A stretch of DNA of 46,352 nucleotides, taken from contig JAAENB010000093.1 of the NCBI GenBank assembly GCA_024224995.1, forward strand, positions 1 to 46,352, given 5' to 3'. Positions 1 to 46,352 of this stretch are shown piece after piece. The notes beneath the pieces were generated by a model, which worked only from the letters and a program-made list of their open reading frames with translations, ran no database searches and was not told the origin of the DNA. Made by a program: the position numbers and the translations under genes. The DNA is from a bacterium (GTDB lineage: Bacteria > Spirochaetota > UBA4802 > UBA5550). Positions within the stretch are counted from its first letter, which is position 1, and each line of letters opens with the position of its first letter.

Positions 1-6
1 CAGATC

Positions 7-272
7 GCAATACTATTTAGTTTCTGACGTATTTTTTCCCCTCGCAGGGGTCGCACCCCGCTATACAGGGTCGGTCGTGTCTTAATATACCGAAAAACGT
101 AGTTCGGAATGTAACCTATATAGCCCGCTCTGCGCGGGTCCGGAAGCAGCCCGCAGTACTATTAAGTCTCTGATCTATATTTTTCCCGCTACACAGGGTC
201 GATCAGGTCTTAATATACCGAAAAACGTCATTCGGAATGTAACCTATATATGACGCACTATTTAGTTTCTGA
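7..272. repeat. Degenerate tandem intergenic repeat, three partial copies
   Basis: A block starting with a CTATTTAGTTTCTGA-like string occurs at about 7-28, 153-173 and 253-272. The first two copies continue into a well conserved segment at 79-120 and 207-248 containing CTTAATATACCGAAAAACGT followed by TTCGGAATGTAACCTATATA. Inside it CCGAA pairs with TTCGG in both copies, so a short hairpin is conserved. No convincing reading frame covers the block. Confidence 0.7.
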
Positions 273-797
273 TCTATTTTTCCCTTCTTCTTAGGGTCAG
301 GTGCTCTCAAGAAACTCTTTTTCAATAGGGCTGGTTTTCGGGGGGTGCGACCCCTGCGAGGGGATGTTGTCCCGGGTCAACACCACAGAGGGGGAATCCC
401 AAATAAACACCGTGAGGGCACGGCACGCCGTGCCCCTACACGTACCGAATCCCCTCGCAGGGTCGCACCCTTTCCCGGAATCTCCATGGCCCTGGCCTGA
501 AACCAGCCAGTAAAGGCGTTGCACTGCAACGTCTCTCAGGAACCAAACCCTTGTCCGGAGTATCTTCGGAAACGGACCCCGTTATCATCACAGTTTCTTC
601 CGTATTTTTCCCGGCCATCCGGTGTCTGAGCGGAGCCGAAGACCCGGGTCAGGTGCTCTTAAGAAACTAAATCTTACACAGGGCCGGTTGCTGCTTGCCC
701 CCTAGCCCCCTAGCCCCCTCGCAGGGGTTGGGGGGCCGATAGAAATATTCCCCGGCCAAAAAACCTCGAACCCCTGTGCTGAGCGGAGCCGAAGCAT
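273..797. other. Repeat-rich intergenic DNA without a credible gene
   Basis: Short open frames here are made of repeat sequence and look like no protein. The string GGTCAGGTGCTCT followed by AAGAAACT occurs at about 294-316 and 647-669. GC-rich strings of the CCCCTCGCAGGGG and GGTGCGACCCC type occur at 38-60, 346-362 and 448-470 and again near 17500. TGAGCGGAGCCGAAG occurs at about 627-641 and 779-793, and in inverted orientation near 9820 and 9845. The stretch 660-745 resembles the element at 21480-21665. Confidence 0.6.
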
Positions 798-819
798 CGA
801 ACTTCAAACTTCAAACTTC
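798..819. repeat. Heptanucleotide tandem repeat overlapping the 3' end of the kinase gene
   Basis: Three 7-bp units of the type GAACTTC/AAACTTC. Read on the minus strand the repeat supplies the last codons and the TGA stop of the kinase gene ending at 811. It is one of several period-7 repeats in this window that sit at gene ends. Confidence 0.75.
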
Positions 820-2952
820 TTTATCCCCATACAACAACCTATGCATACTCAACAACAACGTATCTATATTTACGGGCTTTTGTAAATAATCATCTGCTCC
901 CTGAGCGAGAAATGCTTCCCGCTCCTGGGTTTTGCTCTTTGTTCCCATTGCGATAATGGGCACTCTCTTCAATTTGTCATCTTCCCGTATATAGCGCATT
1001 ACATCAGTCTCGTCCGTAAGCGGTTTTTTCATATCCAATAATATCAAATCTATTCCGGGTTCTTTTTCCAGCACTGCCCGGGCCTTTGCCCCGTTCCCGG
1101 TCTTTAGCGCTGCCATGCCCTCATCTTTGACCTGTTTGGCTATTGTAAAAAGATTCCGCATATCATCATCAACAATGAGGATCTTCTCGCCATTGAATTG
1201 CAAGTCTTTTGTTGCCCTGGTCTTTATTTCCGCTTCTATTTTTGAGATCCGGGGCTCCTGTTCTCTTTTTTCTTCTTCCCGCTCCGGCAGTTTCTCCGGA
1301 ATATAAAGCGTAAAAGCCGATCCCTCTCCTTCCTCACTCTCTAATTGGATCTCTCCTCCCAACAGATCGGCCAGGAGCCGGCTTATTGACAGGCCAAGCC
1401 CTGTGCCGCCAAAATTTTGTGATGTGCTCTCGTCGGCCTGCTCAAAGGCTATAAAGACTGCCTCCTGCTTCTCTTCCGGAATTCCCACTCCCGTGTCGAT
1501 CACGGAAAAGGCTACTGTGCTTGAGTGGTCCGGTTTATTATTGATAAACCGGGTATCCGGACCAGGCCGGGAAATAAGCATGGTGATGCTTCCTTCCCGG
1601 GTAAATTTTATGGCATTTGACATAAAATTCCGAATAATCTGCTCCAGCTTCTGCATATCGGTTTGTATTGTCTCAGGTACATCTTTACTTATATCTATAT
1701 TCAGTAATATTTTCTTATTTTCCGCTACATGCTTGAATACATAATATATCGCATCCGCGATATATTTTACCGGAAATTCGCTTACGAAGGGTCTCATTTT
1801 TCCGGCTTCTATTTTCGACAGGTCCAGGATATCATTAATCAGCTGTAGCAGGTCATTGCCGCATTTGTATATTATTTTTGATGATTCCACCTGGTCTTGA
1901 TGCAGATTTCCTTCACTGTTCTTTGACAGATCCTGTGCCAGGATAAGCAAACTGTTCAATGGACTTCGCAGTTCGTGAGACATGTTTGCCAGCATCTCCG
2001 ATTTCGACCTGCTGTTCGCGTCCAGTTTGTTATTTATTTTAAGAATTTTCTCGTGCTGCAGCAACAACTCTTCCGCTGTTGATCTCAGTTTTTGGCCCTG
2101 GTTTTTCAGCTCCGTATTGGTTTTCGTTAGCTCATCGTTTAAGCGCTTCTGCTCCGTCTCGGCCTGTTTCTGCTTCGTAATATCCAGCACCGACCCGTCT
2201 ATCCAGAGAATACCCCCATTTGAGTCATTGACACTCTGTCCCCGGTCACTTACCCAGTGAACCGCTCCTCCCGAATCTACGACCCGGTATTCTGCCTGGT
2301 AATGCCGGTCCTTTGTTATTCCCTGTTCTACCAGGGCCTCTACCGCTGCCCTGTCTTCCGGATGTATTATATCAAGATATGTGCGCTTATAATCCTTTAC
2401 AAAATCCGATGAGGGATACCCGGTTAGTGTTTCTATTTCATCGCTCATGAAAAACATTGTCCAATCCTCATCATAAGCCCGTTGAAAGACCACTCCGGGA
2501 ATATTCAATACCAGGTTTAAAAACTTGTTATTTACCCTGGTTAAAGTATCTTCCATCCACTTCCGGTTATATTCTTCCTCTTTCTGCTTTGTTATGAGCT
2601 CCCATTTTCCCAGTACCCGCTCTATTATTATTGGCAGCGCTATTAACGATGCTTCCGTTTTTTCCACATAATCCAGCGCCCCTTCTTCTATTACCTGCTT
2701 CTTTAATTCTTTATTTTTCTCTTTATTTATTATCAATACCGGCAGGCGCCTGCTTTCCGTGCCTGTCAGCTCTGTTCCCTTTCCGCCCGGCAGGTCCATT
2801 TCCGTGATAATTAATTCATATTCGGTAAATTTGAGGATATCGCGCGCTTCTTGCAGCGTCGTTACTGTCTGTAATTCAATGCCGTCCGTATCGTCCAGGG
2901 CCTGCTCTATTTGCCCGTCTTGATCGTTTTCTACTAAAAGAATCCTGGTCAT
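811..2952 (-). CDS. Hybrid sensor histidine kinase (REC-PAS-HisKA-HATPase-REC)
   Basis: A soluble phosphorelay protein of 713 residues with no membrane segment visible. Order of domains: an N-terminal receiver fold (about 2-115), a linker, a PAS domain (about 140-265, ending in the usual DITKQK signature), a coiled coil (265-315), a HisKA dimerisation domain with the H-box MSHELRSPLNS and phospho-acceptor His326, a HATPase with N, G1 (DTGVGIP) and G2 (GGTGLGLS) boxes, and a C-terminal receiver with Asp640 in LILLDMKKP. In the first receiver the phospho-acceptor position is Glu51 (LIITEMDLPGG) instead of Asp, so that domain is probably not phosphorylated and may be locked or work as a docking fold. 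It is transcribed away from selB's 3' end with about 200 bp between. The input signal is unknown. Confidence 0.93.
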   Translation of the reverse strand: MTRILLVENDQDGQIEQALDDTDGIELQTVTTLQEARDILKFTEYELIITEMDLPGGKGTELTGTESRRLPVLIINKEKNKELKKQVIEEGALDYVEKTEASLIALPIIIERVLGKWELITKQKEEEYNRKWMEDTLTRVNNKFLNLVLNIPGVVFQRAYDEDWTMFFMSDEIETLTGYPSSDFVKDYKRTYLDIIHPEDRAAVEALVEQGITKDRHYQAEYRVVDSGGAVHWVSDRGQSVNDSNGGILWIDGSVLDITKQKQAETEQKRLNDELTKTNTELKNQGQKLRSTAEELLLQHEKILKINNKLDANSRSKSEMLANMSHELRSPLNSLLILAQDLSKNSEGNLHQDQVESSKIIYKCGNDLLQLINDILDLSKIEAGKMRPFVSEFPVKYIADAIYYVFKHVAENKKILLNIDISKDVPETIQTDMQKLEQIIRNFMSNAIKFTREGSITMLISRPGPDTRFINNKPDHSSTVAFSVIDTGVGIPEEKQEAVFIAFEQADESTSQNFGGTGLGLSISRLLADLLGGEIQLESEEGEGSAFTLYIPEKLPEREEEKREQEPRISKIEAEIKTRATKDLQFNGEKILIVDDDMRNLFTIAKQVKDEGMAALKTGNGAKARAVLEKEPGIDLILLDMKKPLTDETDVMRYIREDDKLKRVPIIAMGTKSKTQEREAFLAQGADDYLQKPVNIDTLLLSMHRLLYGDKEV

Positions 2953-3052
2953 CCGGCACAGCCTCTCTTTTTGTGCAGTTATTTCCTTTTATATAATACC
3001 GGATAAGGAATTTAAGACAAGCATTAATTTAAAAAATAACAGGTGTTACGAA

Positions 3053-3152
3053 GGTTCGAGGTTCGAGGTTTTTTGCCGCCGGGGCGGTTTTAAAGACGCT
3101 GCATACAACGCCTCTACAAATCTTTTTCTGTCAACCGCCAACCGCCAACTTT
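3053..3152. repeat. Two heptanucleotide repeats between the kinase and selB
   Basis: GGTTCGA GGTTCGA GGTTTTT lies at 3053-3074, and GTCAACC GCCAACC GCCAACT at about 3130-3150, the latter directly next to the selB stop codon at 3156-3158. Both have period 7. Between them is a short stretch without recognisable features. Confidence 0.7.
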
Positions 3153-3155
3153 CCC

Positions 3156-4979
3156 CTAAACCTTAATTCTAAAATCCCCCAGCCGCTTTATGAGCCCTTC
3201 GTTCTCGATCCTGTTTAGCAGGGGCAGGATATATTTTCTTGAAAGGCCTACGGCGTCTTTGGCTTCGGGAACGGTTATTTTATCATTATTATCAAAAAGT
3301 TTGATTATTTTGTCCCTGAAATCTTCGTATATTTCTTTGTGGTAAATAATATTCCCGTCCAGGCTTATTAGAAAATCGAGTTTTATTAAATCCCGGATAT
3401 CCTTCTTTTTTTGGTCATCTTTTAGCTTTTCCAGCTCCAGGCCGTTTGCCTGCTGTGCCCGAATATCGGACAAAATCTTTTTCTTGCTTTCGGGTAAGGC
3501 GTCTTCAGTGATGGAATCCCCGGAAAAATAGCGGCCCTCTTTTTCTATGATGGTATGGGCTTTTAATACGGCAGGCATGAGTATCCTGCTCACTTCCATA
3601 TTAACCCCTGCGTGGTCGGATATCTCTTTCAGGTTAAGACCTACGCTTTTTTCTATTTCCGCTGCTATTGAGGATATTGATTTTTCTAAATAGTCCCTGG
3701 TTAGTATGATATCAGACATTATTTCTATCTTCTTTTTTTCCCGGAGCGACTCCAGTACTTTATCGGTCTTTTTGGGACTTTCGGGAAAGGCGGATTGCAC
3801 TTCCTTTTTATTTTTCCACTGGTGTACGGCAAAGATAAACTCAAGTATCTCTTCCCGGGTATTAGCGGTGATGTTTGCCAGCGCTTCTTTTACCCGCGTC
3901 TTCATGGTCTTCGCGTTATAATCGGGCAGGAGCACTGTGCCGCCGCCCAGTATGCGGTAGCCGCCTGGGCTGGTTATTACAAAGGGCTCGCCCGGATAAA
4001 AATACCAGGGCTTTTCAAATTTCATCCTGGCCGCGAACTCGCTCCCCTCTTCCCGGTCTCCGCCGATAAATATTATCTTCCCTTTTATGGCTGTTGTGCC
4101 AATGAGCACCTCTATCTCATGATTATTCTTCACTCCCTTTTGCCCGGGCAGCAGCTTTATGCGGGCGATCATGTCCCCGGTTTCGGTAAAAAAATTCTTC
4201 CCGCATACCAGGCTTCCGCGCTTTATATCGTCCACTGACACGCCCGACAAATTCAACGCTGTCCTCTGCGATGGGTTCCCTTCCTGCTTTGTACTAAAGT
4301 GGCTCTCTATCCGCTTTATGCGCGCCTCTTTTTTCACGGGCAGAATCTCCACCGTATCATCTTCGTTAAACGCCCCGTTCTTCAGGGTTCCCGTGATTAC
4401 GGTCCCATACCCCTTTGACGCGAAGACCCTGTCTATAAACAAATAGGGCTTTTTCGCGTCGGCGATCTTTGCCAGCTTCCGCAAATTTACCACTATCGCC
4501 TCACGCAGTTCTTCTATGCCCTGCCCCGTCTTTGACGAGACCTTCACTATATCGCTCTCGGCAAACCTGGTTTCCCCTATCTTCTCGCGCACTTCCTCTT
4601 CCACGAATTCCACCATCTCTTCGTCGGCCAGGTCCACTTTGTTCATTACCACAACTATACGCTCCACTCCCAGAAGCTCCAGCACGCGAAAATGATCCTC
4701 TGTCTGGGGCATCCATCCGTCATCCACTGCCACCACCAATAGTGCCAGGTCCACTCCCCAGGCTCCCACTACCATATTCCGGATAAAGCGCTCATGCCCG
4801 GGCACATCTATTATACTCACGGTCCCGAATTTCGGGTACTCTATGCTGGCAAACCCGATATCTATGGTCATTTCACGCTCTTTTTCCTCGGGCAGCCGGT
4901 CGCAATTAGTGCCCGTGAGCGCTGCTATGAGCGATGTTTTTCCGTGGTCGATGTGGCCGGATGTGCCTACAATGTACAT
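3156..4979 (-). CDS. selB: Selenocysteine-specific translation elongation factor SelB
   Basis: SelB is the dedicated EF-Tu-like GTPase that delivers Sec-tRNA to UGA codons carrying a SECIS hairpin. The 607-residue protein is close to the usual bacterial length (about 610-640). The GTPase motifs are intact: G1 GHIDHGKTS (about 8-16), a switch region with the DRLPEEKEREMTIDIGFA stretch typical of SelB, G3 DVPGHERFI, and G4 NKVDL. EF-Tu domains II and III follow, then a C-terminal winged-helix tail (about 380-607) that would bind the SECIS hairpin. The start is the ATG giving MYIVGTSGHIDHGKT. selA and selC are not recognisable in the window. The gene makes sense with the selenoprotein selD at 28092. 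Confidence 0.97.
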   Translation of the reverse strand: MYIVGTSGHIDHGKTSLIAALTGTNCDRLPEEKEREMTIDIGFASIEYPKFGTVSIIDVPGHERFIRNMVVGAWGVDLALLVVAVDDGWMPQTEDHFRVLELLGVERIVVVMNKVDLADEEMVEFVEEEVREKIGETRFAESDIVKVSSKTGQGIEELREAIVVNLRKLAKIADAKKPYLFIDRVFASKGYGTVITGTLKNGAFNEDDTVEILPVKKEARIKRIESHFSTKQEGNPSQRTALNLSGVSVDDIKRGSLVCGKNFFTETGDMIARIKLLPGQKGVKNNHEIEVLIGTTAIKGKIIFIGGDREEGSEFAARMKFEKPWYFYPGEPFVITSPGGYRILGGGTVLLPDYNAKTMKTRVKEALANITANTREEILEFIFAVHQWKNKKEVQSAFPESPKKTDKVLESLREKKKIEIMSDIILTRDYLEKSISSIAAEIEKSVGLNLKEISDHAGVNMEVSRILMPAVLKAHTIIEKEGRYFSGDSITEDALPESKKKILSDIRAQQANGLELEKLKDDQKKKDIRDLIKLDFLISLDGNIIYHKEIYEDFRDKIIKLFDNNDKITVPEAKDAVGLSRKYILPLLNRIENEGLIKRLGDFRIKV

Positions 4980-5257
4980 TTATGTGCTCCATGGTGTGGT
5001 TTTCGTTGGGTTTAGGATTGGGGGTGGTGCTGTGAAATCAAGTCTTTTTTGTGGGGTGAAAAAGGCGTTCAAGGTCCGAAATTCGGGGTTTTTCGCCTTT
5101 TTTAAAAAAAATTCGATTTTTTTTAAAAAAATAGCAAAAAACAGCCAAAAAAATTTTCGATTTTGCCTTCCCATTCGTATTAATAGTAGGGACTTCTTTT
5201 ATCTCAATCCCTAACAAAAAAAGCAGCCTCATTGGGCTGTATACCAGGGAGCAAAAA
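4980..5257. other. AT-rich divergent intergenic region between selB and the Rpn-like gene
   Basis: It contains long A and T tracts (about 5097-5165) likely to bend DNA and should hold the divergent promoters of both flanking genes. No clear sigma70 box pair stands out. The Rpn-like gene has a good ribosome binding site, GGGAG, about 5248-5252. Confidence 0.5.
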
Positions 5258-6268
5258 ATGAATGATTCAAAAAATAAGAAAATCAAACTATCTCAGGATC
5301 AGATGATAAAGGAACTGATCCGGGATTATCCGGTAGACGCATTAGAATATTTTAAGCCCGAGATCATTAAAAAATATGGGCAGCCCGTAAAAATCACGTT
5401 TCATATGCAGGAAAATTCAAAATATTCTCATTTTGATCCAAAGATGATCAATGATATCGCTATACTTTTTGAATTCCAGGGGGGCGAAAAAGTTGTGCTG
5501 TCACTCGTGGAGCACTGGTCTGATAAGTATCAATTTGATATTCACCGCCTGGCAAAGTATCTCATAGATCTGGATAAACAGTATCCCGGTTATGAAAAAA
5601 TTCCTATAGTCTTATTTACGGATTCAGCAGGAAACTGGAGAAAACATCCACAGCAATCAATAGAAATAAAATGCCTGGATGAGGTATACCTGACTTTTTC
5701 ATACCGCCTTGTCCGCTTAAAAGCTGATGAAGCAGAGAAACATAAAAAGACTCTGAATAAATTCGTGGCGGTTTTGCGCTCAGCAATGAAGTGGGACCGT
5801 AAGAATATGGAGCGGAAGGTGCTTTTTGGGGTTGACTTTATGAGGCGATATGGTTACCTTGAGACTGATATGAGACTGTTTCGCAAGCATATTGATGTAA
5901 TAGCCTATTTTGCCGACTTGACGATAGAACAACATGGTGTTCTATTAAAGAGCCTGGACCACGGAAAGGAGGGAATGATGCAAACTTTTACCCAGACAGT
6001 GGAAGAAATAATTGAAGCAAGAGTTGTAAAGAGAGTTGAAGCAAAAGTTAAAAAGCAAGTTGAAGCAAAAGTTAAAAAGCAAGTTGAAGCAAAAGTTAAA
6101 AAGCAAGTTGAAGCAAGAATCGAAAAAAGAGTTGAACAAGGTTATAAAGATGCAAAATTAGCAGATGCCCGGAAGATGTATCAAAAAGGGTACCCGGTTA
6201 AAGATATTCTCGAAATAACTGAGCTCAAAAGAAAAGACCTGGTAGACGCGAGAATCATCAATAGATAA
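5258..6268 (+). CDS. Rpn/YhgA-like PD-(D/E)XK nuclease family protein
   Basis: Members of the Rpn (recombination-promoting nuclease) or putative-transposase family are PD-(D/E)XK endonucleases. The 336-residue protein has the family pattern: PKMINDIAILFEF, then VVLSLVEHWSDK carrying the likely catalytic Asp and Glu, followed by IHRLAKYLIDL and IPIVLFTDS. The C-terminal third (about 240-310) is a charged coiled-coil-like segment built on tandem VEAKVKKQ units, followed by a short helical tail ending in DLVDARIINR. The gene is preceded by GGGAG at good spacing. A second, broken copy of the same family lies at 34829-34995. Whether it acts in recombination or in defence cannot be told here. Confidence 0.85.
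   Translation: MNDSKNKKIKLSQDQMIKELIRDYPVDALEYFKPEIIKKYGQPVKITFHMQENSKYSHFDPKMINDIAILFEFQGGEKVVLSLVEHWSDKYQFDIHRLAKYLIDLDKQYPGYEKIPIVLFTDSAGNWRKHPQQSIEIKCLDEVYLTFSYRLVRLKADEAEKHKKTLNKFVAVLRSAMKWDRKNMERKVLFGVDFMRRYGYLETDMRLFRKHIDVIAYFADLTIEQHGVLLKSLDHGKEGMMQTFTQTVEEIIEARVVKRVEAKVKKQVEAKVKKQVEAKVKKQVEARIEKRVEQGYKDAKLADARKMYQKGYPVKDILEITELKRKDLVDARIINR
6035..6130 (+). repeat. 24-bp tandem repeat inside the Rpn-like gene
   Basis: Units start at 6035, 6059, 6083 and 6107. The first three are identical at the DNA level and each encodes VEAKVKKQ; the fourth is diverged. The period is a multiple of three, so copy-number change would lengthen or shorten the coiled segment without shifting frame. Confidence 0.9.
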
Positions 6269-6361
6269 AAATCCGGACAGTTTTATAGCTGAACATTCTC
6301 CCCTTTGAACACTGCCGGATGATTTGTTATTAATACTTATTCCATCAGGAGGTTCCGCCTT

Positions 6362-6520
6362 ATGGCTCGTGTTTATCCCAATCCCCTGGTTGATGCTTTT
6401 TCCGGTAAAATGGGAAACATGGTTTTTTACCGGCGGGGCAGCGGTGTGTTTTGCCGCAAATGGGTCAAACCCAGAGACCCCCGGTCTCATACCAAGGGTT
6501 GGAAACCCCACGCAATGAGA
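6362..6520 (+). pseudogene. Truncated small ORF running into a repeat element
   Basis: An ATG frame starts MARVYPNPLVDAFSGK and continues through NMVFYRRGSGVFCRKW, which looks like the start of a real small protein with a GxxxFYRRxG core. From about 6495 the frame runs into a copy of the hairpin repeat that is also at 8688 and 9882, and then into low-complexity sequence. I read it as a gene truncated by the repeat. No ribosome binding site is obvious beyond CAGGAGG at about 6345, which is rather far upstream. The family is not identified with certainty. Confidence 0.35.
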
Positions 6521-6581
6521 AAAGAAAGGCTTTTTTTCTGCATGGTTTTCTTCTATAAAGACAGGTCTGTTTTTTTTTCTT

Positions 6582-6600
6582 AACCGATCACCGATCACCC
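6582..6600. repeat. Heptanucleotide repeat (CCGATCA units)
   Basis: Two CCGATCA units, preceded by TTCTTAA and followed after a few bases by CCGATTACC. The same arrangement returns at 8877-8912, and a reverse-oriented version lies at about 8527-8541. Confidence 0.6.
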
Positions 6601-6630
6601 CGCCCTCAGGGCGACCGATTACCTTCCCCT

Positions 6631-6699
6631 GAAGAAGCAGACCCAAACATGGTAGAAACCATGTTAAAATATATGTCAGAACACACGGAAAAACTATAA
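6631..6699 (+). pseudogene. Relic: 3' end of a KADP-repeat gene
   Basis: This stretch translates to EEADPNMVETMLKYMSEHT and then EKL stop. It is nearly identical to the C-terminus of the CHAT protein (KADPNMVETMLKYM) and close to the end of the TPR protein ending at 8523. Nothing upstream continues the frame: it is preceded by the repeat at 6582-6622. I therefore read it as the surviving 3' end of a deleted family member directly upstream of the intact KADP gene at 6715. Confidence 0.75.
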
Positions 6700-6714
6700 T
6701 AAAAGAGAGGAACC

Positions 6715-7257
6715 ATGCCAGAAGAATTAGATGAAGAACTCCCAAAAAAAGAAACCAATCCCATGAAAACGCTCACAACCCTTGCAATGGAGGGCGGGGA
6801 GCAAGCCATAAAAGCAATAACCGAGTTCAAGAACAGCATCCCGGAAGAAGCCTGGGAAACCGAAGAAGGAGAGTCTGGTCTGGCCTATCTCCAATTCCTC
6901 CTGGAACTGGCAGCAGCAGAAGATAAAAACGCGTTCTTCCAAAACGCGGACCCGGAAATGTCGGCAATCGTGCAAACGCTCCTGGGAGAAAAAACAGACC
7001 CCCTGGAATTATTAACACTCAACGCCTACGAGGGAAGTGAAGGCACAAAAGAAAGAATACAAGAGATCATCAACGCCTTCCCGGAAGAAGCCCGGGAGAC
7101 AGAAGAAGGCAAACTAATCTTTGCCTACCTCCAATTCCTCCTGGAATTGGCAACTGCCGAAAACAGGCAAGAATTCCTGAAAAAAGCCGACCCGGACATG
7201 GTAAAAATCATGCTGCAATATATGTCAGAACCCACGGAAGAACCTGCTGAAACCTAA
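6715..7257 (+). CDS. KADP-repeat protein, two repeats only
   Basis: This 180-residue protein consists almost entirely of two copies (about 15-92 and 95-173) of a helical repeat of ~78 residues that I do not recognise. Diagnostic strings are AYLQFLLELA and the NADPEM or KADPDM box near each end. The same repeat closes the TPR and CHAT proteins downstream, so this gene looks like a stand-alone adaptor made of their shared domain. It is acidic, with no signal peptide or membrane segment. The ribosome binding site is GAGAGGA. No copy of the family promoter lies directly upstream; transcription may come from further upstream, through the relic at 6631-6699. Function unknown; an interaction role is inferred from modular sharing. 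Confidence 0.85.
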   Translation: MPEELDEELPKKETNPMKTLTTLAMEGGEQAIKAITEFKNSIPEEAWETEEGESGLAYLQFLLELAAAEDKNAFFQNADPEMSAIVQTLLGEKTDPLELLTLNAYEGSEGTKERIQEIINAFPEEARETEEGKLIFAYLQFLLELATAENRQEFLKKADPDMVKIMLQYMSEPTEEPAET

Positions 7258-7322
7258 ACCGGAACCGGTTCCCGTACGCGACCAACCCTGCGCGTTTTCA
7301 TTGTTTTGGGAGAATTTTCCGG

Positions 7323-7350
7323 TTGATTTTTTAGAGCTTGTTTCTATAAT
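7323..7350 (+). promoter_or_regulatory. Family promoter block upstream of the TPR-KADP gene at 7396
   Basis: A -35 TTGATT (7323-7328), 16 nt, then -10 TATAAT (7345-7350). The surrounding bases are shared with the blocks at 11838, 15484 and 19801. The segment from the -10 to the ribosome binding site is partly duplicated just downstream (TTCTATAATTA at about 7342-7352 and 7399-7409), which places a second ribosome binding site and a TTG at 7441. Confidence 0.8.
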
Positions 7351-7395
7351 TAATCATTAAATTATGCCGGAATTTTCCCCGAAGAAGGAGGAGCC

Positions 7396-8523
7396 ATGTT
7401 CTATAATTACCCCCCAATTTTCCCCAAAAAAGGAGTAACCTTGTCCAATAAATACTATGAAGGCTGGCCCCAGGAAAAACTCCTGAAAAACCTCCTGGAT
7501 GAACTCCTGGAAAAAGAGGAAGATAAAGAAAAAACCGCCGGGTTAAAAGTTCGAATTGGAACACTATTCGAAGATAGAAAAAAATATGATCCGGCTCTGA
7601 TATACCACGAAGAAGCTCTGGATATATTCAGAGAGCTGGGAGATAAAAACGGCATCAGTAAAAGCCTTAATTCTATTAGAAATATCTGCCATTTGCAAAG
7701 TGATTACGATCTGCGTCTGAAATACCACGAAAAAGCTCTGGAAGTATTCAAAGAATTGGGAGATAAAAGCGAAATTAGCGAGAACCTTTACAAAATCGCA
7801 AAGCTCTATGAGATAAAAAAAGACTATGAACAAGCTATGACATATTTTCAAAAATCTTTAAAAATATATGAAGAGATGGATAACCGAACGCGCATTGCTT
7901 TAGCCCTCCATCAAATGGGAATAATTCATGAGAAAAATAAAGACTACGAACAGGCCATTACCTGTTTGCAAAGGTGTGTGGAAACATATAACAAGGATGC
8001 GCATACGGATAGGAAAATAGAAAGCCTCATGGCTTCTGAAATAGGAATGATAGGCCGTATAAACCTGGAATTAAAAAAGTATTCAACAGCCCTGGATAAT
8101 TATATACAAGTATATGTCATACGTAAGAAACTGAAATCCCCGGAGATAGAAGATACAAAAAGAAAAATACAAAAAATAAAACCTTTTCTTGATGAAGAAT
8201 ATTTTTACAAAAAACTGCGCCAGGCTTACATAGACCCGGAAAAAATACCTAAAGCAGAGCCAAAGGGAAAAGCCTTTCCTTTTGAAGAGTTCATAAAGAT
8301 AGCTCTCCGGGAAGGGGGAGAAGGCAAAAAAAATTTTATGAAGTCCATCAATGCCTTACTAAATTCAAATGAAGTAGAACGAACAAATCCAATCCTGGTT
8401 TTTCTCCAATTCCTGGCGGAACTGGCCGCAACCAACGACCCATATGATTTCCTGGATAAAGCCGACCCAAAAATGATAGAAACCATGTCGAAATATGTGC
8501 CGGAATACATGGAAAAACTGTGA
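7396..8523 (+). CDS. TPR protein with one C-terminal KADP repeat
   Basis: A 375-residue soluble protein with four to five TPRs of about 40 residues (about 45-240; typical strings YEQAMTYFQKSLKIYEEM and LALHQMGIIHEKNKDYEQAI), then the family linker (about 245-290, ending YIDPEKIP) and one diverged KADP repeat (about 297-372; VFLQFLAELA, DKADPKM). The ATG at 7396 follows AGGAGG, but its first 15 codons are a duplicated promoter/leader sequence. A TTG at 7441 with its own AAGGAG is an equally plausible start and gives a more family-like N-terminus. The 3' end is disturbed by a heptanucleotide repeat right after the stop; the family's usual downstream sequence resumes at about 8547. Confidence 0.88.
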   Translation: MFYNYPPIFPKKGVTLSNKYYEGWPQEKLLKNLLDELLEKEEDKEKTAGLKVRIGTLFEDRKKYDPALIYHEEALDIFRELGDKNGISKSLNSIRNICHLQSDYDLRLKYHEKALEVFKELGDKSEISENLYKIAKLYEIKKDYEQAMTYFQKSLKIYEEMDNRTRIALALHQMGIIHEKNKDYEQAITCLQRCVETYNKDAHTDRKIESLMASEIGMIGRINLELKKYSTALDNYIQVYVIRKKLKSPEIEDTKRKIQKIKPFLDEEYFYKKLRQAYIDPEKIPKAEPKGKAFPFEEFIKIALREGGEGKKNFMKSINALLNSNEVERTNPILVFLQFLAELAATNDPYDFLDKADPKMIETMSKYVPEYMEKL

Positions 8524-8526
8524 AAA

Positions 8527-8541
8527 GGTGATCGGTGATTG
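8527..8541. repeat. Heptanucleotide repeat at the gene end
   Basis: GGTGATC GGTGATT units follow the TGA of the TPR gene. Sister genes keep a TGAAACCTAAACCGGA-type tail directly at their ends; here that tail reappears only after the repeat, as if the repeat replaced the final codons. Confidence 0.5.
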
Positions 8542-8589
8542 AATACGCTGAAACCTAAACCGGAGCCGGTTCCCGGGAGGGATGCTGCC

Positions 8590-8660
8590 AGGAACCTGCA
8601 CCTTGAAAGCGATGTTACGTAACATCGCTTTCAGAAAGAACCCTCAACAAATTCTTCTCC
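8590..8660. repeat. Palindromic intergenic repeat, copy 1
   Basis: Core 8604-8633 is a perfect 30-bp palindrome with the half-site TGAAAGCGATGTTAC. It is flanked by CTGCACCT on the left and AGAAAGAA on the right. Copies 2 and 3 (17531-17598, and 25115-25184 inverted) differ at two positions of each arm, and both arms change together so that pairing is kept. It lies downstream of the TPR gene and could fold as a transcription-end hairpin or be a REP-like element. Confidence 0.85.
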
Positions 8661-8687
8661 CAAACCTGCGCAAAACGGGCTCCTTCT

Positions 8688-8719
8688 TCATAACGTGGGG
8701 CTGAAGCCCCACGCTATGA
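8688..8719. repeat. Hairpin repeat (CGTGGGGCT arm)
   Basis: CGTGGGGCT (8694-8702) pairs with AGCCCCACG (8705-8713), extended by TCATA/TATGA after one mismatch. It is related to the longer hairpin at 9882-9919 and to the partial copy near 6495-6520. The surrounding 8641-8876 holds no credible gene; the open frame starting at 8695 is repeat-derived. Confidence 0.75.
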
Positions 8720-8876
8720 GAAATACCCATCTGACCAGCATGGGAAACTTATTTATAAACAGAGCCTGTTTACCGGAAGATGTTGCCCGGGGTTCTGCTC
8801 TGCTGCCCTATGGGGTAAACCCCGGGCTAAAATTGACTCATTTCAAAAACTCTCGCGCCCCCTCTGGGGGGCATTC

Positions 8877-8897
8877 TTAACCGATCACCGATCATCC
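8877..8897. repeat. Heptanucleotide repeat (CCGATCA units)
   Basis: Two CCGATCA units followed by CCGATTACC at about 8904-8912, abutting the 3' end of the XRE regulator. It matches the arrangement at 6582-6622. Confidence 0.6.
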
Positions 8898-8907
8898 GGC
8901 CCACCGA

Positions 8908-9291
8908 TTACCTCCCCTCCCCCCCCTGCATCTCCAGCAGCTCCTTCATCTTCTGCTTCGTCAGCATCGCGTCAATAACCTGGATCAACGCCTCTTTATC
9001 CTTCTCTTCCAGGTTATCAATAAGGCGGATCTTAGCGGCAAGGCTCTTATCTTCAACATGAACCTCGGGAGAGTCGGCCTCATCATCGAGCAGATAATCA
9101 GCGGAGACATCGAATATTTCCATTATTTTTTTAACAATATCAATAGAAGGCTGCGCGTGCCCTTTTTCAAACCTGTTAACCTGGGTAAGATGGGTGCCAA
9201 TCATTTCGCCAAGTTTTTCCTGGGAGAGCCCTTTTTCTTTCCTTAAAGACCTTATTTTCTCGCTTAAATTCATATTTTCCACCCGGTTCAT
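8908..9291 (-). CDS. XRE-family helix-turn-helix regulator
   Basis: A Cro/CI-type DNA-binding protein of 121-127 residues. The HTH_3 domain is clear (LSEKIRSLRKEKGLSQEKLG, then MIGTHLTQVNRFEKGHAQPS), ending in DVSADYLLDDE. A helical C-terminal tail (about 85-127) probably mediates dimerisation. The longest frame starts at 9291, but the in-frame ATG at 9273, preceded by GGTGGA, is the more likely start. It is the only dedicated DNA-binding protein inside the KADP island and faces away from the structured leader at 9455-9583. It might control that leader or the shared family promoters, but no operator can be assigned. Confidence 0.88.
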   Translation of the reverse strand: MNRVENMNLSEKIRSLRKEKGLSQEKLGEMIGTHLTQVNRFEKGHAQPSIDIVKKIMEIFDVSADYLLDDEADSPEVHVEDKSLAAKIRLIDNLEEKDKEALIQVIDAMLTKQKMKELLEMQGGEGR

Positions 9292-9454
9292 ATTTATAAT
9301 TTCGCAAACAACTTTACGATAAAACCAAAATAAAGCAAACTATTTATATAAAAAAGTCAAAAAAAGACTTGCACTATACTTAAAAGAACATACATTGTGT
9401 TTAGTTGTATTGAGAAACAGTTTTTTCAAATACAACAATTTTTTCAAAAGAAAA

Positions 9455-9480
9455 GCCCCATCTCCGGCAAGAGATGAGGC
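9455..9480 (+). terminator. Hairpin, second copy at 15433
   Basis: GCCCCATCTC pairs with GAGATGAGGC around a CGGCAA loop (nine pairs, one mismatch), followed by CTTTCC. A close copy lies at 15433-15458. It could be a terminator or the first element of the leader of the gene at 9593; the weak T-run argues against a strong terminator. Confidence 0.45.
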
Positions 9481-9510
9481 CTTTCCAGAACAATCCTTAC
9501 GGAGAGCCCT

Positions 9511-9583
9511 ACTTAAAAAATAAGCCCTTTAAGTAAAAAGCTCTTCTTAAGAATTGTCAATCAAAAATTAATTTCTTAAGGAG
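9511..9583 (+). promoter_or_regulatory. Structured leader before the small gene at 9593
   Basis: Two hairpins: ACTTAAA (9511-9517) with TTTAAGT (9528-9534), and CTTAAGAA (9546-9553) with TTCTTAAG (9573-9580). The second stem ends inside the Shine-Dalgarno AAGGAG (9578-9583) and would hide part of it. This is compatible with regulated translation; no known riboswitch class is recognised. Confidence 0.45.
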
Positions 9584-9592
9584 AACAAAATC

Positions 9593-9835
9593 ATGAAAGA
9601 ACAAACACTTCAGCTCCCCTCAGTGACCATGGATTCAGACGAACAGGAAACCCTGGAAAGAGTACTCAAAGAAATAATTCTAAATCTTCCCCTGGACGCG
9701 TCGTCAGGTGAGGAACTCTACCGCTCAAACATCCCGGAACTGCGGGAGCAGTTCAAGGTGAGTCTTTACGGGTATGAGATGCGCGCGTTGAGGACTTTGC
9801 TGCAGAAGGTCCGGCACTTCGGCTCCGCTCAGTGA
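9593..9835 (+). CDS. Small protein of unknown function with a repeat-derived C-terminus
   Basis: This 80-residue product starts MKEQTLQLPSVTMDSDEQE and has a well placed AAGGAG, so translation is credible. I do not recognise the family; it appears mostly helical with no signal peptide. Its last residues HFGSAQ and the TGA are encoded by the CTTCGGCTCCGCTCAGTGACC repeat, which is repeated immediately downstream. The original C-terminus has probably been lost and replaced by repeat sequence. Its neighbours are the divergent XRE gene and, beyond two repeats, the convergent SBBP lipoprotein gene. Confidence 0.6.
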   Translation: MKEQTLQLPSVTMDSDEQETLERVLKEIILNLPLDASSGEELYRSNIPELREQFKVSLYGYEMRALRTLLQKVRHFGSAQ

Positions 9836-9871
9836 CCTGCTGCTTCGGCTCCGCTTCGCTCAGTGACCTGC
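9815..9871. repeat. Two tandem copies of a CTTCGGCTCCGCTCAGTGACC-like repeat
   Basis: Copies at about 9815-9840 and 9841-9871, each ending AGTGACCTGC. The inverted core TGAGCGGAGCCGAAG is found near 627 and 779. The first copy forms the stop codon of the small gene at 9593. Confidence 0.7.
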
Positions 9872-9881
9872 CTGGTGAGGA

Positions 9882-9919
9882 TTCTCATAGCGTTGGGTTG
9901 AAACCCAACGCTATGAGAA
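9882..9919. repeat. 18-bp-stem hairpin repeat
   Basis: TTCTCATAGCGTTGGGTT (9882-9899) pairs perfectly with 9902-9919, leaving only two central bases. It is related to the hairpin at 8688-8719, with both arms altered in a matched way (GTTGGGTT against GTGGGGCT). It lies between convergent genes and could act as a bidirectional transcription-end structure. Confidence 0.8.
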
Positions 9920-9955
9920 AACAGCAAGTGAAATTCCCGGTAAAAACCGTAATAT

Positions 9956-11596
9956 TTATTGCTTTTCACCTATTGAGTTATATTTTACCAGAAAAATATC
10001 ATAATTTTGAAAACTTCCTATATTTGTATTCCCATCAAGACCACCTTCTGTATTCCCGGTAATATAAATATTACCTGAACTGTCTGTTGCTACTCCTTTA
10101 GAGCAATCATCAGAATCGGATCCCATTTGCCGGGTCCATTGCTTTTCTCCTGATGAGTTATACTTTACCACAACGATGTCTGTTCCTCCTGAGTTTATTT
10201 CCCCGTCAAGACCGCCTTCTGTATTCCCGGTAATATAAATATTGCCTGAGTTGTCTGTTGCGACTCCATGAGCTTGATCATGTAATTCGGTTCCCAATTG
10301 CCGGGTCCATTGCTTTTCGCCTGATGAGTTATACTTTGCCAGGAACATGTCGTCTTTCCCGGCCCATGTATTTCCATCAAGAGCACGACCTGTCCGCCCG
10401 GCAACATAAATATTTCCAGAGCTGTTTATTGATACACCGTTAGCAAATTCATTTAGAACCGTACCTAATTGCCGGGTCCATTGCTTTTCTCCTGATGAGT
10501 TATACTTTACCAGGAAGAAGTCTGTACATCCGGCGTTTGTATTTCCATCCAGATCACCACCGGTGCTCCCGACAACATAAATATTACCATAGCTGTCTGT
10601 CGAAACTCCTTTAGGGCTATCACTCCTGTCGGTTCCCATTTGCCGGGTCCATTGTTTTTCACCTAATGAGTTATACTTTACCAGGAAGACGTCGGATTGT
10701 CCGGCGTTTGTATTTCCATCAAGGTCACCATACGTATACCCGGCAACATAAATATTACCAGAGCTGTCTATCGAAATTCCTTGAGGGTTATCCCCCATAT
10801 CGGTTCCCATTTGCCGGGTCCATTGCGTTTCTCCTGATGAGTTAAATTTTACCACAAAGAAGTCACGTTCTCCGGCGTTTGTATTCCCATCAAAGTCGCC
10901 AAAAGTATACCCGGTAACATAAATATTGCCTGAGTTGTCTGTTGCTACTCCATGAGCTGTATCTGATTCAACCGTCCCAATTAGCCGTGTCCATTGTTTT
11001 TCACCTGATGAGTTATACTTTATCAGGAAGAAGTCGTTTTTTCCGGCGTTTGTATTCCCGTCAAGGTCATAATACGTATACCCGACAACATAAATATTTC
11101 CAAAATTGTCTGCTGCCATCCCACGAACATATTCATCTCTTTCCCCTCCCAGCTGTTGTGTCCCTGCCCAAACACTTTCTATTGTATATACTAAATTAAG
11201 CTGGTCCATTTCATTTCCTGCAAAATCTTCGCAGTCAATATCAAGAGTAAGATCATCTCCAACACTCCAATCCGTAAAAGGGCTCAATGTCAGGGTGTCA
11301 TTCTCATACGTAGTTGTTGACCATGTAAAACCTGCTTCCAAAGACAAATCCCCGTTTAATAAAATCGTACCCGCAGCCATTGACTCGCTAAAAGTTATTA
11401 CAATGTTATCGGTCAGGCTTATAGTTGATCCGCTTACGGAGCTTATGGTGAGAACTGTTGGAGGAGTTGTATCAATATCATTATCTCCACCATTACCGCC
11501 TCCACCACTACCCAAACCACAGCCTTTGTTACATCCTGCTAAAAACAAAGCTAATATTATAATTAAAATTGTTGATAATTTTAATGTTTTATTCAT
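9956..11596 (-). CDS. Lipoprotein with Ig-like domain and seven SBBP (beta-propeller) repeats
   Basis: The 546-residue precursor begins with a lipoprotein signal peptide (hydrophobic stretch, then lipobox LAGC at about 19-22) and a Gly-rich linker. A SwmB/Big_5-like Ig domain follows (about 45-145; TPPTVLTISSVSG, IVITFSESM). Seven SBBP repeats of about 57 residues come next, each with a GNIYVxGYT strand, LDGNTNAG, a FFLVKYNSSGEKQWTRQ strand, and GT. Seven repeats would suit a seven-bladed propeller, but the last stops at GEKQ, losing its WTRQ strand. The protein should be anchored at the cell surface or outer membrane. The ribosome binding site AGGAAG is clear. Ligand and role are unknown. 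Confidence 0.9.
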   Translation of the reverse strand: MNKTLKLSTILIIILALFLAGCNKGCGLGSGGGGNGGDNDIDTTPPTVLTISSVSGSTISLTDNIVITFSESMAAGTILLNGDLSLEAGFTWSTTTYENDTLTLSPFTDWSVGDDLTLDIDCEDFAGNEMDQLNLVYTIESVWAGTQQLGGERDEYVRGMAADNFGNIYVVGYTYYDLDGNTNAGKNDFFLIKYNSSGEKQWTRLIGTVESDTAHGVATDNSGNIYVTGYTFGDFDGNTNAGERDFFVVKFNSSGETQWTRQMGTDMGDNPQGISIDSSGNIYVAGYTYGDLDGNTNAGQSDVFLVKYNSLGEKQWTRQMGTDRSDSPKGVSTDSYGNIYVVGSTGGDLDGNTNAGCTDFFLVKYNSSGEKQWTRQLGTVLNEFANGVSINSSGNIYVAGRTGRALDGNTWAGKDDMFLAKYNSSGEKQWTRQLGTELHDQAHGVATDNSGNIYITGNTEGGLDGEINSGGTDIVVVKYNSSGEKQWTRQMGSDSDDCSKGVATDSSGNIYITGNTEGGLDGNTNIGSFQNYDIFLVKYNSIGEKQ

Positions 11597-11837
11597 TTTC
11601 CTGTCTTCCTTTCCAATTTGATTTTTATTAATTATTATGTGTGATTTATTAAAGGAAAAGGGTAAATTAAATATAAAAATAAAAGAAAATGTCTGAATAA
11701 TCTTTTAAAATTTCAAGAGATGGGTGTATTATACAAACGCATGTATATTGAGTAGTTTTTTAGAAATTATCCTTTATAATGAAAATTCATCAAAGGGAGC
11801 ACTCACAAAAACGGCCTGTTTTGAGAGGTTTTTTTTG
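11597..11837. other. AT-rich divergent intergenic region with a decayed promoter copy
   Basis: It holds the upstream region of the SBBP lipoprotein. A 29-bp stretch at 11752-11780 aligns without gaps to the family promoter block at 11837-11865: it keeps GTTTTTTAGA-like sequence and a perfect TATAAT (11775-11780) but has lost the TTGATT. It is followed by AAAGGGAG without a start codon, which suggests the remains of another promoter and leader. Confidence 0.5.
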
Positions 11838-11865
11838 TTGATTTTTCAGAGTCCCCTTCTATAAT
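11838..11865 (+). promoter_or_regulatory. Family promoter block upstream of the CHAT gene
   Basis: TTGATT (11838-11843), 16 nt, TATAAT (11860-11865). The sequence between the boxes is very similar to the block at 15484, sharing TTTCAGAGTC. The start codon at 11896 lies about 24 nt beyond the expected transcription start, with GGAG at 11884-11887. Confidence 0.85.
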
Positions 11866-11895
11866 TTAGCGGTAAATTATTCCCGGAGCGTGTGT

Positions 11896-14800
11896 ATGTT
11901 AGACAGGATTACGGTTGATATAAAAAATTTCATGATGAAACGGTTTAACAATGAAAGCAATTTCGACGGCCTTTGCCGGGAACTGGAAATAGATGCTATT
12001 TTTGCCGGTAATTTTGATGAAAGAATATCAAGTTTAATTAAGAAACTTGAAAGAGACATTCCCAATCCTTCTGAGGAATTGTATAATGCATTGCTGGTTT
12101 TATCTCCAAACTTCAAACAAGAAATTAACTCCTTGTTTGGGATTCTTTCGCCCGGGACCGGTTCCGGGTCTCCCGACTCCGGAGAAGACTCCAGGCAGGT
12201 AAAGATCCTTTCTATTACGGCTTCCCCGGAGGACTCTATCCTTTACGAACGTGAGCAGGAAGTTCTTCTGGATTCATTCCAGAATTTTACTCATAATAAA
12301 CTTGCCATAGACATGCCCGACCCTATGCGGTCCACGCTTACTGAGATTGAACTCTGGCTAAACGAATATCAGCATGATATTCTTATTCTTTCCGCTCATG
12401 GAAGTGTATCGGGCGGGCTTCGCCTTGAAGATGAGCTGGGCGACGGGGCTGCTGTTTCCGGTATGGAGCTGGCGCTGAAATTGAAGAGCCTTAAGAACAA
12501 ACCTTTAATTGTGATTTTATCTGCCTGCTTTTCCGGTAATGCTGATATCCAGGTTGACCTGGCGTCCCCAGCGCGGACGATTTTTGAGAATTGTGAGGTT
12601 CCCTGTGTTATCGGTATGAAGAAGGAGATTAGTAATTTTGCTGCCATTGATTTTAATAAGGGTTTTATTGATTCTCTCATGGAGGGAGATTCCGCGAAGG
12701 CTGCTTTTGAAATGGGCCGCAAGGCTATTGCTCAGGGTGAGGCTCTGCGTATTCAGGATCAGGGCGATATGTGGGTGCCTCGAAATGAGGACTCTATTCC
12801 TGTGCTCTTTTGCCGGGAGGACGAGCTTTCGGAGAATCTTTCTATTAAGGATTTTAATGACTCCATTATCGGGCATAGCAGCAGGCCTAATTCTGCCGAT
12901 TTTCTCAGGGCCAGGTATATGGAACGGGGGTTTATCGGCCGGAGGATGGAGCTGCGGGGTGTGCTGCGGAAGGTGCTGCGGGAGAAGGATGGGGTTGTTG
13001 TGGTGAAAGGGCCCGGCGGTATTGGGAAATCGGCGTTTACTACCAGGGTGTGCGCTAACCTTATGGCAAGAGGTTATGCGGTTATTCCGCTGGTGGGGAG
13101 TATCAGCGTTAAAGATGTTATGGAGCGTTTGTTTGATAGGGCTCGTGAGGCAGGGATTTCCGGTGCTGATGTTATGCGGGAGAACAGTTCCGGTTCAGGG
13201 GATAAGTTTTTGTGGCTGCTGAATAATTATCTTCTGCGGAATGGGGACGGGGAAAAGATTGCCATTATTTTCGATAACTTTGAGGATAACCAGGAAGAAT
13301 CTTCGGGGAATACCGGGGAGGAGCTGCGGCAGTTTATTGGTGATTGTAATAAGCTCCTTTCGAATCACGCGCCGGTTCTGTTTATCACCACCAGGGTGGA
13401 AATTCCTTTTGTGAGAACTGCTCTTGATTTGGGTGAGCTCTCGCCCATGGAAAACAGAAAACTCTTTTTAAATTTTAAGACCCTTTCCAGATTGAGCGGA
13501 AAAGAGATTGGGATACTTCGTAGAGATATTGGGGCGAATCCCAGGGCTCTGGCTCTGCTGGAGGTTATTGCCTTTGAAGAGTTTGGTGATAAAGAGTTTG
13601 ATCTTACTAACCTGGACGAGCTCATCAAAGAAGCCAAAAAAATAGTTATCGCTGATAGCAATAGTCAGGAGCATGATTTCACTCCCTGGTTTATTGGCAG
13701 ATTGGTTTCTTACCTGGGAGAGGATGAAGTGAAACTCTTAAAGGCGATATCCATTTATAGGGAGCCTGTTGAGAAGGAAGGGCTTGAGGTTTTTGGGATC
13801 ATCGTTAGCAGGGAGAGCAGGAAGAAGTTGGAGAGGTTTTCATTGGTGGAGTATGTTCCTCGTATGTTTTATGTGCATCGGCTTACTGCGGGGTATGTTG
13901 TGGGGGAGTTGTTTAAGAAGGATGAGTTGAAGGAATGGAGAGGGAAGGCTGGGAAGTACTTGTTTGATAAAGAGGATGAAGAAGGTCATCCTTCTATAAA
14001 TGATCATATTGAGGCTATTTCCCAGTTCCGGGAGGCAGGGGAGTTTGATAGGGCCTTTGAGATTGCTGATGTTGTACAAGCATTCTTAGAAGACCGTGGT
14101 TATATTTATGAAGCACGAGATATACTTGAGGAGTTTTTGGAAGATGAGCTTGAGGAAAAGAACAGGGCGGGCCTGTTTCATTCTATTGGTATTATTGAAC
14201 AAAAGCAGGGGAATTGGGACAAAGCTCTTAGTTATTATAATGATTCTATGAAAATTTATGAAAATCTGGGAGATAAAAGTAGTATCAGCATAAACCTCCA
14301 TAACATTGGAACAATTGATCAGCAAAAAGGAAACCATGAACGGGCTATTACATTTTTTCAAAAATCCCTCAAAATAAATGAAGAGCTGGGAAACAAAAGC
14401 AGTATCAGCGGAAGCCTCCACCAAATTGGATTACTACACCAGTACAAAGGAGACTACGAACAAGCCATTACATTTTATCAAAAATCCCTCAAAATAAATG
14501 AAGAGCTGGGAAATAAAAGCAGAATCAGTGATAGCCTCCTTCAAATTGGAATAATATACCAGAAAAAAGGAGACTATGAACAGGCCATTACATTTTTTCA
14601 AAAATCCCTCAAAATAAATGAAGAGCTGGGAAATAAAAGCAGAATAAGTAACACCCTCCATCAAATCGGAATGATCCACCAGCAAAAAAAAGACTATGAA
14701 CAGGCCATTACATTTTATCAAAAATCTCTTTCAATCAAAGAAGAACTGGGAGACAAAAACGGAATCAGTATCACCCTTCATCAAATTGGAATAATATACC

Positions 14801-15393
14801 AGAAAAAAGGAGACTATGAACAGGCCATTACATTTTATCAAAAATCTCTGAAAATATCAAAAGAGCTAGGAAATAAATATGGTATCGCCAATTCAAAAGG
14901 ACAGATCGGTTTCCTAAAACTTGAATTAGAAAAGTATACCGAAGCACTGGACGACCTGACAGAGGCATACCTCCTCTGCGAAAAACTGGGAACCCCAGAA
15001 ATTGAAATAGTAAGAAATGGAATCTTAGAAGCAAAAAACCATATCAATGAAAAAGACTTCAAAGAAATCCTGAACCAGGCCGGAATAGACCCGGAAAAAC
15101 TGCCCCAGGAAGAAGAAACCGATTTCCTAAAAATGTTCACAATCCTGGCCTTACAGGATGGGGCAAAGGCCGCAGAAGCAATAAGAAAAATCGTCAACGG
15201 CATCTCGGAAGAAGCCCAGGAGACCGAAAAAGTGAAATTTATCCTTACCTACTTCCAATTCCTCCTGGAATTGGCCACAGCCGAAAACAAAAAAGAATTC
15301 GTGGAAAAAGCAGACCCAAACATGGTAGAAACCATGTTGAAATATATGAAAGAATATGTGGAAGAACACACGGAAGAACCGACTGAAACCTAA
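11896..15393 (+). CDS. CHAT caspase-like protease fused to P-loop NTPase, TPRs and a KADP repeat
   Basis: About 1165 residues; numbering here starts at a GTG at 11890, but the ATG at 11896 has better spacing from GGAG. Domains: an N-terminal ~85-residue helical domain resembling effector-associated domain 1 (GNFDERISSLIKKLE); a CHAT protease (about 98-285) with His170 in LSAHGS and Cys213 in LSACFSG, so the dyad is intact; a STAND-like NTPase with Walker A GPGGIGKSAF (about 374-383) and Walker B IAIIFDNFED; a winged-helix/helical region; about seven TPRs (760-1015), six of them near-identical 40-residue units; the AGIDPEKL linker; and one KADP repeat (about 1069-1150). CHAT-STAND-TPR proteins are known conflict or cell-death proteases; the C-terminal KADP repeat is the new element. 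Base usage changes from G/T-rich to A-rich near 14100, as if the TPR-KADP part were exchanged. Target unknown. Confidence 0.93.
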   Translation: MLDRITVDIKNFMMKRFNNESNFDGLCRELEIDAIFAGNFDERISSLIKKLERDIPNPSEELYNALLVLSPNFKQEINSLFGILSPGTGSGSPDSGEDSRQVKILSITASPEDSILYEREQEVLLDSFQNFTHNKLAIDMPDPMRSTLTEIELWLNEYQHDILILSAHGSVSGGLRLEDELGDGAAVSGMELALKLKSLKNKPLIVILSACFSGNADIQVDLASPARTIFENCEVPCVIGMKKEISNFAAIDFNKGFIDSLMEGDSAKAAFEMGRKAIAQGEALRIQDQGDMWVPRNEDSIPVLFCREDELSENLSIKDFNDSIIGHSSRPNSADFLRARYMERGFIGRRMELRGVLRKVLREKDGVVVVKGPGGIGKSAFTTRVCANLMARGYAVIPLVGSISVKDVMERLFDRAREAGISGADVMRENSSGSGDKFLWLLNNYLLRNGDGEKIAIIFDNFEDNQEESSGNTGEELRQFIGDCNKLLSNHAPVLFITTRVEIPFVRTALDLGELSPMENRKLFLNFKTLSRLSGKEIGILRRDIGANPRALALLEVIAFEEFGDKEFDLTNLDELIKEAKKIVIADSNSQEHDFTPWFIGRLVSYLGEDEVKLLKAISIYREPVEKEGLEVFGIIVSRESRKKLERFSLVEYVPRMFYVHRLTAGYVVGELFKKDELKEWRGKAGKYLFDKEDEEGHPSINDHIEAISQFREAGEFDRAFEIADVVQAFLEDRGYIYEARDILEEFLEDELEEKNRAGLFHSIGIIEQKQGNWDKALSYYNDSMKIYENLGDKSSISINLHNIGTIDQQKGNHERAITFFQKSLKINEELGNKSSISGSLHQIGLLHQYKGDYEQAITFYQKSLKINEELGNKSRISDSLLQIGIIYQKKGDYEQAITFFQKSLKINEELGNKSRISNTLHQIGMIHQQKKDYEQAITFYQKSLSIKEELGDKNGISITLHQIGIIYQKKGDYEQAITFYQKSLKISKELGNKYGIANSKGQIGFLKLELEKYTEALDDLTEAYLLCEKLGTPEIEIVRNGILEAKNHINEKDFKEILNQAGIDPEKLPQEEETDFLKMFTILALQDGAKAAEAIRKIVNGISEEAQETEKVKFILTYFQFLLELATAENKKEFVEKADPNMVETMLKYMKEYVEEHTEEPTET
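14221..14940 (+). repeat. Six 120-bp tandem repeats encoding TPRs
   Basis: Units start at 14221, 14341, 14461, 14581, 14701 and 14821, exactly 120 bp apart. Units 2 to 6 are very similar at the DNA level, including synonymous sites. Each encodes one 40-residue TPR (YEQAITFYQKSLKINEELG). Such similarity points to recent unequal recombination or gene conversion, possibly also with the sister genes. Confidence 0.92.
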
Positions 15394-15432
15394 ACCGGAC
15401 CGGTCCCCCGGGAGGAATATCACCAGAATCCC

Positions 15433-15458
15433 GCCCCCTCTCCGGCATGAGATGAGGC
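15433..15458 (+). terminator. Hairpin after the CHAT gene
   Basis: GCCCCCTCTC pairs with GAGATGAGGC around CGGCAT, followed by CTTTCC; it is a copy of the hairpin at 9455-9480. It lies 40 nt after the CHAT stop codon and before the next family promoter, so it may end the CHAT transcript. Confidence 0.5.
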
Positions 15459-15483
15459 CTTTCCCCGACCCCTGTTTTTTTGG

Positions 15484-15511
15484 TTGATTTTTCAGAGTCA
15501 AGTTCTATAGT
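15484..15511 (+). promoter_or_regulatory. Family promoter block upstream of the KADP gene at 15535
   Basis: TTGATT (15484-15489), 16 nt, TATAGT (15506-15511). The bases around the -35 (GGTTGATTTTTCAGAGTC) match the CHAT promoter. A strong AAAGGAGAAGCC ribosome binding site follows, directly before the ATG at 15535. Confidence 0.82.
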
Positions 15512-15534
15512 TAAGCAAAATCAAAGGAGAAGCC

Positions 15535-16173
15535 ATGTTTGAAGAATATAATAAAGACGAAATGTTTGAAGAATACGATGATGACCAGCTTCTGAGAATT
15601 AAAGAACAACTCATGGAAGGATTTAGAAAGGAAGAATACTCCCTCCCAAAAAAAGAAACAACTCAAGAAGAAACGAATCCCTTAAAAATGCTCACAATCC
15701 TGGCCCTCCACGACGGCCCGCAAGCCGCACAAACAATAAAAGGAATCGTCAACGGAATAAGCCGTGAGGATAAACTAAGCGCCCAGGGCCGGGCCTTCAT
15801 CGCCCACTGCCAATTCCTCCTTGAACTGGCAGCAGCAAAAGACAAAAACACATTCCTTGCAAACGCGGACCCCAAAAAGGTAGAACTCGTACAAACGTTC
15901 CTGAGCGAAGAAGACCCCGGGGCACCGGAAGAAGAAACCGATCCCATGAAAATGCTCTCAATCATGGCAATGGAAAACAGTGAGCAAGCCATAGAACTGA
16001 TAAAGGAACTCACCAACAAAATGAGCAAACAGGAAAAAAAAAGCAAAGACGGCCAGGCATTCCTGGCCCACTGCCAATTCCTCCAGGAACTGGCAGCAGC
16101 AGAAGATAAAAACGAGTTCCTGGAAAAGGCAGACCCTGCAATGGCAGGACTCGTGCGAATGACACTAAGATAA
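15535..16173 (+). CDS. KADP-repeat protein, two repeats
   Basis: A 212-residue protein with a short acidic N-terminus and two KADP repeats (about 43-122 and 137-212; FIAHCQFLLELA with NADPKK, and FLAHCQFLQELA with KADPAM). The N-terminus is internally duplicated (MFEEYNKDE then MFEEYDDDQLL), and the second copy matches the start of the next gene (MFEEYDDDRLL). It therefore looks like a paralogue of that gene from which the TPR part was deleted. An ATG at 15562 is an alternative start, but the good ribosome binding site favours 15535. The next gene follows 13 nt downstream, so the two are probably one transcript from the promoter at 15484. No signal peptide; function unknown. Confidence 0.87.
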   Translation: MFEEYNKDEMFEEYDDDQLLRIKEQLMEGFRKEEYSLPKKETTQEETNPLKMLTILALHDGPQAAQTIKGIVNGISREDKLSAQGRAFIAHCQFLLELAAAKDKNTFLANADPKKVELVQTFLSEEDPGAPEEETDPMKMLSIMAMENSEQAIELIKELTNKMSKQEKKSKDGQAFLAHCQFLQELAAAEDKNEFLEKADPAMAGLVRMTLR

Positions 16174-16186
16174 AAAAGGAGAAACC

Positions 16187-17476
16187 ATGTTTGAAGAATA
16201 TGATGATGACCGGCTCCTGGAAGAAAAAGAACAACTTCTGGAAGAACTGGAAAAGCAGGGAGATAAAGAAGCACTCTCCCACTTAAATGACCGAATAGGA
16301 ATAATATACGAAGAAAGAGGAGAATATGAACAGGCGTTGAGATACTACAATGAATCTCATAGAGAATTAAAAGAGCTGGGAAATAAACACCTCTTAAGCG
16401 GAAATCTCCATCAAATGGGAATGGTATACCAGAGAAAAGGAGACTATGAACAGGCTCTGACATTGTATCAAAGATCTCTGGAAATAGATGAAGAGCTGGA
16501 AGATAAAAACGGCATCAGTACAAGCTGCCATAATATAGGAATGGTACACCAGAATAAAGGAGACTATGAGCAGGCTCTAAGCTATTATCAAAGATCTCTG
16601 GAAATAGATGAAGAGCTGGAAGATCAAAGCGGCATCAGTTCAAGCCTCCATCAAATAGGGATGTTACACCAGGTAAAAGGAGAATATGAACAGGCCCTGG
16701 CATTATATCAAAGATCTCTGAAAATAGAAGAAGAGCTGGATGATAAATACGGGATCGCTAACTCAAAAGGGCAGATAAGTTCGATCAAACTTGAATTGGA
16801 GAAGTATGCCGAATCCCTGGAGTATTCCCTGGCGGCATTCTGTCTCTATAAAGAACTGGAAGCCCGGGAAATTGAAACAGTCAGAAAGGGAATCTTAATA
16901 GCAAAAGATCATATGGATAGAAAGGAGTTCAACGAAAGCCTGAACCGGGCCGGAATAGACCCGGAAGAGCTGATCCGGGAAGAAGAAGATGATGATGATT
17001 TCAACCCCACGCAAATGCTCACAATTATGGCAATGGAAGACGGAGAGCAAGCAACAGAAATGATAACAGGACTCATCAACGGAATGAGCAAGGAGACGAA
17101 AGAAACCAAAGACGGGCAAACAGCTTTTTCTTACCTCCAATTCCTCCTTGAACTGGCAGCAGCAGAAGACAAAGACGCGTTCCTCGAAAACACGGATCCG
17201 AAAATGTTAAAAGTCGTAAAAAAGATCCTGGGCGAAGAAACCAATCCCTTAGAACTAATCGCAGCCCTGGCATTGGAAGAAGGAGAGCAAGCCGCGGAAC
17301 TGATAACGGAACTCGTCAGCGGAATGAGCAAAGAAACGAAAGAAAGCCCGGAAGGGAAAGAATTTCTCGCGCGCAGCCAATTCCTCAAAGAGCTGGCAGA
17401 AGCAGAAGACAAAGACGGGTTCCTGAGAACAGCAGACCCGGAAATGGTAGAATTTTTGAAAATGGCCCTGGAATAG
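16187..17476 (+). CDS. TPR protein with two C-terminal KADP repeats
   Basis: A 429-residue protein: a short acidic start (MFEEYDDDRLLEEKEQ), five TPRs of 40 residues (about 30-225; strings such as YEQALTLYQRSLEIDEELED and SSLHQIGMLHQ), the family linker (about 230-262, ending AGIDPEELIREEE), and two KADP repeats (about 270-345 and 350-428). It is preceded by AAAGGAGAAACC and lies 13 nt after the two-repeat KADP gene, so the two genes probably form an operon. Similar TPR units at the DNA level link it to the CHAT gene. The TPRs probably bind a protein partner; the KADP repeats could bind KADP repeats of the neighbours (inference). Confidence 0.9.
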   Translation: MFEEYDDDRLLEEKEQLLEELEKQGDKEALSHLNDRIGIIYEERGEYEQALRYYNESHRELKELGNKHLLSGNLHQMGMVYQRKGDYEQALTLYQRSLEIDEELEDKNGISTSCHNIGMVHQNKGDYEQALSYYQRSLEIDEELEDQSGISSSLHQIGMLHQVKGEYEQALALYQRSLKIEEELDDKYGIANSKGQISSIKLELEKYAESLEYSLAAFCLYKELEAREIETVRKGILIAKDHMDRKEFNESLNRAGIDPEELIREEEDDDDFNPTQMLTIMAMEDGEQATEMITGLINGMSKETKETKDGQTAFSYLQFLLELAAAEDKDAFLENTDPKMLKVVKKILGEETNPLELIAALALEEGEQAAELITELVSGMSKETKESPEGKEFLARSQFLKELAEAEDKDGFLRTADPEMVEFLKMALE

Positions 17477-17530
17477 GTTGTGTGTAGGGCTGGTTTCCGG
17501 GGTGCGACCCCCTGCGAGGGGATCTTACCC

Positions 17531-17598
17531 GGAAACTGCACCTTGAAAGCGACGTGACGTCACGTCGCTTTCAGAAAGAATCTTCGGCTGATTCTCCC
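17531..17598. repeat. Palindromic intergenic repeat, copy 2
   Basis: Core 17544-17573 is a perfect 30-bp palindrome with the half-site TGAAAGCGACGTGAC. The right flank AGAAAGAATCTTCGGCTGAT contains a second small stem (GAATC/GATTC). It lies 55 bp after the preceding TPR-KADP gene and is nearly identical to the inverted copy at 25115-25184. The preceding 17484-17520 carries a GGTGCGACCCC-type GC-rich string also seen near 350. Confidence 0.88.
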
Positions 17599-17618
17599 CC
17601 AACTCCTCTTTTTTTTCC

Positions 17619-17646
17619 TTGATTTTTAAAAATTAAGTACTATACT
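17619..17646 (+). promoter_or_regulatory. Family promoter block placed for a leaderless transcript
   Basis: TTGATT (17619-17624), 16 nt, TATACT (17641-17646). The ATG of the next gene begins at 17654, only 7 nt after the -10, where transcription would start. No Shine-Dalgarno sequence exists between them. Confidence 0.75.
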
Positions 17647-17653
17647 TAAAGAA

Positions 17654-19693
17654 ATGATAAAGAAAATAACTAAAAAAATAAAGAACCTATATAGCAGCGG
17701 TAAAGACGATCATACCGATATTAGTGTTCAGCTCATGGTTATTTACCGGCTGCAGCAGGCCGGAAAGTATAATCAAGCCTTTGAAATAGCCAATGAGCTG
17801 CAATTTAATTTAATAAACCAGGGCGAAATATTCATAGCCCGGAATATCCTCGAAGAATTCCCAATAGAAAAACTCAATGAAAGCAACCAGGCTCACCTGC
17901 TTCATTCCACGGGAGTAATAGAGTACGAGCAGAAAAACTATGAAGAGGCCGAGATCTGTTATTCGCGATCCCTGGAAATATTCGAAAAGCAGAATGATAT
18001 AAATGGCATAGCCGTATCGCAAGGAGAAATAGGGACGATCTATTTTAAAAGAGGAGAATACGAACAGGCGCTAAGCTGCTATAATAAATCCCTGGAAACA
18101 TTCAATGAATTGCAGTCCACCTATGATATCGGTATAAGTCTTTATAGAATGGCAATCATATACCGGGTAACAGGAGACTATGACCGGGCAATTTCCTGCT
18201 ACAAAGACTGCATGGAAATATTCAGAGAACTGGGCGATAAACAGGGCCTGGCCCGCACGAGCAGTGAAATAGGAATGATCTATCAGGAAAAAGAAGATTA
18301 CGACCGGGCAATGGCTTTTTATAAACAGTCTTTGCAACTCAGTAAAGAGCTGGGAGTGAAACAAAACACCTGCTATTGCTATCAGCAAATAGGGAACCTT
18401 CATTTTAAAAGAGAAGAATATGAAGAGGCACTGTTATATTTCCGGAAATGCCTGGAAGGGGCTCTGGAGCTGGGTGATGATATCCAGGTAGCCACGTTAC
18501 ACGGGCGGGCAGGCCTGCTAAACGTAGTCTTAGAAAAATATACCCGGGCCCTGGAATGTTTTATACAGAGCTATACCCTGTTTAAAAAACTGGGCAGCCC
18601 GGATATACGGATAGTCGTCAACGAGATCCTGAATCTAAAAAATTATATTGATAAAAAAGACTTTAACAAAAGCTTAAAAAAGGCCGGGATTAAACTCAAC
18701 GAGCTAACCCGGGAACCGGAAGAAACCGATATAAAAACATTAACAATTCAGGCGCTTCAATCCTCGGATGAAGTCATAGAAATAGTAACAATGCTAATAA
18801 AAAGTATGCCTGAAGAGGTTAAAACAAGCTCAAAAGGTAAAGATATTTTTGCCTACTACCAATTCCTCCTTGATCTTACGAGGGCAGGAAACAAAGAAAC
18901 ATTCCTGGAAAAAGCGGATACCAGGTTAGTAGAAAACATGGAAATGTTCCTTACTGAGGAGTCATCCCCGGAAGAAGAAGCTCCGGTCCAGGCAGATAAA
19001 GACACTTTAGGAGTTTTAACCTTTGACGCGTATGTGGGAAATAAAGACGTAATAAAAAGAATAGAAAACGTAATAGCCAATATTCCGAAAAAGGCCCGGC
19101 AAAGCAATGAAACAAAAGAATTTTGCGCCATACTCCAATTCCTCCGGGAACTGGTCTCTACTAAAAACAGGAACGAATTCCTGAAAAAAGCCGACCGTGA
19201 GATGCTGCGGAACATAAGCTCAATTCTTTTTAAATCGGGACTTTTCCGGTATGAGAAAAAAGACTTTGAACAGGCAATTGCTCATTTCCGGAAATCTCTG
19301 GAAATATCCGAAGAACTGGAAGATAAAGACGGGATGGGAAACAGCTTTCATCAAATAGGTATGATTTATCATGAAACAGACGACTATAAACAGGCATACT
19401 CCTGCTATCAGCATTCTTTGAAATTCAAAGAAGAACAGGGCGATAAAACAGGTATAGCCTCATCAAAAATCATGATGGGTCTGCTAAACCTGAAAGTTAA
19501 CGATTTTAGCAGCGCTCTGGATTGTTTTATACACTCATATATCCTCCTTAAACAAATAGGAACCCCCTATGTAAAAGTTGCTGAAAAGAAAATACTCTAT
19601 ATGAAGCGTTTACTCGAGGAAAAAGACTACAACGAAAGCCTGAGCCGGGCCGGGATCAATCCGGCAGAACTCTCCCCTGAAGAAGAAGCTTAA
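17654..19693 (+). CDS. Double-TPR protein with two central KADP repeats
   Basis: The 679-residue protein is built as TPR block (about 90-310), linker (AGIKLNELTRE), two KADP repeats (about 360-435 and 455-525; FAYYQFLLDL with KADTRL, and CAILQFLREL with KADREM), a second TPR block (about 530-640) and a second linker (AGINPAELSPEEEA), stopping exactly where a KADP repeat would begin. Its N-terminus (about 25-85, with YNQAFEIANELQ and IARNILEEF) aligns with the segment of the CHAT protein between NTPase and TPRs (FDRAFEIADVVQ, EARDILEEF). It thus resembles a CHAT-type protein stripped of protease and ATPase. The start seems leaderless; no better internal start is seen. Confidence 0.88.
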   Translation: MIKKITKKIKNLYSSGKDDHTDISVQLMVIYRLQQAGKYNQAFEIANELQFNLINQGEIFIARNILEEFPIEKLNESNQAHLLHSTGVIEYEQKNYEEAEICYSRSLEIFEKQNDINGIAVSQGEIGTIYFKRGEYEQALSCYNKSLETFNELQSTYDIGISLYRMAIIYRVTGDYDRAISCYKDCMEIFRELGDKQGLARTSSEIGMIYQEKEDYDRAMAFYKQSLQLSKELGVKQNTCYCYQQIGNLHFKREEYEEALLYFRKCLEGALELGDDIQVATLHGRAGLLNVVLEKYTRALECFIQSYTLFKKLGSPDIRIVVNEILNLKNYIDKKDFNKSLKKAGIKLNELTREPEETDIKTLTIQALQSSDEVIEIVTMLIKSMPEEVKTSSKGKDIFAYYQFLLDLTRAGNKETFLEKADTRLVENMEMFLTEESSPEEEAPVQADKDTLGVLTFDAYVGNKDVIKRIENVIANIPKKARQSNETKEFCAILQFLRELVSTKNRNEFLKKADREMLRNISSILFKSGLFRYEKKDFEQAIAHFRKSLEISEELEDKDGMGNSFHQIGMIYHETDDYKQAYSCYQHSLKFKEEQGDKTGIASSKIMMGLLNLKVNDFSSALDCFIHSYILLKQIGTPYVKVAEKKILYMKRLLEEKDYNESLSRAGINPAELSPEEEA

Positions 19694-19800
19694 AGGCTCC
19701 AAAAACACCAATAAACCCGGGATACAGTGCTGCAGCCATGCAGGTTTTTTATCAGGCTGAAATTCTCCTTACCAGACCTGTGAAGATAATGCTTTTTTGG

Positions 19801-19828
19801 TTGATTTTTTAGGGCCATTTAAAATAGT
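19801..19828 (+). promoter_or_regulatory. Family promoter block upstream of the TPR-KADP gene at 19868
   Basis: TTGATT (19801-19806), 16 nt, AATAGT (19823-19828); preceded by TTTTTTGG as in the copies at 11838 and 15484. The -10 is weaker than in the other copies. A GGGAAAAGG stretch ahead of the ATG provides the likely ribosome binding site. Confidence 0.7.
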
Positions 19829-19867
19829 TATCAGCATAAAAATCAATCCGGGAAAAGGTCTTAAATC

Positions 19868-20890
19868 ATGACAGAAGAAAGAAAGGTCGAGAGCAAGAGC
19901 CTGCATAAGAAGGGGCAGGAGCACCAGCAAAAAGGCGAGCACGACCAGGCGCTCGAATACTATAACAAGTCTTTAAAAATCGATGAAGAGCGTGGAGACA
20001 AGGGCGGCATCAGTGACAACCTGCACCAGCTGGGGACAGTATACCAGGGCAAAGGTGAGTATGAGCAGGCAATATCGTATTATAACAGGTCTTTGACAAT
20101 AGATGAGGAGCTGGGGCACGCGGTTGATGTGGCAGGGACCAAAGGGCAGATCGGTTTATTAAACATGGAGCTGAAGCGTTATACAGAGGCGCTTATATGT
20201 TTTACCCAGGCGTATATCCTGTACAAGCAGGAGGGAGCGCCTGAGACAAAGCAGGCGGCAAGAGATATATTAAGAGTAAAGACTTTCATAAACGAAACCG
20301 ATTTTACGGAAAGCCTGGAGCGGGTCGGTATAGCAGTGGAAGAGCTGGCGAAATATGAAGACGATTTATTTCAGGCAATAACCTTACTGGCAGTAGAGGG
20401 AGGGGAAGAGGCCACTGAAGCTATCCGGGAAGTGATCAAGAGCTTGCCGGAGCAGGCGCTGGGCGAAGAGGAGAACGAGATCATCGCGTACCTGGAATAC
20501 CTGGAAAAGCTGTCCCAGGCGAAAGATCAAAACGAGTTCATAAAAAATTCGGACCCAAATATGTTGATCTTAATGCAAATGATACTAAAAGATCAACCGG
20601 ACAAAGAAGCGGGAAACATTCCGGGAGCAGGGGACGCGGAAAAAAATCCCCTGGAAGTGTTAACGCTATACGCGTACCAGGGACATAAAGAAGCGATAGA
20701 AGTAATACAGGCGACAATAGAGAGCCTGCCGGTAGAAGTAAATGAGAGCGAAGAAGGCGAGGAGGTCCGTGAATATCTCCACTTCCTGTTAAAGCTGGCA
20801 TCCACAGAGAACAGGGAAGAATTCCTGAAAAAAGCCGACCGTGAGATGGTTACATTTATGCTGAATCTCATTCCAGAGGACATAAAGTAA
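19868..20890 (+). CDS. TPR protein with two C-terminal KADP repeats
   Basis: A 340-residue protein with two to three TPRs (about 10-125; HDQALEYYNKSLKIDEERG, YEQAISYYNRSLTIDEELG), the linker (about 130-158; ERVGIAVEEL) and two KADP repeats (about 163-240 and 258-335; IAYLEYLEKL with NSDPNM, and REYLHFLLKL with KADREM). It is the most GC-rich and most diverged member by eye (GCG and CAG codons common), so it is probably not a very recent duplicate. It is the last member of the island. A heptanucleotide repeat follows the stop codon within 10 bp. Confidence 0.88.
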   Translation: MTEERKVESKSLHKKGQEHQQKGEHDQALEYYNKSLKIDEERGDKGGISDNLHQLGTVYQGKGEYEQAISYYNRSLTIDEELGHAVDVAGTKGQIGLLNMELKRYTEALICFTQAYILYKQEGAPETKQAARDILRVKTFINETDFTESLERVGIAVEELAKYEDDLFQAITLLAVEGGEEATEAIREVIKSLPEQALGEEENEIIAYLEYLEKLSQAKDQNEFIKNSDPNMLILMQMILKDQPDKEAGNIPGAGDAEKNPLEVLTLYAYQGHKEAIEVIQATIESLPVEVNESEEGEEVREYLHFLLKLASTENREEFLKKADREMVTFMLNLIPEDIK

Positions 20891-20895
20891 AAAAA

Positions 20896-20930
20896 GTTTG
20901 AAGTTCAAAGTTCAAAGTTTAAAGTTTTTT
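20896..20930. repeat. Heptanucleotide repeat (AAGTTCA units)
   Basis: AAGTTTG AAGTTCA AAGTTCA AAGTTTA AAGTTTT: five units of period 7 directly after the last TPR-KADP gene. It also reads as imperfect inverted repeats (TTTGAA/TTCAAA) and ends in a T-run, so it may help terminate transcription. Confidence 0.8.
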
Positions 20931-20963
20931 GCCCGGAGTCTGAACCTGCCGATCACCTTACTC

Positions 20964-21473
20964 CTACCGCGTGAGTTGAGCGATGATTCCCTTGTGTTGC
21001 GGGAACAGTTCCGTAAGATTGTCACGGTTGCCGAGTTCGAAATCGGTGAAGTCGAAGCCGGGGGAGACGGTGCAGCCCACAAGAGAGAAAGAATCCTGGT
21101 TATTGACAGTGGCAGCGAACCAGTAACCGGCAGGGACTACGGCCTGGAAAAATTCTCCTTCATCAGGGTTATCTCCCAGCAGGAGTTTGGAATAGGAGCC
21201 GTCCGGGGAAATAAAATGGATGGTAAGGGTGGAACCGGTATGAAAATGCCAGATCTCATCTGATTTGATCCGGTGGAAAGCTGAAAAAGAAACCCCGGGG
21301 ATGAGAAAATATATGGCAGTAGAAAAGGAACGGGAGCCGGAAAAACGATCCGGTAATGCGGCAGCGTCTGCCTGCTCATGGGCCCGGTATGTTTCTTTAA
21401 AGAATCCGCCTTCGGGATGCTCCTGAAGGTGCAGTTTTTCAACCCAATAGTCCATATCTTTAGTTACTTTCAT
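20964..21473 (-). CDS. Cupin superfamily protein, DUF985 (Cupin_5)
   Basis: A 169-residue single-domain protein of normal family length. The DUF985 signature is present: HPEGGFFKETYR near the start, then YFLIPGVSFSAFHRIKSDEIWHFH (seen as YFLIPG, SAFHR and DEIWHFH) and the closing region FQAVVPAGYWFAA with VSPGFDFTDFELG. The histidines and the Glu of HR-x-DEIWHFH would line the cupin pocket. Related proteins bind sugar-like ligands; a substrate has not been established for most. The neighbours give no pathway clue. The gene is convergent with the TPR-KADP gene across the heptanucleotide repeat. Confidence 0.93.
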   Translation of the reverse strand: MKVTKDMDYWVEKLHLQEHPEGGFFKETYRAHEQADAAALPDRFSGSRSFSTAIYFLIPGVSFSAFHRIKSDEIWHFHTGSTLTIHFISPDGSYSKLLLGDNPDEGEFFQAVVPAGYWFAATVNNQDSFSLVGCTVSPGFDFTDFELGNRDNLTELFPQHKGIIAQLTR

Positions 21474-21479
21474 AAACCC

Positions 21480-21764
21480 TCTCTTTTAGGAACTAGATTC
21501 TAAACAGGGCCATATTGCTGCTTGCCCCCTATCCCCCTGTGGGGGCACCATCCCCCCCTAACCCCCGGAGGGGGAAGAAGATGCTGGAAAAGGATTTCCA
21601 TCTTGAAGGGTTTAATCCCTCTTCAAGAATTCTTGCGCCCCCTTTGGGGGTTGGGGGGCCGCCAGAAATGAACTCCGGTCTATAAACAGTTTCTTCCATA
21701 CTTTTCCCCGGCTTAGCGGGAGTCTTTACTGTCAACTGTCAACTGAAAACTGTCAACTGAAAAC
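21480..21764. repeat. GC-rich intergenic element plus heptanucleotide repeat
   Basis: 21480-21665 resembles 650-745: a GAACTA/GAAACTA start, CAGGGCC, GCTGCTTGCCCCCTA, C-runs and GGGGTTGGGGGGCC. It is followed by CAGTTTCTTCC and TTTTCCCCGGC, also found near 590-615. At 21731-21764 comes a period-7 repeat (GTCAACT GTCAACT GAAAACT GTCAACT GAAAACC). No gene is credible here. Confidence 0.7.
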
Positions 21765-21776
21765 CATATTTATTGA

Positions 21777-21811
21777 TTGACTTTTTAAAAAAAAATATTT
21801 ACTCTTGAGCT
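21777..21811 (+). promoter_or_regulatory. Possible promoter of the PAS-GAF-HTH gene
   Basis: TTGACT (21777-21782) lies 35 nt before the ATG, exactly the same distance as TTGATT before the leaderless-looking gene at 17654, and is followed by a similar T/A stretch. The -10 is poor (TACTCT at 21800-21805). No Shine-Dalgarno sequence is visible. Confidence 0.4.
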
Positions 21812-24127
21812 ATGGCAGCTAAAAAAAACAGGATATTAACGGACAGTGAGCAAATATGCCAATTTTTATCTGAGCATACAACGGATTTAATATGGTCATT
21901 CGATTTAAAAACGATGAAATTGACCTACGCGAGCAAATCGATAATTAATTTAACAGGTATAACTCCGGAAGAAGCAACAGGATTGGTGATGGAAAATATC
22001 CTGGCCCCCGATTCCTATGAACAGGCCATGAGCGTATTATCACAAGAACTGGAAAAGCCGGTAAAAGAGCAAAAAATACAGCTCCCGGAGCTGGAACTTA
22101 AAATAAAAAGCATTCACGGAAAATACATCTGGGCAAACGTAAGCCTGTCACTGGTCCATGACGAGACCGATAAAACCCCAATAGGAGCAATAGGGATCGC
22201 GCGGGATATTTCAGCCCGAAAACAGGCGGAAGAAACGCTTCTAAAAAACAAGGAAACTGTAAGCACCCTGCTAAATGCCACCCACGACATGGCGCTCCTT
22301 ATAGACGCTAAAAATCACCTGATCCTGGAAGCGAATGAAGCCGCAGCCGGAAGATTAGGCAAGACCGTGGATGAGTACATTAATACAAACGTATGGGATT
22401 ATTTTGAAAAACCACTGGCAGATTCCAGAAAAGCATGGGCCGATAAAGTCGTAGAAACAGGAATCCCCGTCCATTTTCAAGACGAACGCATGGGCTTGAT
22501 AAATGATATCAATCTCTTCCCGGTCTTTGGCTTTGAAAAGGAAGTGGAACAAATAGCGATTTTTGCCAGAGACATAACAGAGCGTAAAAAGGCGGCAAAA
22601 AGAGAGCGGTTTTACCAGACACTGGTAGAGCTCTCTCCTGACGCCATTATAGTATTCGGACCTGATGGAATAATTATCGACCTGAATCCTTTGGTCCTCT
22701 CAATAGACAAAGGCATTCGGAACAAAGAAGAAATGATCGGGAAAAAATTTCTCGATTACCTGGCACCGGAAGAACGGAAATCCATTTTAGAACTAAAAGA
22801 AGAAGTCGACAAAGTGGGGATAATAAACGGCTATGAGACCACACTGCTCAGTAAAGACGGCTCGTCCATATTGGTAGAGATCAGTCTTTCGGCCATACAG
22901 AACCCTGAAGGGCAAACTGAAGTCTATATGGTTGTGTACCGGGACATAACAGAACAGCGGATAGCAGAAAAAGCTCTTATTGAAAGCGAAGAGACCGCAC
23001 GGGCGCTCTTAAACGCCTCCAGTGATTCGGTATTACTGCTCGACATTGACGGCGCGATTTTAGCGGTTAATGATATGGCCTTAAGCTGGCTGGTTCGGAC
23101 GTTTAACAATCTCATTGGAGAACGGACCGAGAATCTCACTCAAAAATCGATTCTTCTTTATGATTATCTTCCCCAGGAAGATGTGGCGGAAAGAAAAAAG
23201 ATCACGCAAAAGATGATTGAAACAGGAGAAGCTGTCCGCTTTGAATACGAATCTGAGGACAGGATCTTCGATTATAAGATGTACCCGGTGACAAATAAAA
23301 CCGGTAAGCTCAACCGGGTAGCTATCTTTGCCAGGGATATCACCTCAAGGAAAAGGACTGAGGAAGCGCTGCAGTACCGGGTTGAATTTGAGCGTTTAAT
23401 CGGTGCCATTTCAGCTACATTTATCAACCTTCATTCTAATGAAATAGACATTGGTATTGTAAAGGCCCTGGAAGAGATTGGGAAGTTTGGTGAAGATGAT
23501 ATGGGGTTTGTTTTTCAATATGGAAGTGACCGTGATGTTATGATCAATACCCACCGGTGGAGATCTTCCGGGATCACTCCTGCCGAAGAAAAAAAAATTG
23601 AACTCCACATGAATAACCTATCCTGGTTTAGAGAAAAAATAGCCCGGTTTGAAATTATCAATGTGCCGGATGTGCAGATGCTGCCGCCCGAAGCCTCTCT
23701 TGAAAAAAAGATGCTCATTAACGAAGAGGTGCAGTCTTTTATCGTTATACCAATGATGTCCCGGGTCTCGCTCCTGGGATTTATCGGGTTTGGAACAGTA
23801 AGCAAAAAGAAGCAGTGGCCCGAAGAAATTATCCCCTTATACGAAATGATCAGCCTCATTTTCGCCAACCTCATTGAACGAAAGCAGATTGAAAACGAAT
23901 TGATCGATATCTTAATGTCCCGGCTTTCGGACCGGGAAGTTAGCCTGCTCCAGCACCTGGCAGACGGGCATACCTGGCCCCGGGACAAACGCTACATCGC
24001 CAGAGCGATGGATGTACTGCCCGGTACCCTTGACAAGTTTATGGCCCGGATTAAAGAGAAGATGAATCTGGAAGATCTGGATAAGTTGATGAAGGTGGTG
24101 AATATTCATTTGAAGTCGAAAGGGTGA
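21812..24127 (+). CDS. Four-PAS, GAF and LuxR-like HTH one-component regulator
   Basis: A 771-residue cytoplasmic sensor without kinase domains. Four PAS domains in tandem (about 8-135, 145-265, 268-390, 393-515), most followed by a RDITxRK-type end signature, then a GAF domain (about 520-690; IEVRSFIVIP-like core as VQSFIVIPMM), then a C-terminal HTH (about 695-771; LSDREVSLLQHLADG and LDKFMARIKEKM) with the spacing of LuxR/GerE DNA-binding domains. It is therefore probably a transcription factor that senses small ligands or redox state directly. Cofactors cannot be assigned. It is preceded by repeats and followed by a separate toxin-antitoxin unit, so its targets are not indicated. Confidence 0.88.
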   Translation: MAAKKNRILTDSEQICQFLSEHTTDLIWSFDLKTMKLTYASKSIINLTGITPEEATGLVMENILAPDSYEQAMSVLSQELEKPVKEQKIQLPELELKIKSIHGKYIWANVSLSLVHDETDKTPIGAIGIARDISARKQAEETLLKNKETVSTLLNATHDMALLIDAKNHLILEANEAAAGRLGKTVDEYINTNVWDYFEKPLADSRKAWADKVVETGIPVHFQDERMGLINDINLFPVFGFEKEVEQIAIFARDITERKKAAKRERFYQTLVELSPDAIIVFGPDGIIIDLNPLVLSIDKGIRNKEEMIGKKFLDYLAPEERKSILELKEEVDKVGIINGYETTLLSKDGSSILVEISLSAIQNPEGQTEVYMVVYRDITEQRIAEKALIESEETARALLNASSDSVLLLDIDGAILAVNDMALSWLVRTFNNLIGERTENLTQKSILLYDYLPQEDVAERKKITQKMIETGEAVRFEYESEDRIFDYKMYPVTNKTGKLNRVAIFARDITSRKRTEEALQYRVEFERLIGAISATFINLHSNEIDIGIVKALEEIGKFGEDDMGFVFQYGSDRDVMINTHRWRSSGITPAEEKKIELHMNNLSWFREKIARFEIINVPDVQMLPPEASLEKKMLINEEVQSFIVIPMMSRVSLLGFIGFGTVSKKKQWPEEIIPLYEMISLIFANLIERKQIENELIDILMSRLSDREVSLLQHLADGHTWPRDKRYIARAMDVLPGTLDKFMARIKEKMNLEDLDKLMKVVNIHLKSKG

Positions 24128-24170
24128 TGGGGGGGAGCGGATATTTTTAAAAAAATCAGTCCTATTTGTA

Positions 24171-24211
24171 TTGACACATCAACACTTGATGAGTATATTT
24201 GATTATATCAA
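24171..24211 (+). promoter_or_regulatory. Toxin-antitoxin promoter with two operator palindromes
   Basis: TTGACA (24171-24176), 17 nt, TATATT (24194-24199): a near-consensus sigma70 promoter. CATCAA-CAC-TTGATG (24177-24191) fills the spacer, and TTGAT-TAT-ATCAA (24199-24211) follows the -10. Both share the half-site ATCAA/TTGAT, as expected of an autorepressor operator. Confidence 0.8.
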
Positions 24212-24229
24212 TTTATGAGGTTTTAACAA

Positions 24230-24481
24230 ATGAGCCAAATAATACTTGAAATTCCCGATGAAATTTTGATCTCTTTAAAAGAAACCAAAAGCGAGTTATC
24301 GAAAGATATTTTGATGCTTGCTGCAGCAAAATTATATGAAATGGGGAAGCTTTCATCAGGGCGTGCTGCCCAGCTTGCCGGGATCCCAAAAGTTAGTTTT
24401 CTCCAGAAGCTTTCGGAGTATAACGTTCCTGTCTTTGATCTTTCTCCTGAAGAATTAGAGCAGGATTTAAAAAATGCCTGA
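24230..24481 (+). CDS. UPF0175-family antitoxin
   Basis: An 83-residue protein with the UPF0175 pattern: a beta strand IILEIPDEIL, then a helical region LSKDILMLAAAKLYEMGKLS and the HTH-like GRAAQLAGIPKVSFLQKLSE, ending in a flexible acidic tail. UPF0175 proteins act as the DNA-binding, antitoxin-like partner of DUF3368 PIN-like proteins. Its start follows TGAGG, and its last codons overlap the toxin start by 8 bp, so translation is coupled. The palindromes at 24177 and 24199 are the likely operator for it. Confidence 0.92.
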   Translation: MSQIILEIPDEILISLKETKSELSKDILMLAAAKLYEMGKLSSGRAAQLAGIPKVSFLQKLSEYNVPVFDLSPEELEQDLKNA

Positions 24482-24962
24482 TGTTGTAATTATCAACACA
24501 TCACCTCTTTTCTATCTTCATAGAACAGGCCTATTGCATCTTCTCGAAAAACTCTATAGTGAAATAACCATACCAGGAGCTGTTGTTTCTGAGCTGTATG
24601 AAGGCGGGAAAAAAGGAGATGATGTGCCCCTTATTGAAAATTATGAATGGATACGGGTAGAAAATATAGCTATTCCTTCGTTTATTCAAATTATACCGGA
24701 CTTAGGAAAAGGAGAGGCGGAAGTAATCGCCCTAGGCATAGACAATGCCAATCCTTTACTTGTACTCGATGATGCCCTGGCTCGAAAAATCGCGATGCTT
24801 AATAACTTTACTATTACCGGTACAGTCGGGATATTACTCAAAGCAAAAGAAAAGAACTATATACCTGAGATTAAACCGGTTTTAGAGGAATTGAAAAAGT
24901 GTGGGTTTTATATTACTGAAAAGCTTGTAGCTGATATTTTAAAAATTGCCAATGAGGGGTAA
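24474..24962 (+). CDS. DUF3368 PIN-like toxin
   Basis: A 162-residue protein of normal length for DUF3368. PIN-fold acidic residues are visible: the N-terminal strand VVIINTSPLFYL (family form D/N-TSPL), Glu in VVSELYEG, GKGEAEVIALG, and LLVLDDALARKIA. PIN-like toxins are metal-dependent ribonucleases; the target of this subfamily is not established. The first acidic position is Asn (INTSP) where many members have Asp, which is common enough in DUF3368 not to imply inactivation. It overlaps the antitoxin gene. Confidence 0.92.
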   Translation: MPDVVIINTSPLFYLHRTGLLHLLEKLYSEITIPGAVVSELYEGGKKGDDVPLIENYEWIRVENIAIPSFIQIIPDLGKGEAEVIALGIDNANPLLVLDDALARKIAMLNNFTITGTVGILLKAKEKNYIPEIKPVLEELKKCGFYITEKLVADILKIANEG

Positions 24963-25114
24963 TTTTTTATACAAACTCCACTATACTGAAAAATAGTCAA
25001 AACGATAAAGGCAGACTCAAGTACACCTCATGCTCCCATCCATCTTCAAAAAAAGACGGGAAAATATACGGAAGAAACTGTTTATAGAAATGGATCGGTT
25101 TCTGTGTAGATTCC

Positions 25115-25184
25115 GGGGAGAATCAGCCGAAGATTCTTTCTGAAAGCGACGTGACGTCACGTCGCTTTCAAGGTGCAGGCTCCG
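25115..25184. repeat. Palindromic intergenic repeat, copy 3 (inverted)
   Basis: Core 25141-25170 is the same 30-bp palindrome as in copy 2. The flanks match copy 2 in reverse orientation (GGGGAGAATCAGCCGAAGAT on the left, AGGTGCAG on the right). It lies between the toxin gene and the convergent lipoprotein gene. 24963-25114 holds nothing recognisable apart from a CAGTTTCTTCC-type string in inverse orientation. Confidence 0.88.
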
Positions 25185-25211
25185 GAAACAGGCCTCTGTT
25201 TAAAAAAGCAC

Positions 25212-26984
25212 CTACCGCTTGGGCATCCCCCTCTTATCAAACCACAGCGTCCCCCCCCTGCGCATATTAACATTCCGCATTCTACCGCGCCAGTTAATCC
25301 GCACCATCATGGCTTGCGCCAGGCTGGCCCGGGACGGCATACCGGTATCATGGAATCCAATAAATTTACCGCCCTGGAAAACATATTTTTTCCCGTTAAC
25401 CGAAACCGGCGCGTCTTTGGCAAGATAGCCCATTTTAGCCAGACCGCTTTTATGAAAGTGGGTAGTTCGCCCGGCAATGAGGGTAATATTCCCAATTTTG
25501 GTATCAATGGAAAAATTACGCACCGCAGTCCCCCAGATGAGCTTCCCCTCTTCGCTAAAGGCAATTTGCTCTCCTTTTTCTACGTAAATGGAACCGCCCG
25601 AAACGGGGTAGGAAAAATTCACTGCCGGGTAGGCCATCCACACGCTGCCGTCTTTGTAAAAATGGGTGCCATCCTTATTACCCATTAATAAAACGTTTTT
25701 ACCGCCTACGACAAAAGAGGCGTTCGATTTCATCTTAAATGATTCGGGAGTTCCGTCACCATAAAACAGGATCTCCGATTTGGCAGGAGCCACAAAGCTC
25801 CCGCTTTTAACGGTAAAGGGAGTATCAATAGCCAGGCGGCACCCTGTAAGAACACCGTCCGGAGTAAAGGTAATGGCAGTGCCCGGAGCGCACACAATAT
25901 TTTTAGAGCCTGCTTTAAACGTAAGGTTTCGCGAGCCCACAAGGTTATCGACCAGGCCGTTTGGCCGGAAAAAGATCCCGGACCCCGGAGGAAGAGTATA
26001 TTCATCGTCGCCAACCGGAACTTTCTGAGGAGCAGCGGTTTTTACAATACGGATTTTGGTATCCATAAAAAAACCAACCAGGGCTCCTCGCTTAAGGTTA
26101 TATTCATGATCTCCCGCGTCAAAGGTATAGTTTTGCGCGATATTTCCAACAGAGACCGAACCGTCATGATATAAGACTACAGAGTTGCCCTGTAGAAAAA
26201 GCAGCTTCCGGCCATTGGCTTTTAGCATGGTATTTGTATGCAGGTTCAAGGTGCTTTTTAATTTTCCCTCTTTGGTAATATTGGCCATGCCAACCCCGGC
26301 AGTAATAGTAATCCCGTCCTGTTTAAAAGCAGCCGGTTTATGCAGGAAACCATGTTTCAGTTTACCGTTCGCGTGCCAGATGACCTGTTTTCCTTTACGC
26401 AGCGTAACCTGCGTCCCATTAAGATTAACCGTTATATTACGAGAAGGCTTTTCCATGACCTTCTTTACGGGGTGAGCTCTTCCTCTCTTATAGCGGAGCG
26501 CCAGTTTGGCCGCAGTTTTACCGGAAAATTTATTCCCAACAGTCACATCCAGTTTAACGAATATCTGCATGGTCCTTCCTTTTTTACCAAATCCGGACAT
26601 GTGATTTGTCCTGAACTGAACCCGCAGCTCATGGCTGCCGTTGGCGTTTTCCAGCCATTTTGAAGCTAAAAACAGGGTATCACTACCATGGGTATTCCTG
26701 CCAACCAGGTATAAGCGGTATTTCTTTTGAGGAGAGTAATTCTTAACGGAATAGGAAACAGTAACCGCCAGCCATTCATGGATATCAATACCGGCGCCCT
26801 GGGGAATGCTTGTGGTTACCAGTTTTAATTTAACGTTCTCAGATTGTACCGATACGGAAGTGGAACCGGATGTGGAAGTAGAGCCGCCTCTTTGAGTTCC
26901 CTTATTAACTCTGTAAGTCCGCGACCCGGAGCTGAGGCAGCTAAAAATAAATAAACTCATTATAATTACGATATATTGTTTCAT
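25212..26984 (-). CDS. Large lipoprotein of repeated beta-strand units, function unknown
   Basis: The 590-residue precursor has a short signal peptide and lipobox-like IFSC (Cys at about 16), then a Ser/Thr-rich linker (GGSTSTSGSTSVSV). Residues 50-170 look like an Ig-like beta domain. The rest (about 180-590) is made of roughly ten degenerate units with the pattern VNGKxxxLxxGxxxxFHxDGxxxxGxL (for example NITKEGKLKSTLNL, VVLYHDGSVSVG, TTHFHKSGLAKMGYL), reminiscent of MORN-like or toxin-delivery beta-hairpin repeats but not assignable. It should be membrane-anchored on the periplasmic or outer side. The gene stands alone. Confidence 0.82.
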   Translation of the reverse strand: MKQYIVIIMSLFIFSCLSSGSRTYRVNKGTQRGGSTSTSGSTSVSVQSENVKLKLVTTSIPQGAGIDIHEWLAVTVSYSVKNYSPQKKYRLYLVGRNTHGSDTLFLASKWLENANGSHELRVQFRTNHMSGFGKKGRTMQIFVKLDVTVGNKFSGKTAAKLALRYKRGRAHPVKKVMEKPSRNITVNLNGTQVTLRKGKQVIWHANGKLKHGFLHKPAAFKQDGITITAGVGMANITKEGKLKSTLNLHTNTMLKANGRKLLFLQGNSVVLYHDGSVSVGNIAQNYTFDAGDHEYNLKRGALVGFFMDTKIRIVKTAAPQKVPVGDDEYTLPPGSGIFFRPNGLVDNLVGSRNLTFKAGSKNIVCAPGTAITFTPDGVLTGCRLAIDTPFTVKSGSFVAPAKSEILFYGDGTPESFKMKSNASFVVGGKNVLLMGNKDGTHFYKDGSVWMAYPAVNFSYPVSGGSIYVEKGEQIAFSEEGKLIWGTAVRNFSIDTKIGNITLIAGRTTHFHKSGLAKMGYLAKDAPVSVNGKKYVFQGGKFIGFHDTGMPSRASLAQAMMVRINWRGRMRNVNMRRGGTLWFDKRGMPKR

Positions 26985-27132
26985 GTATCTCCCCGTTTAC
27001 CGGCTCTATATATTTACAACGGAGATTATCATATTTGCATTTTGTTGTCAATTTTTTTGTTTATTTACAAATAAAATGCTATGAAAATAATAACAGTTTA
27101 GTTATAGTTATAGTCATACTATTAGAGGTAAT

Positions 27133-27438
27133 ATGAACGATAAAATATCCAGAGGGATTATACAAAATCTGGTTCTTGCCGGGGCACTCTATATATCAGG
27201 GTTAATAAGCGCTTATATACTATTTGAAATATTTAGTATACCGGGAATGCTGCCGTTCTGGATACTCGAAACAATACCGCTTTCATTTACCGTTTCAGGA
27301 ATTATCAACGGCATCTATTTTAACAGAAGATCCTGTCCAAAAGCGGCAAAAGCAAACCTGGTCATTGCCATAGTAACTTTTGTCATTGGAGGGTCATGTA
27401 TGCTGATGGTTTTATCAATAGGAAGATTTGCAGGATAA
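27133..27438 (+). CDS. Small multi-pass membrane protein, paralogue 1
   Basis: A 101-residue hydrophobic protein with three likely membrane helices (about 10-32, 40-62, 72-96) and a conserved middle SFTVSGIINGIYFN. It is clearly homologous to the next gene, which starts 3 nt after its stop codon. A GAGGT sequence precedes the ATG. A 6-bp tandem GTTATA repeat lies at about 27100-27115. The family is not recognised; the role is unknown. Confidence 0.75.
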   Translation: MNDKISRGIIQNLVLAGALYISGLISAYILFEIFSIPGMLPFWILETIPLSFTVSGIINGIYFNRRSCPKAAKANLVIAIVTFVIGGSCMLMVLSIGRFAG

Positions 27439-27441
27439 AAT

Positions 27442-27732
27442 ATGACTGATAAGATAATAAGAGGAATCATACAAAACATGGTTGTTGCCTTTGGCATATA
27501 CATAACAGTTGTTATGATAGGCTCTGAAATGATGCCGTCCGGGAAATCAGACATTGGAGCTAGTGCGATGTTGATCCTCGAATCAATACCCCTCTCATTT
27601 ACCGTTTCAGGGATCATCAATGGGATCTATTTCAACACGAAATCATGCCCAAGAGCGGCAAGAACAAACATGGTCATTGCCATTATATCTTTTATTATCG
27701 GCGGGACATGTATGCTGGTATTTGTAGCTTAA
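27442..27732 (+). CDS. Small multi-pass membrane protein, paralogue 2
   Basis: A 96-residue paralogue of the preceding gene: SFTVSGIINGIYFN is identical, and the starts (KIIRGIIQNMVVA against KISRGIIQNLVLA) and ends (FIIGGTCMLV against FVIGGSCMLM) match closely. Three membrane helices are likely. The pair arose by tandem duplication and is almost certainly co-transcribed; a hetero-oligomer is possible but unproven. Confidence 0.75.
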   Translation: MTDKIIRGIIQNMVVAFGIYITVVMIGSEMMPSGKSDIGASAMLILESIPLSFTVSGIINGIYFNTKSCPRAARTNMVIAIISFIIGGTCMLVFVA

Positions 27733-27768
27733 TAAAAATATGAAAATTTACTAACAGGGGTATATACG

Positions 27769-28045
27769 ATGAGAATTCTATTCGCAATTATAATGCTCAT
27801 CGGCGGTGCTATTATATTAGCGGGATTTGGCTCAGTAGTGAATACACTATTCGACCTGGATATTTCCGTTGAAGGTGCCGAGCTTCCGGCAGATTGGGTA
27901 AGTGCCGCAGCTTTTTTTGTACAGTGTGAATGACAGGATTGCTATTATAAAACTCCTGAAAGAAAAAGGTGTTGATATCAATGCCAAAGACAAATATTCG
28001 GAAACGCCCCTACACGCAACGCTGTTTTCACCTCCATATGAATAA
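27769..28045 (+). pseudogene. Frameshifted ankyrin-repeat gene
   Basis: An ATG frame with signal-peptide-like start MRILFAIIMLIGGAIILAGF ends at 27931-27933 (54 residues). One frame over, starting at the seven-T run at about 27912-27918, the sequence continues DRIAIIKLLKEKGVDINAKD and YSETPLHA, which is a clear ankyrin repeat, and stops at 28043-28045. A single-base shift at the T-run joins the two parts. It may be a decayed gene, a programmed slippage site or a sequencing error in a homopolymer. Even when joined, the product would be short (about 92 residues). Confidence 0.7.
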
Positions 28046-28091
28046 TTTATCGCTTGAAAAAAAACCGCAACGGCCGTATACTGCCCATACT

Positions 28092-29162
28092 ATGAAAAAC
28101 GAAAATTGCAAAATAGAGCCATTAAACCGGGTACGGTTAACGGAGTCGGTATCGGGCTCGGGATGAGCTTCCAAACTGGGTCCGGCGGACCTTGAAGCGG
28201 TAATGAAAAAAGTCCCCGTAAGCTATAACACCAATGTCCTGGTGGGCTTCGACCGGAATGATGATGCCGGGGTTTACCGGGTAAGCGACGATCTTGCCCT
28301 GGTGCAGACCCTGGATTTCTTCACGCCCATAGTAGACGATCCCTTTGCCTTTGGGCAAATAGCGGCAGTGAACGCCCTCTCCGATGTGTACGCAATGGGA
28401 GGCGAGCCCATTACTGCCATGAATATTGTGGCTTTTCCCCTAAAAAAATTCACCCTTGATGTTTTAAGCGAGATCTTAAACGGCGGGCTCAATATCCTTA
28501 ATAAAGCGGGTGTTCAGCTTTTAGGCGGGCACAGTGTAGACGACCCGGAAATTAAATACGGACTTTCAGTAACGGGAAAGATCCATCCTCAAAAAATAAT
28601 CAAAAACAACGGCTGCCGCCACGGAGACGCGCTTATCCTTACAAAACCTCTTGGCACGGGAATAATCGGCACCGCGGTAAAAGCGAATATGGCCGAGAGT
28701 TCCATACTTGATCCCTTTATGAAATCCATGACCACACTGAACCGTGACGCCGCGGCCATCATGAATAAGTACGATATTCATGCCTGCACCGATGTTACGG
28801 GCTTTGGCCTGGCCGGACACCTGAAAGAGATGATCACCGGCGACTCCCTGGAAATAATTATTACGGCAAGCAAACTGCCCCTGCTGCCCGGCGCACGGGA
28901 CAACGCGGAAACAGGACTCATTCCGGCAGGTCTTTACCGGAACCGGGATTTCATTGGTGATTTTTGCGTAATAAAAGATTCCGTACCGCAATACCTGGCA
29001 GACATAGTATACGATCCCCAGACATCGGGCGGCCTGGTAATGGCCCTTGCGGAGCAGGATGCCGGGCAGTTATTACAGGAACTAAAGAATAATGGTATTA
29101 GCGATGCCGGGATCATTGGCATGGTACAATCGGCAGACAGGGCGGGAATACAGGTTGTTTAA
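28092..29162 (+). CDS. selD: Selenophosphate synthetase SelD, itself a selenoprotein
   Basis: SelD makes selenophosphate from selenide and ATP, the selenium donor for Sec-tRNA synthesis. The frame from 28203 lacks the catalytic N-terminus. Reading upstream in the same frame gives RVRLTESVSGSG, then TGA (28164-28166), then ASKLGPADLEAV. In known SelDs this is the GUASK motif: the TGA stands at the catalytic Cys17 position of the E. coli enzyme (GCGCK), with the essential Lys three residues later. The full protein from the ATG at 28092 has 356 residues (E. coli 347) with Sec25 and Lys28. An ATG at 28038 is an alternative start. The remainder is canonical (FFTPIVDDPFAFGQIAAVNA, GGHSVDDPEIKYG, DVTGFGLAGH, DPQTSGGL). 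Its stop overlaps the next ATG (TAATG). Confidence 0.95.
28164..28197 (+). promoter_or_regulatory. UGA-Sec codon and candidate SECIS hairpin in selD
   Basis: The TGA is followed by CTTC (28168-28171), GGTCC (28179-28183), a three-base GGC loop, GGACC (28187-28191) and GAAG (28194-28197). GGTCC/GGACC and CTTC/GAAG pair, giving a hairpin whose loop begins 18 nt after the UGA and starts with G. This fits the known bacterial SECIS geometry (apical loop about 16-37 nt after the UGA). Confidence 0.8.
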
Positions 29163-30679
29163 TGGACAAACAAGAGGCACACATAAGCTCACGGCTCCAA
29201 TCACTCAATGAGCTCTCCAAAATTCTTGCTGATAGCTGCAGGGACGAGCCGGATATCGGCCAGGTATGTTCTCTTGTAACCGGGGAGCCTGCGTATACAA
29301 GCTGCTGGATCGCGTTACTCAACGAAACAGGCTCCATTACCGGGTTTAGCGAAACCGGGCTTTCCGAGGTACTTACAGAGCTAAACCCCGATGCCTGCCT
29401 CATCCGGATAAAAAAATATCTCAAAAATAATTTTATCACCCTGGAAGATATTATTATAAACAATGATCCTTTATTCAAAACAGAAGAAGTAGAAGAAGAA
29501 AAAACAACACTTACGGGCAGATTAGATTACAATGACAGGGTCAAAGGCTGTATCTCCGTTACCATAAATAAAAACGGACTCAGTATAGATACCGAGTCCA
29601 TACTGTTCCAAAACCTCTGCACTACGATATCACACTATTTGAGTTCCATTCAAAACTCCGGAGAAATAACAAACCTGAAAAAAAGAATCAGCCAGTCCAT
29701 GGATGTTTTTAACGCCACCCTGGAAACTACGGGCAATGCCACTATACTAATAGAAGAAAACACCATCATCTCTTACGCGAACAGAGAATTTGAAAAACTA
29801 TCCTGCTATAAAAAAAAAGAAATAGAAAACACCAAAAGTCTTTTCGAGTTCGTGTCGGAAAACGATCTTGATATTATGAAAGAATACCACCGGCGCCGGA
29901 GGATCTCCCCAACAATGGCTCCGAGAAATTATGAGTTTGATTTTATTGACCGCTACGGAAAAATAAAAAACATTTTCATAACAATCGACATGGTGCCGGG
30001 AACCAGGATCAGCATCGCCTCCTTTAAGGATCTTACGGAAAAAAAGAAGCTGGAAAGTAAAATAATCAAGATCAGCGAACAGGAACGCCAATTGATCGGC
30101 AATGATCTTCACGACAAGCTGAGTCCTCACCTGCTGGGTATACAATTTATGCTCAAGCTGATCCGGGAAAAAGTGTACAATAAAACATTACCCGACGTTT
30201 CCGATCTCGATGAGATCTATGACCTCATCTCCGACGGGATCGATCATATACGAAAAATGCTTAAAGGACTCAAGCCCGTGGATATCCAGGGAGACGGGCT
30301 CTTTTACGCGCTTGAAGAAATGGCCGCCAAAACAAAAACCATGTTCGGCACTCCCTGCAAACTTCACTATGAAGAGTCAATTTTGATTGACAATAATATC
30401 ACGGCAACCCATCTTTATTATATTATCCATGAAGCGGTGAACAATTCGGTTAAGCATGGAAAGTCTAAAAATATTTTTATCACCCTTAAAAAAGAAAACA
30501 ACAGCCTGGTTGCCGAAATACGGGACGACGGTATAGGCATCCCAAAATTTCCGGACCGGGAACAGGGTATGGGTCTTGACATTATGCAATACCGGGCCCA
30601 CATTATCGGCTCCACAATTGATGTATTCGTTAATGAACCCGGCGGCACAACAGTACGGTGCGTGATGGACAGGGTATAA
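29162..30679 (+). CDS. Sensor histidine kinase (GAF-like, PAS, HisKA_3, HATPase)
   Basis: A 505-residue cytoplasmic kinase of the NarX/DegS type. It has an N-terminal GAF-like domain (about 10-160), a PAS domain (about 180-295; LFEFVSENDLDIMKEYHR), the HisKA_3 domain with EQERQLIGNDLHDKLSPHLL and phospho-acceptor His317, and a HATPase (about 415-505; EAVNNSVKHGKS, RDDGIGIP, GMGLDIM). The start overlaps the selD stop (TAATG), so translation is coupled. The next gene is a NarL-type regulator 12 nt downstream, its evident partner. Placement behind selD suggests control linked to selenium supply or to a selenium-dependent process, but this is inference. Confidence 0.93.
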   Translation: MDKQEAHISSRLQSLNELSKILADSCRDEPDIGQVCSLVTGEPAYTSCWIALLNETGSITGFSETGLSEVLTELNPDACLIRIKKYLKNNFITLEDIIINNDPLFKTEEVEEEKTTLTGRLDYNDRVKGCISVTINKNGLSIDTESILFQNLCTTISHYLSSIQNSGEITNLKKRISQSMDVFNATLETTGNATILIEENTIISYANREFEKLSCYKKKEIENTKSLFEFVSENDLDIMKEYHRRRRISPTMAPRNYEFDFIDRYGKIKNIFITIDMVPGTRISIASFKDLTEKKKLESKIIKISEQERQLIGNDLHDKLSPHLLGIQFMLKLIREKVYNKTLPDVSDLDEIYDLISDGIDHIRKMLKGLKPVDIQGDGLFYALEEMAAKTKTMFGTPCKLHYEESILIDNNITATHLYYIIHEAVNNSVKHGKSKNIFITLKKENNSLVAEIRDDGIGIPKFPDREQGMGLDIMQYRAHIIGSTIDVFVNEPGGTTVRCVMDRV

Positions 30680-30691
30680 CAGGAACAAGTC

Positions 30692-31366
30692 ATGACAAAA
30701 AAGAAAGACTCAATGCGGCAAGAAATAAGCGTATTCCTGGTTGAGGACCACCCCATATTCCGAAAGGGATTGGCCCAGATTATCGACAATGAAGAGAACT
30801 TATCGGTATGCGGAGAAGCGGAGAATTACCTTGACGCGCTTGATAAAATAAAAAAACAAAAACCCGATTTTATTGTTGTCGATATCACCCTGAAAGACAG
30901 CAGCGGCATAGACCTGGTAAAAGATATAAAGCTCTTTTTACCCGAAGCCCGGGTTCTGGTCCTTTCCATGCACGACGAAAAAGTCTATGCCGAGCGGGTT
31001 CTGCGAGCCGGAGCCAAAGGCTACTTAATGAAGCAGGAAGCTCCGGAAACCGTGATCATGGCCATAAACCAGGTCCTTGAGGGGAAGATCTATCTCAGTG
31101 ATGAGATGTCTTCACGAATGCTCAGCAAAATGGTTGAAGGGCACAGCCCTCTGGAAGAATCTCCGGGCACCATTCTTACGGATCGCGAACTTGAGATCTT
31201 CACCCTTATTGGCCGGGGTTCCAGCACCAGGGATATCGCGGGGCAGCTTCACGTAAGCATTAAAACCGTGGAAAATCACCGGGCTCATATTAAAGAAAAA
31301 CTGGGGCTTGCCAATTCAATTGAACTGCTTCAGAAAGCCACCCTCTGGGTTCAGGAGAACGAATAA
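30692..31366 (+). CDS. NarL/FixJ-family response regulator
   Basis: A 224-residue transcription factor with a receiver domain (about 10-128; acidic pocket VEDH, phospho-acceptor Asp64 in FIVVDITLKD, Lys in YLMKQE) and a LuxR-type HTH (about 158-220; LTDRELEIFTLIGRGSS, IAGQLHVSIKTVENH). All key residues are present. It is the partner of the HisKA_3 kinase just upstream and the last gene of the selD operon, since the next gene is convergent and ends 10 bp away. DNA targets are unknown. Confidence 0.95.
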   Translation: MTKKKDSMRQEISVFLVEDHPIFRKGLAQIIDNEENLSVCGEAENYLDALDKIKKQKPDFIVVDITLKDSSGIDLVKDIKLFLPEARVLVLSMHDEKVYAERVLRAGAKGYLMKQEAPETVIMAINQVLEGKIYLSDEMSSRMLSKMVEGHSPLEESPGTILTDRELEIFTLIGRGSSTRDIAGQLHVSIKTVENHRAHIKEKLGLANSIELLQKATLWVQENE

Positions 31367-31375
31367 CCCCCCACG

Positions 31376-31798
31376 CTATTTGATCCTTCGAAGTCTCCTG
31401 GAAATCGTACCGGAACGGTTCGTTCGTTTAAGACTGAGGCCTCTCTTCGAAAGATGCAGAATGGTCCAGTTCTCGTCGGGAATATCTTTATCATCAAACC
31501 ACACCAGGACTGTTCCGCCATCATCCAGTTTCCATTTCGCCACGCTTGTATATTTTTCTTTTTCTTTTGAAGCGCTCTCGTATTGCGTAAGAATACCGGT
31601 GCCGTCTGCCTTATATTGCAGGGTCGCGAAATAATCCTTTTTGGCACCGTATTTAATATGCTCAACCAGGTTCCAGGTACCAACTATCATAGAATTTTTT
31701 TTATTCAGGTTTTCCTTGCTGCAGGCGCCTCCAACAAGCGCGAAAAACAGGACAATACCGGGAAGCAACAATATCTTTTTATTCATCTTTTTATTCAT
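31376..31798 (-). CDS. Small lipoprotein with lipocalin-like domain
   Basis: A 140-residue precursor with signal peptide and lipobox GGAC (Cys at about 26). The mature part begins with VGTWNLVEHIKYG and continues through beta strands (TLQYKADGTGILTQYE, VAKWKLDDGGTVLVW) ending in a basic tail RRLRRIK. The pattern of an initial GxW motif followed by K/DGTG and W strands is that of small lipocalin-like or DUF5004-type domains that may bind hydrophobic ligands. Two Met codons stand at the start (MNKKMNKK); either may be used. Confidence 0.8.
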   Translation of the reverse strand: MNKKMNKKILLLPGIVLFFALVGGACSKENLNKKNSMIVGTWNLVEHIKYGAKKDYFATLQYKADGTGILTQYESASKEKEKYTSVAKWKLDDGGTVLVWFDDKDIPDENWTILHLSKRGLSLKRTNRSGTISRRLRRIK

Positions 31799-31839
31799 CT
31801 CTTTCTCCTCTATCTTATTATTCTAAAATCTATTATATA

Positions 31840-33114
31840 TCATCTAATATTCTCCGATCTAAATCCTTTCCCTGTTTCGTAAATAAACACCTCAGCTCCA
31901 ACAAACTTTTTTTTATTAATCAGCCATCCCCCGGTATTATACAATTCAAGAAAATTGCCTTTGAGCTGGGAAGGTTTTATATCGGGCGCGGCCATTCCTT
32001 CCCAGGGTATGGGCTGGTGCGTATGACCAAATATTACTCTTGCGGGATAGGGAATGGATTTTATCTTTTTTTTATCGATCTTATAAGCGCTTTTATTAAT
32101 ACCGTCAATTTCACTACAGAGTGCGTCAAAAAAGCGTATAAACCTGGCCCGGACATCTTCTTTTTCCATAAACTCTTTGGAAAACCTGGAATCGGCAACA
32201 TTGCCCAGGCTTTTAAGGAGCACTTCTTTAATACTCGCAAAAACTTTTCTTTCCAGCAATAAGGCCGCAGCTTCTTTTATTCCTTTTAATTTATTATCAA
32301 TATATTTCGCCGCTTCCAGGTCCAGTATATCCAGGTATCTTTTTATTCGTCTCGTATCCTGCGCCTTTACCTCGTGTTCCACTTTTGCCGCCACTTTTGT
32401 GAGCTTCCCTGCCTGGCCTATGCCCGATGAAGTCAACTGCGAAAGAGGAAAATTTATTGAAACCATATCTTTAAGATCTTTAATTTTCAGATCTTTCTTT
32501 TCCAATTTCTCCACGATTTCACCAAATCCCGACCATACCGGTTCCAGGTATTGTCCGTGTGTTATCATAACGGTCTCTCCCTGGTCTGTTACAAGATAGA
32601 GATTCGGATAAACAAAATTAAAATGGGTCTCACCAAGTTCCTGGGTAATGTTGTCCAGGAACAGCCCTGAGTATTTCACTGCTCCTTCTTTGCGGGTAAC
32701 CCCGGGCAGAAAGAGCTTGTTCTCTGTTTTCGGCCTGTCATCGAGTATTCCCGGTTGTGACATTTTAAAAAGATTGGGGATTTTTCCCCCGCTCCTGAGC
32801 CGCTGAATTACGTTAACTTCATATTCCACAGCATGCCAGATATCAAAATCATGATTCCCGGCCAGGTAAATCATTTCTTTCGCGATATTGTCTCTTTTAA
32901 GCTGCTTAAAAAACTCCTGCGCGATCTCAAAAGCCTCCTGGTAACTCGATATGGCAAAATCAATTATATCCCCGGCAAGCACCAGGTAATCCAGGGGTGT
33001 CACTTGATCCAGGGCTTTTTTAAAAGCATCATACTTCACCCCCTTCCCTTTTTTATTAAACAATTGGCAGGCTTTGTCGCCAAAGTGTGTATCGGAGATT
33101 ACTGCGATTTTCAT
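31840..33114 (-). CDS. Calcineurin-like metallophosphoesterase
   Basis: A 424-residue cytoplasmic protein with all five metallophosphoesterase motifs in order: SDTHFGD (about 7-13), GDIID (about 48-52), GNHDFD (about 86-91), THGQYL (about 191-196) and GHTHQPIP (about 372-379), so a two-metal centre is intact. A long helical insertion (about 215-345) separates the last motifs and is not typical of the simplest members; it may add specificity. The substrate could be a nucleotide, a phospholipid or a phosphoprotein and cannot be chosen. The gene is monocistronic or co-transcribed with the lipoprotein downstream. Confidence 0.92.
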   Translation of the reverse strand: MKIAVISDTHFGDKACQLFNKKGKGVKYDAFKKALDQVTPLDYLVLAGDIIDFAISSYQEAFEIAQEFFKQLKRDNIAKEMIYLAGNHDFDIWHAVEYEVNVIQRLRSGGKIPNLFKMSQPGILDDRPKTENKLFLPGVTRKEGAVKYSGLFLDNITQELGETHFNFVYPNLYLVTDQGETVMITHGQYLEPVWSGFGEIVEKLEKKDLKIKDLKDMVSINFPLSQLTSSGIGQAGKLTKVAAKVEHEVKAQDTRRIKRYLDILDLEAAKYIDNKLKGIKEAAALLLERKVFASIKEVLLKSLGNVADSRFSKEFMEKEDVRARFIRFFDALCSEIDGINKSAYKIDKKKIKSIPYPARVIFGHTHQPIPWEGMAAPDIKPSQLKGNFLELYNTGGWLINKKKFVGAEVFIYETGKGFRSENIR

Positions 33115-33269
33115 GATAGATCCCCCAGTATTTTTCCAAATATTTTAGCACTTTATTTGCGTATGTCAAGGGAAAATAGACCGGTTTCTGTTCCACGATT
33201 TTTTATGGACAGACACCTTAAAATATGATATTGTTTACACTTGTGTATTATTAAAATCAGGAGTCAATA

Positions 33270-34832
33270 ATGATGAATTCCGAGAATAAAACCAACTCAG
33301 GCGAAAACATGGAAAAATCAAAAATTTTCGCTGAGGTTATTATCAACAATAATAAACGGCTCCTCAAGGCATTTTTGAGCATTCTTATACTGGCAAATGT
33401 CGCAACGCTGGTAATCAAGTATACCGGAAAATCGTCCCAATATCTCACCTACTCAAGCATCGCAATAGAACTGATTGTTATTTTAGTGTTAACATTTACT
33501 TTCTATTTTATCGCTCAAAAAATGACAAATACCAGGCTCTCGGGATTTGTATTTATCACCGGGATATTTTTAGGCCTCTGTTTTTTTCAATATATTATAT
33601 ACGGCTCAAAAGAACTGTTCGCTATCCACTATATCGCCCTGACCCTGAGCATTTTCTATTTCGACAGGAGAATAACGATTTATACTTTTATCCTGGTTGT
33701 AGTTTCTCAGAGCCTGCTCTTTATTGCGAGGCCGGAACTCATACCCACCAGCGCCAAAAGCGACGTCCTGGTTCGCTACCTTATCTATGTCTGGATCGGT
33801 ATAGGCGCGTCCTTCGGTTCCGGTGCCACCAGGCAGCTTCTGAGACTTGCTATTGACAAACAAAATGAAGCTGCCCAAAATCTCCAGGAGTTAAAAGACG
33901 TGGCAAAGGCTGTTGCCGGTTCCGTTGAAATAATGAAGACCCACGCACTGGAGCAGGAAAAAATATCGACCGATATGAACGAAATATCCCAGGACCAGGC
34001 CGCGTCCCTTGAAGAGATATCGGCATTTGTTGAAGAACTGGCTTCAAACTCAAACACCATCAGCGGCGTGGCTGAATCTCTTTTTAGTGATATTGATAGT
34101 ACCGTTGATTCCATTAAGGAACTAAAAGAAATGAATGATTCGGTCCTTGAAAATTCAGCCGGGATTATAGACACCCTTAATGAAGTGTCCCAATACTCCG
34201 AAAATAACTCAAAACAGATTCAGCTTACCAAAGAAAAATCAGAGATCCTCAGAAACAAGAGTACGGAAATGTCAAACTTTGTCCAGGTTATTAATGACAT
34301 TGCCGACCAGGTAAACCTCCTCTCTCTTAATGCCGCGATTGAAGCTGCCAGGGCCGGTGAGGCAGGCAAGGGATTCGCTGTTGTGGCAGATGAAATATCC
34401 AAGCTTGCAGAAGCCACTACAATCAACGCAAAAGAGATCAATAAAATTATCTCGGAAAACCAGAGCCAGATGGATGAAAGCACCCAGCTTATTGATGACT
34501 CTTCTACTATGACGGAAAAACTGAACGAAGCGATTCTTCGTATTAAAGACAAGGTTCAGGAAGCCGGAGAGCGGATGGAAAATATCGGCATGAAAATTAA
34601 ATCCGTCAGGGAGATGAATACCAATATTCACGAAGCCAGTTCTTCCATTGAGAATTCCACGCGGGAGCAAAAAACCGGGACCGACGAGTCGAGTGAGACC
34701 ATTACCAATATCTCCTTTGCCGCGCAAAAAATCGTGGGCATTTCGCATTCCATTTCAAAGTCAAATAAAACAATAAACGATTTAACAACACAAATGGATG
34801 TCCTTACCAGGAATATGACCGGGAACCGGTGA
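33270..34832 (+). CDS. Methyl-accepting chemotaxis protein with a multi-helix membrane sensor
   Basis: A 520-residue chemoreceptor. Residues 30-195 hold about six membrane helices ([50 protein letters not shown] and others), so sensing is within or at the membrane instead of by a large periplasmic domain. No HAMP is evident. The cytoplasmic coiled coil ends in the conserved signalling hairpin (about 335-385; [20 protein letters not shown], then [16 protein letters not shown]). It would control CheA. AGGAG at about 33260 sets the start; ATG at 33273 also fits. No che genes are nearby. Confidence 0.95.
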
Positions 34833-34995
34833 TTATTGAAAAATACGGCAGGCCCGTAAAAATTACCTTTCATATTCAGGAGAACTCAAAATATTCTCAT
34901 TTCGATCCAAAGATGATCAATGATCTTTTCAGAAAACTTCAAACTTCGAACTTTGAACCTCAAACTTCTCCATGAAATGGGATCGTAAAAACCGG
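34829..34995 (+). pseudogene. Relic of a second Rpn-like gene, interrupted by heptanucleotide repeats
   Basis: 34829-34920 translates to [20 protein letters not shown] and YSHFDPKMIND, almost the same as residues 30-68 of the intact protein at 5258. After a block of AAACTTC/GAACTTT heptanucleotide units (34934-34968), 34972-34995 reads MKWDRKN, matching MKWDRKN around residue 179 of the intact protein. About 110 codons are missing in between, at the place occupied by the repeats. Confidence 0.88.
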
Positions 34996-35014
34996 GGCTT
35001 TAAACAAGCCCCGG
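34985..35014 (-). terminator. Rho-independent terminator of the GSCFA gene
   Basis: CCGGGGCTT (34992-35000) pairs with AAGCCCCGG (35006-35014), a 9-bp stem with a 5-nt loop. On the minus strand it is followed directly by TTTTTACG. It lies about 40 bp past the stop codon of the minus-strand gene ending at 35052. Confidence 0.8.
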
Positions 35015-35051
35015 GCAAAAAACTTTAAACTTTCTTTAGCACGCACCGGTT

Positions 35052-36038
35052 TTAAGAATTCCCTCCACGGGAAAAAAATTCAATTTCATTCGAAAAATCA
35101 ACATAAGGATACTTCTCTTTATAGCGCTTAAGCAGCTCCAGCTGCTGCCCCAGAAACTTCCGATGGCCGGGAGACTGTCTATTCCGTGGACGGTGCGCCA
35201 TTGCAGAGGCAAGCCTTCTCATGTCTTCAAGCGCGCTCCGGCACTGACCGCTCATGGCAGCCACACAAAATTTATCCCGGATGTACTCAACCGCGGTTTT
35301 ATTCGGATGAAGCAGATCCTGTTTATAAAAACGGTAATCCCGCAGCTCATCCATCATAATTTCATACGAAGGAAAATAGAAAGCGGAATTGTATTTTTTA
35401 AGAACAGAATGAAGGGCAACAAGTAAAGTAGATTTACTGAGCTGGTTCTCCACAGCTCCGTCACTCCAGTGCCGCACGGGGCTAACGGTAAAAATAAATC
35501 TCAACCCGGGGTTAAGGTCGCGCAGCGTATCAATAGTATCAACAATGGTCTCTTCTACCCGGTCTGGCGGTAAAAGATTTTTTTCAAACTCTTTAGCCGG
35601 GATCTTATGGCAGTTAGATACGGTAAAACCGTTTTTTTTATATTGATAGGTAAAAGCCGAGCCATACGTAAGAATCATCCAGTCTGCTTTTTTAATAAAA
35701 TCACCGGTTTCTTTTAAAACAGCGTTAATACGCTTAAGGCATACATCAGGATCGTGGTGAGAGAAATCACTATGAAAATAAAAGCTGTGCCACTCATCCA
35801 TGTGCTGAACCAGGTCATCCCGCGAAAAGACCTTGTTTTCGGCAATACATTTTAAAACGTTGAATATCGAAATGGGATTATAGAGAACTCCAAAGGGATT
35901 GCCCATTACGGAAAATTTATCGGCGATAAAATATTCGGACAGGTTCTCAGCGAAACAGGAGCCCATTGTAATAATCCTGTGCTTGTGTTCGATTAGATCG
36001 GCAAGAGGTTCTATGTTTATTTCTGTTAAAAATTTCAT
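35052..36038 (-). CDS. GSCFA-domain protein (SGNH hydrolase-like)
   Basis: A 328-residue protein with the eponymous GSCFAENLSEYF (about 26-37) and the following NPFGVLYNPISI that define the GSCFA family. ADWMILTYGSAF, FTVSPVRHW and YKQDLLHPNKTAVEYI are further conserved blocks; the Ser/Cys of GSCF and the Asp-x-x-His of DLLHP correspond to an SGNH-hydrolase-like arrangement. The family is commonest in Bacteroidota and its substrate is not established; ester hydrolysis or surface polysaccharide modification is a guess. No signal peptide is seen. It is a single gene ended by the terminator at 34985. Confidence 0.92.
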   Translation of the reverse strand: MKFLTEINIEPLADLIEHKHRIITMGSCFAENLSEYFIADKFSVMGNPFGVLYNPISIFNVLKCIAENKVFSRDDLVQHMDEWHSFYFHSDFSHHDPDVCLKRINAVLKETGDFIKKADWMILTYGSAFTYQYKKNGFTVSNCHKIPAKEFEKNLLPPDRVEETIVDTIDTLRDLNPGLRFIFTVSPVRHWSDGAVENQLSKSTLLVALHSVLKKYNSAFYFPSYEIMMDELRDYRFYKQDLLHPNKTAVEYIRDKFCVAAMSGQCRSALEDMRRLASAMAHRPRNRQSPGHRKFLGQQLELLKRYKEKYPYVDFSNEIEFFSRGGNS

Positions 36039-36161
36039 TTTTTATATACAGTATTCTTTTGGCAGTCTGTCAATGATTAATTTTGATAAAAAGATTGACT
36101 CATTCACATACCATTATGAAATGTACCTGTTTTGACCAAATACAAAAAGAGTGTGAGAATT

Positions 36162-37334
36162 ATGGAAGAATTTGTCCCTTATGAAGAGCTAAAACAACGA
36201 TATAATACAATCTGTCAATCCGAATTAGACGCGATAATTACCTCCGATGAGTCCAGAAATATTCAATCCTGGAATAAGGGCGCAAAAGCGCTTTTTGGGT
36301 ACAATGAGGAAGAAGTGATCGGTAAACCTGTTACCATTATAATCCCGGAGCGCTACCGGGAACAGCACATAAACGGGGTAAACCGGGTTAGCAATGGGGG
36401 GAAACCCAAAATCGTGGGACAAACCGTAGAAGTTGAAGGATTAAGAAAAGACGGTACCGAATTCCCCGTGGAGCTGACCCTGGGCTTATGGTCCAGCGGC
36501 GGAAAAAAATATTATAGTGCCATAATAAGAGATATTACCAGAAGAAAAGAAAACGAAAGGATCATTACGGAACAGCATCAACAAATTCTTGAAGAAAAGG
36601 CAAAAAGTGACTCTTTGCTGAAAAATATCCTCCCGGAGCAGGTTATCCCTGAATTGAAATCCAGGGGGAAAACAGACCCTCAAAAATACGAATCAGTATC
36701 AATACTTTTTGCCGACATCAAAGGGTTTTCTTATATAGCAAAACAGTTACCCGGAGATGAGCTTGTTGGAGAACTCCATTCCATGTTCTCAAAATTCGAT
36801 TCTATCGTAAAAAAATCAGGATTGGAAAAAATTAAAACCATTGGCGATGCCTATATGTGCGCAGGCGGCCTGCCCGATGCAAACAGGACACACGCGCTGG
36901 ATTGCGTCATGGCAGCCATAGAACTGCAAAATATTATCAAGGAAACAAAAAAACTCCGGGAAGAGCAAGGGCGAAAATACTGGCAAATCCGCATTGGCAT
37001 TCACACCGGCCCGGTGCTGGCAGGCGTAGTTGGTGATTGGAAATTTACGTATGATATCTGGGGAGACTCCGTCAATATAGCAGCCCGGATGGAAGAATCA
37101 AGTTTACCCGGAAAAGTTAACGTCTCTCAGAGTACGTACGAATTGATCAAAGATTTCTTTGAATGCAGTCACCGGGGAAAAGTAACCGCAAAGAATATGG
37201 GCCAAATGGATATGTATCTTGTTGATAAAATTCAGGCAGAGCTTTCGGTTGACGGAAAAGGGCAACAGGGCAATGAAGAATTTCATCGCCGGTATAATGA
37301 ACTAAAATCCGGTGAACCTATTTCTTTCGAATAG
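36162..37334 (+). CDS. PAS-linked class III adenylate cyclase
   Basis: About 390 residues: a PAS domain (about 10-125; LDAIITSDESRNIQSWNKGA, ending IIRDITRRK), a coiled helical linker (125-170; LLKNILPEQVIPEL, typical before cyclase domains), then a class III catalytic domain (about 175-355). Metal-binding Asp185 (LFADIKGF) and Asp229 (TIGDAYM) are present, as are the adenine-selecting Lys (KIKTIGD) and Asp (YDIWGDSVN), which favours ATP, and so cAMP, over GTP. The longest frame starts with TTG at 36132; the ATG at 36162 with nearby GTGAG is preferred. A PAS-sensed signal would thus set cAMP levels. No cAMP-binding protein is seen in the window. Confidence 0.93.
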   Translation: MEEFVPYEELKQRYNTICQSELDAIITSDESRNIQSWNKGAKALFGYNEEEVIGKPVTIIIPERYREQHINGVNRVSNGGKPKIVGQTVEVEGLRKDGTEFPVELTLGLWSSGGKKYYSAIIRDITRRKENERIITEQHQQILEEKAKSDSLLKNILPEQVIPELKSRGKTDPQKYESVSILFADIKGFSYIAKQLPGDELVGELHSMFSKFDSIVKKSGLEKIKTIGDAYMCAGGLPDANRTHALDCVMAAIELQNIIKETKKLREEQGRKYWQIRIGIHTGPVLAGVVGDWKFTYDIWGDSVNIAARMEESSLPGKVNVSQSTYELIKDFFECSHRGKVTAKNMGQMDMYLVDKIQAELSVDGKGQQGNEEFHRRYNELKSGEPISFE

Positions 37335-37388
37335 ATTCAAGCAGAAGATCCATTAAAAAAGCGGTAAAGGTTTTGCCGGGATTTGTAC

Positions 37389-39353
37389 TCACTCTTCCTT
37401 GCGGAATCGCACGGTAAAAACCGTTCCATTATCGCGTCCAAATTCGTATTCACCCATAAGCTGCCGAACAAGAGCGGGCAGCAGCCGCAGCCCCAGGGAA
37501 TCAACTGTTTCAAGATCAATATGTTCCGGAATTCCCCTTCCGTTGTCACGAACCGTTAACTCAATTATATTCTCTTTCACCTGCAGTAGAACCGTAACAG
37601 TCCCTTTCTCCTTCCAACTCGGAGGAAACGCGTGCTTCACCGCGTTCGAAACAACTTCATTAATAATAAGCCCACAGGGGATTGCCTGGTTAATCCCGAG
37701 CTGTACCTTTTCTGCCTGTATATCCATTTCAAATTTACCCGGATTGCTCCGGTACGCTTCACAGAGATCATTCGAGATTGTTTCAATATATTCACCAAAC
37801 TCAATCCCCGCGAGATCATTGGATTGGTACAACTTTTCATGGATCATGGACATGGCCTTGATCCGGTTAATCGTTTCCTGAAGTATACTCTTCGATTCCT
37901 CATTCTTTATACTTGCTTCCTGTAAACCCAGAAGGCTCGAGACAAGCTGAAAATTATTCTTCACCCGGTGATGCACTTCTTTCAACAGGGTCTCTTTCTC
38001 GCGAAGGGAAGCTTGAAGTTGTTTTTCTGCCAGCTTACGCTTGGTAATGTCCTGGTACGTACCGAAGAGGCCAATAGTTTTTCCCGCTGCATTGATACTT
38101 GGAAGAACAACAGCGTGTATATGTTTCACCTTTCCCTCTTCATCCGGCAAGCGGACTTCAAAGGACGCAGGTATTGAAGTTTCATACACGGCAGTTATCC
38201 GCTTATAAACCTCCTCCCGGTCGTCGGGATGATAAATATTCGCCTGGTCCTCTTTAGAAGGAATGGGACGTCCCGGAGGAATCCCCATGATCTCAAACAT
38301 CTGGTCCGACCAGGTTAAAGAGTCGGTTTCCATAATCCATTCCCAGTTTCCGATCTTTGCCAGTTTTTCAGCCTCTGCCAGGGCTTTCTGGCTTTTGACC
38401 AGTTCTTCTTGCGCTTTTTTACGTTCGGTAATATCCCTGGTATATTCGGAAAAGCCGAGCACCTTTCCCGCTTCAACAATAGGGTGATAGGCCACCTCCA
38501 GGTGACGAATATCGCCGCCGAAATCATGAGCATATTCAACAGAAAATTTTTCACCGCTCAAGACCCTTTGATGCAGGCTGTCCCACCACGCGCGAACCTC
38601 TTCATCGGGCAGCAGTTTGTGAGGAATAATCCCCGGTTTCATCTCAATTCCAAGCGCTTCTTTCATTACCCCGGCATAGGCCGAATTAAACATAACCGGT
38701 TTCCCTTCCTGGTCACTAATGAGAATATATTCGTCGGTATTTTCAATAAGAGCGGTAAGATTCGCGTTAAGACGCCGTATTTTCCCATCGTTTTCCATTA
38801 TTTCGTTCTGCGCGGCTAGAAGCTCTTCGTTCTGAATCTCCAGCTCTTCATTAAAGGCCGAGAGCTCCTCATTTGCCGATCCCAACTCTTCAAAAGCAGC
38901 GCTGAGCTCTTCATTTGCCGCGCTCAGTTCTTTGTTCTTCCGGGTTATTTCTTCCCGGGATTCTTTTAGTTTTGCCTCCATTTCATGTTTATACAGGGCT
39001 ATCTCAATTGTTGAATACAACTCTGCCTGTTTTATGGGCTTCAGGATAAAGCCCTGAGGGCCCGTTGCTTTTGCCCGGTCCAGGGTCATTTCATCGGAAT
39101 GAGACGTACAATAAACAACCGGTATATCAAAAGATTCCCTGATATTTTCATAGGCGGTAATCCCGTCAATAGTTCCTTCAAGGACAATGTCCATAAGAAT
39201 AAGATCGGGCTTAAGTTCGAGGGCGAGCCGGACAGCCTCTTCTCCGGAAGCAGCCTCCCCAACGACTTCGTAATCTTTTCGTTCAATTGCTTTTTTATTG
39301 TTAAGCGCAATAATCGCGTCATCTTCTACGATTAGTATCTTTTTCTTTCCCAT
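37389..39353 (-). CDS. Sensor histidine kinase: REC, coiled coil, two PAS, HisKA_2, HATPase
   Basis: About 654 residues from the ATG at 39353, which has GGAG 7 nt upstream; the longer frame to 39389 adds 12 unconvincing residues. An N-terminal receiver (about 3-120; VEDD, DLILMDIVLEG, LKPIKQ) is intact. A Glu-rich coiled coil follows (about 130-200; repeated ELSAANEELSAAFEEL-type heptads), then PAS (205-320, ending DITERKK) and PAS (335-440, ending DITKRKL). The HisKA_2 box EVHHRVKNNFQLVSSLLGLQ (about 459-478; His461 or His462) and a HATPase (NEVVSNAVKHAF, RDNGRGIP) complete it. Soluble kinases of this kind relay from another kinase via the receiver. It is convergent with the cyclase gene. 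Confidence 0.94.
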   Translation of the reverse strand: MGKKKILIVEDDAIIALNNKKAIERKDYEVVGEAASGEEAVRLALELKPDLILMDIVLEGTIDGITAYENIRESFDIPVVYCTSHSDEMTLDRAKATGPQGFILKPIKQAELYSTIEIALYKHEMEAKLKESREEITRKNKELSAANEELSAAFEELGSANEELSAFNEELEIQNEELLAAQNEIMENDGKIRRLNANLTALIENTDEYILISDQEGKPVMFNSAYAGVMKEALGIEMKPGIIPHKLLPDEEVRAWWDSLHQRVLSGEKFSVEYAHDFGGDIRHLEVAYHPIVEAGKVLGFSEYTRDITERKKAQEELVKSQKALAEAEKLAKIGNWEWIMETDSLTWSDQMFEIMGIPPGRPIPSKEDQANIYHPDDREEVYKRITAVYETSIPASFEVRLPDEEGKVKHIHAVVLPSINAAGKTIGLFGTYQDITKRKLAEKQLQASLREKETLLKEVHHRVKNNFQLVSSLLGLQEASIKNEESKSILQETINRIKAMSMIHEKLYQSNDLAGIEFGEYIETISNDLCEAYRSNPGKFEMDIQAEKVQLGINQAIPCGLIINEVVSNAVKHAFPPSWKEKGTVTVLLQVKENIIELTVRDNGRGIPEHIDLETVDSLGLRLLPALVRQLMGEYEFGRDNGTVFTVRFRKEE

Positions 39354-39445
39354 CAATTGGCTCCAAATTATGGCTTTAAGATTACTCAAAATATTCTTTT
39401 TTTCAAGAATAATTTATTAAAAAAAATGGAAATAGATTATGGCTA

Positions 39446-39652
39446 TTATTCAGGCGGGACATCCCTCTTCTTCTTTAATTCATCTAAAACATCCCGGTTC
39501 TTCATCCGGAAGGTCTTTTCTCCCTGGCTCAGTTTTGATATCAGCGAACCAATAGAAACAATCTGTGCCGGATCCCCGTAGATCTCAAGCTCTTTAATAT
39601 TATTAAACTTTAAAAAGATCCCGCCCCAGAGATCGGGTAAATAGTCACGCAT
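39446..39652 (-). CDS. Small protein of unknown function coupled to an upstream membrane ORF
   Basis: A 68-residue product starting MRDYLPDLWGGIFLKFNNIK and ending KKKRDVPPE. The ATG overlaps the stop of the preceding minus-strand frame (ATGCGTGA), a classic translational-coupling arrangement. The same frame is open back to 39763, but that part is the wrong-frame reading of the membrane ORF. The family is not recognised; the sequence alternates strand-like and helical stretches and is basic at the end. Confidence 0.5.
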   Translation of the reverse strand: MRDYLPDLWGGIFLKFNNIKELEIYGDPAQIVSIGSLISKLSQGEKTFRMKNRDVLDELKKKRDVPPE

Positions 39653-39806
39653 TGCCCAGAGAAGAAGCCCCGGCAAACAAGAACGAGGAAAGAAGACTGG
39701 TGCTTCCGGCAAGCAGGGAGACCGCCATGAGGCTGGTTCCGGCAATAATTCCAAGCCAGCCATTAATAAACATGGCGATAAAAAATATAATCGCTAAAAC
39801 CCACAT
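39645..39806 (-). CDS. Short membrane-spanning ORF, possibly the remnant of a longer gene
   Basis: A 53-residue frame beginning MWVLAIIFFIAMFINGWLGI and ending FAGASSLGNA, with two strongly hydrophobic helices. The frame is open upstream to about 39920 (including IFLFLRIGYYNNTGLADFIA), but no ATG occurs there, so a longer protein would need a GTG (39813) or another rare start, or has lost its 5' end. The hydrophobic pattern makes it more credible than the antisense frame on the plus strand. Confidence 0.4.
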   Translation of the reverse strand: MWVLAIIFFIAMFINGWLGIIAGTSLMAVSLLAGSTSLLSSFLFAGASSLGNA

Positions 39807-39809
39807 GCG

Positions 39810-40003
39810 GCTCACGAGTAAAGCAATAAAATCCGCCAGGCCCGTATTATTATAATAGCCAATCCTTAAAAATAAAAAAATAGGGGAATCCCCTATGCTA
39901 TTTTTATCAATATGCCTATCCCATAATTAGACCCCCACCTATTGCTGATGAGACAAAAAATACGCATATTAATATCGTAAAGCAACCTTATTACTTAGAC
40001 GGA
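39810..40003. other. AT-rich region before the acetyl-CoA operon
   Basis: It contains the open upstream part of the membrane ORF on the minus strand, the palindrome TAGGGGAATCCCCTA at about 39881-39895, and presumably the operon promoter. A weak candidate is TTGCTG (39942-39947) with TATTAA (39967-39972), but the spacing of 19 is long. Confidence 0.35.
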
Positions 40004-40066
40004 TGGTCTCCGGCAGGTAAAGGAGATGCATTAGACCAACAAACTCCTTTACCTGCCTTATTTTTC
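40004..40066 (+). promoter_or_regulatory. Terminator-like hairpin with competing pairing upstream of the acetyl-CoA operon
   Basis: GGCAGGTAAAGGAG (40012-40025) pairs perfectly over 14 bp with 40044-40057, followed by TTATTTTTC. No plus-strand gene lies upstream, so it would act within the leader of the operon starting at 40094. TGGTCT (40004-40009) can pair with AGACCA (40033-40038) in the loop, an alternative or pseudoknot pairing. This looks like a transcription attenuator; no known riboswitch class is recognised. Confidence 0.6.
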
Positions 40067-40093
40067 ACAAAACTGTCCGGGGAGGGTTTAGCG

Positions 40094-42028
40094 ATGAAAC
40101 AGGAATGGAAAGAGAAGTACCCGGAAAAATTTGCCACTGAAAATACAATCTTTTCCAGGGTCAAACGGGGAGACCGGATCTTCATCAGTACCGGGTGCGG
40201 GGAACCGGAATATCTTGTGAGAGCTCTCACCAATTACGTAAGCTCGCATCCAAAAGCGGTAGCGGACGCAGAAATAATGCATGTATGGAGCCTGGGAGTA
40301 GCGCCGTATACCGACCAGAAATTCAATGACAACTTCAGGCACAATTCCTTTTTTGTGGGAAACAATACCAGGAAATCGGTTAACACGGGACTGGCCGATT
40401 ATACTCCCATCTTTCTTTCCAGGGTTCCCGAACTATTTAAAAAACATATGATCCCCATAGATGTGGCGCTCATACAAACCTCACTGCCCGACAAGAACGG
40501 GTACGTAAGCCTGGGAATAAGTGTTGATATAACAAAATCCGCGATAGAAGAAGCAACATTAATCATAGCGCAGGTAAATCCCCGCATGCCCCGGGTTCAC
40601 GGAGATACCTTTATTCACATCAGTACTATCGACTATATTATTCCCTATGAAGAAAAACTGCTGGAATACTCACCAAAGGTTCCCGGTGAAATAGCCCACG
40701 AGCTTGGCCGTTATGTTGCCCGTATTGTGAATGACGGTGATACTATCCAGATTGGCTATGGAAGCATGCCCAACGCGATATTAAACAGCCTGAAAGATAA
40801 AAAACACCTGGGCATACATACGGAACTCTTTTGCCAGTCAATGGTTGAATTAATAGAAAGAGGAGTGATAGACAATTCCATGAAATCAATTGACCGCGGT
40901 AAAAGCGTTGCGGCCTTTTGTATGGGTGTAGAAGAGACTTATAAATTTATTGATGATAATCCATCTATTGACTTCAGAGATATAAGCTATACCAACAATC
41001 CTGTTGTTATTGCCCGGCAGCACAACATGACAGCGATTAACGCTGCCCTGCAAATAGATCTTACGGGCCAGGCTACTGCCGAATCAATAAATGACACCTT
41101 TTTCAGCGGAATCGGCGGAAGCGCCGATTTTATGCGGGGATCGGTCTGGGCTCCGGGCGGAAAAACCATCCTTGTCCTTCAATCAACCGCCACAACTCCC
41201 GAAGGGGAAACCGTTTCACGCATAATCCCTTTCCTTGAAACCGGCGCCGGTGTTACCCTGAACAGGGGCGATGTCAACTACGTGGTAACGGAATATGGGA
41301 TCGCGCATATACACGGAAAAAACATAAGGGAAAGAGCTATGGATCTCATCTCAATTGCCCATCCGAAATTCAGGCCTCAGCTCATAGAAAAAGCAAAAGA
41401 GCTGAATATCATATACCGGGACCAGGCCTATATTCCGGGCAAAAAAGGAGAGTACCCGAAACTGTTCGAAACATTGCGTACAACGAAAAATGGTCTGGAG
41501 CTCATCCTTCGTCCGGTTCGGATCAATGATGAGACTCTTATTAAAGACCTGTTCTATTCTCTTTCCGACACCAGTTTTAGACGCCGGTTTATGTCCGCGC
41601 GGAGAGATATGCCTCATGAACTACGGCAGGATTTTGTGGTAATTGATTATTCCAGGGAACTGGTAATACTGGCCTGTGTTAAGAACGGCGAAAAAGAAAC
41701 TGCCGTAGGAATGGGACAACTGATAAAAGACGATAACCAGATGGCGGAAATCGCCTTTGCCGTTAGCGATAAAAGCCACAATATGGGAATCGGCAGTGAG
41801 CTATTATCGTACTTAACGGTTCTGGCAAAGAGGCAGGGACTTCAAGGTTTTACCGCCGAAGTCCTGGTAGAGAATAAGCCCATGCTTCACTTATTCAATA
41901 AGCAGGGATTCGATATGGAGAAACATATCGATGGCGGTGTTTATGAGCTTATTATGAGATTTGAGTCTGTTCCTTCCCTGAAGGACAGTATGGCAAAACC
42001 CCTTGAGCCTGTCCAAACAGTCGCTTAA
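40094..42028 (+). CDS. Acetyl-CoA hydrolase/transferase fused to a GNAT acetyltransferase
   Basis: A 644-residue bifunctional protein. Residues 1-470 form a class I CoA-transferase/acetyl-CoA hydrolase: GDRIFISTGCGEP near the start, the catalytic Glu244 in GIHTELFCQS, and conserved GIGGSADFMRGS and VVTEYGIAHIHGK blocks. Family members move CoA between acetate and other acids via a glutamyl-CoA thioester. Residues about 480-630 are a GNAT domain (LILRPVRINDETLI; the acetyl-CoA-binding pattern NMGIGSELLSYLTVLAKRQG; NKPMLHLFNKQGF). Such fusions are known; the GNAT part may acetylate protein lysines according to acetyl-CoA level. The ribosome binding site GGGGAGG is strong. First gene of the operon. 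Confidence 0.93.
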   Translation: MKQEWKEKYPEKFATENTIFSRVKRGDRIFISTGCGEPEYLVRALTNYVSSHPKAVADAEIMHVWSLGVAPYTDQKFNDNFRHNSFFVGNNTRKSVNTGLADYTPIFLSRVPELFKKHMIPIDVALIQTSLPDKNGYVSLGISVDITKSAIEEATLIIAQVNPRMPRVHGDTFIHISTIDYIIPYEEKLLEYSPKVPGEIAHELGRYVARIVNDGDTIQIGYGSMPNAILNSLKDKKHLGIHTELFCQSMVELIERGVIDNSMKSIDRGKSVAAFCMGVEETYKFIDDNPSIDFRDISYTNNPVVIARQHNMTAINAALQIDLTGQATAESINDTFFSGIGGSADFMRGSVWAPGGKTILVLQSTATTPEGETVSRIIPFLETGAGVTLNRGDVNYVVTEYGIAHIHGKNIRERAMDLISIAHPKFRPQLIEKAKELNIIYRDQAYIPGKKGEYPKLFETLRTTKNGLELILRPVRINDETLIKDLFYSLSDTSFRRRFMSARRDMPHELRQDFVVIDYSRELVILACVKNGEKETAVGMGQLIKDDNQMAEIAFAVSDKSHNMGIGSELLSYLTVLAKRQGLQGFTAEVLVENKPMLHLFNKQGFDMEKHIDGGVYELIMRFESVPSLKDSMAKPLEPVQTVA

Positions 42029-42056
42029 GCCGGGGGAAAAGTATCGGGAGAAAACG

Positions 42057-44222
42057 ATGAACGATAAAAGAGTTACCAGGGTCATACAACAAAACAAAAG
42101 CCCCATACAGAGTCTTTTTGAACCAAAGAGCTTTGCCGTTATTGGGGCCTCTTCCAATCCAAAAAAAATAGGGCATACAATAGTACGGAATCTCTTATCC
42201 GGCGGATATACGGGAACCATCTATCCCGTAAACCCACAGGGAGGAACACTCCTGGGCCTGGAGGTTTATAGATCCCTTGCGGATATTCCCGGCGATATTG
42301 ATGCTGCGTCAATTGTTATTCCGGCAAAATTTTGTATCGAAACCGTTCGGAGCTGTGCCGAGCGAGGAGTGAAAAATGTACAAATAATCACCTCGGGATT
42401 TTCCGAAGTGGGAAACGCGGCCGATGAACATGAAATTGTCCGCATTGGAAAAGAATCGGGAATGAGAATACTGGGGCCGAATATTTTCGGTATGTTCTCT
42501 TCAAAAGTATCAATGAACTCAACTTTTTCGGCCACCGAAATTCGCCCCGGCACCGTGGCTATTTTAACCCAGAGCGGCGCCCTGGGCATTGCCATGATCG
42601 GAAAAACAATAGTAGACAACATGGGGCTTTCGGCCATAGTTTCAACAGGGAATAAGTGCGATATTGACGAAGCCGATCTCCTGGAATACCTGGTTGAACA
42701 GGAAGAGACCAGGGTGATTCTCATGTATATTGAAGGCATAAAGGACGGTGAACGGCTTATACCCATATTAAAAAAAGCCACGGGGATCAAACCTGTTGTA
42801 GTAATAAAATCGGGACGCTCCAAACGGGGCGCCATGGCCGCGGCATCACATACCGGTTCCCTGGCAGGATCGGACAAAATCTTCGATTCTGTTATGCGCC
42901 AGTGCGGTGTACTGAGAGCGGAAAGTCTGGAAGAAGGATTTAACTGGTGTAAATTCCTCGCGGTCTCTCCGCGGCCCCGGAATAACCGGAGTGTTATTGT
43001 AACCAACGGCGGCGGTATTGGCGTACTTGCCACGGACGCCTGTGAAAAATACGGGGTGGAACTCTTCGACGACCAGACTGTCCTAAAAAAAGTTTTTGAA
43101 CCAGCCACTCCCGATTTTGGGTCAACAAAAAATCCCGTAGACATAACCGGGGGGGCCATGGCGGAAGATTACGACCTGGCCTTAACCGCACCGGCATTCA
43201 GCAGCCAAATGGATGCCACCATAGCCCTCTACTGCGAAACCGCTACATTTGACTCGGAGAACCTGGTTCCCATGATACGCAAAACCTATGAAAAACACCG
43301 GGAAACAGGCAAGCCCATAAGCTATGCGATTGTAGGAGGAGAATCCGTTGAAAATGCCATGGAACAATTACGGCAGGAAAATATTCCCGTATACAGTGAT
43401 GTCTATCCCGCGGTATCCAGCCTGGGCGCGGCCTACCGGTATTACCGCTTCCGGGATGAGTATATCAACACAGTTGATGAAGCCCCTATTGATACGGAAA
43501 AAATTAATAAAATAATAAACACCGTACAGGATGATGATAGAACATTTCTGCTGGCACATGAAGCCAGGGAGGTAATGGCAGCAGCAGAGATCCCGGTTCC
43601 CAAAAGCGCTATTGCGAAAAAAATAGACGAAGCCGTAGACCGCGCGGAAAAAATGGGATATCCTCTTGTAATGAAAGTTGTGTCGCGGGATATTATTCAT
43701 AAGAGTGACGCAGGAGGTCTCGCCCTCGATCTTCAGAATAAAGAAGAGGTAATGGACGCCTATGTCGCGATTATGCACAATTGCAAAAATTACAATCCCG
43801 ACGCCGTTATTGAAGGAGTAGAACTTGCCGAGATGGCAGCCCCGGGCCTGGAATTTGTTGTTGGAGCCATACGTGACAACGCCTTTGGACCAATTGTAAT
43901 GTGCGGCCTTGGCGGCATTTATGTTGAGATACTTAAAGACGTAAGCTTCAGATCGTACCCCTTAAACCGGAAAGAAGTTACGGCAATGATCAAAGAGATC
44001 CGTTCCTTCCCGCTTCTCCTGGGAGCCCGGGGAGAGGGAAAAAAAGACATAGAAGGAATAATCAACACGATAATTAAAGTAGGGACCATATTAAACAAAT
44101 GTCCCCGCATTAGCGATATCGAAATAAATCCGATTTCTGTTTATGAGCAGGAAAAAGGGATAAAAGCATTGGATGTGAGAATACTGCTGCATAATTCCAA
44201 AAAAACCAGGGGAGGAAAATAA
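42057..44222 (+). CDS. Acetate/acyl-CoA synthetase (ADP-forming), fused alpha and beta subunits
   Basis: A 721-residue enzyme that converts acyl-CoA, ADP and phosphate to acid, CoA and ATP (or the reverse). An N-terminal CoA-binding Rossmann domain (about 15-115; FAVIGASSNPKKIGH), two succinyl-CoA-ligase-like domains with the phospho-histidine His265 in AAASHTGSLAGSD, and a C-terminal ATP-grasp domain (about 490-715; YPLVMKVVSRDIIHKSDAGG) are all present. No GNAT domain is attached; it sits on the upstream protein. The TTG frame from 42003 overlaps the preceding gene, whereas the ATG at 42057 has GGGAG and is chosen. It lies 28 nt after the hydrolase gene and 1 nt before the next. Confidence 0.94.
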   Translation: MNDKRVTRVIQQNKSPIQSLFEPKSFAVIGASSNPKKIGHTIVRNLLSGGYTGTIYPVNPQGGTLLGLEVYRSLADIPGDIDAASIVIPAKFCIETVRSCAERGVKNVQIITSGFSEVGNAADEHEIVRIGKESGMRILGPNIFGMFSSKVSMNSTFSATEIRPGTVAILTQSGALGIAMIGKTIVDNMGLSAIVSTGNKCDIDEADLLEYLVEQEETRVILMYIEGIKDGERLIPILKKATGIKPVVVIKSGRSKRGAMAAASHTGSLAGSDKIFDSVMRQCGVLRAESLEEGFNWCKFLAVSPRPRNNRSVIVTNGGGIGVLATDACEKYGVELFDDQTVLKKVFEPATPDFGSTKNPVDITGGAMAEDYDLALTAPAFSSQMDATIALYCETATFDSENLVPMIRKTYEKHRETGKPISYAIVGGESVENAMEQLRQENIPVYSDVYPAVSSLGAAYRYYRFRDEYINTVDEAPIDTEKINKIINTVQDDDRTFLLAHEAREVMAAAEIPVPKSAIAKKIDEAVDRAEKMGYPLVMKVVSRDIIHKSDAGGLALDLQNKEEVMDAYVAIMHNCKNYNPDAVIEGVELAEMAAPGLEFVVGAIRDNAFGPIVMCGLGGIYVEILKDVSFRSYPLNRKEVTAMIKEIRSFPLLLGARGEGKKDIEGIINTIIKVGTILNKCPRISDIEINPISVYEQEKGIKALDVRILLHNSKKTRGGK

Positions 44223-44223
44223 A

Positions 44224-45282
44224 ATGAAAAGAATAATCATCGCGTCAACAACGGAAGGAGCCGGAAAAACCAGCATTATTGTTGGACTCATGGCAGCCTT
44301 TGACAAAACAGGAAAAAAATTCGGATATCTCAAACCCTTTGGAGACCGCCTCATATACCGGAGGAAACGGAACTGGGACTATGATTCCAGCCTGGTTGTT
44401 GACTTATTCGGCCTCAATGAAGAGCCCGAAAATATAACCATCGGCTTCGATCATTCCCGGCTGCGCTACACCTATAACGAGAACAGCCTTGAAACAAAAC
44501 TGGAAAAGATGATCAATGAAGTGAGCCGCGATAAAGATCTGCTGTTAATCGAAGGAGGAAAAGATTTATTCTATGGAGCCTCACTCAATCTCGATCCAAT
44601 TTCACTCTCCCGCTTTACCGGGGGGAAACTGATCCTTGTAGTAAGCGGCGACGATGACACCATCATAGATGAACTCACTTTTCTCAACTCCTATATGAAA
44701 AACTTTATTTCAGCCGGTGAAATTGATTTCGGCGGCATTATACTAAACAAGGTCCGGGATGTTGATGAATTTGAGAATGTTCATCTTGAAGCAATAAAGG
44801 ATATGGGCATTGATGTCCTGGGAATAATTCCCTATAAAGAACAGCTCTCCTATTATTCAACCGGGTACATAGCAGAGCAGCTAATGGCCAGGGTTATTGC
44901 CGGAGAGAAAGGGCTTAACAAGATCGTTAAAAATATCTTTGTGGGTGCCATGTCTACCAGTGAGTCCCTGAGAAATCCTTTATTTAACAAAGAGAATAAA
45001 TTTCTTATTACCAGCGGTGACAGGAGTGATATGATACTGGCGGCACTTGAAAGTGACACGGTAGGGGTTTTACTTACCAATAATATTCTTCCGCCGCCCA
45101 ATATTATTACCAGGGCAACGGAAAAAAATATTCCCTTATTGCTGGCAGCTATCGACACCTTTGAAGCAGCACGAAAAATAGATACGCTGGAAGCGCTCAT
45201 GACAACGGATAATACTGAGCGCCTGGACCTGTTAACACGGTTGGCGAATAAATATATTTCAATTAAGCACAGTACGAGATAG
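44224..45282 (+). CDS. P-loop (AAA_26/BioD-like) and DRTGG-domain protein
   Basis: A 352-residue protein resembling the non-catalytic N-terminal half of long phosphotransacetylases. The P-loop TTEGAGKTSI (about 9-18) and the DEAD-like LLLIEGGKDL strand (about 100-110) belong to the dethiobiotin-synthase-like NTPase fold. A DRTGG domain (about 215-330; FLITSGDRSDMILAAL) follows. In Pta this part senses metabolites. Standing alone in an operon with ADP-forming acyl-CoA synthetase, it is probably a regulator of acetyl-CoA flux (inference). GGGGAGG precedes the start, overlapping the end of the upstream gene. Confidence 0.9.
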   Translation: MKRIIIASTTEGAGKTSIIVGLMAAFDKTGKKFGYLKPFGDRLIYRRKRNWDYDSSLVVDLFGLNEEPENITIGFDHSRLRYTYNENSLETKLEKMINEVSRDKDLLLIEGGKDLFYGASLNLDPISLSRFTGGKLILVVSGDDDTIIDELTFLNSYMKNFISAGEIDFGGIILNKVRDVDEFENVHLEAIKDMGIDVLGIIPYKEQLSYYSTGYIAEQLMARVIAGEKGLNKIVKNIFVGAMSTSESLRNPLFNKENKFLITSGDRSDMILAALESDTVGVLLTNNILPPPNIITRATEKNIPLLLAAIDTFEAARKIDTLEALMTTDNTERLDLLTRLANKYISIKHSTR

Positions 45283-45284
45283 CC

Positions 45285-45764
45285 ATGTACAGTCAGGGAA
45301 TCTACCGGACAAAAAAAACCGGCAGGCTTAGTAAGCAATTCACGGAGATGATTGAAAAAAATCACCTGGAGATTACTGAGTACTTTATGAACGACCTGTT
45401 TAAAAACAATGATACTGCCGCGTACCGGAGTGCGGACCGCTACCTGGTATATCAATCAAGCGATATGATATTCCGGGATCTTTCCGTATGGCTTAACCGG
45501 GGATACCCTAAAAAGAAAATTAAAGAACGCTATATTGCCCTGGGAAAAGACCATTATTCCCGGGGTATTCCCTTTCCACAGGTACAAAAAGCCATGGTGC
45601 TGCAAAAAAGGTATCTCTGGCTCCTTGTTATGGAGCAGCTAACCGATGAAAAAACCGATTATATTGAGGCTGTTGAGCTGCATAACAGGGTAACCCTCTT
45701 TTTCGACAGGGCTACCTATTATATGTTAAAGGGATATGATGAGAGTATTTTTAAATATTTTTAG
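45285..45764 (+). CDS. Small all-helical protein, possibly RsbRD-N-terminal-like
   Basis: A 159-residue helical protein starting 2 nt after the preceding stop. The pattern FTEMIEKNHLEITEYFMNDL and, later, GKDHYSRGIPFPQVQKAMVLQKRY (seen as GKDHYSRGI and VQKAMVLQKRYLW) recalls the N-terminal globin-like sensor domains of RsbRD and related regulators, where a bundle of helices precedes a signalling module; here the bundle stands alone. The assignment is tentative. Its operon suggests a regulatory or scaffolding role in acetyl-CoA metabolism or protein acetylation. Confidence 0.65.
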   Translation: MYSQGIYRTKKTGRLSKQFTEMIEKNHLEITEYFMNDLFKNNDTAAYRSADRYLVYQSSDMIFRDLSVWLNRGYPKKKIKERYIALGKDHYSRGIPFPQVQKAMVLQKRYLWLLVMEQLTDEKTDYIEAVELHNRVTLFFDRATYYMLKGYDESIFKYF

Positions 45765-45800
45765 CTTGAAAAATTTTTATAATGATATGGAATATGTTCT

Positions 45801-46352
45801 ATGAATAACCAGGGAGCAAACATATTACTCTACTCCGACAAACTGGCCATGTTCGAATACGGCAAAAGCCATCCCTTTAAACCGGAACGGGCCAGGCAGC
45901 TTATGGAGCTGCTGAACCGCTATAATCTTATTTTTGAATCAAATCAAAAAATTATTGAACCGGAACCACTGGCGGAAGAGCTTCTCTATACCTTTCACGG
46001 GAAAGAATATATCAACCTGCTGCGGCAATGCAGCACCGGAAAATTTGAACCGGCCATGCTGGAAGCCGGACTCGGCACTTCCGACAATCCCGTAATCAAA
46101 GGAATTTATGAATTCGCGCTCCAGGCCGCAGGCGCGACCTGGCAGGGAACACAGATGCTCCTTAATAATGAAGCCCGGTTTGCGTTCAATCCTGTTGGCG
46201 GTTTTCATCATGGAGGCAAAGACCATGCCGAAGGGTTCTGTTATGTGAATGATATAGCATTAGCCATTACGGAATGTCTTAAAAAGGGCTGCCGGGTCGC
46301 GTATATAGACATTGATGTTCATCATGGGAACGGGATACAGGATGCTTTTTAC
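45801..46352 (+). CDS. Histone-deacetylase-family protein (AcuC-like), 3' part beyond the window
   Basis: The first 184 residues of a class I/II HDAC-like amidohydrolase; the frame is open to the last base. The family start is clear (YSDKLAMFEYGKSHPFKPER, then RARQLMELL), as are GGFHHGGKDHAEGFCYVNDI with the paired catalytic histidines and VAYIDIDVHHGNGIQDAFY with the zinc-binding Asp and His. In AcuC systems such an enzyme removes acetyl groups from acetyl-CoA synthetase, which is usually inactivated by a GNAT enzyme. Here it is likely to oppose the GNAT domain encoded at the start of the same operon (inference). Confidence 0.94.
   Translation, partial: MNNQGANILLYSDKLAMFEYGKSHPFKPERARQLMELLNRYNLIFESNQKIIEPEPLAEELLYTFHGKEYINLLRQCSTGKFEPAMLEAGLGTSDNPVIKGIYEFALQAAGATWQGTQMLLNNEARFAFNPVGGFHHGGKDHAEGFCYVNDIALAITECLKKGCRVAYIDIDVHHGNGIQDAFY

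What the first reader, a model, noticed from the sequence alone, without database searches (positions are those of the whole stretch)
6631..20890. Undescribed-looking CHAT/NTPase/TPR/KADP-repeat island
Seven genes share one repeat of ~78 residues (12 intact copies and a relic at 6631) that I cannot assign to a named family. Its signature is a xAYLQFLLELAxAE block followed about 5 residues later by EFLxKADPxM. It occurs alone (6715, 15535), behind TPRs (7396, 16187, 17654, 19868) and behind a caspase-like CHAT protease with a STAND-like ATPase (11896). A domain shared between an enzyme hub and stand-alone proteins usually mediates homotypic recruitment. My hypothesis is a protease with TPR sensors and KADP adaptors or substrates, acting in defence or programmed cell death.
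Basis: partly seen in the sequence, partly recalled or inferred. Interest (0 to 1): 0.88.

Follow-up and report, generated by a model that had tools for sequence, protein, structure and literature searches.

The report
Expanded sensor-tail domain beside CHAT-STAND protease
A bacterium has a cluster of small genes that share a new helical domain with the sensor end of a neighbouring receptor-like protease, apparently by local duplication, and they may plug into, tune or decoy that protease.

Summary
Seven genes carry 12 copies of an ~80-residue domain ("KADP") plus a 17-residue relic. No Pfam or NCBIfam model matches it over its cut-off, and PADLOC lists nothing for the KADP-only proteins. AlphaFold2 predicts an all-helical bundle behind the TPR array; no solved fold stands out. 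The hub at 11896 is an unnamed 88-residue domain, a CHAT protease with its His/Cys pair, a STAND-type ATPase, TPRs and one KADP.
KADP has distant relatives: a divergent form caps six TPR proteins in 4 of 142 genomes of the Aminicenantes class, five STAND-type and two of those with CHAT; profiles match at 95%. There it is single. None of 18 relative loci has a second KADP gene, though six are under 10 kb. Only 2 of 8 CHAT-STAND-TPR relatives with an intact end have it. The window's six TPR tails split from 12 relatives' tails (100/99). The island looks like a local duplication of a receptor's sensor end, not a recurrent gene system. Docking of satellites onto the hub through KADP is plausible but untested.

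The parts
6631..6694 (+). relic of a KADP 3' end (HMM part 6631-6681)
   Evidence: HMM E 7.7e-4 (positions 65-81); DNA 86% identical to 15304-15367
6715..7257 (+). KADP-only protein, two copies (6748-6990, 6988-7230)
7396..8523 (+). TPR protein with one C-terminal KADP (8269-8505), the most divergent copy
11896..15393 (+). hub protein: N-domain, CHAT, STAND, TPRs, KADP
   Evidence: the ORF opens at GTG 11890, the database length fits 11896
11896..12159 (+). 88-residue N-terminal domain, unnamed (weak EAD7-like Pfam match below cut-off)
   Evidence: 72% identical to the start of P0002; EAD7 E 0.15, 12.3 vs 32 bits; model pLDDT 37-49 by block
12142..12879 (+). region scanned as CHAT caspase-like peptidase; His170 and Cys213 (numbered from the GTG at 11890)
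   Evidence: PF12770 37.2 vs 24 bits over profile positions 123-281 of 289; dyad alignment
12877..14109 (+). region scanned as STAND-type NTPase, Walker A GPGGIGKS and Walker B
   Evidence: nSTAND3 29.7 vs 27.2 bits, but matched only around the P-loop, 41 residues; motifs
14251..14877 (+). homogeneous TPR array of the hub, 120-bp unit, 5.2 copies
   Evidence: TPR_12
15112..15354 (+). KADP copy of the hub
15535..16173 (+). KADP-only protein, two copies (15667-15909, 15931-16170)
16187..17476 (+). TPR protein with two KADP copies (16994-17236, 17234-17473)
17654..19693 (+). TPR - two KADP (18719-18958, 18995-19234) - TPR protein
19868..20890 (+). TPR protein with two KADP copies (20354-20593, 20639-20878)

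Best explanation
The island is a local expansion of the sensor end (last TPRs, a conserved tail and KADP) of a receptor-like protease gene. The hub is built like an NLR: the TPR array senses something, the STAND ATPase switches and assembles, and the clustered CHAT peptidases become active (inferred from family knowledge). KADP is a small helical cap at the end of the TPR array. In this lineage it has been doubled and placed on satellite proteins with TPRs (spare sensor arms) or without them (KADP pairs). I infer that the satellites act on the hub through KADP-KADP or KADP-TPR contacts, either bringing in other ligands or acting as decoys or inhibitors that set its threshold. Shown: the anatomy, likely homology to the cap of STAND-TPR proteins, paralogy within the window and open reading frames. 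Inferred: the direction hub to satellites, sensing, protease activation, KADP-mediated docking and a conflict or cell-death role.
For: 12 copies in seven open genes. Five of the genes in a row on one strand, 141, 13, 177 and 174 bases apart (coordinates). CHAT pair and Walker motifs in place. All six window TPR tails on one side of a 100/99 split from 12 relatives' tails. DNA paralogy, e.g. 14501-15330 vs 16371-17212 at 72%. KADP-like cap at the same place, behind the TPR tail, in six proteins of the Aminicenantes class, five of them STAND-type by homology to the hub (Pfam AAA_22 over cut-off in L042 and L043). hhalign 95%, E 2.7e-8; best real scores 20.7 and 21.9 bits vs best of 1,200 shuffles 9.6 and 9.4. 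P0002 joins the hub's N-domain and the first CHAT residues to the end of the TPR tail and two KADP copies (junction read by eye). pN < pS in 66 of 66 KADP pairs. In relatives the same core carries TIR or Schlafen-AlbA domains at its N-terminus.
Against: No interaction, expression or phenotype data. The window-only profile finds L026 at 6.5 bits and does not list L042 or L043, and in the reverse direction the weakest window copies score 8.1 and 8.2 bits, below the best shuffle (9.4), so part of the homology rests on iteration and shared position. Net charge is -3 to -13 in 10 of 12 KADP copies, -1 in one and +5 in one, which does not favour simple charge-driven self-association. Satellites carry no enzymatic effector that the libraries recognise. 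dN/dS among the 16 closest pairs is 0.30-0.88, so constraint is loose. PADLOC recognised only generic TPR models and weak candidate-system matches in the eight proteins scanned.
Confidence: 0.42

Rival explanations
1. KADP is only a structural C-terminal cap of TPR arrays. The island is an ordinary tandem duplication of a TPR gene end, and the satellites have unrelated or no roles; KADP-only genes are leftovers of deletion.
For: Single-copy cap in all six relatives found; no second KADP gene in 18 relative loci, six of them under 10 kb; a 3' relic at 6631 and the deletion-like P0002 suggest gene turnover; loose constraint, dN/dS up to 0.88 among the 16 closest pairs; homogeneous TPR units.
Against: All seven frames are open and pN < pS in every pair. 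Doubled KADP occurs in five of seven genes, more than a plain cap needs. Two KADP-only proteins persist with no TPR to cap.
Confidence: 0.33
2. The KADP-only and TPR-KADP proteins are substrates of the CHAT protease, cleaved on activation to release an effector or signal.
For: A caspase-like protease beside small, mostly acidic proteins with a low-confidence linker in the one modelled. CHAT proteases with partner substrates are known (Csx29; recalled, and listing only).
Against: No recognisable effector part in the satellites; relatives' CHAT proteins show no such KADP neighbours.
Confidence: 0.1
3. KADP is a full effector-associated-domain (EAD-like) homotypic adaptor that couples the hub to effectors encoded elsewhere in the genome.
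For: Small, helical by model, shared by hub and neighbours, window paralogues closer to each other than to relatives, as section 30 of PMC7159879 describes for EADs (read).
Against: No KADP copy in the window is fused to an effector or signalling enzyme other than in the hub itself; the host genome is not held.
Confidence: 0.12

Closest known systems
CHAT-STAND-TPR proteins of the Aminicenantes family (L014, L020-L027) and P0005
   Same: 38-41% identity across CHAT, STAND and TPRs; same motifs; a KADP-like cap in L020 and L026, and P0005 matches the cap region of L020 at 78%
   Different: Of seven with a complete N-terminus five have TIR_2, one Schlafen AlbA_2 and one no Pfam match, instead of the window's 88-residue domain; no KADP satellites seen
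Effector-associated domains (EADs; PMC7159879, section 30 read)
   Same: small helical non-catalytic domain on a core protein and on neighbouring genes
   Different: KADP copies are joined to TPRs or to each other, not to effectors; no EAD model of Pfam matched KADP
TPR-CHAT Csx29 of Craspase (PMC9729208, PMC10028731: listing and start of abstract only)
   Same: TPR and CHAT peptidase in one protein
   Different: here CHAT precedes STAND and TPRs (the Csx29 order is recalled); a gRAMP/Cas7-11 partner was not looked for
NLR / STAND receptors with C-terminal repeats (recalled; passages of PMC8195603)
   Same: effector - NTPase - repeat order
   Different: extra C-terminal helical cap, with satellite copies

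Membership tests
CHAT peptidase (PF12770) | Profile match over the curated cut-off | tested here: met
   37.2 bits vs 24, profile positions 123-281 of 289
CHAT peptidase (PF12770) | Catalytic His and Cys (roles recalled) | tested here: met
   H170 and C213 aligned with 10 relatives; P0005 alone has Tyr for His
STAND NTPase | STAND-family profile match and Walker A/B | tested here: met
   nSTAND3 29.7 vs 27.2 bits, but only 41 residues around the P-loop; motifs kept in 11 of 11 aligned
EAD (effector-associated domain) for KADP | Small, non-enzymatic domain with a copy on a core component (most EADs helical) | tested here: met
[quoted passage not shown]
   100/99 split, tested on the TPR tail of five genes, not on KADP itself and not on the KADP-only genes
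EAD (effector-associated domain) for KADP | Further copies fused to effector or signalling domains | tested here: not met
   the six satellites in the window show only TPR or KADP; the rest of the genome is not held
EAD7 (PF19960) for the hub N-domain | Profile match over cut-off | tested here: not met
   12.3 vs 32 bits, E 0.15; not listed for P0002
TPR cap of STAND-TPR proteins (KADP-like) | Homologous domain at the same position behind the TPR tail | tested here: met
   weaker single-sequence scores
Csx29 / Craspase | TPR before CHAT (recalled) | tested here: not met
   order is CHAT-STAND-TPR
Csx29 / Craspase | gRAMP/Cas7-11 partner | not tested
   not searched for
Known anti-phage system | PADLOC model specific to a system | tested here: inconclusive
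   generic TPR models and weak candidate-system matches only, eight proteins scanned; the library gives no cut-offs

The most novel reading that the evidence does not exclude
KADP is a new class of homotypic adaptor that evolved from the cap of an NLR-like sensor. One effector receptor has exported its sensor tip onto separate proteins, making a hub-and-satellite receptor network in which interchangeable sensor arms (TPR-KADP) and bare KADP regulators dock on one CHAT-STAND protease.
Probability: 0.25. Interest if true: 0.72.

Novelty: new variant of a known kind. Interest (0 to 1): 0.46.

Why it matters
If the satellites dock on the hub, this would show how a bacterial NLR-like receptor can widen its ligand range by duplicating detached sensor arms, instead of one receptor per ligand. 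It also gives an uncurated domain a place (the cap of some STAND-TPR sensors) and shows one CHAT-STAND-TPR core carrying TIR, Schlafen-AlbA or other N-terminal modules.

Tried and rejected

My recollection of a widespread cap behind bacterial TPRs ('GERD'-type) could not be tested. The G242 hit lies inside a 339-residue TPR-like protein, was judged chance, and its locus (L044) was dropped from the later counts. Searches with the hub N-domain found 4 of 34 genomes at E 0.004-0.09, in unrelated-looking proteins. Plasmids: 109 records matched protein 16187, and the five listed cover only its TPR part; one record matched the hub's first 738 residues, in CHAT. Phages: none. Rfam and tRNA scans of the window were empty. 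Placement of the host: the gene at 40094 is 66% identical to Candidatus Aminicenantes RS_8_31, but SelB is only 32-39% identical in that class (30 rows), so kinship is unsure.

Full report
What is there. The window holds seven genes with 12 copies of an ~80-residue domain plus a 17-residue relic. Pairwise identity runs from 21 to 53%. Five columns are invariant (A13, L51, L54, F63, D68). Copies are paired in five genes (6715, 15535, 16187, 17654, 19868) and single in two (7396 and the hub). Five genes from 11896 to 20890 lie in a row on one strand; 6715 and 7396 lie apart, separated from them by an HTH gene and a beta-propeller gene on the other strand.

The hub. The 11896 protein has an 88-residue N-terminal domain, CHAT (37.2 bits, cut-off 24), a STAND-type NTPase (nSTAND3 29.7, cut-off 27.2, matched only around the P-loop), TPRs and one KADP. 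His170 and Cys213 (numbered from the GTG at 11890) align with the same residues of relatives; 10 of 11 aligned proteins keep both, and P0005 has Tyr for His. Walker motifs are kept in 11 of 11. The N-domain matches EAD7 only weakly (E 0.15, below cut-off) and its model is poor, so I leave it unnamed.

The domain. No curated family matches KADP over its cut-off. AlphaFold2 on TPR-KADP-KADP of gene 16187 (seven window sequences) gives mean pLDDT 86.1. Each KADP is an all-helical bundle (ten-residue blocks 64-89 and 67-92), and residues 136-143, the linker behind the TPR tail, are below 50. pTM is 0.48, so the arrangement of the domains is not settled. Structure searches gave no convincing match.

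Relatives by protein search. Among 5.8 billion proteins, protein 15535 found only itself and P0002, and the KADP end of the hub only itself. These searches are not exhaustive: they did not return other KADP proteins of the window that fit the length limits (6715 and 19868, 17654), and with L020 found only itself and P0005, not L026. P0002 has the hub's N-domain (72% over 88 residues), the first residues of CHAT, then the end of the TPR tail and two KADP copies. By eye it looks like an in-frame deletion of the enzyme core; its longest contig is 2,673 bases. Pattern scans with four of the copies found nothing in viral or species-genome contigs.

Relatives by genome search. The gene at 40094 led to Candidatus Aminicenantes RS_8_31 (66%). 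In that genome's family the hub was sought in 8 of 34 genomes, the larger ones; all 8 had matches at E <= 1e-20, and CHAT-STAND-TPR homologues of 38-41% identity came from five of them. The window-only profile gave one weak hit in 34 genomes (E 0.004). That hit lay at the end of such a homologue, and two more homologues ended alike. Profiles including these found a KADP-like domain in 4 of 34 genomes of the family and 4 of 142 of the class, six places in all. An even sample of 396 genomes of the phylum gave one match, judged chance. All six lie behind a TPR tail: two CHAT-STAND-TPR proteins (L020, L026), three STAND-TPR proteins without CHAT in their frame (L031, L042, L043) and one 159-residue TPR-tail protein (L041). 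Profile-profile comparison gives 95% probability, E 2.7e-8 over 58 columns. The window-only profile scores L020 at 20.7 bits, L041 at 18.6, L031 at 13.4 and L026 at 6.5; L042 and L043 are not listed. The best of 1,200 shuffles is 9.6. So the more distant members join by iteration and by position.

Linkage. I fetched 15 places around hub homologues (out of the longer list) and four around new KADP hits, and dropped one (L044). In these 18 loci (1,033 ORFs of 50 residues or more) the only KADP-like ORFs were the six already known; no locus had a second one. Six of the 18 loci are under 10 kb (L014, L020, L025, L026, L033, L041), three of them among the six with KADP, so a distant partner could be missed. 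Most neighbours show no similarity to the hub; L029, L030 and L032 have nearby TPR-matching ORFs. Of eight CHAT-STAND-TPR relatives with an intact C-terminus two have the cap; a ninth (L025) is cut off by its contig. CHAT is in 28 of 34 genomes of the family, up to 26 matches per genome, so CHAT does not imply KADP.

Origin of the island. The six TPR tails of the window (from five genes) are split from 12 relatives' tails at 100/99; most inner forks are unresolved, L042 is a long branch and the root is a drawing aid. No closer kin of the host were available, so 'lineage-specific' means relative to these genomes. DNA copies are 66-86% identical, and the relic at 6631 matches the hub's 3' end at 86%. 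Nonsynonymous change is below synonymous in 66 of 66 KADP pairs; dS is saturated in 23, and dN/dS of the 16 closest is 0.30-0.88. So the copies are diverged, open and loosely constrained. The direction (hub to satellites) is an inference.

How it may work. By family knowledge, STAND proteins with repeat sensors switch and assemble on ligand binding, and caspase-like domains act when clustered. The relatives carry TIR (5 of 7 complete N-termini), Schlafen-AlbA (1) or an unmatched stretch (1) in front of the same core, as expected of effector receptors. KADP at the sensor tip, present also on TPR and bare proteins, suggests detachable sensor arms, decoys or inhibitors. The EAD principle (PMC7159879: passages, section 30; PMC8195603: passages) offers the closest concept. 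KADP meets its other hallmarks tested here but not fusion to effectors.

Print check. Searches for CHAT domain + TPR + Aminicenantes (no paper), effector-associated domain + CHAT + STAND + TPR (two papers, passages of one seen) and TPR-CHAT + STAND + caspase-like (five papers, listing only) showed no report of this domain or island. That covers only the open library and those words. Host kinship is uncertain and no host genome is held.

Noticed in passing
8602-8640, 17542-17580, 25134-25172 (-): Dispersed palindromic element with a 14-bp stem and paired changes between copies, REP-like; two copies lie just behind KADP genes.
   Followed up: partly
L020, L023, L024, L025, L026: TIR-CHAT-STAND-TPR proteins in genomes of the Aminicenantes family; L021 has Schlafen AlbA_2 plus HATPase_c_4 in the same place.
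   Followed up: partly
P0005: CHAT-STAND-TPR protein with a KADP-like end and Tyr in place of the catalytic His, possibly an inactive version.
   Followed up: no
G004 and G006: 26 CHAT matches in each of two genomes of 7.6 and 10.4 Mb; the next are 15 and 13.
   Followed up: no
5362-5455 and 34831-34924: Piece of a gene with a weak Rpn-like match is repeated at 87% identity.
   Followed up: no
9956-11596 (-): Beta-propeller (SBBP) protein with a lipoprotein-like start and 171-bp repeats inside the island.
   Followed up: no
6362-6580: Short ORF starting MARVYPNPLVDAFSGK, without a Pfam match, next to the relic.
   Followed up: no
3156-4979 and 40094-42028: Conflicting kinship: acetyl-CoA hydrolase-like gene (name recalled) 66% to Aminicenantes, SelB-like gene only 32-39%.
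   Followed up: partly
27261-27405 and 27573-27717: 145-bp direct repeat at 82% identity.
   Followed up: no
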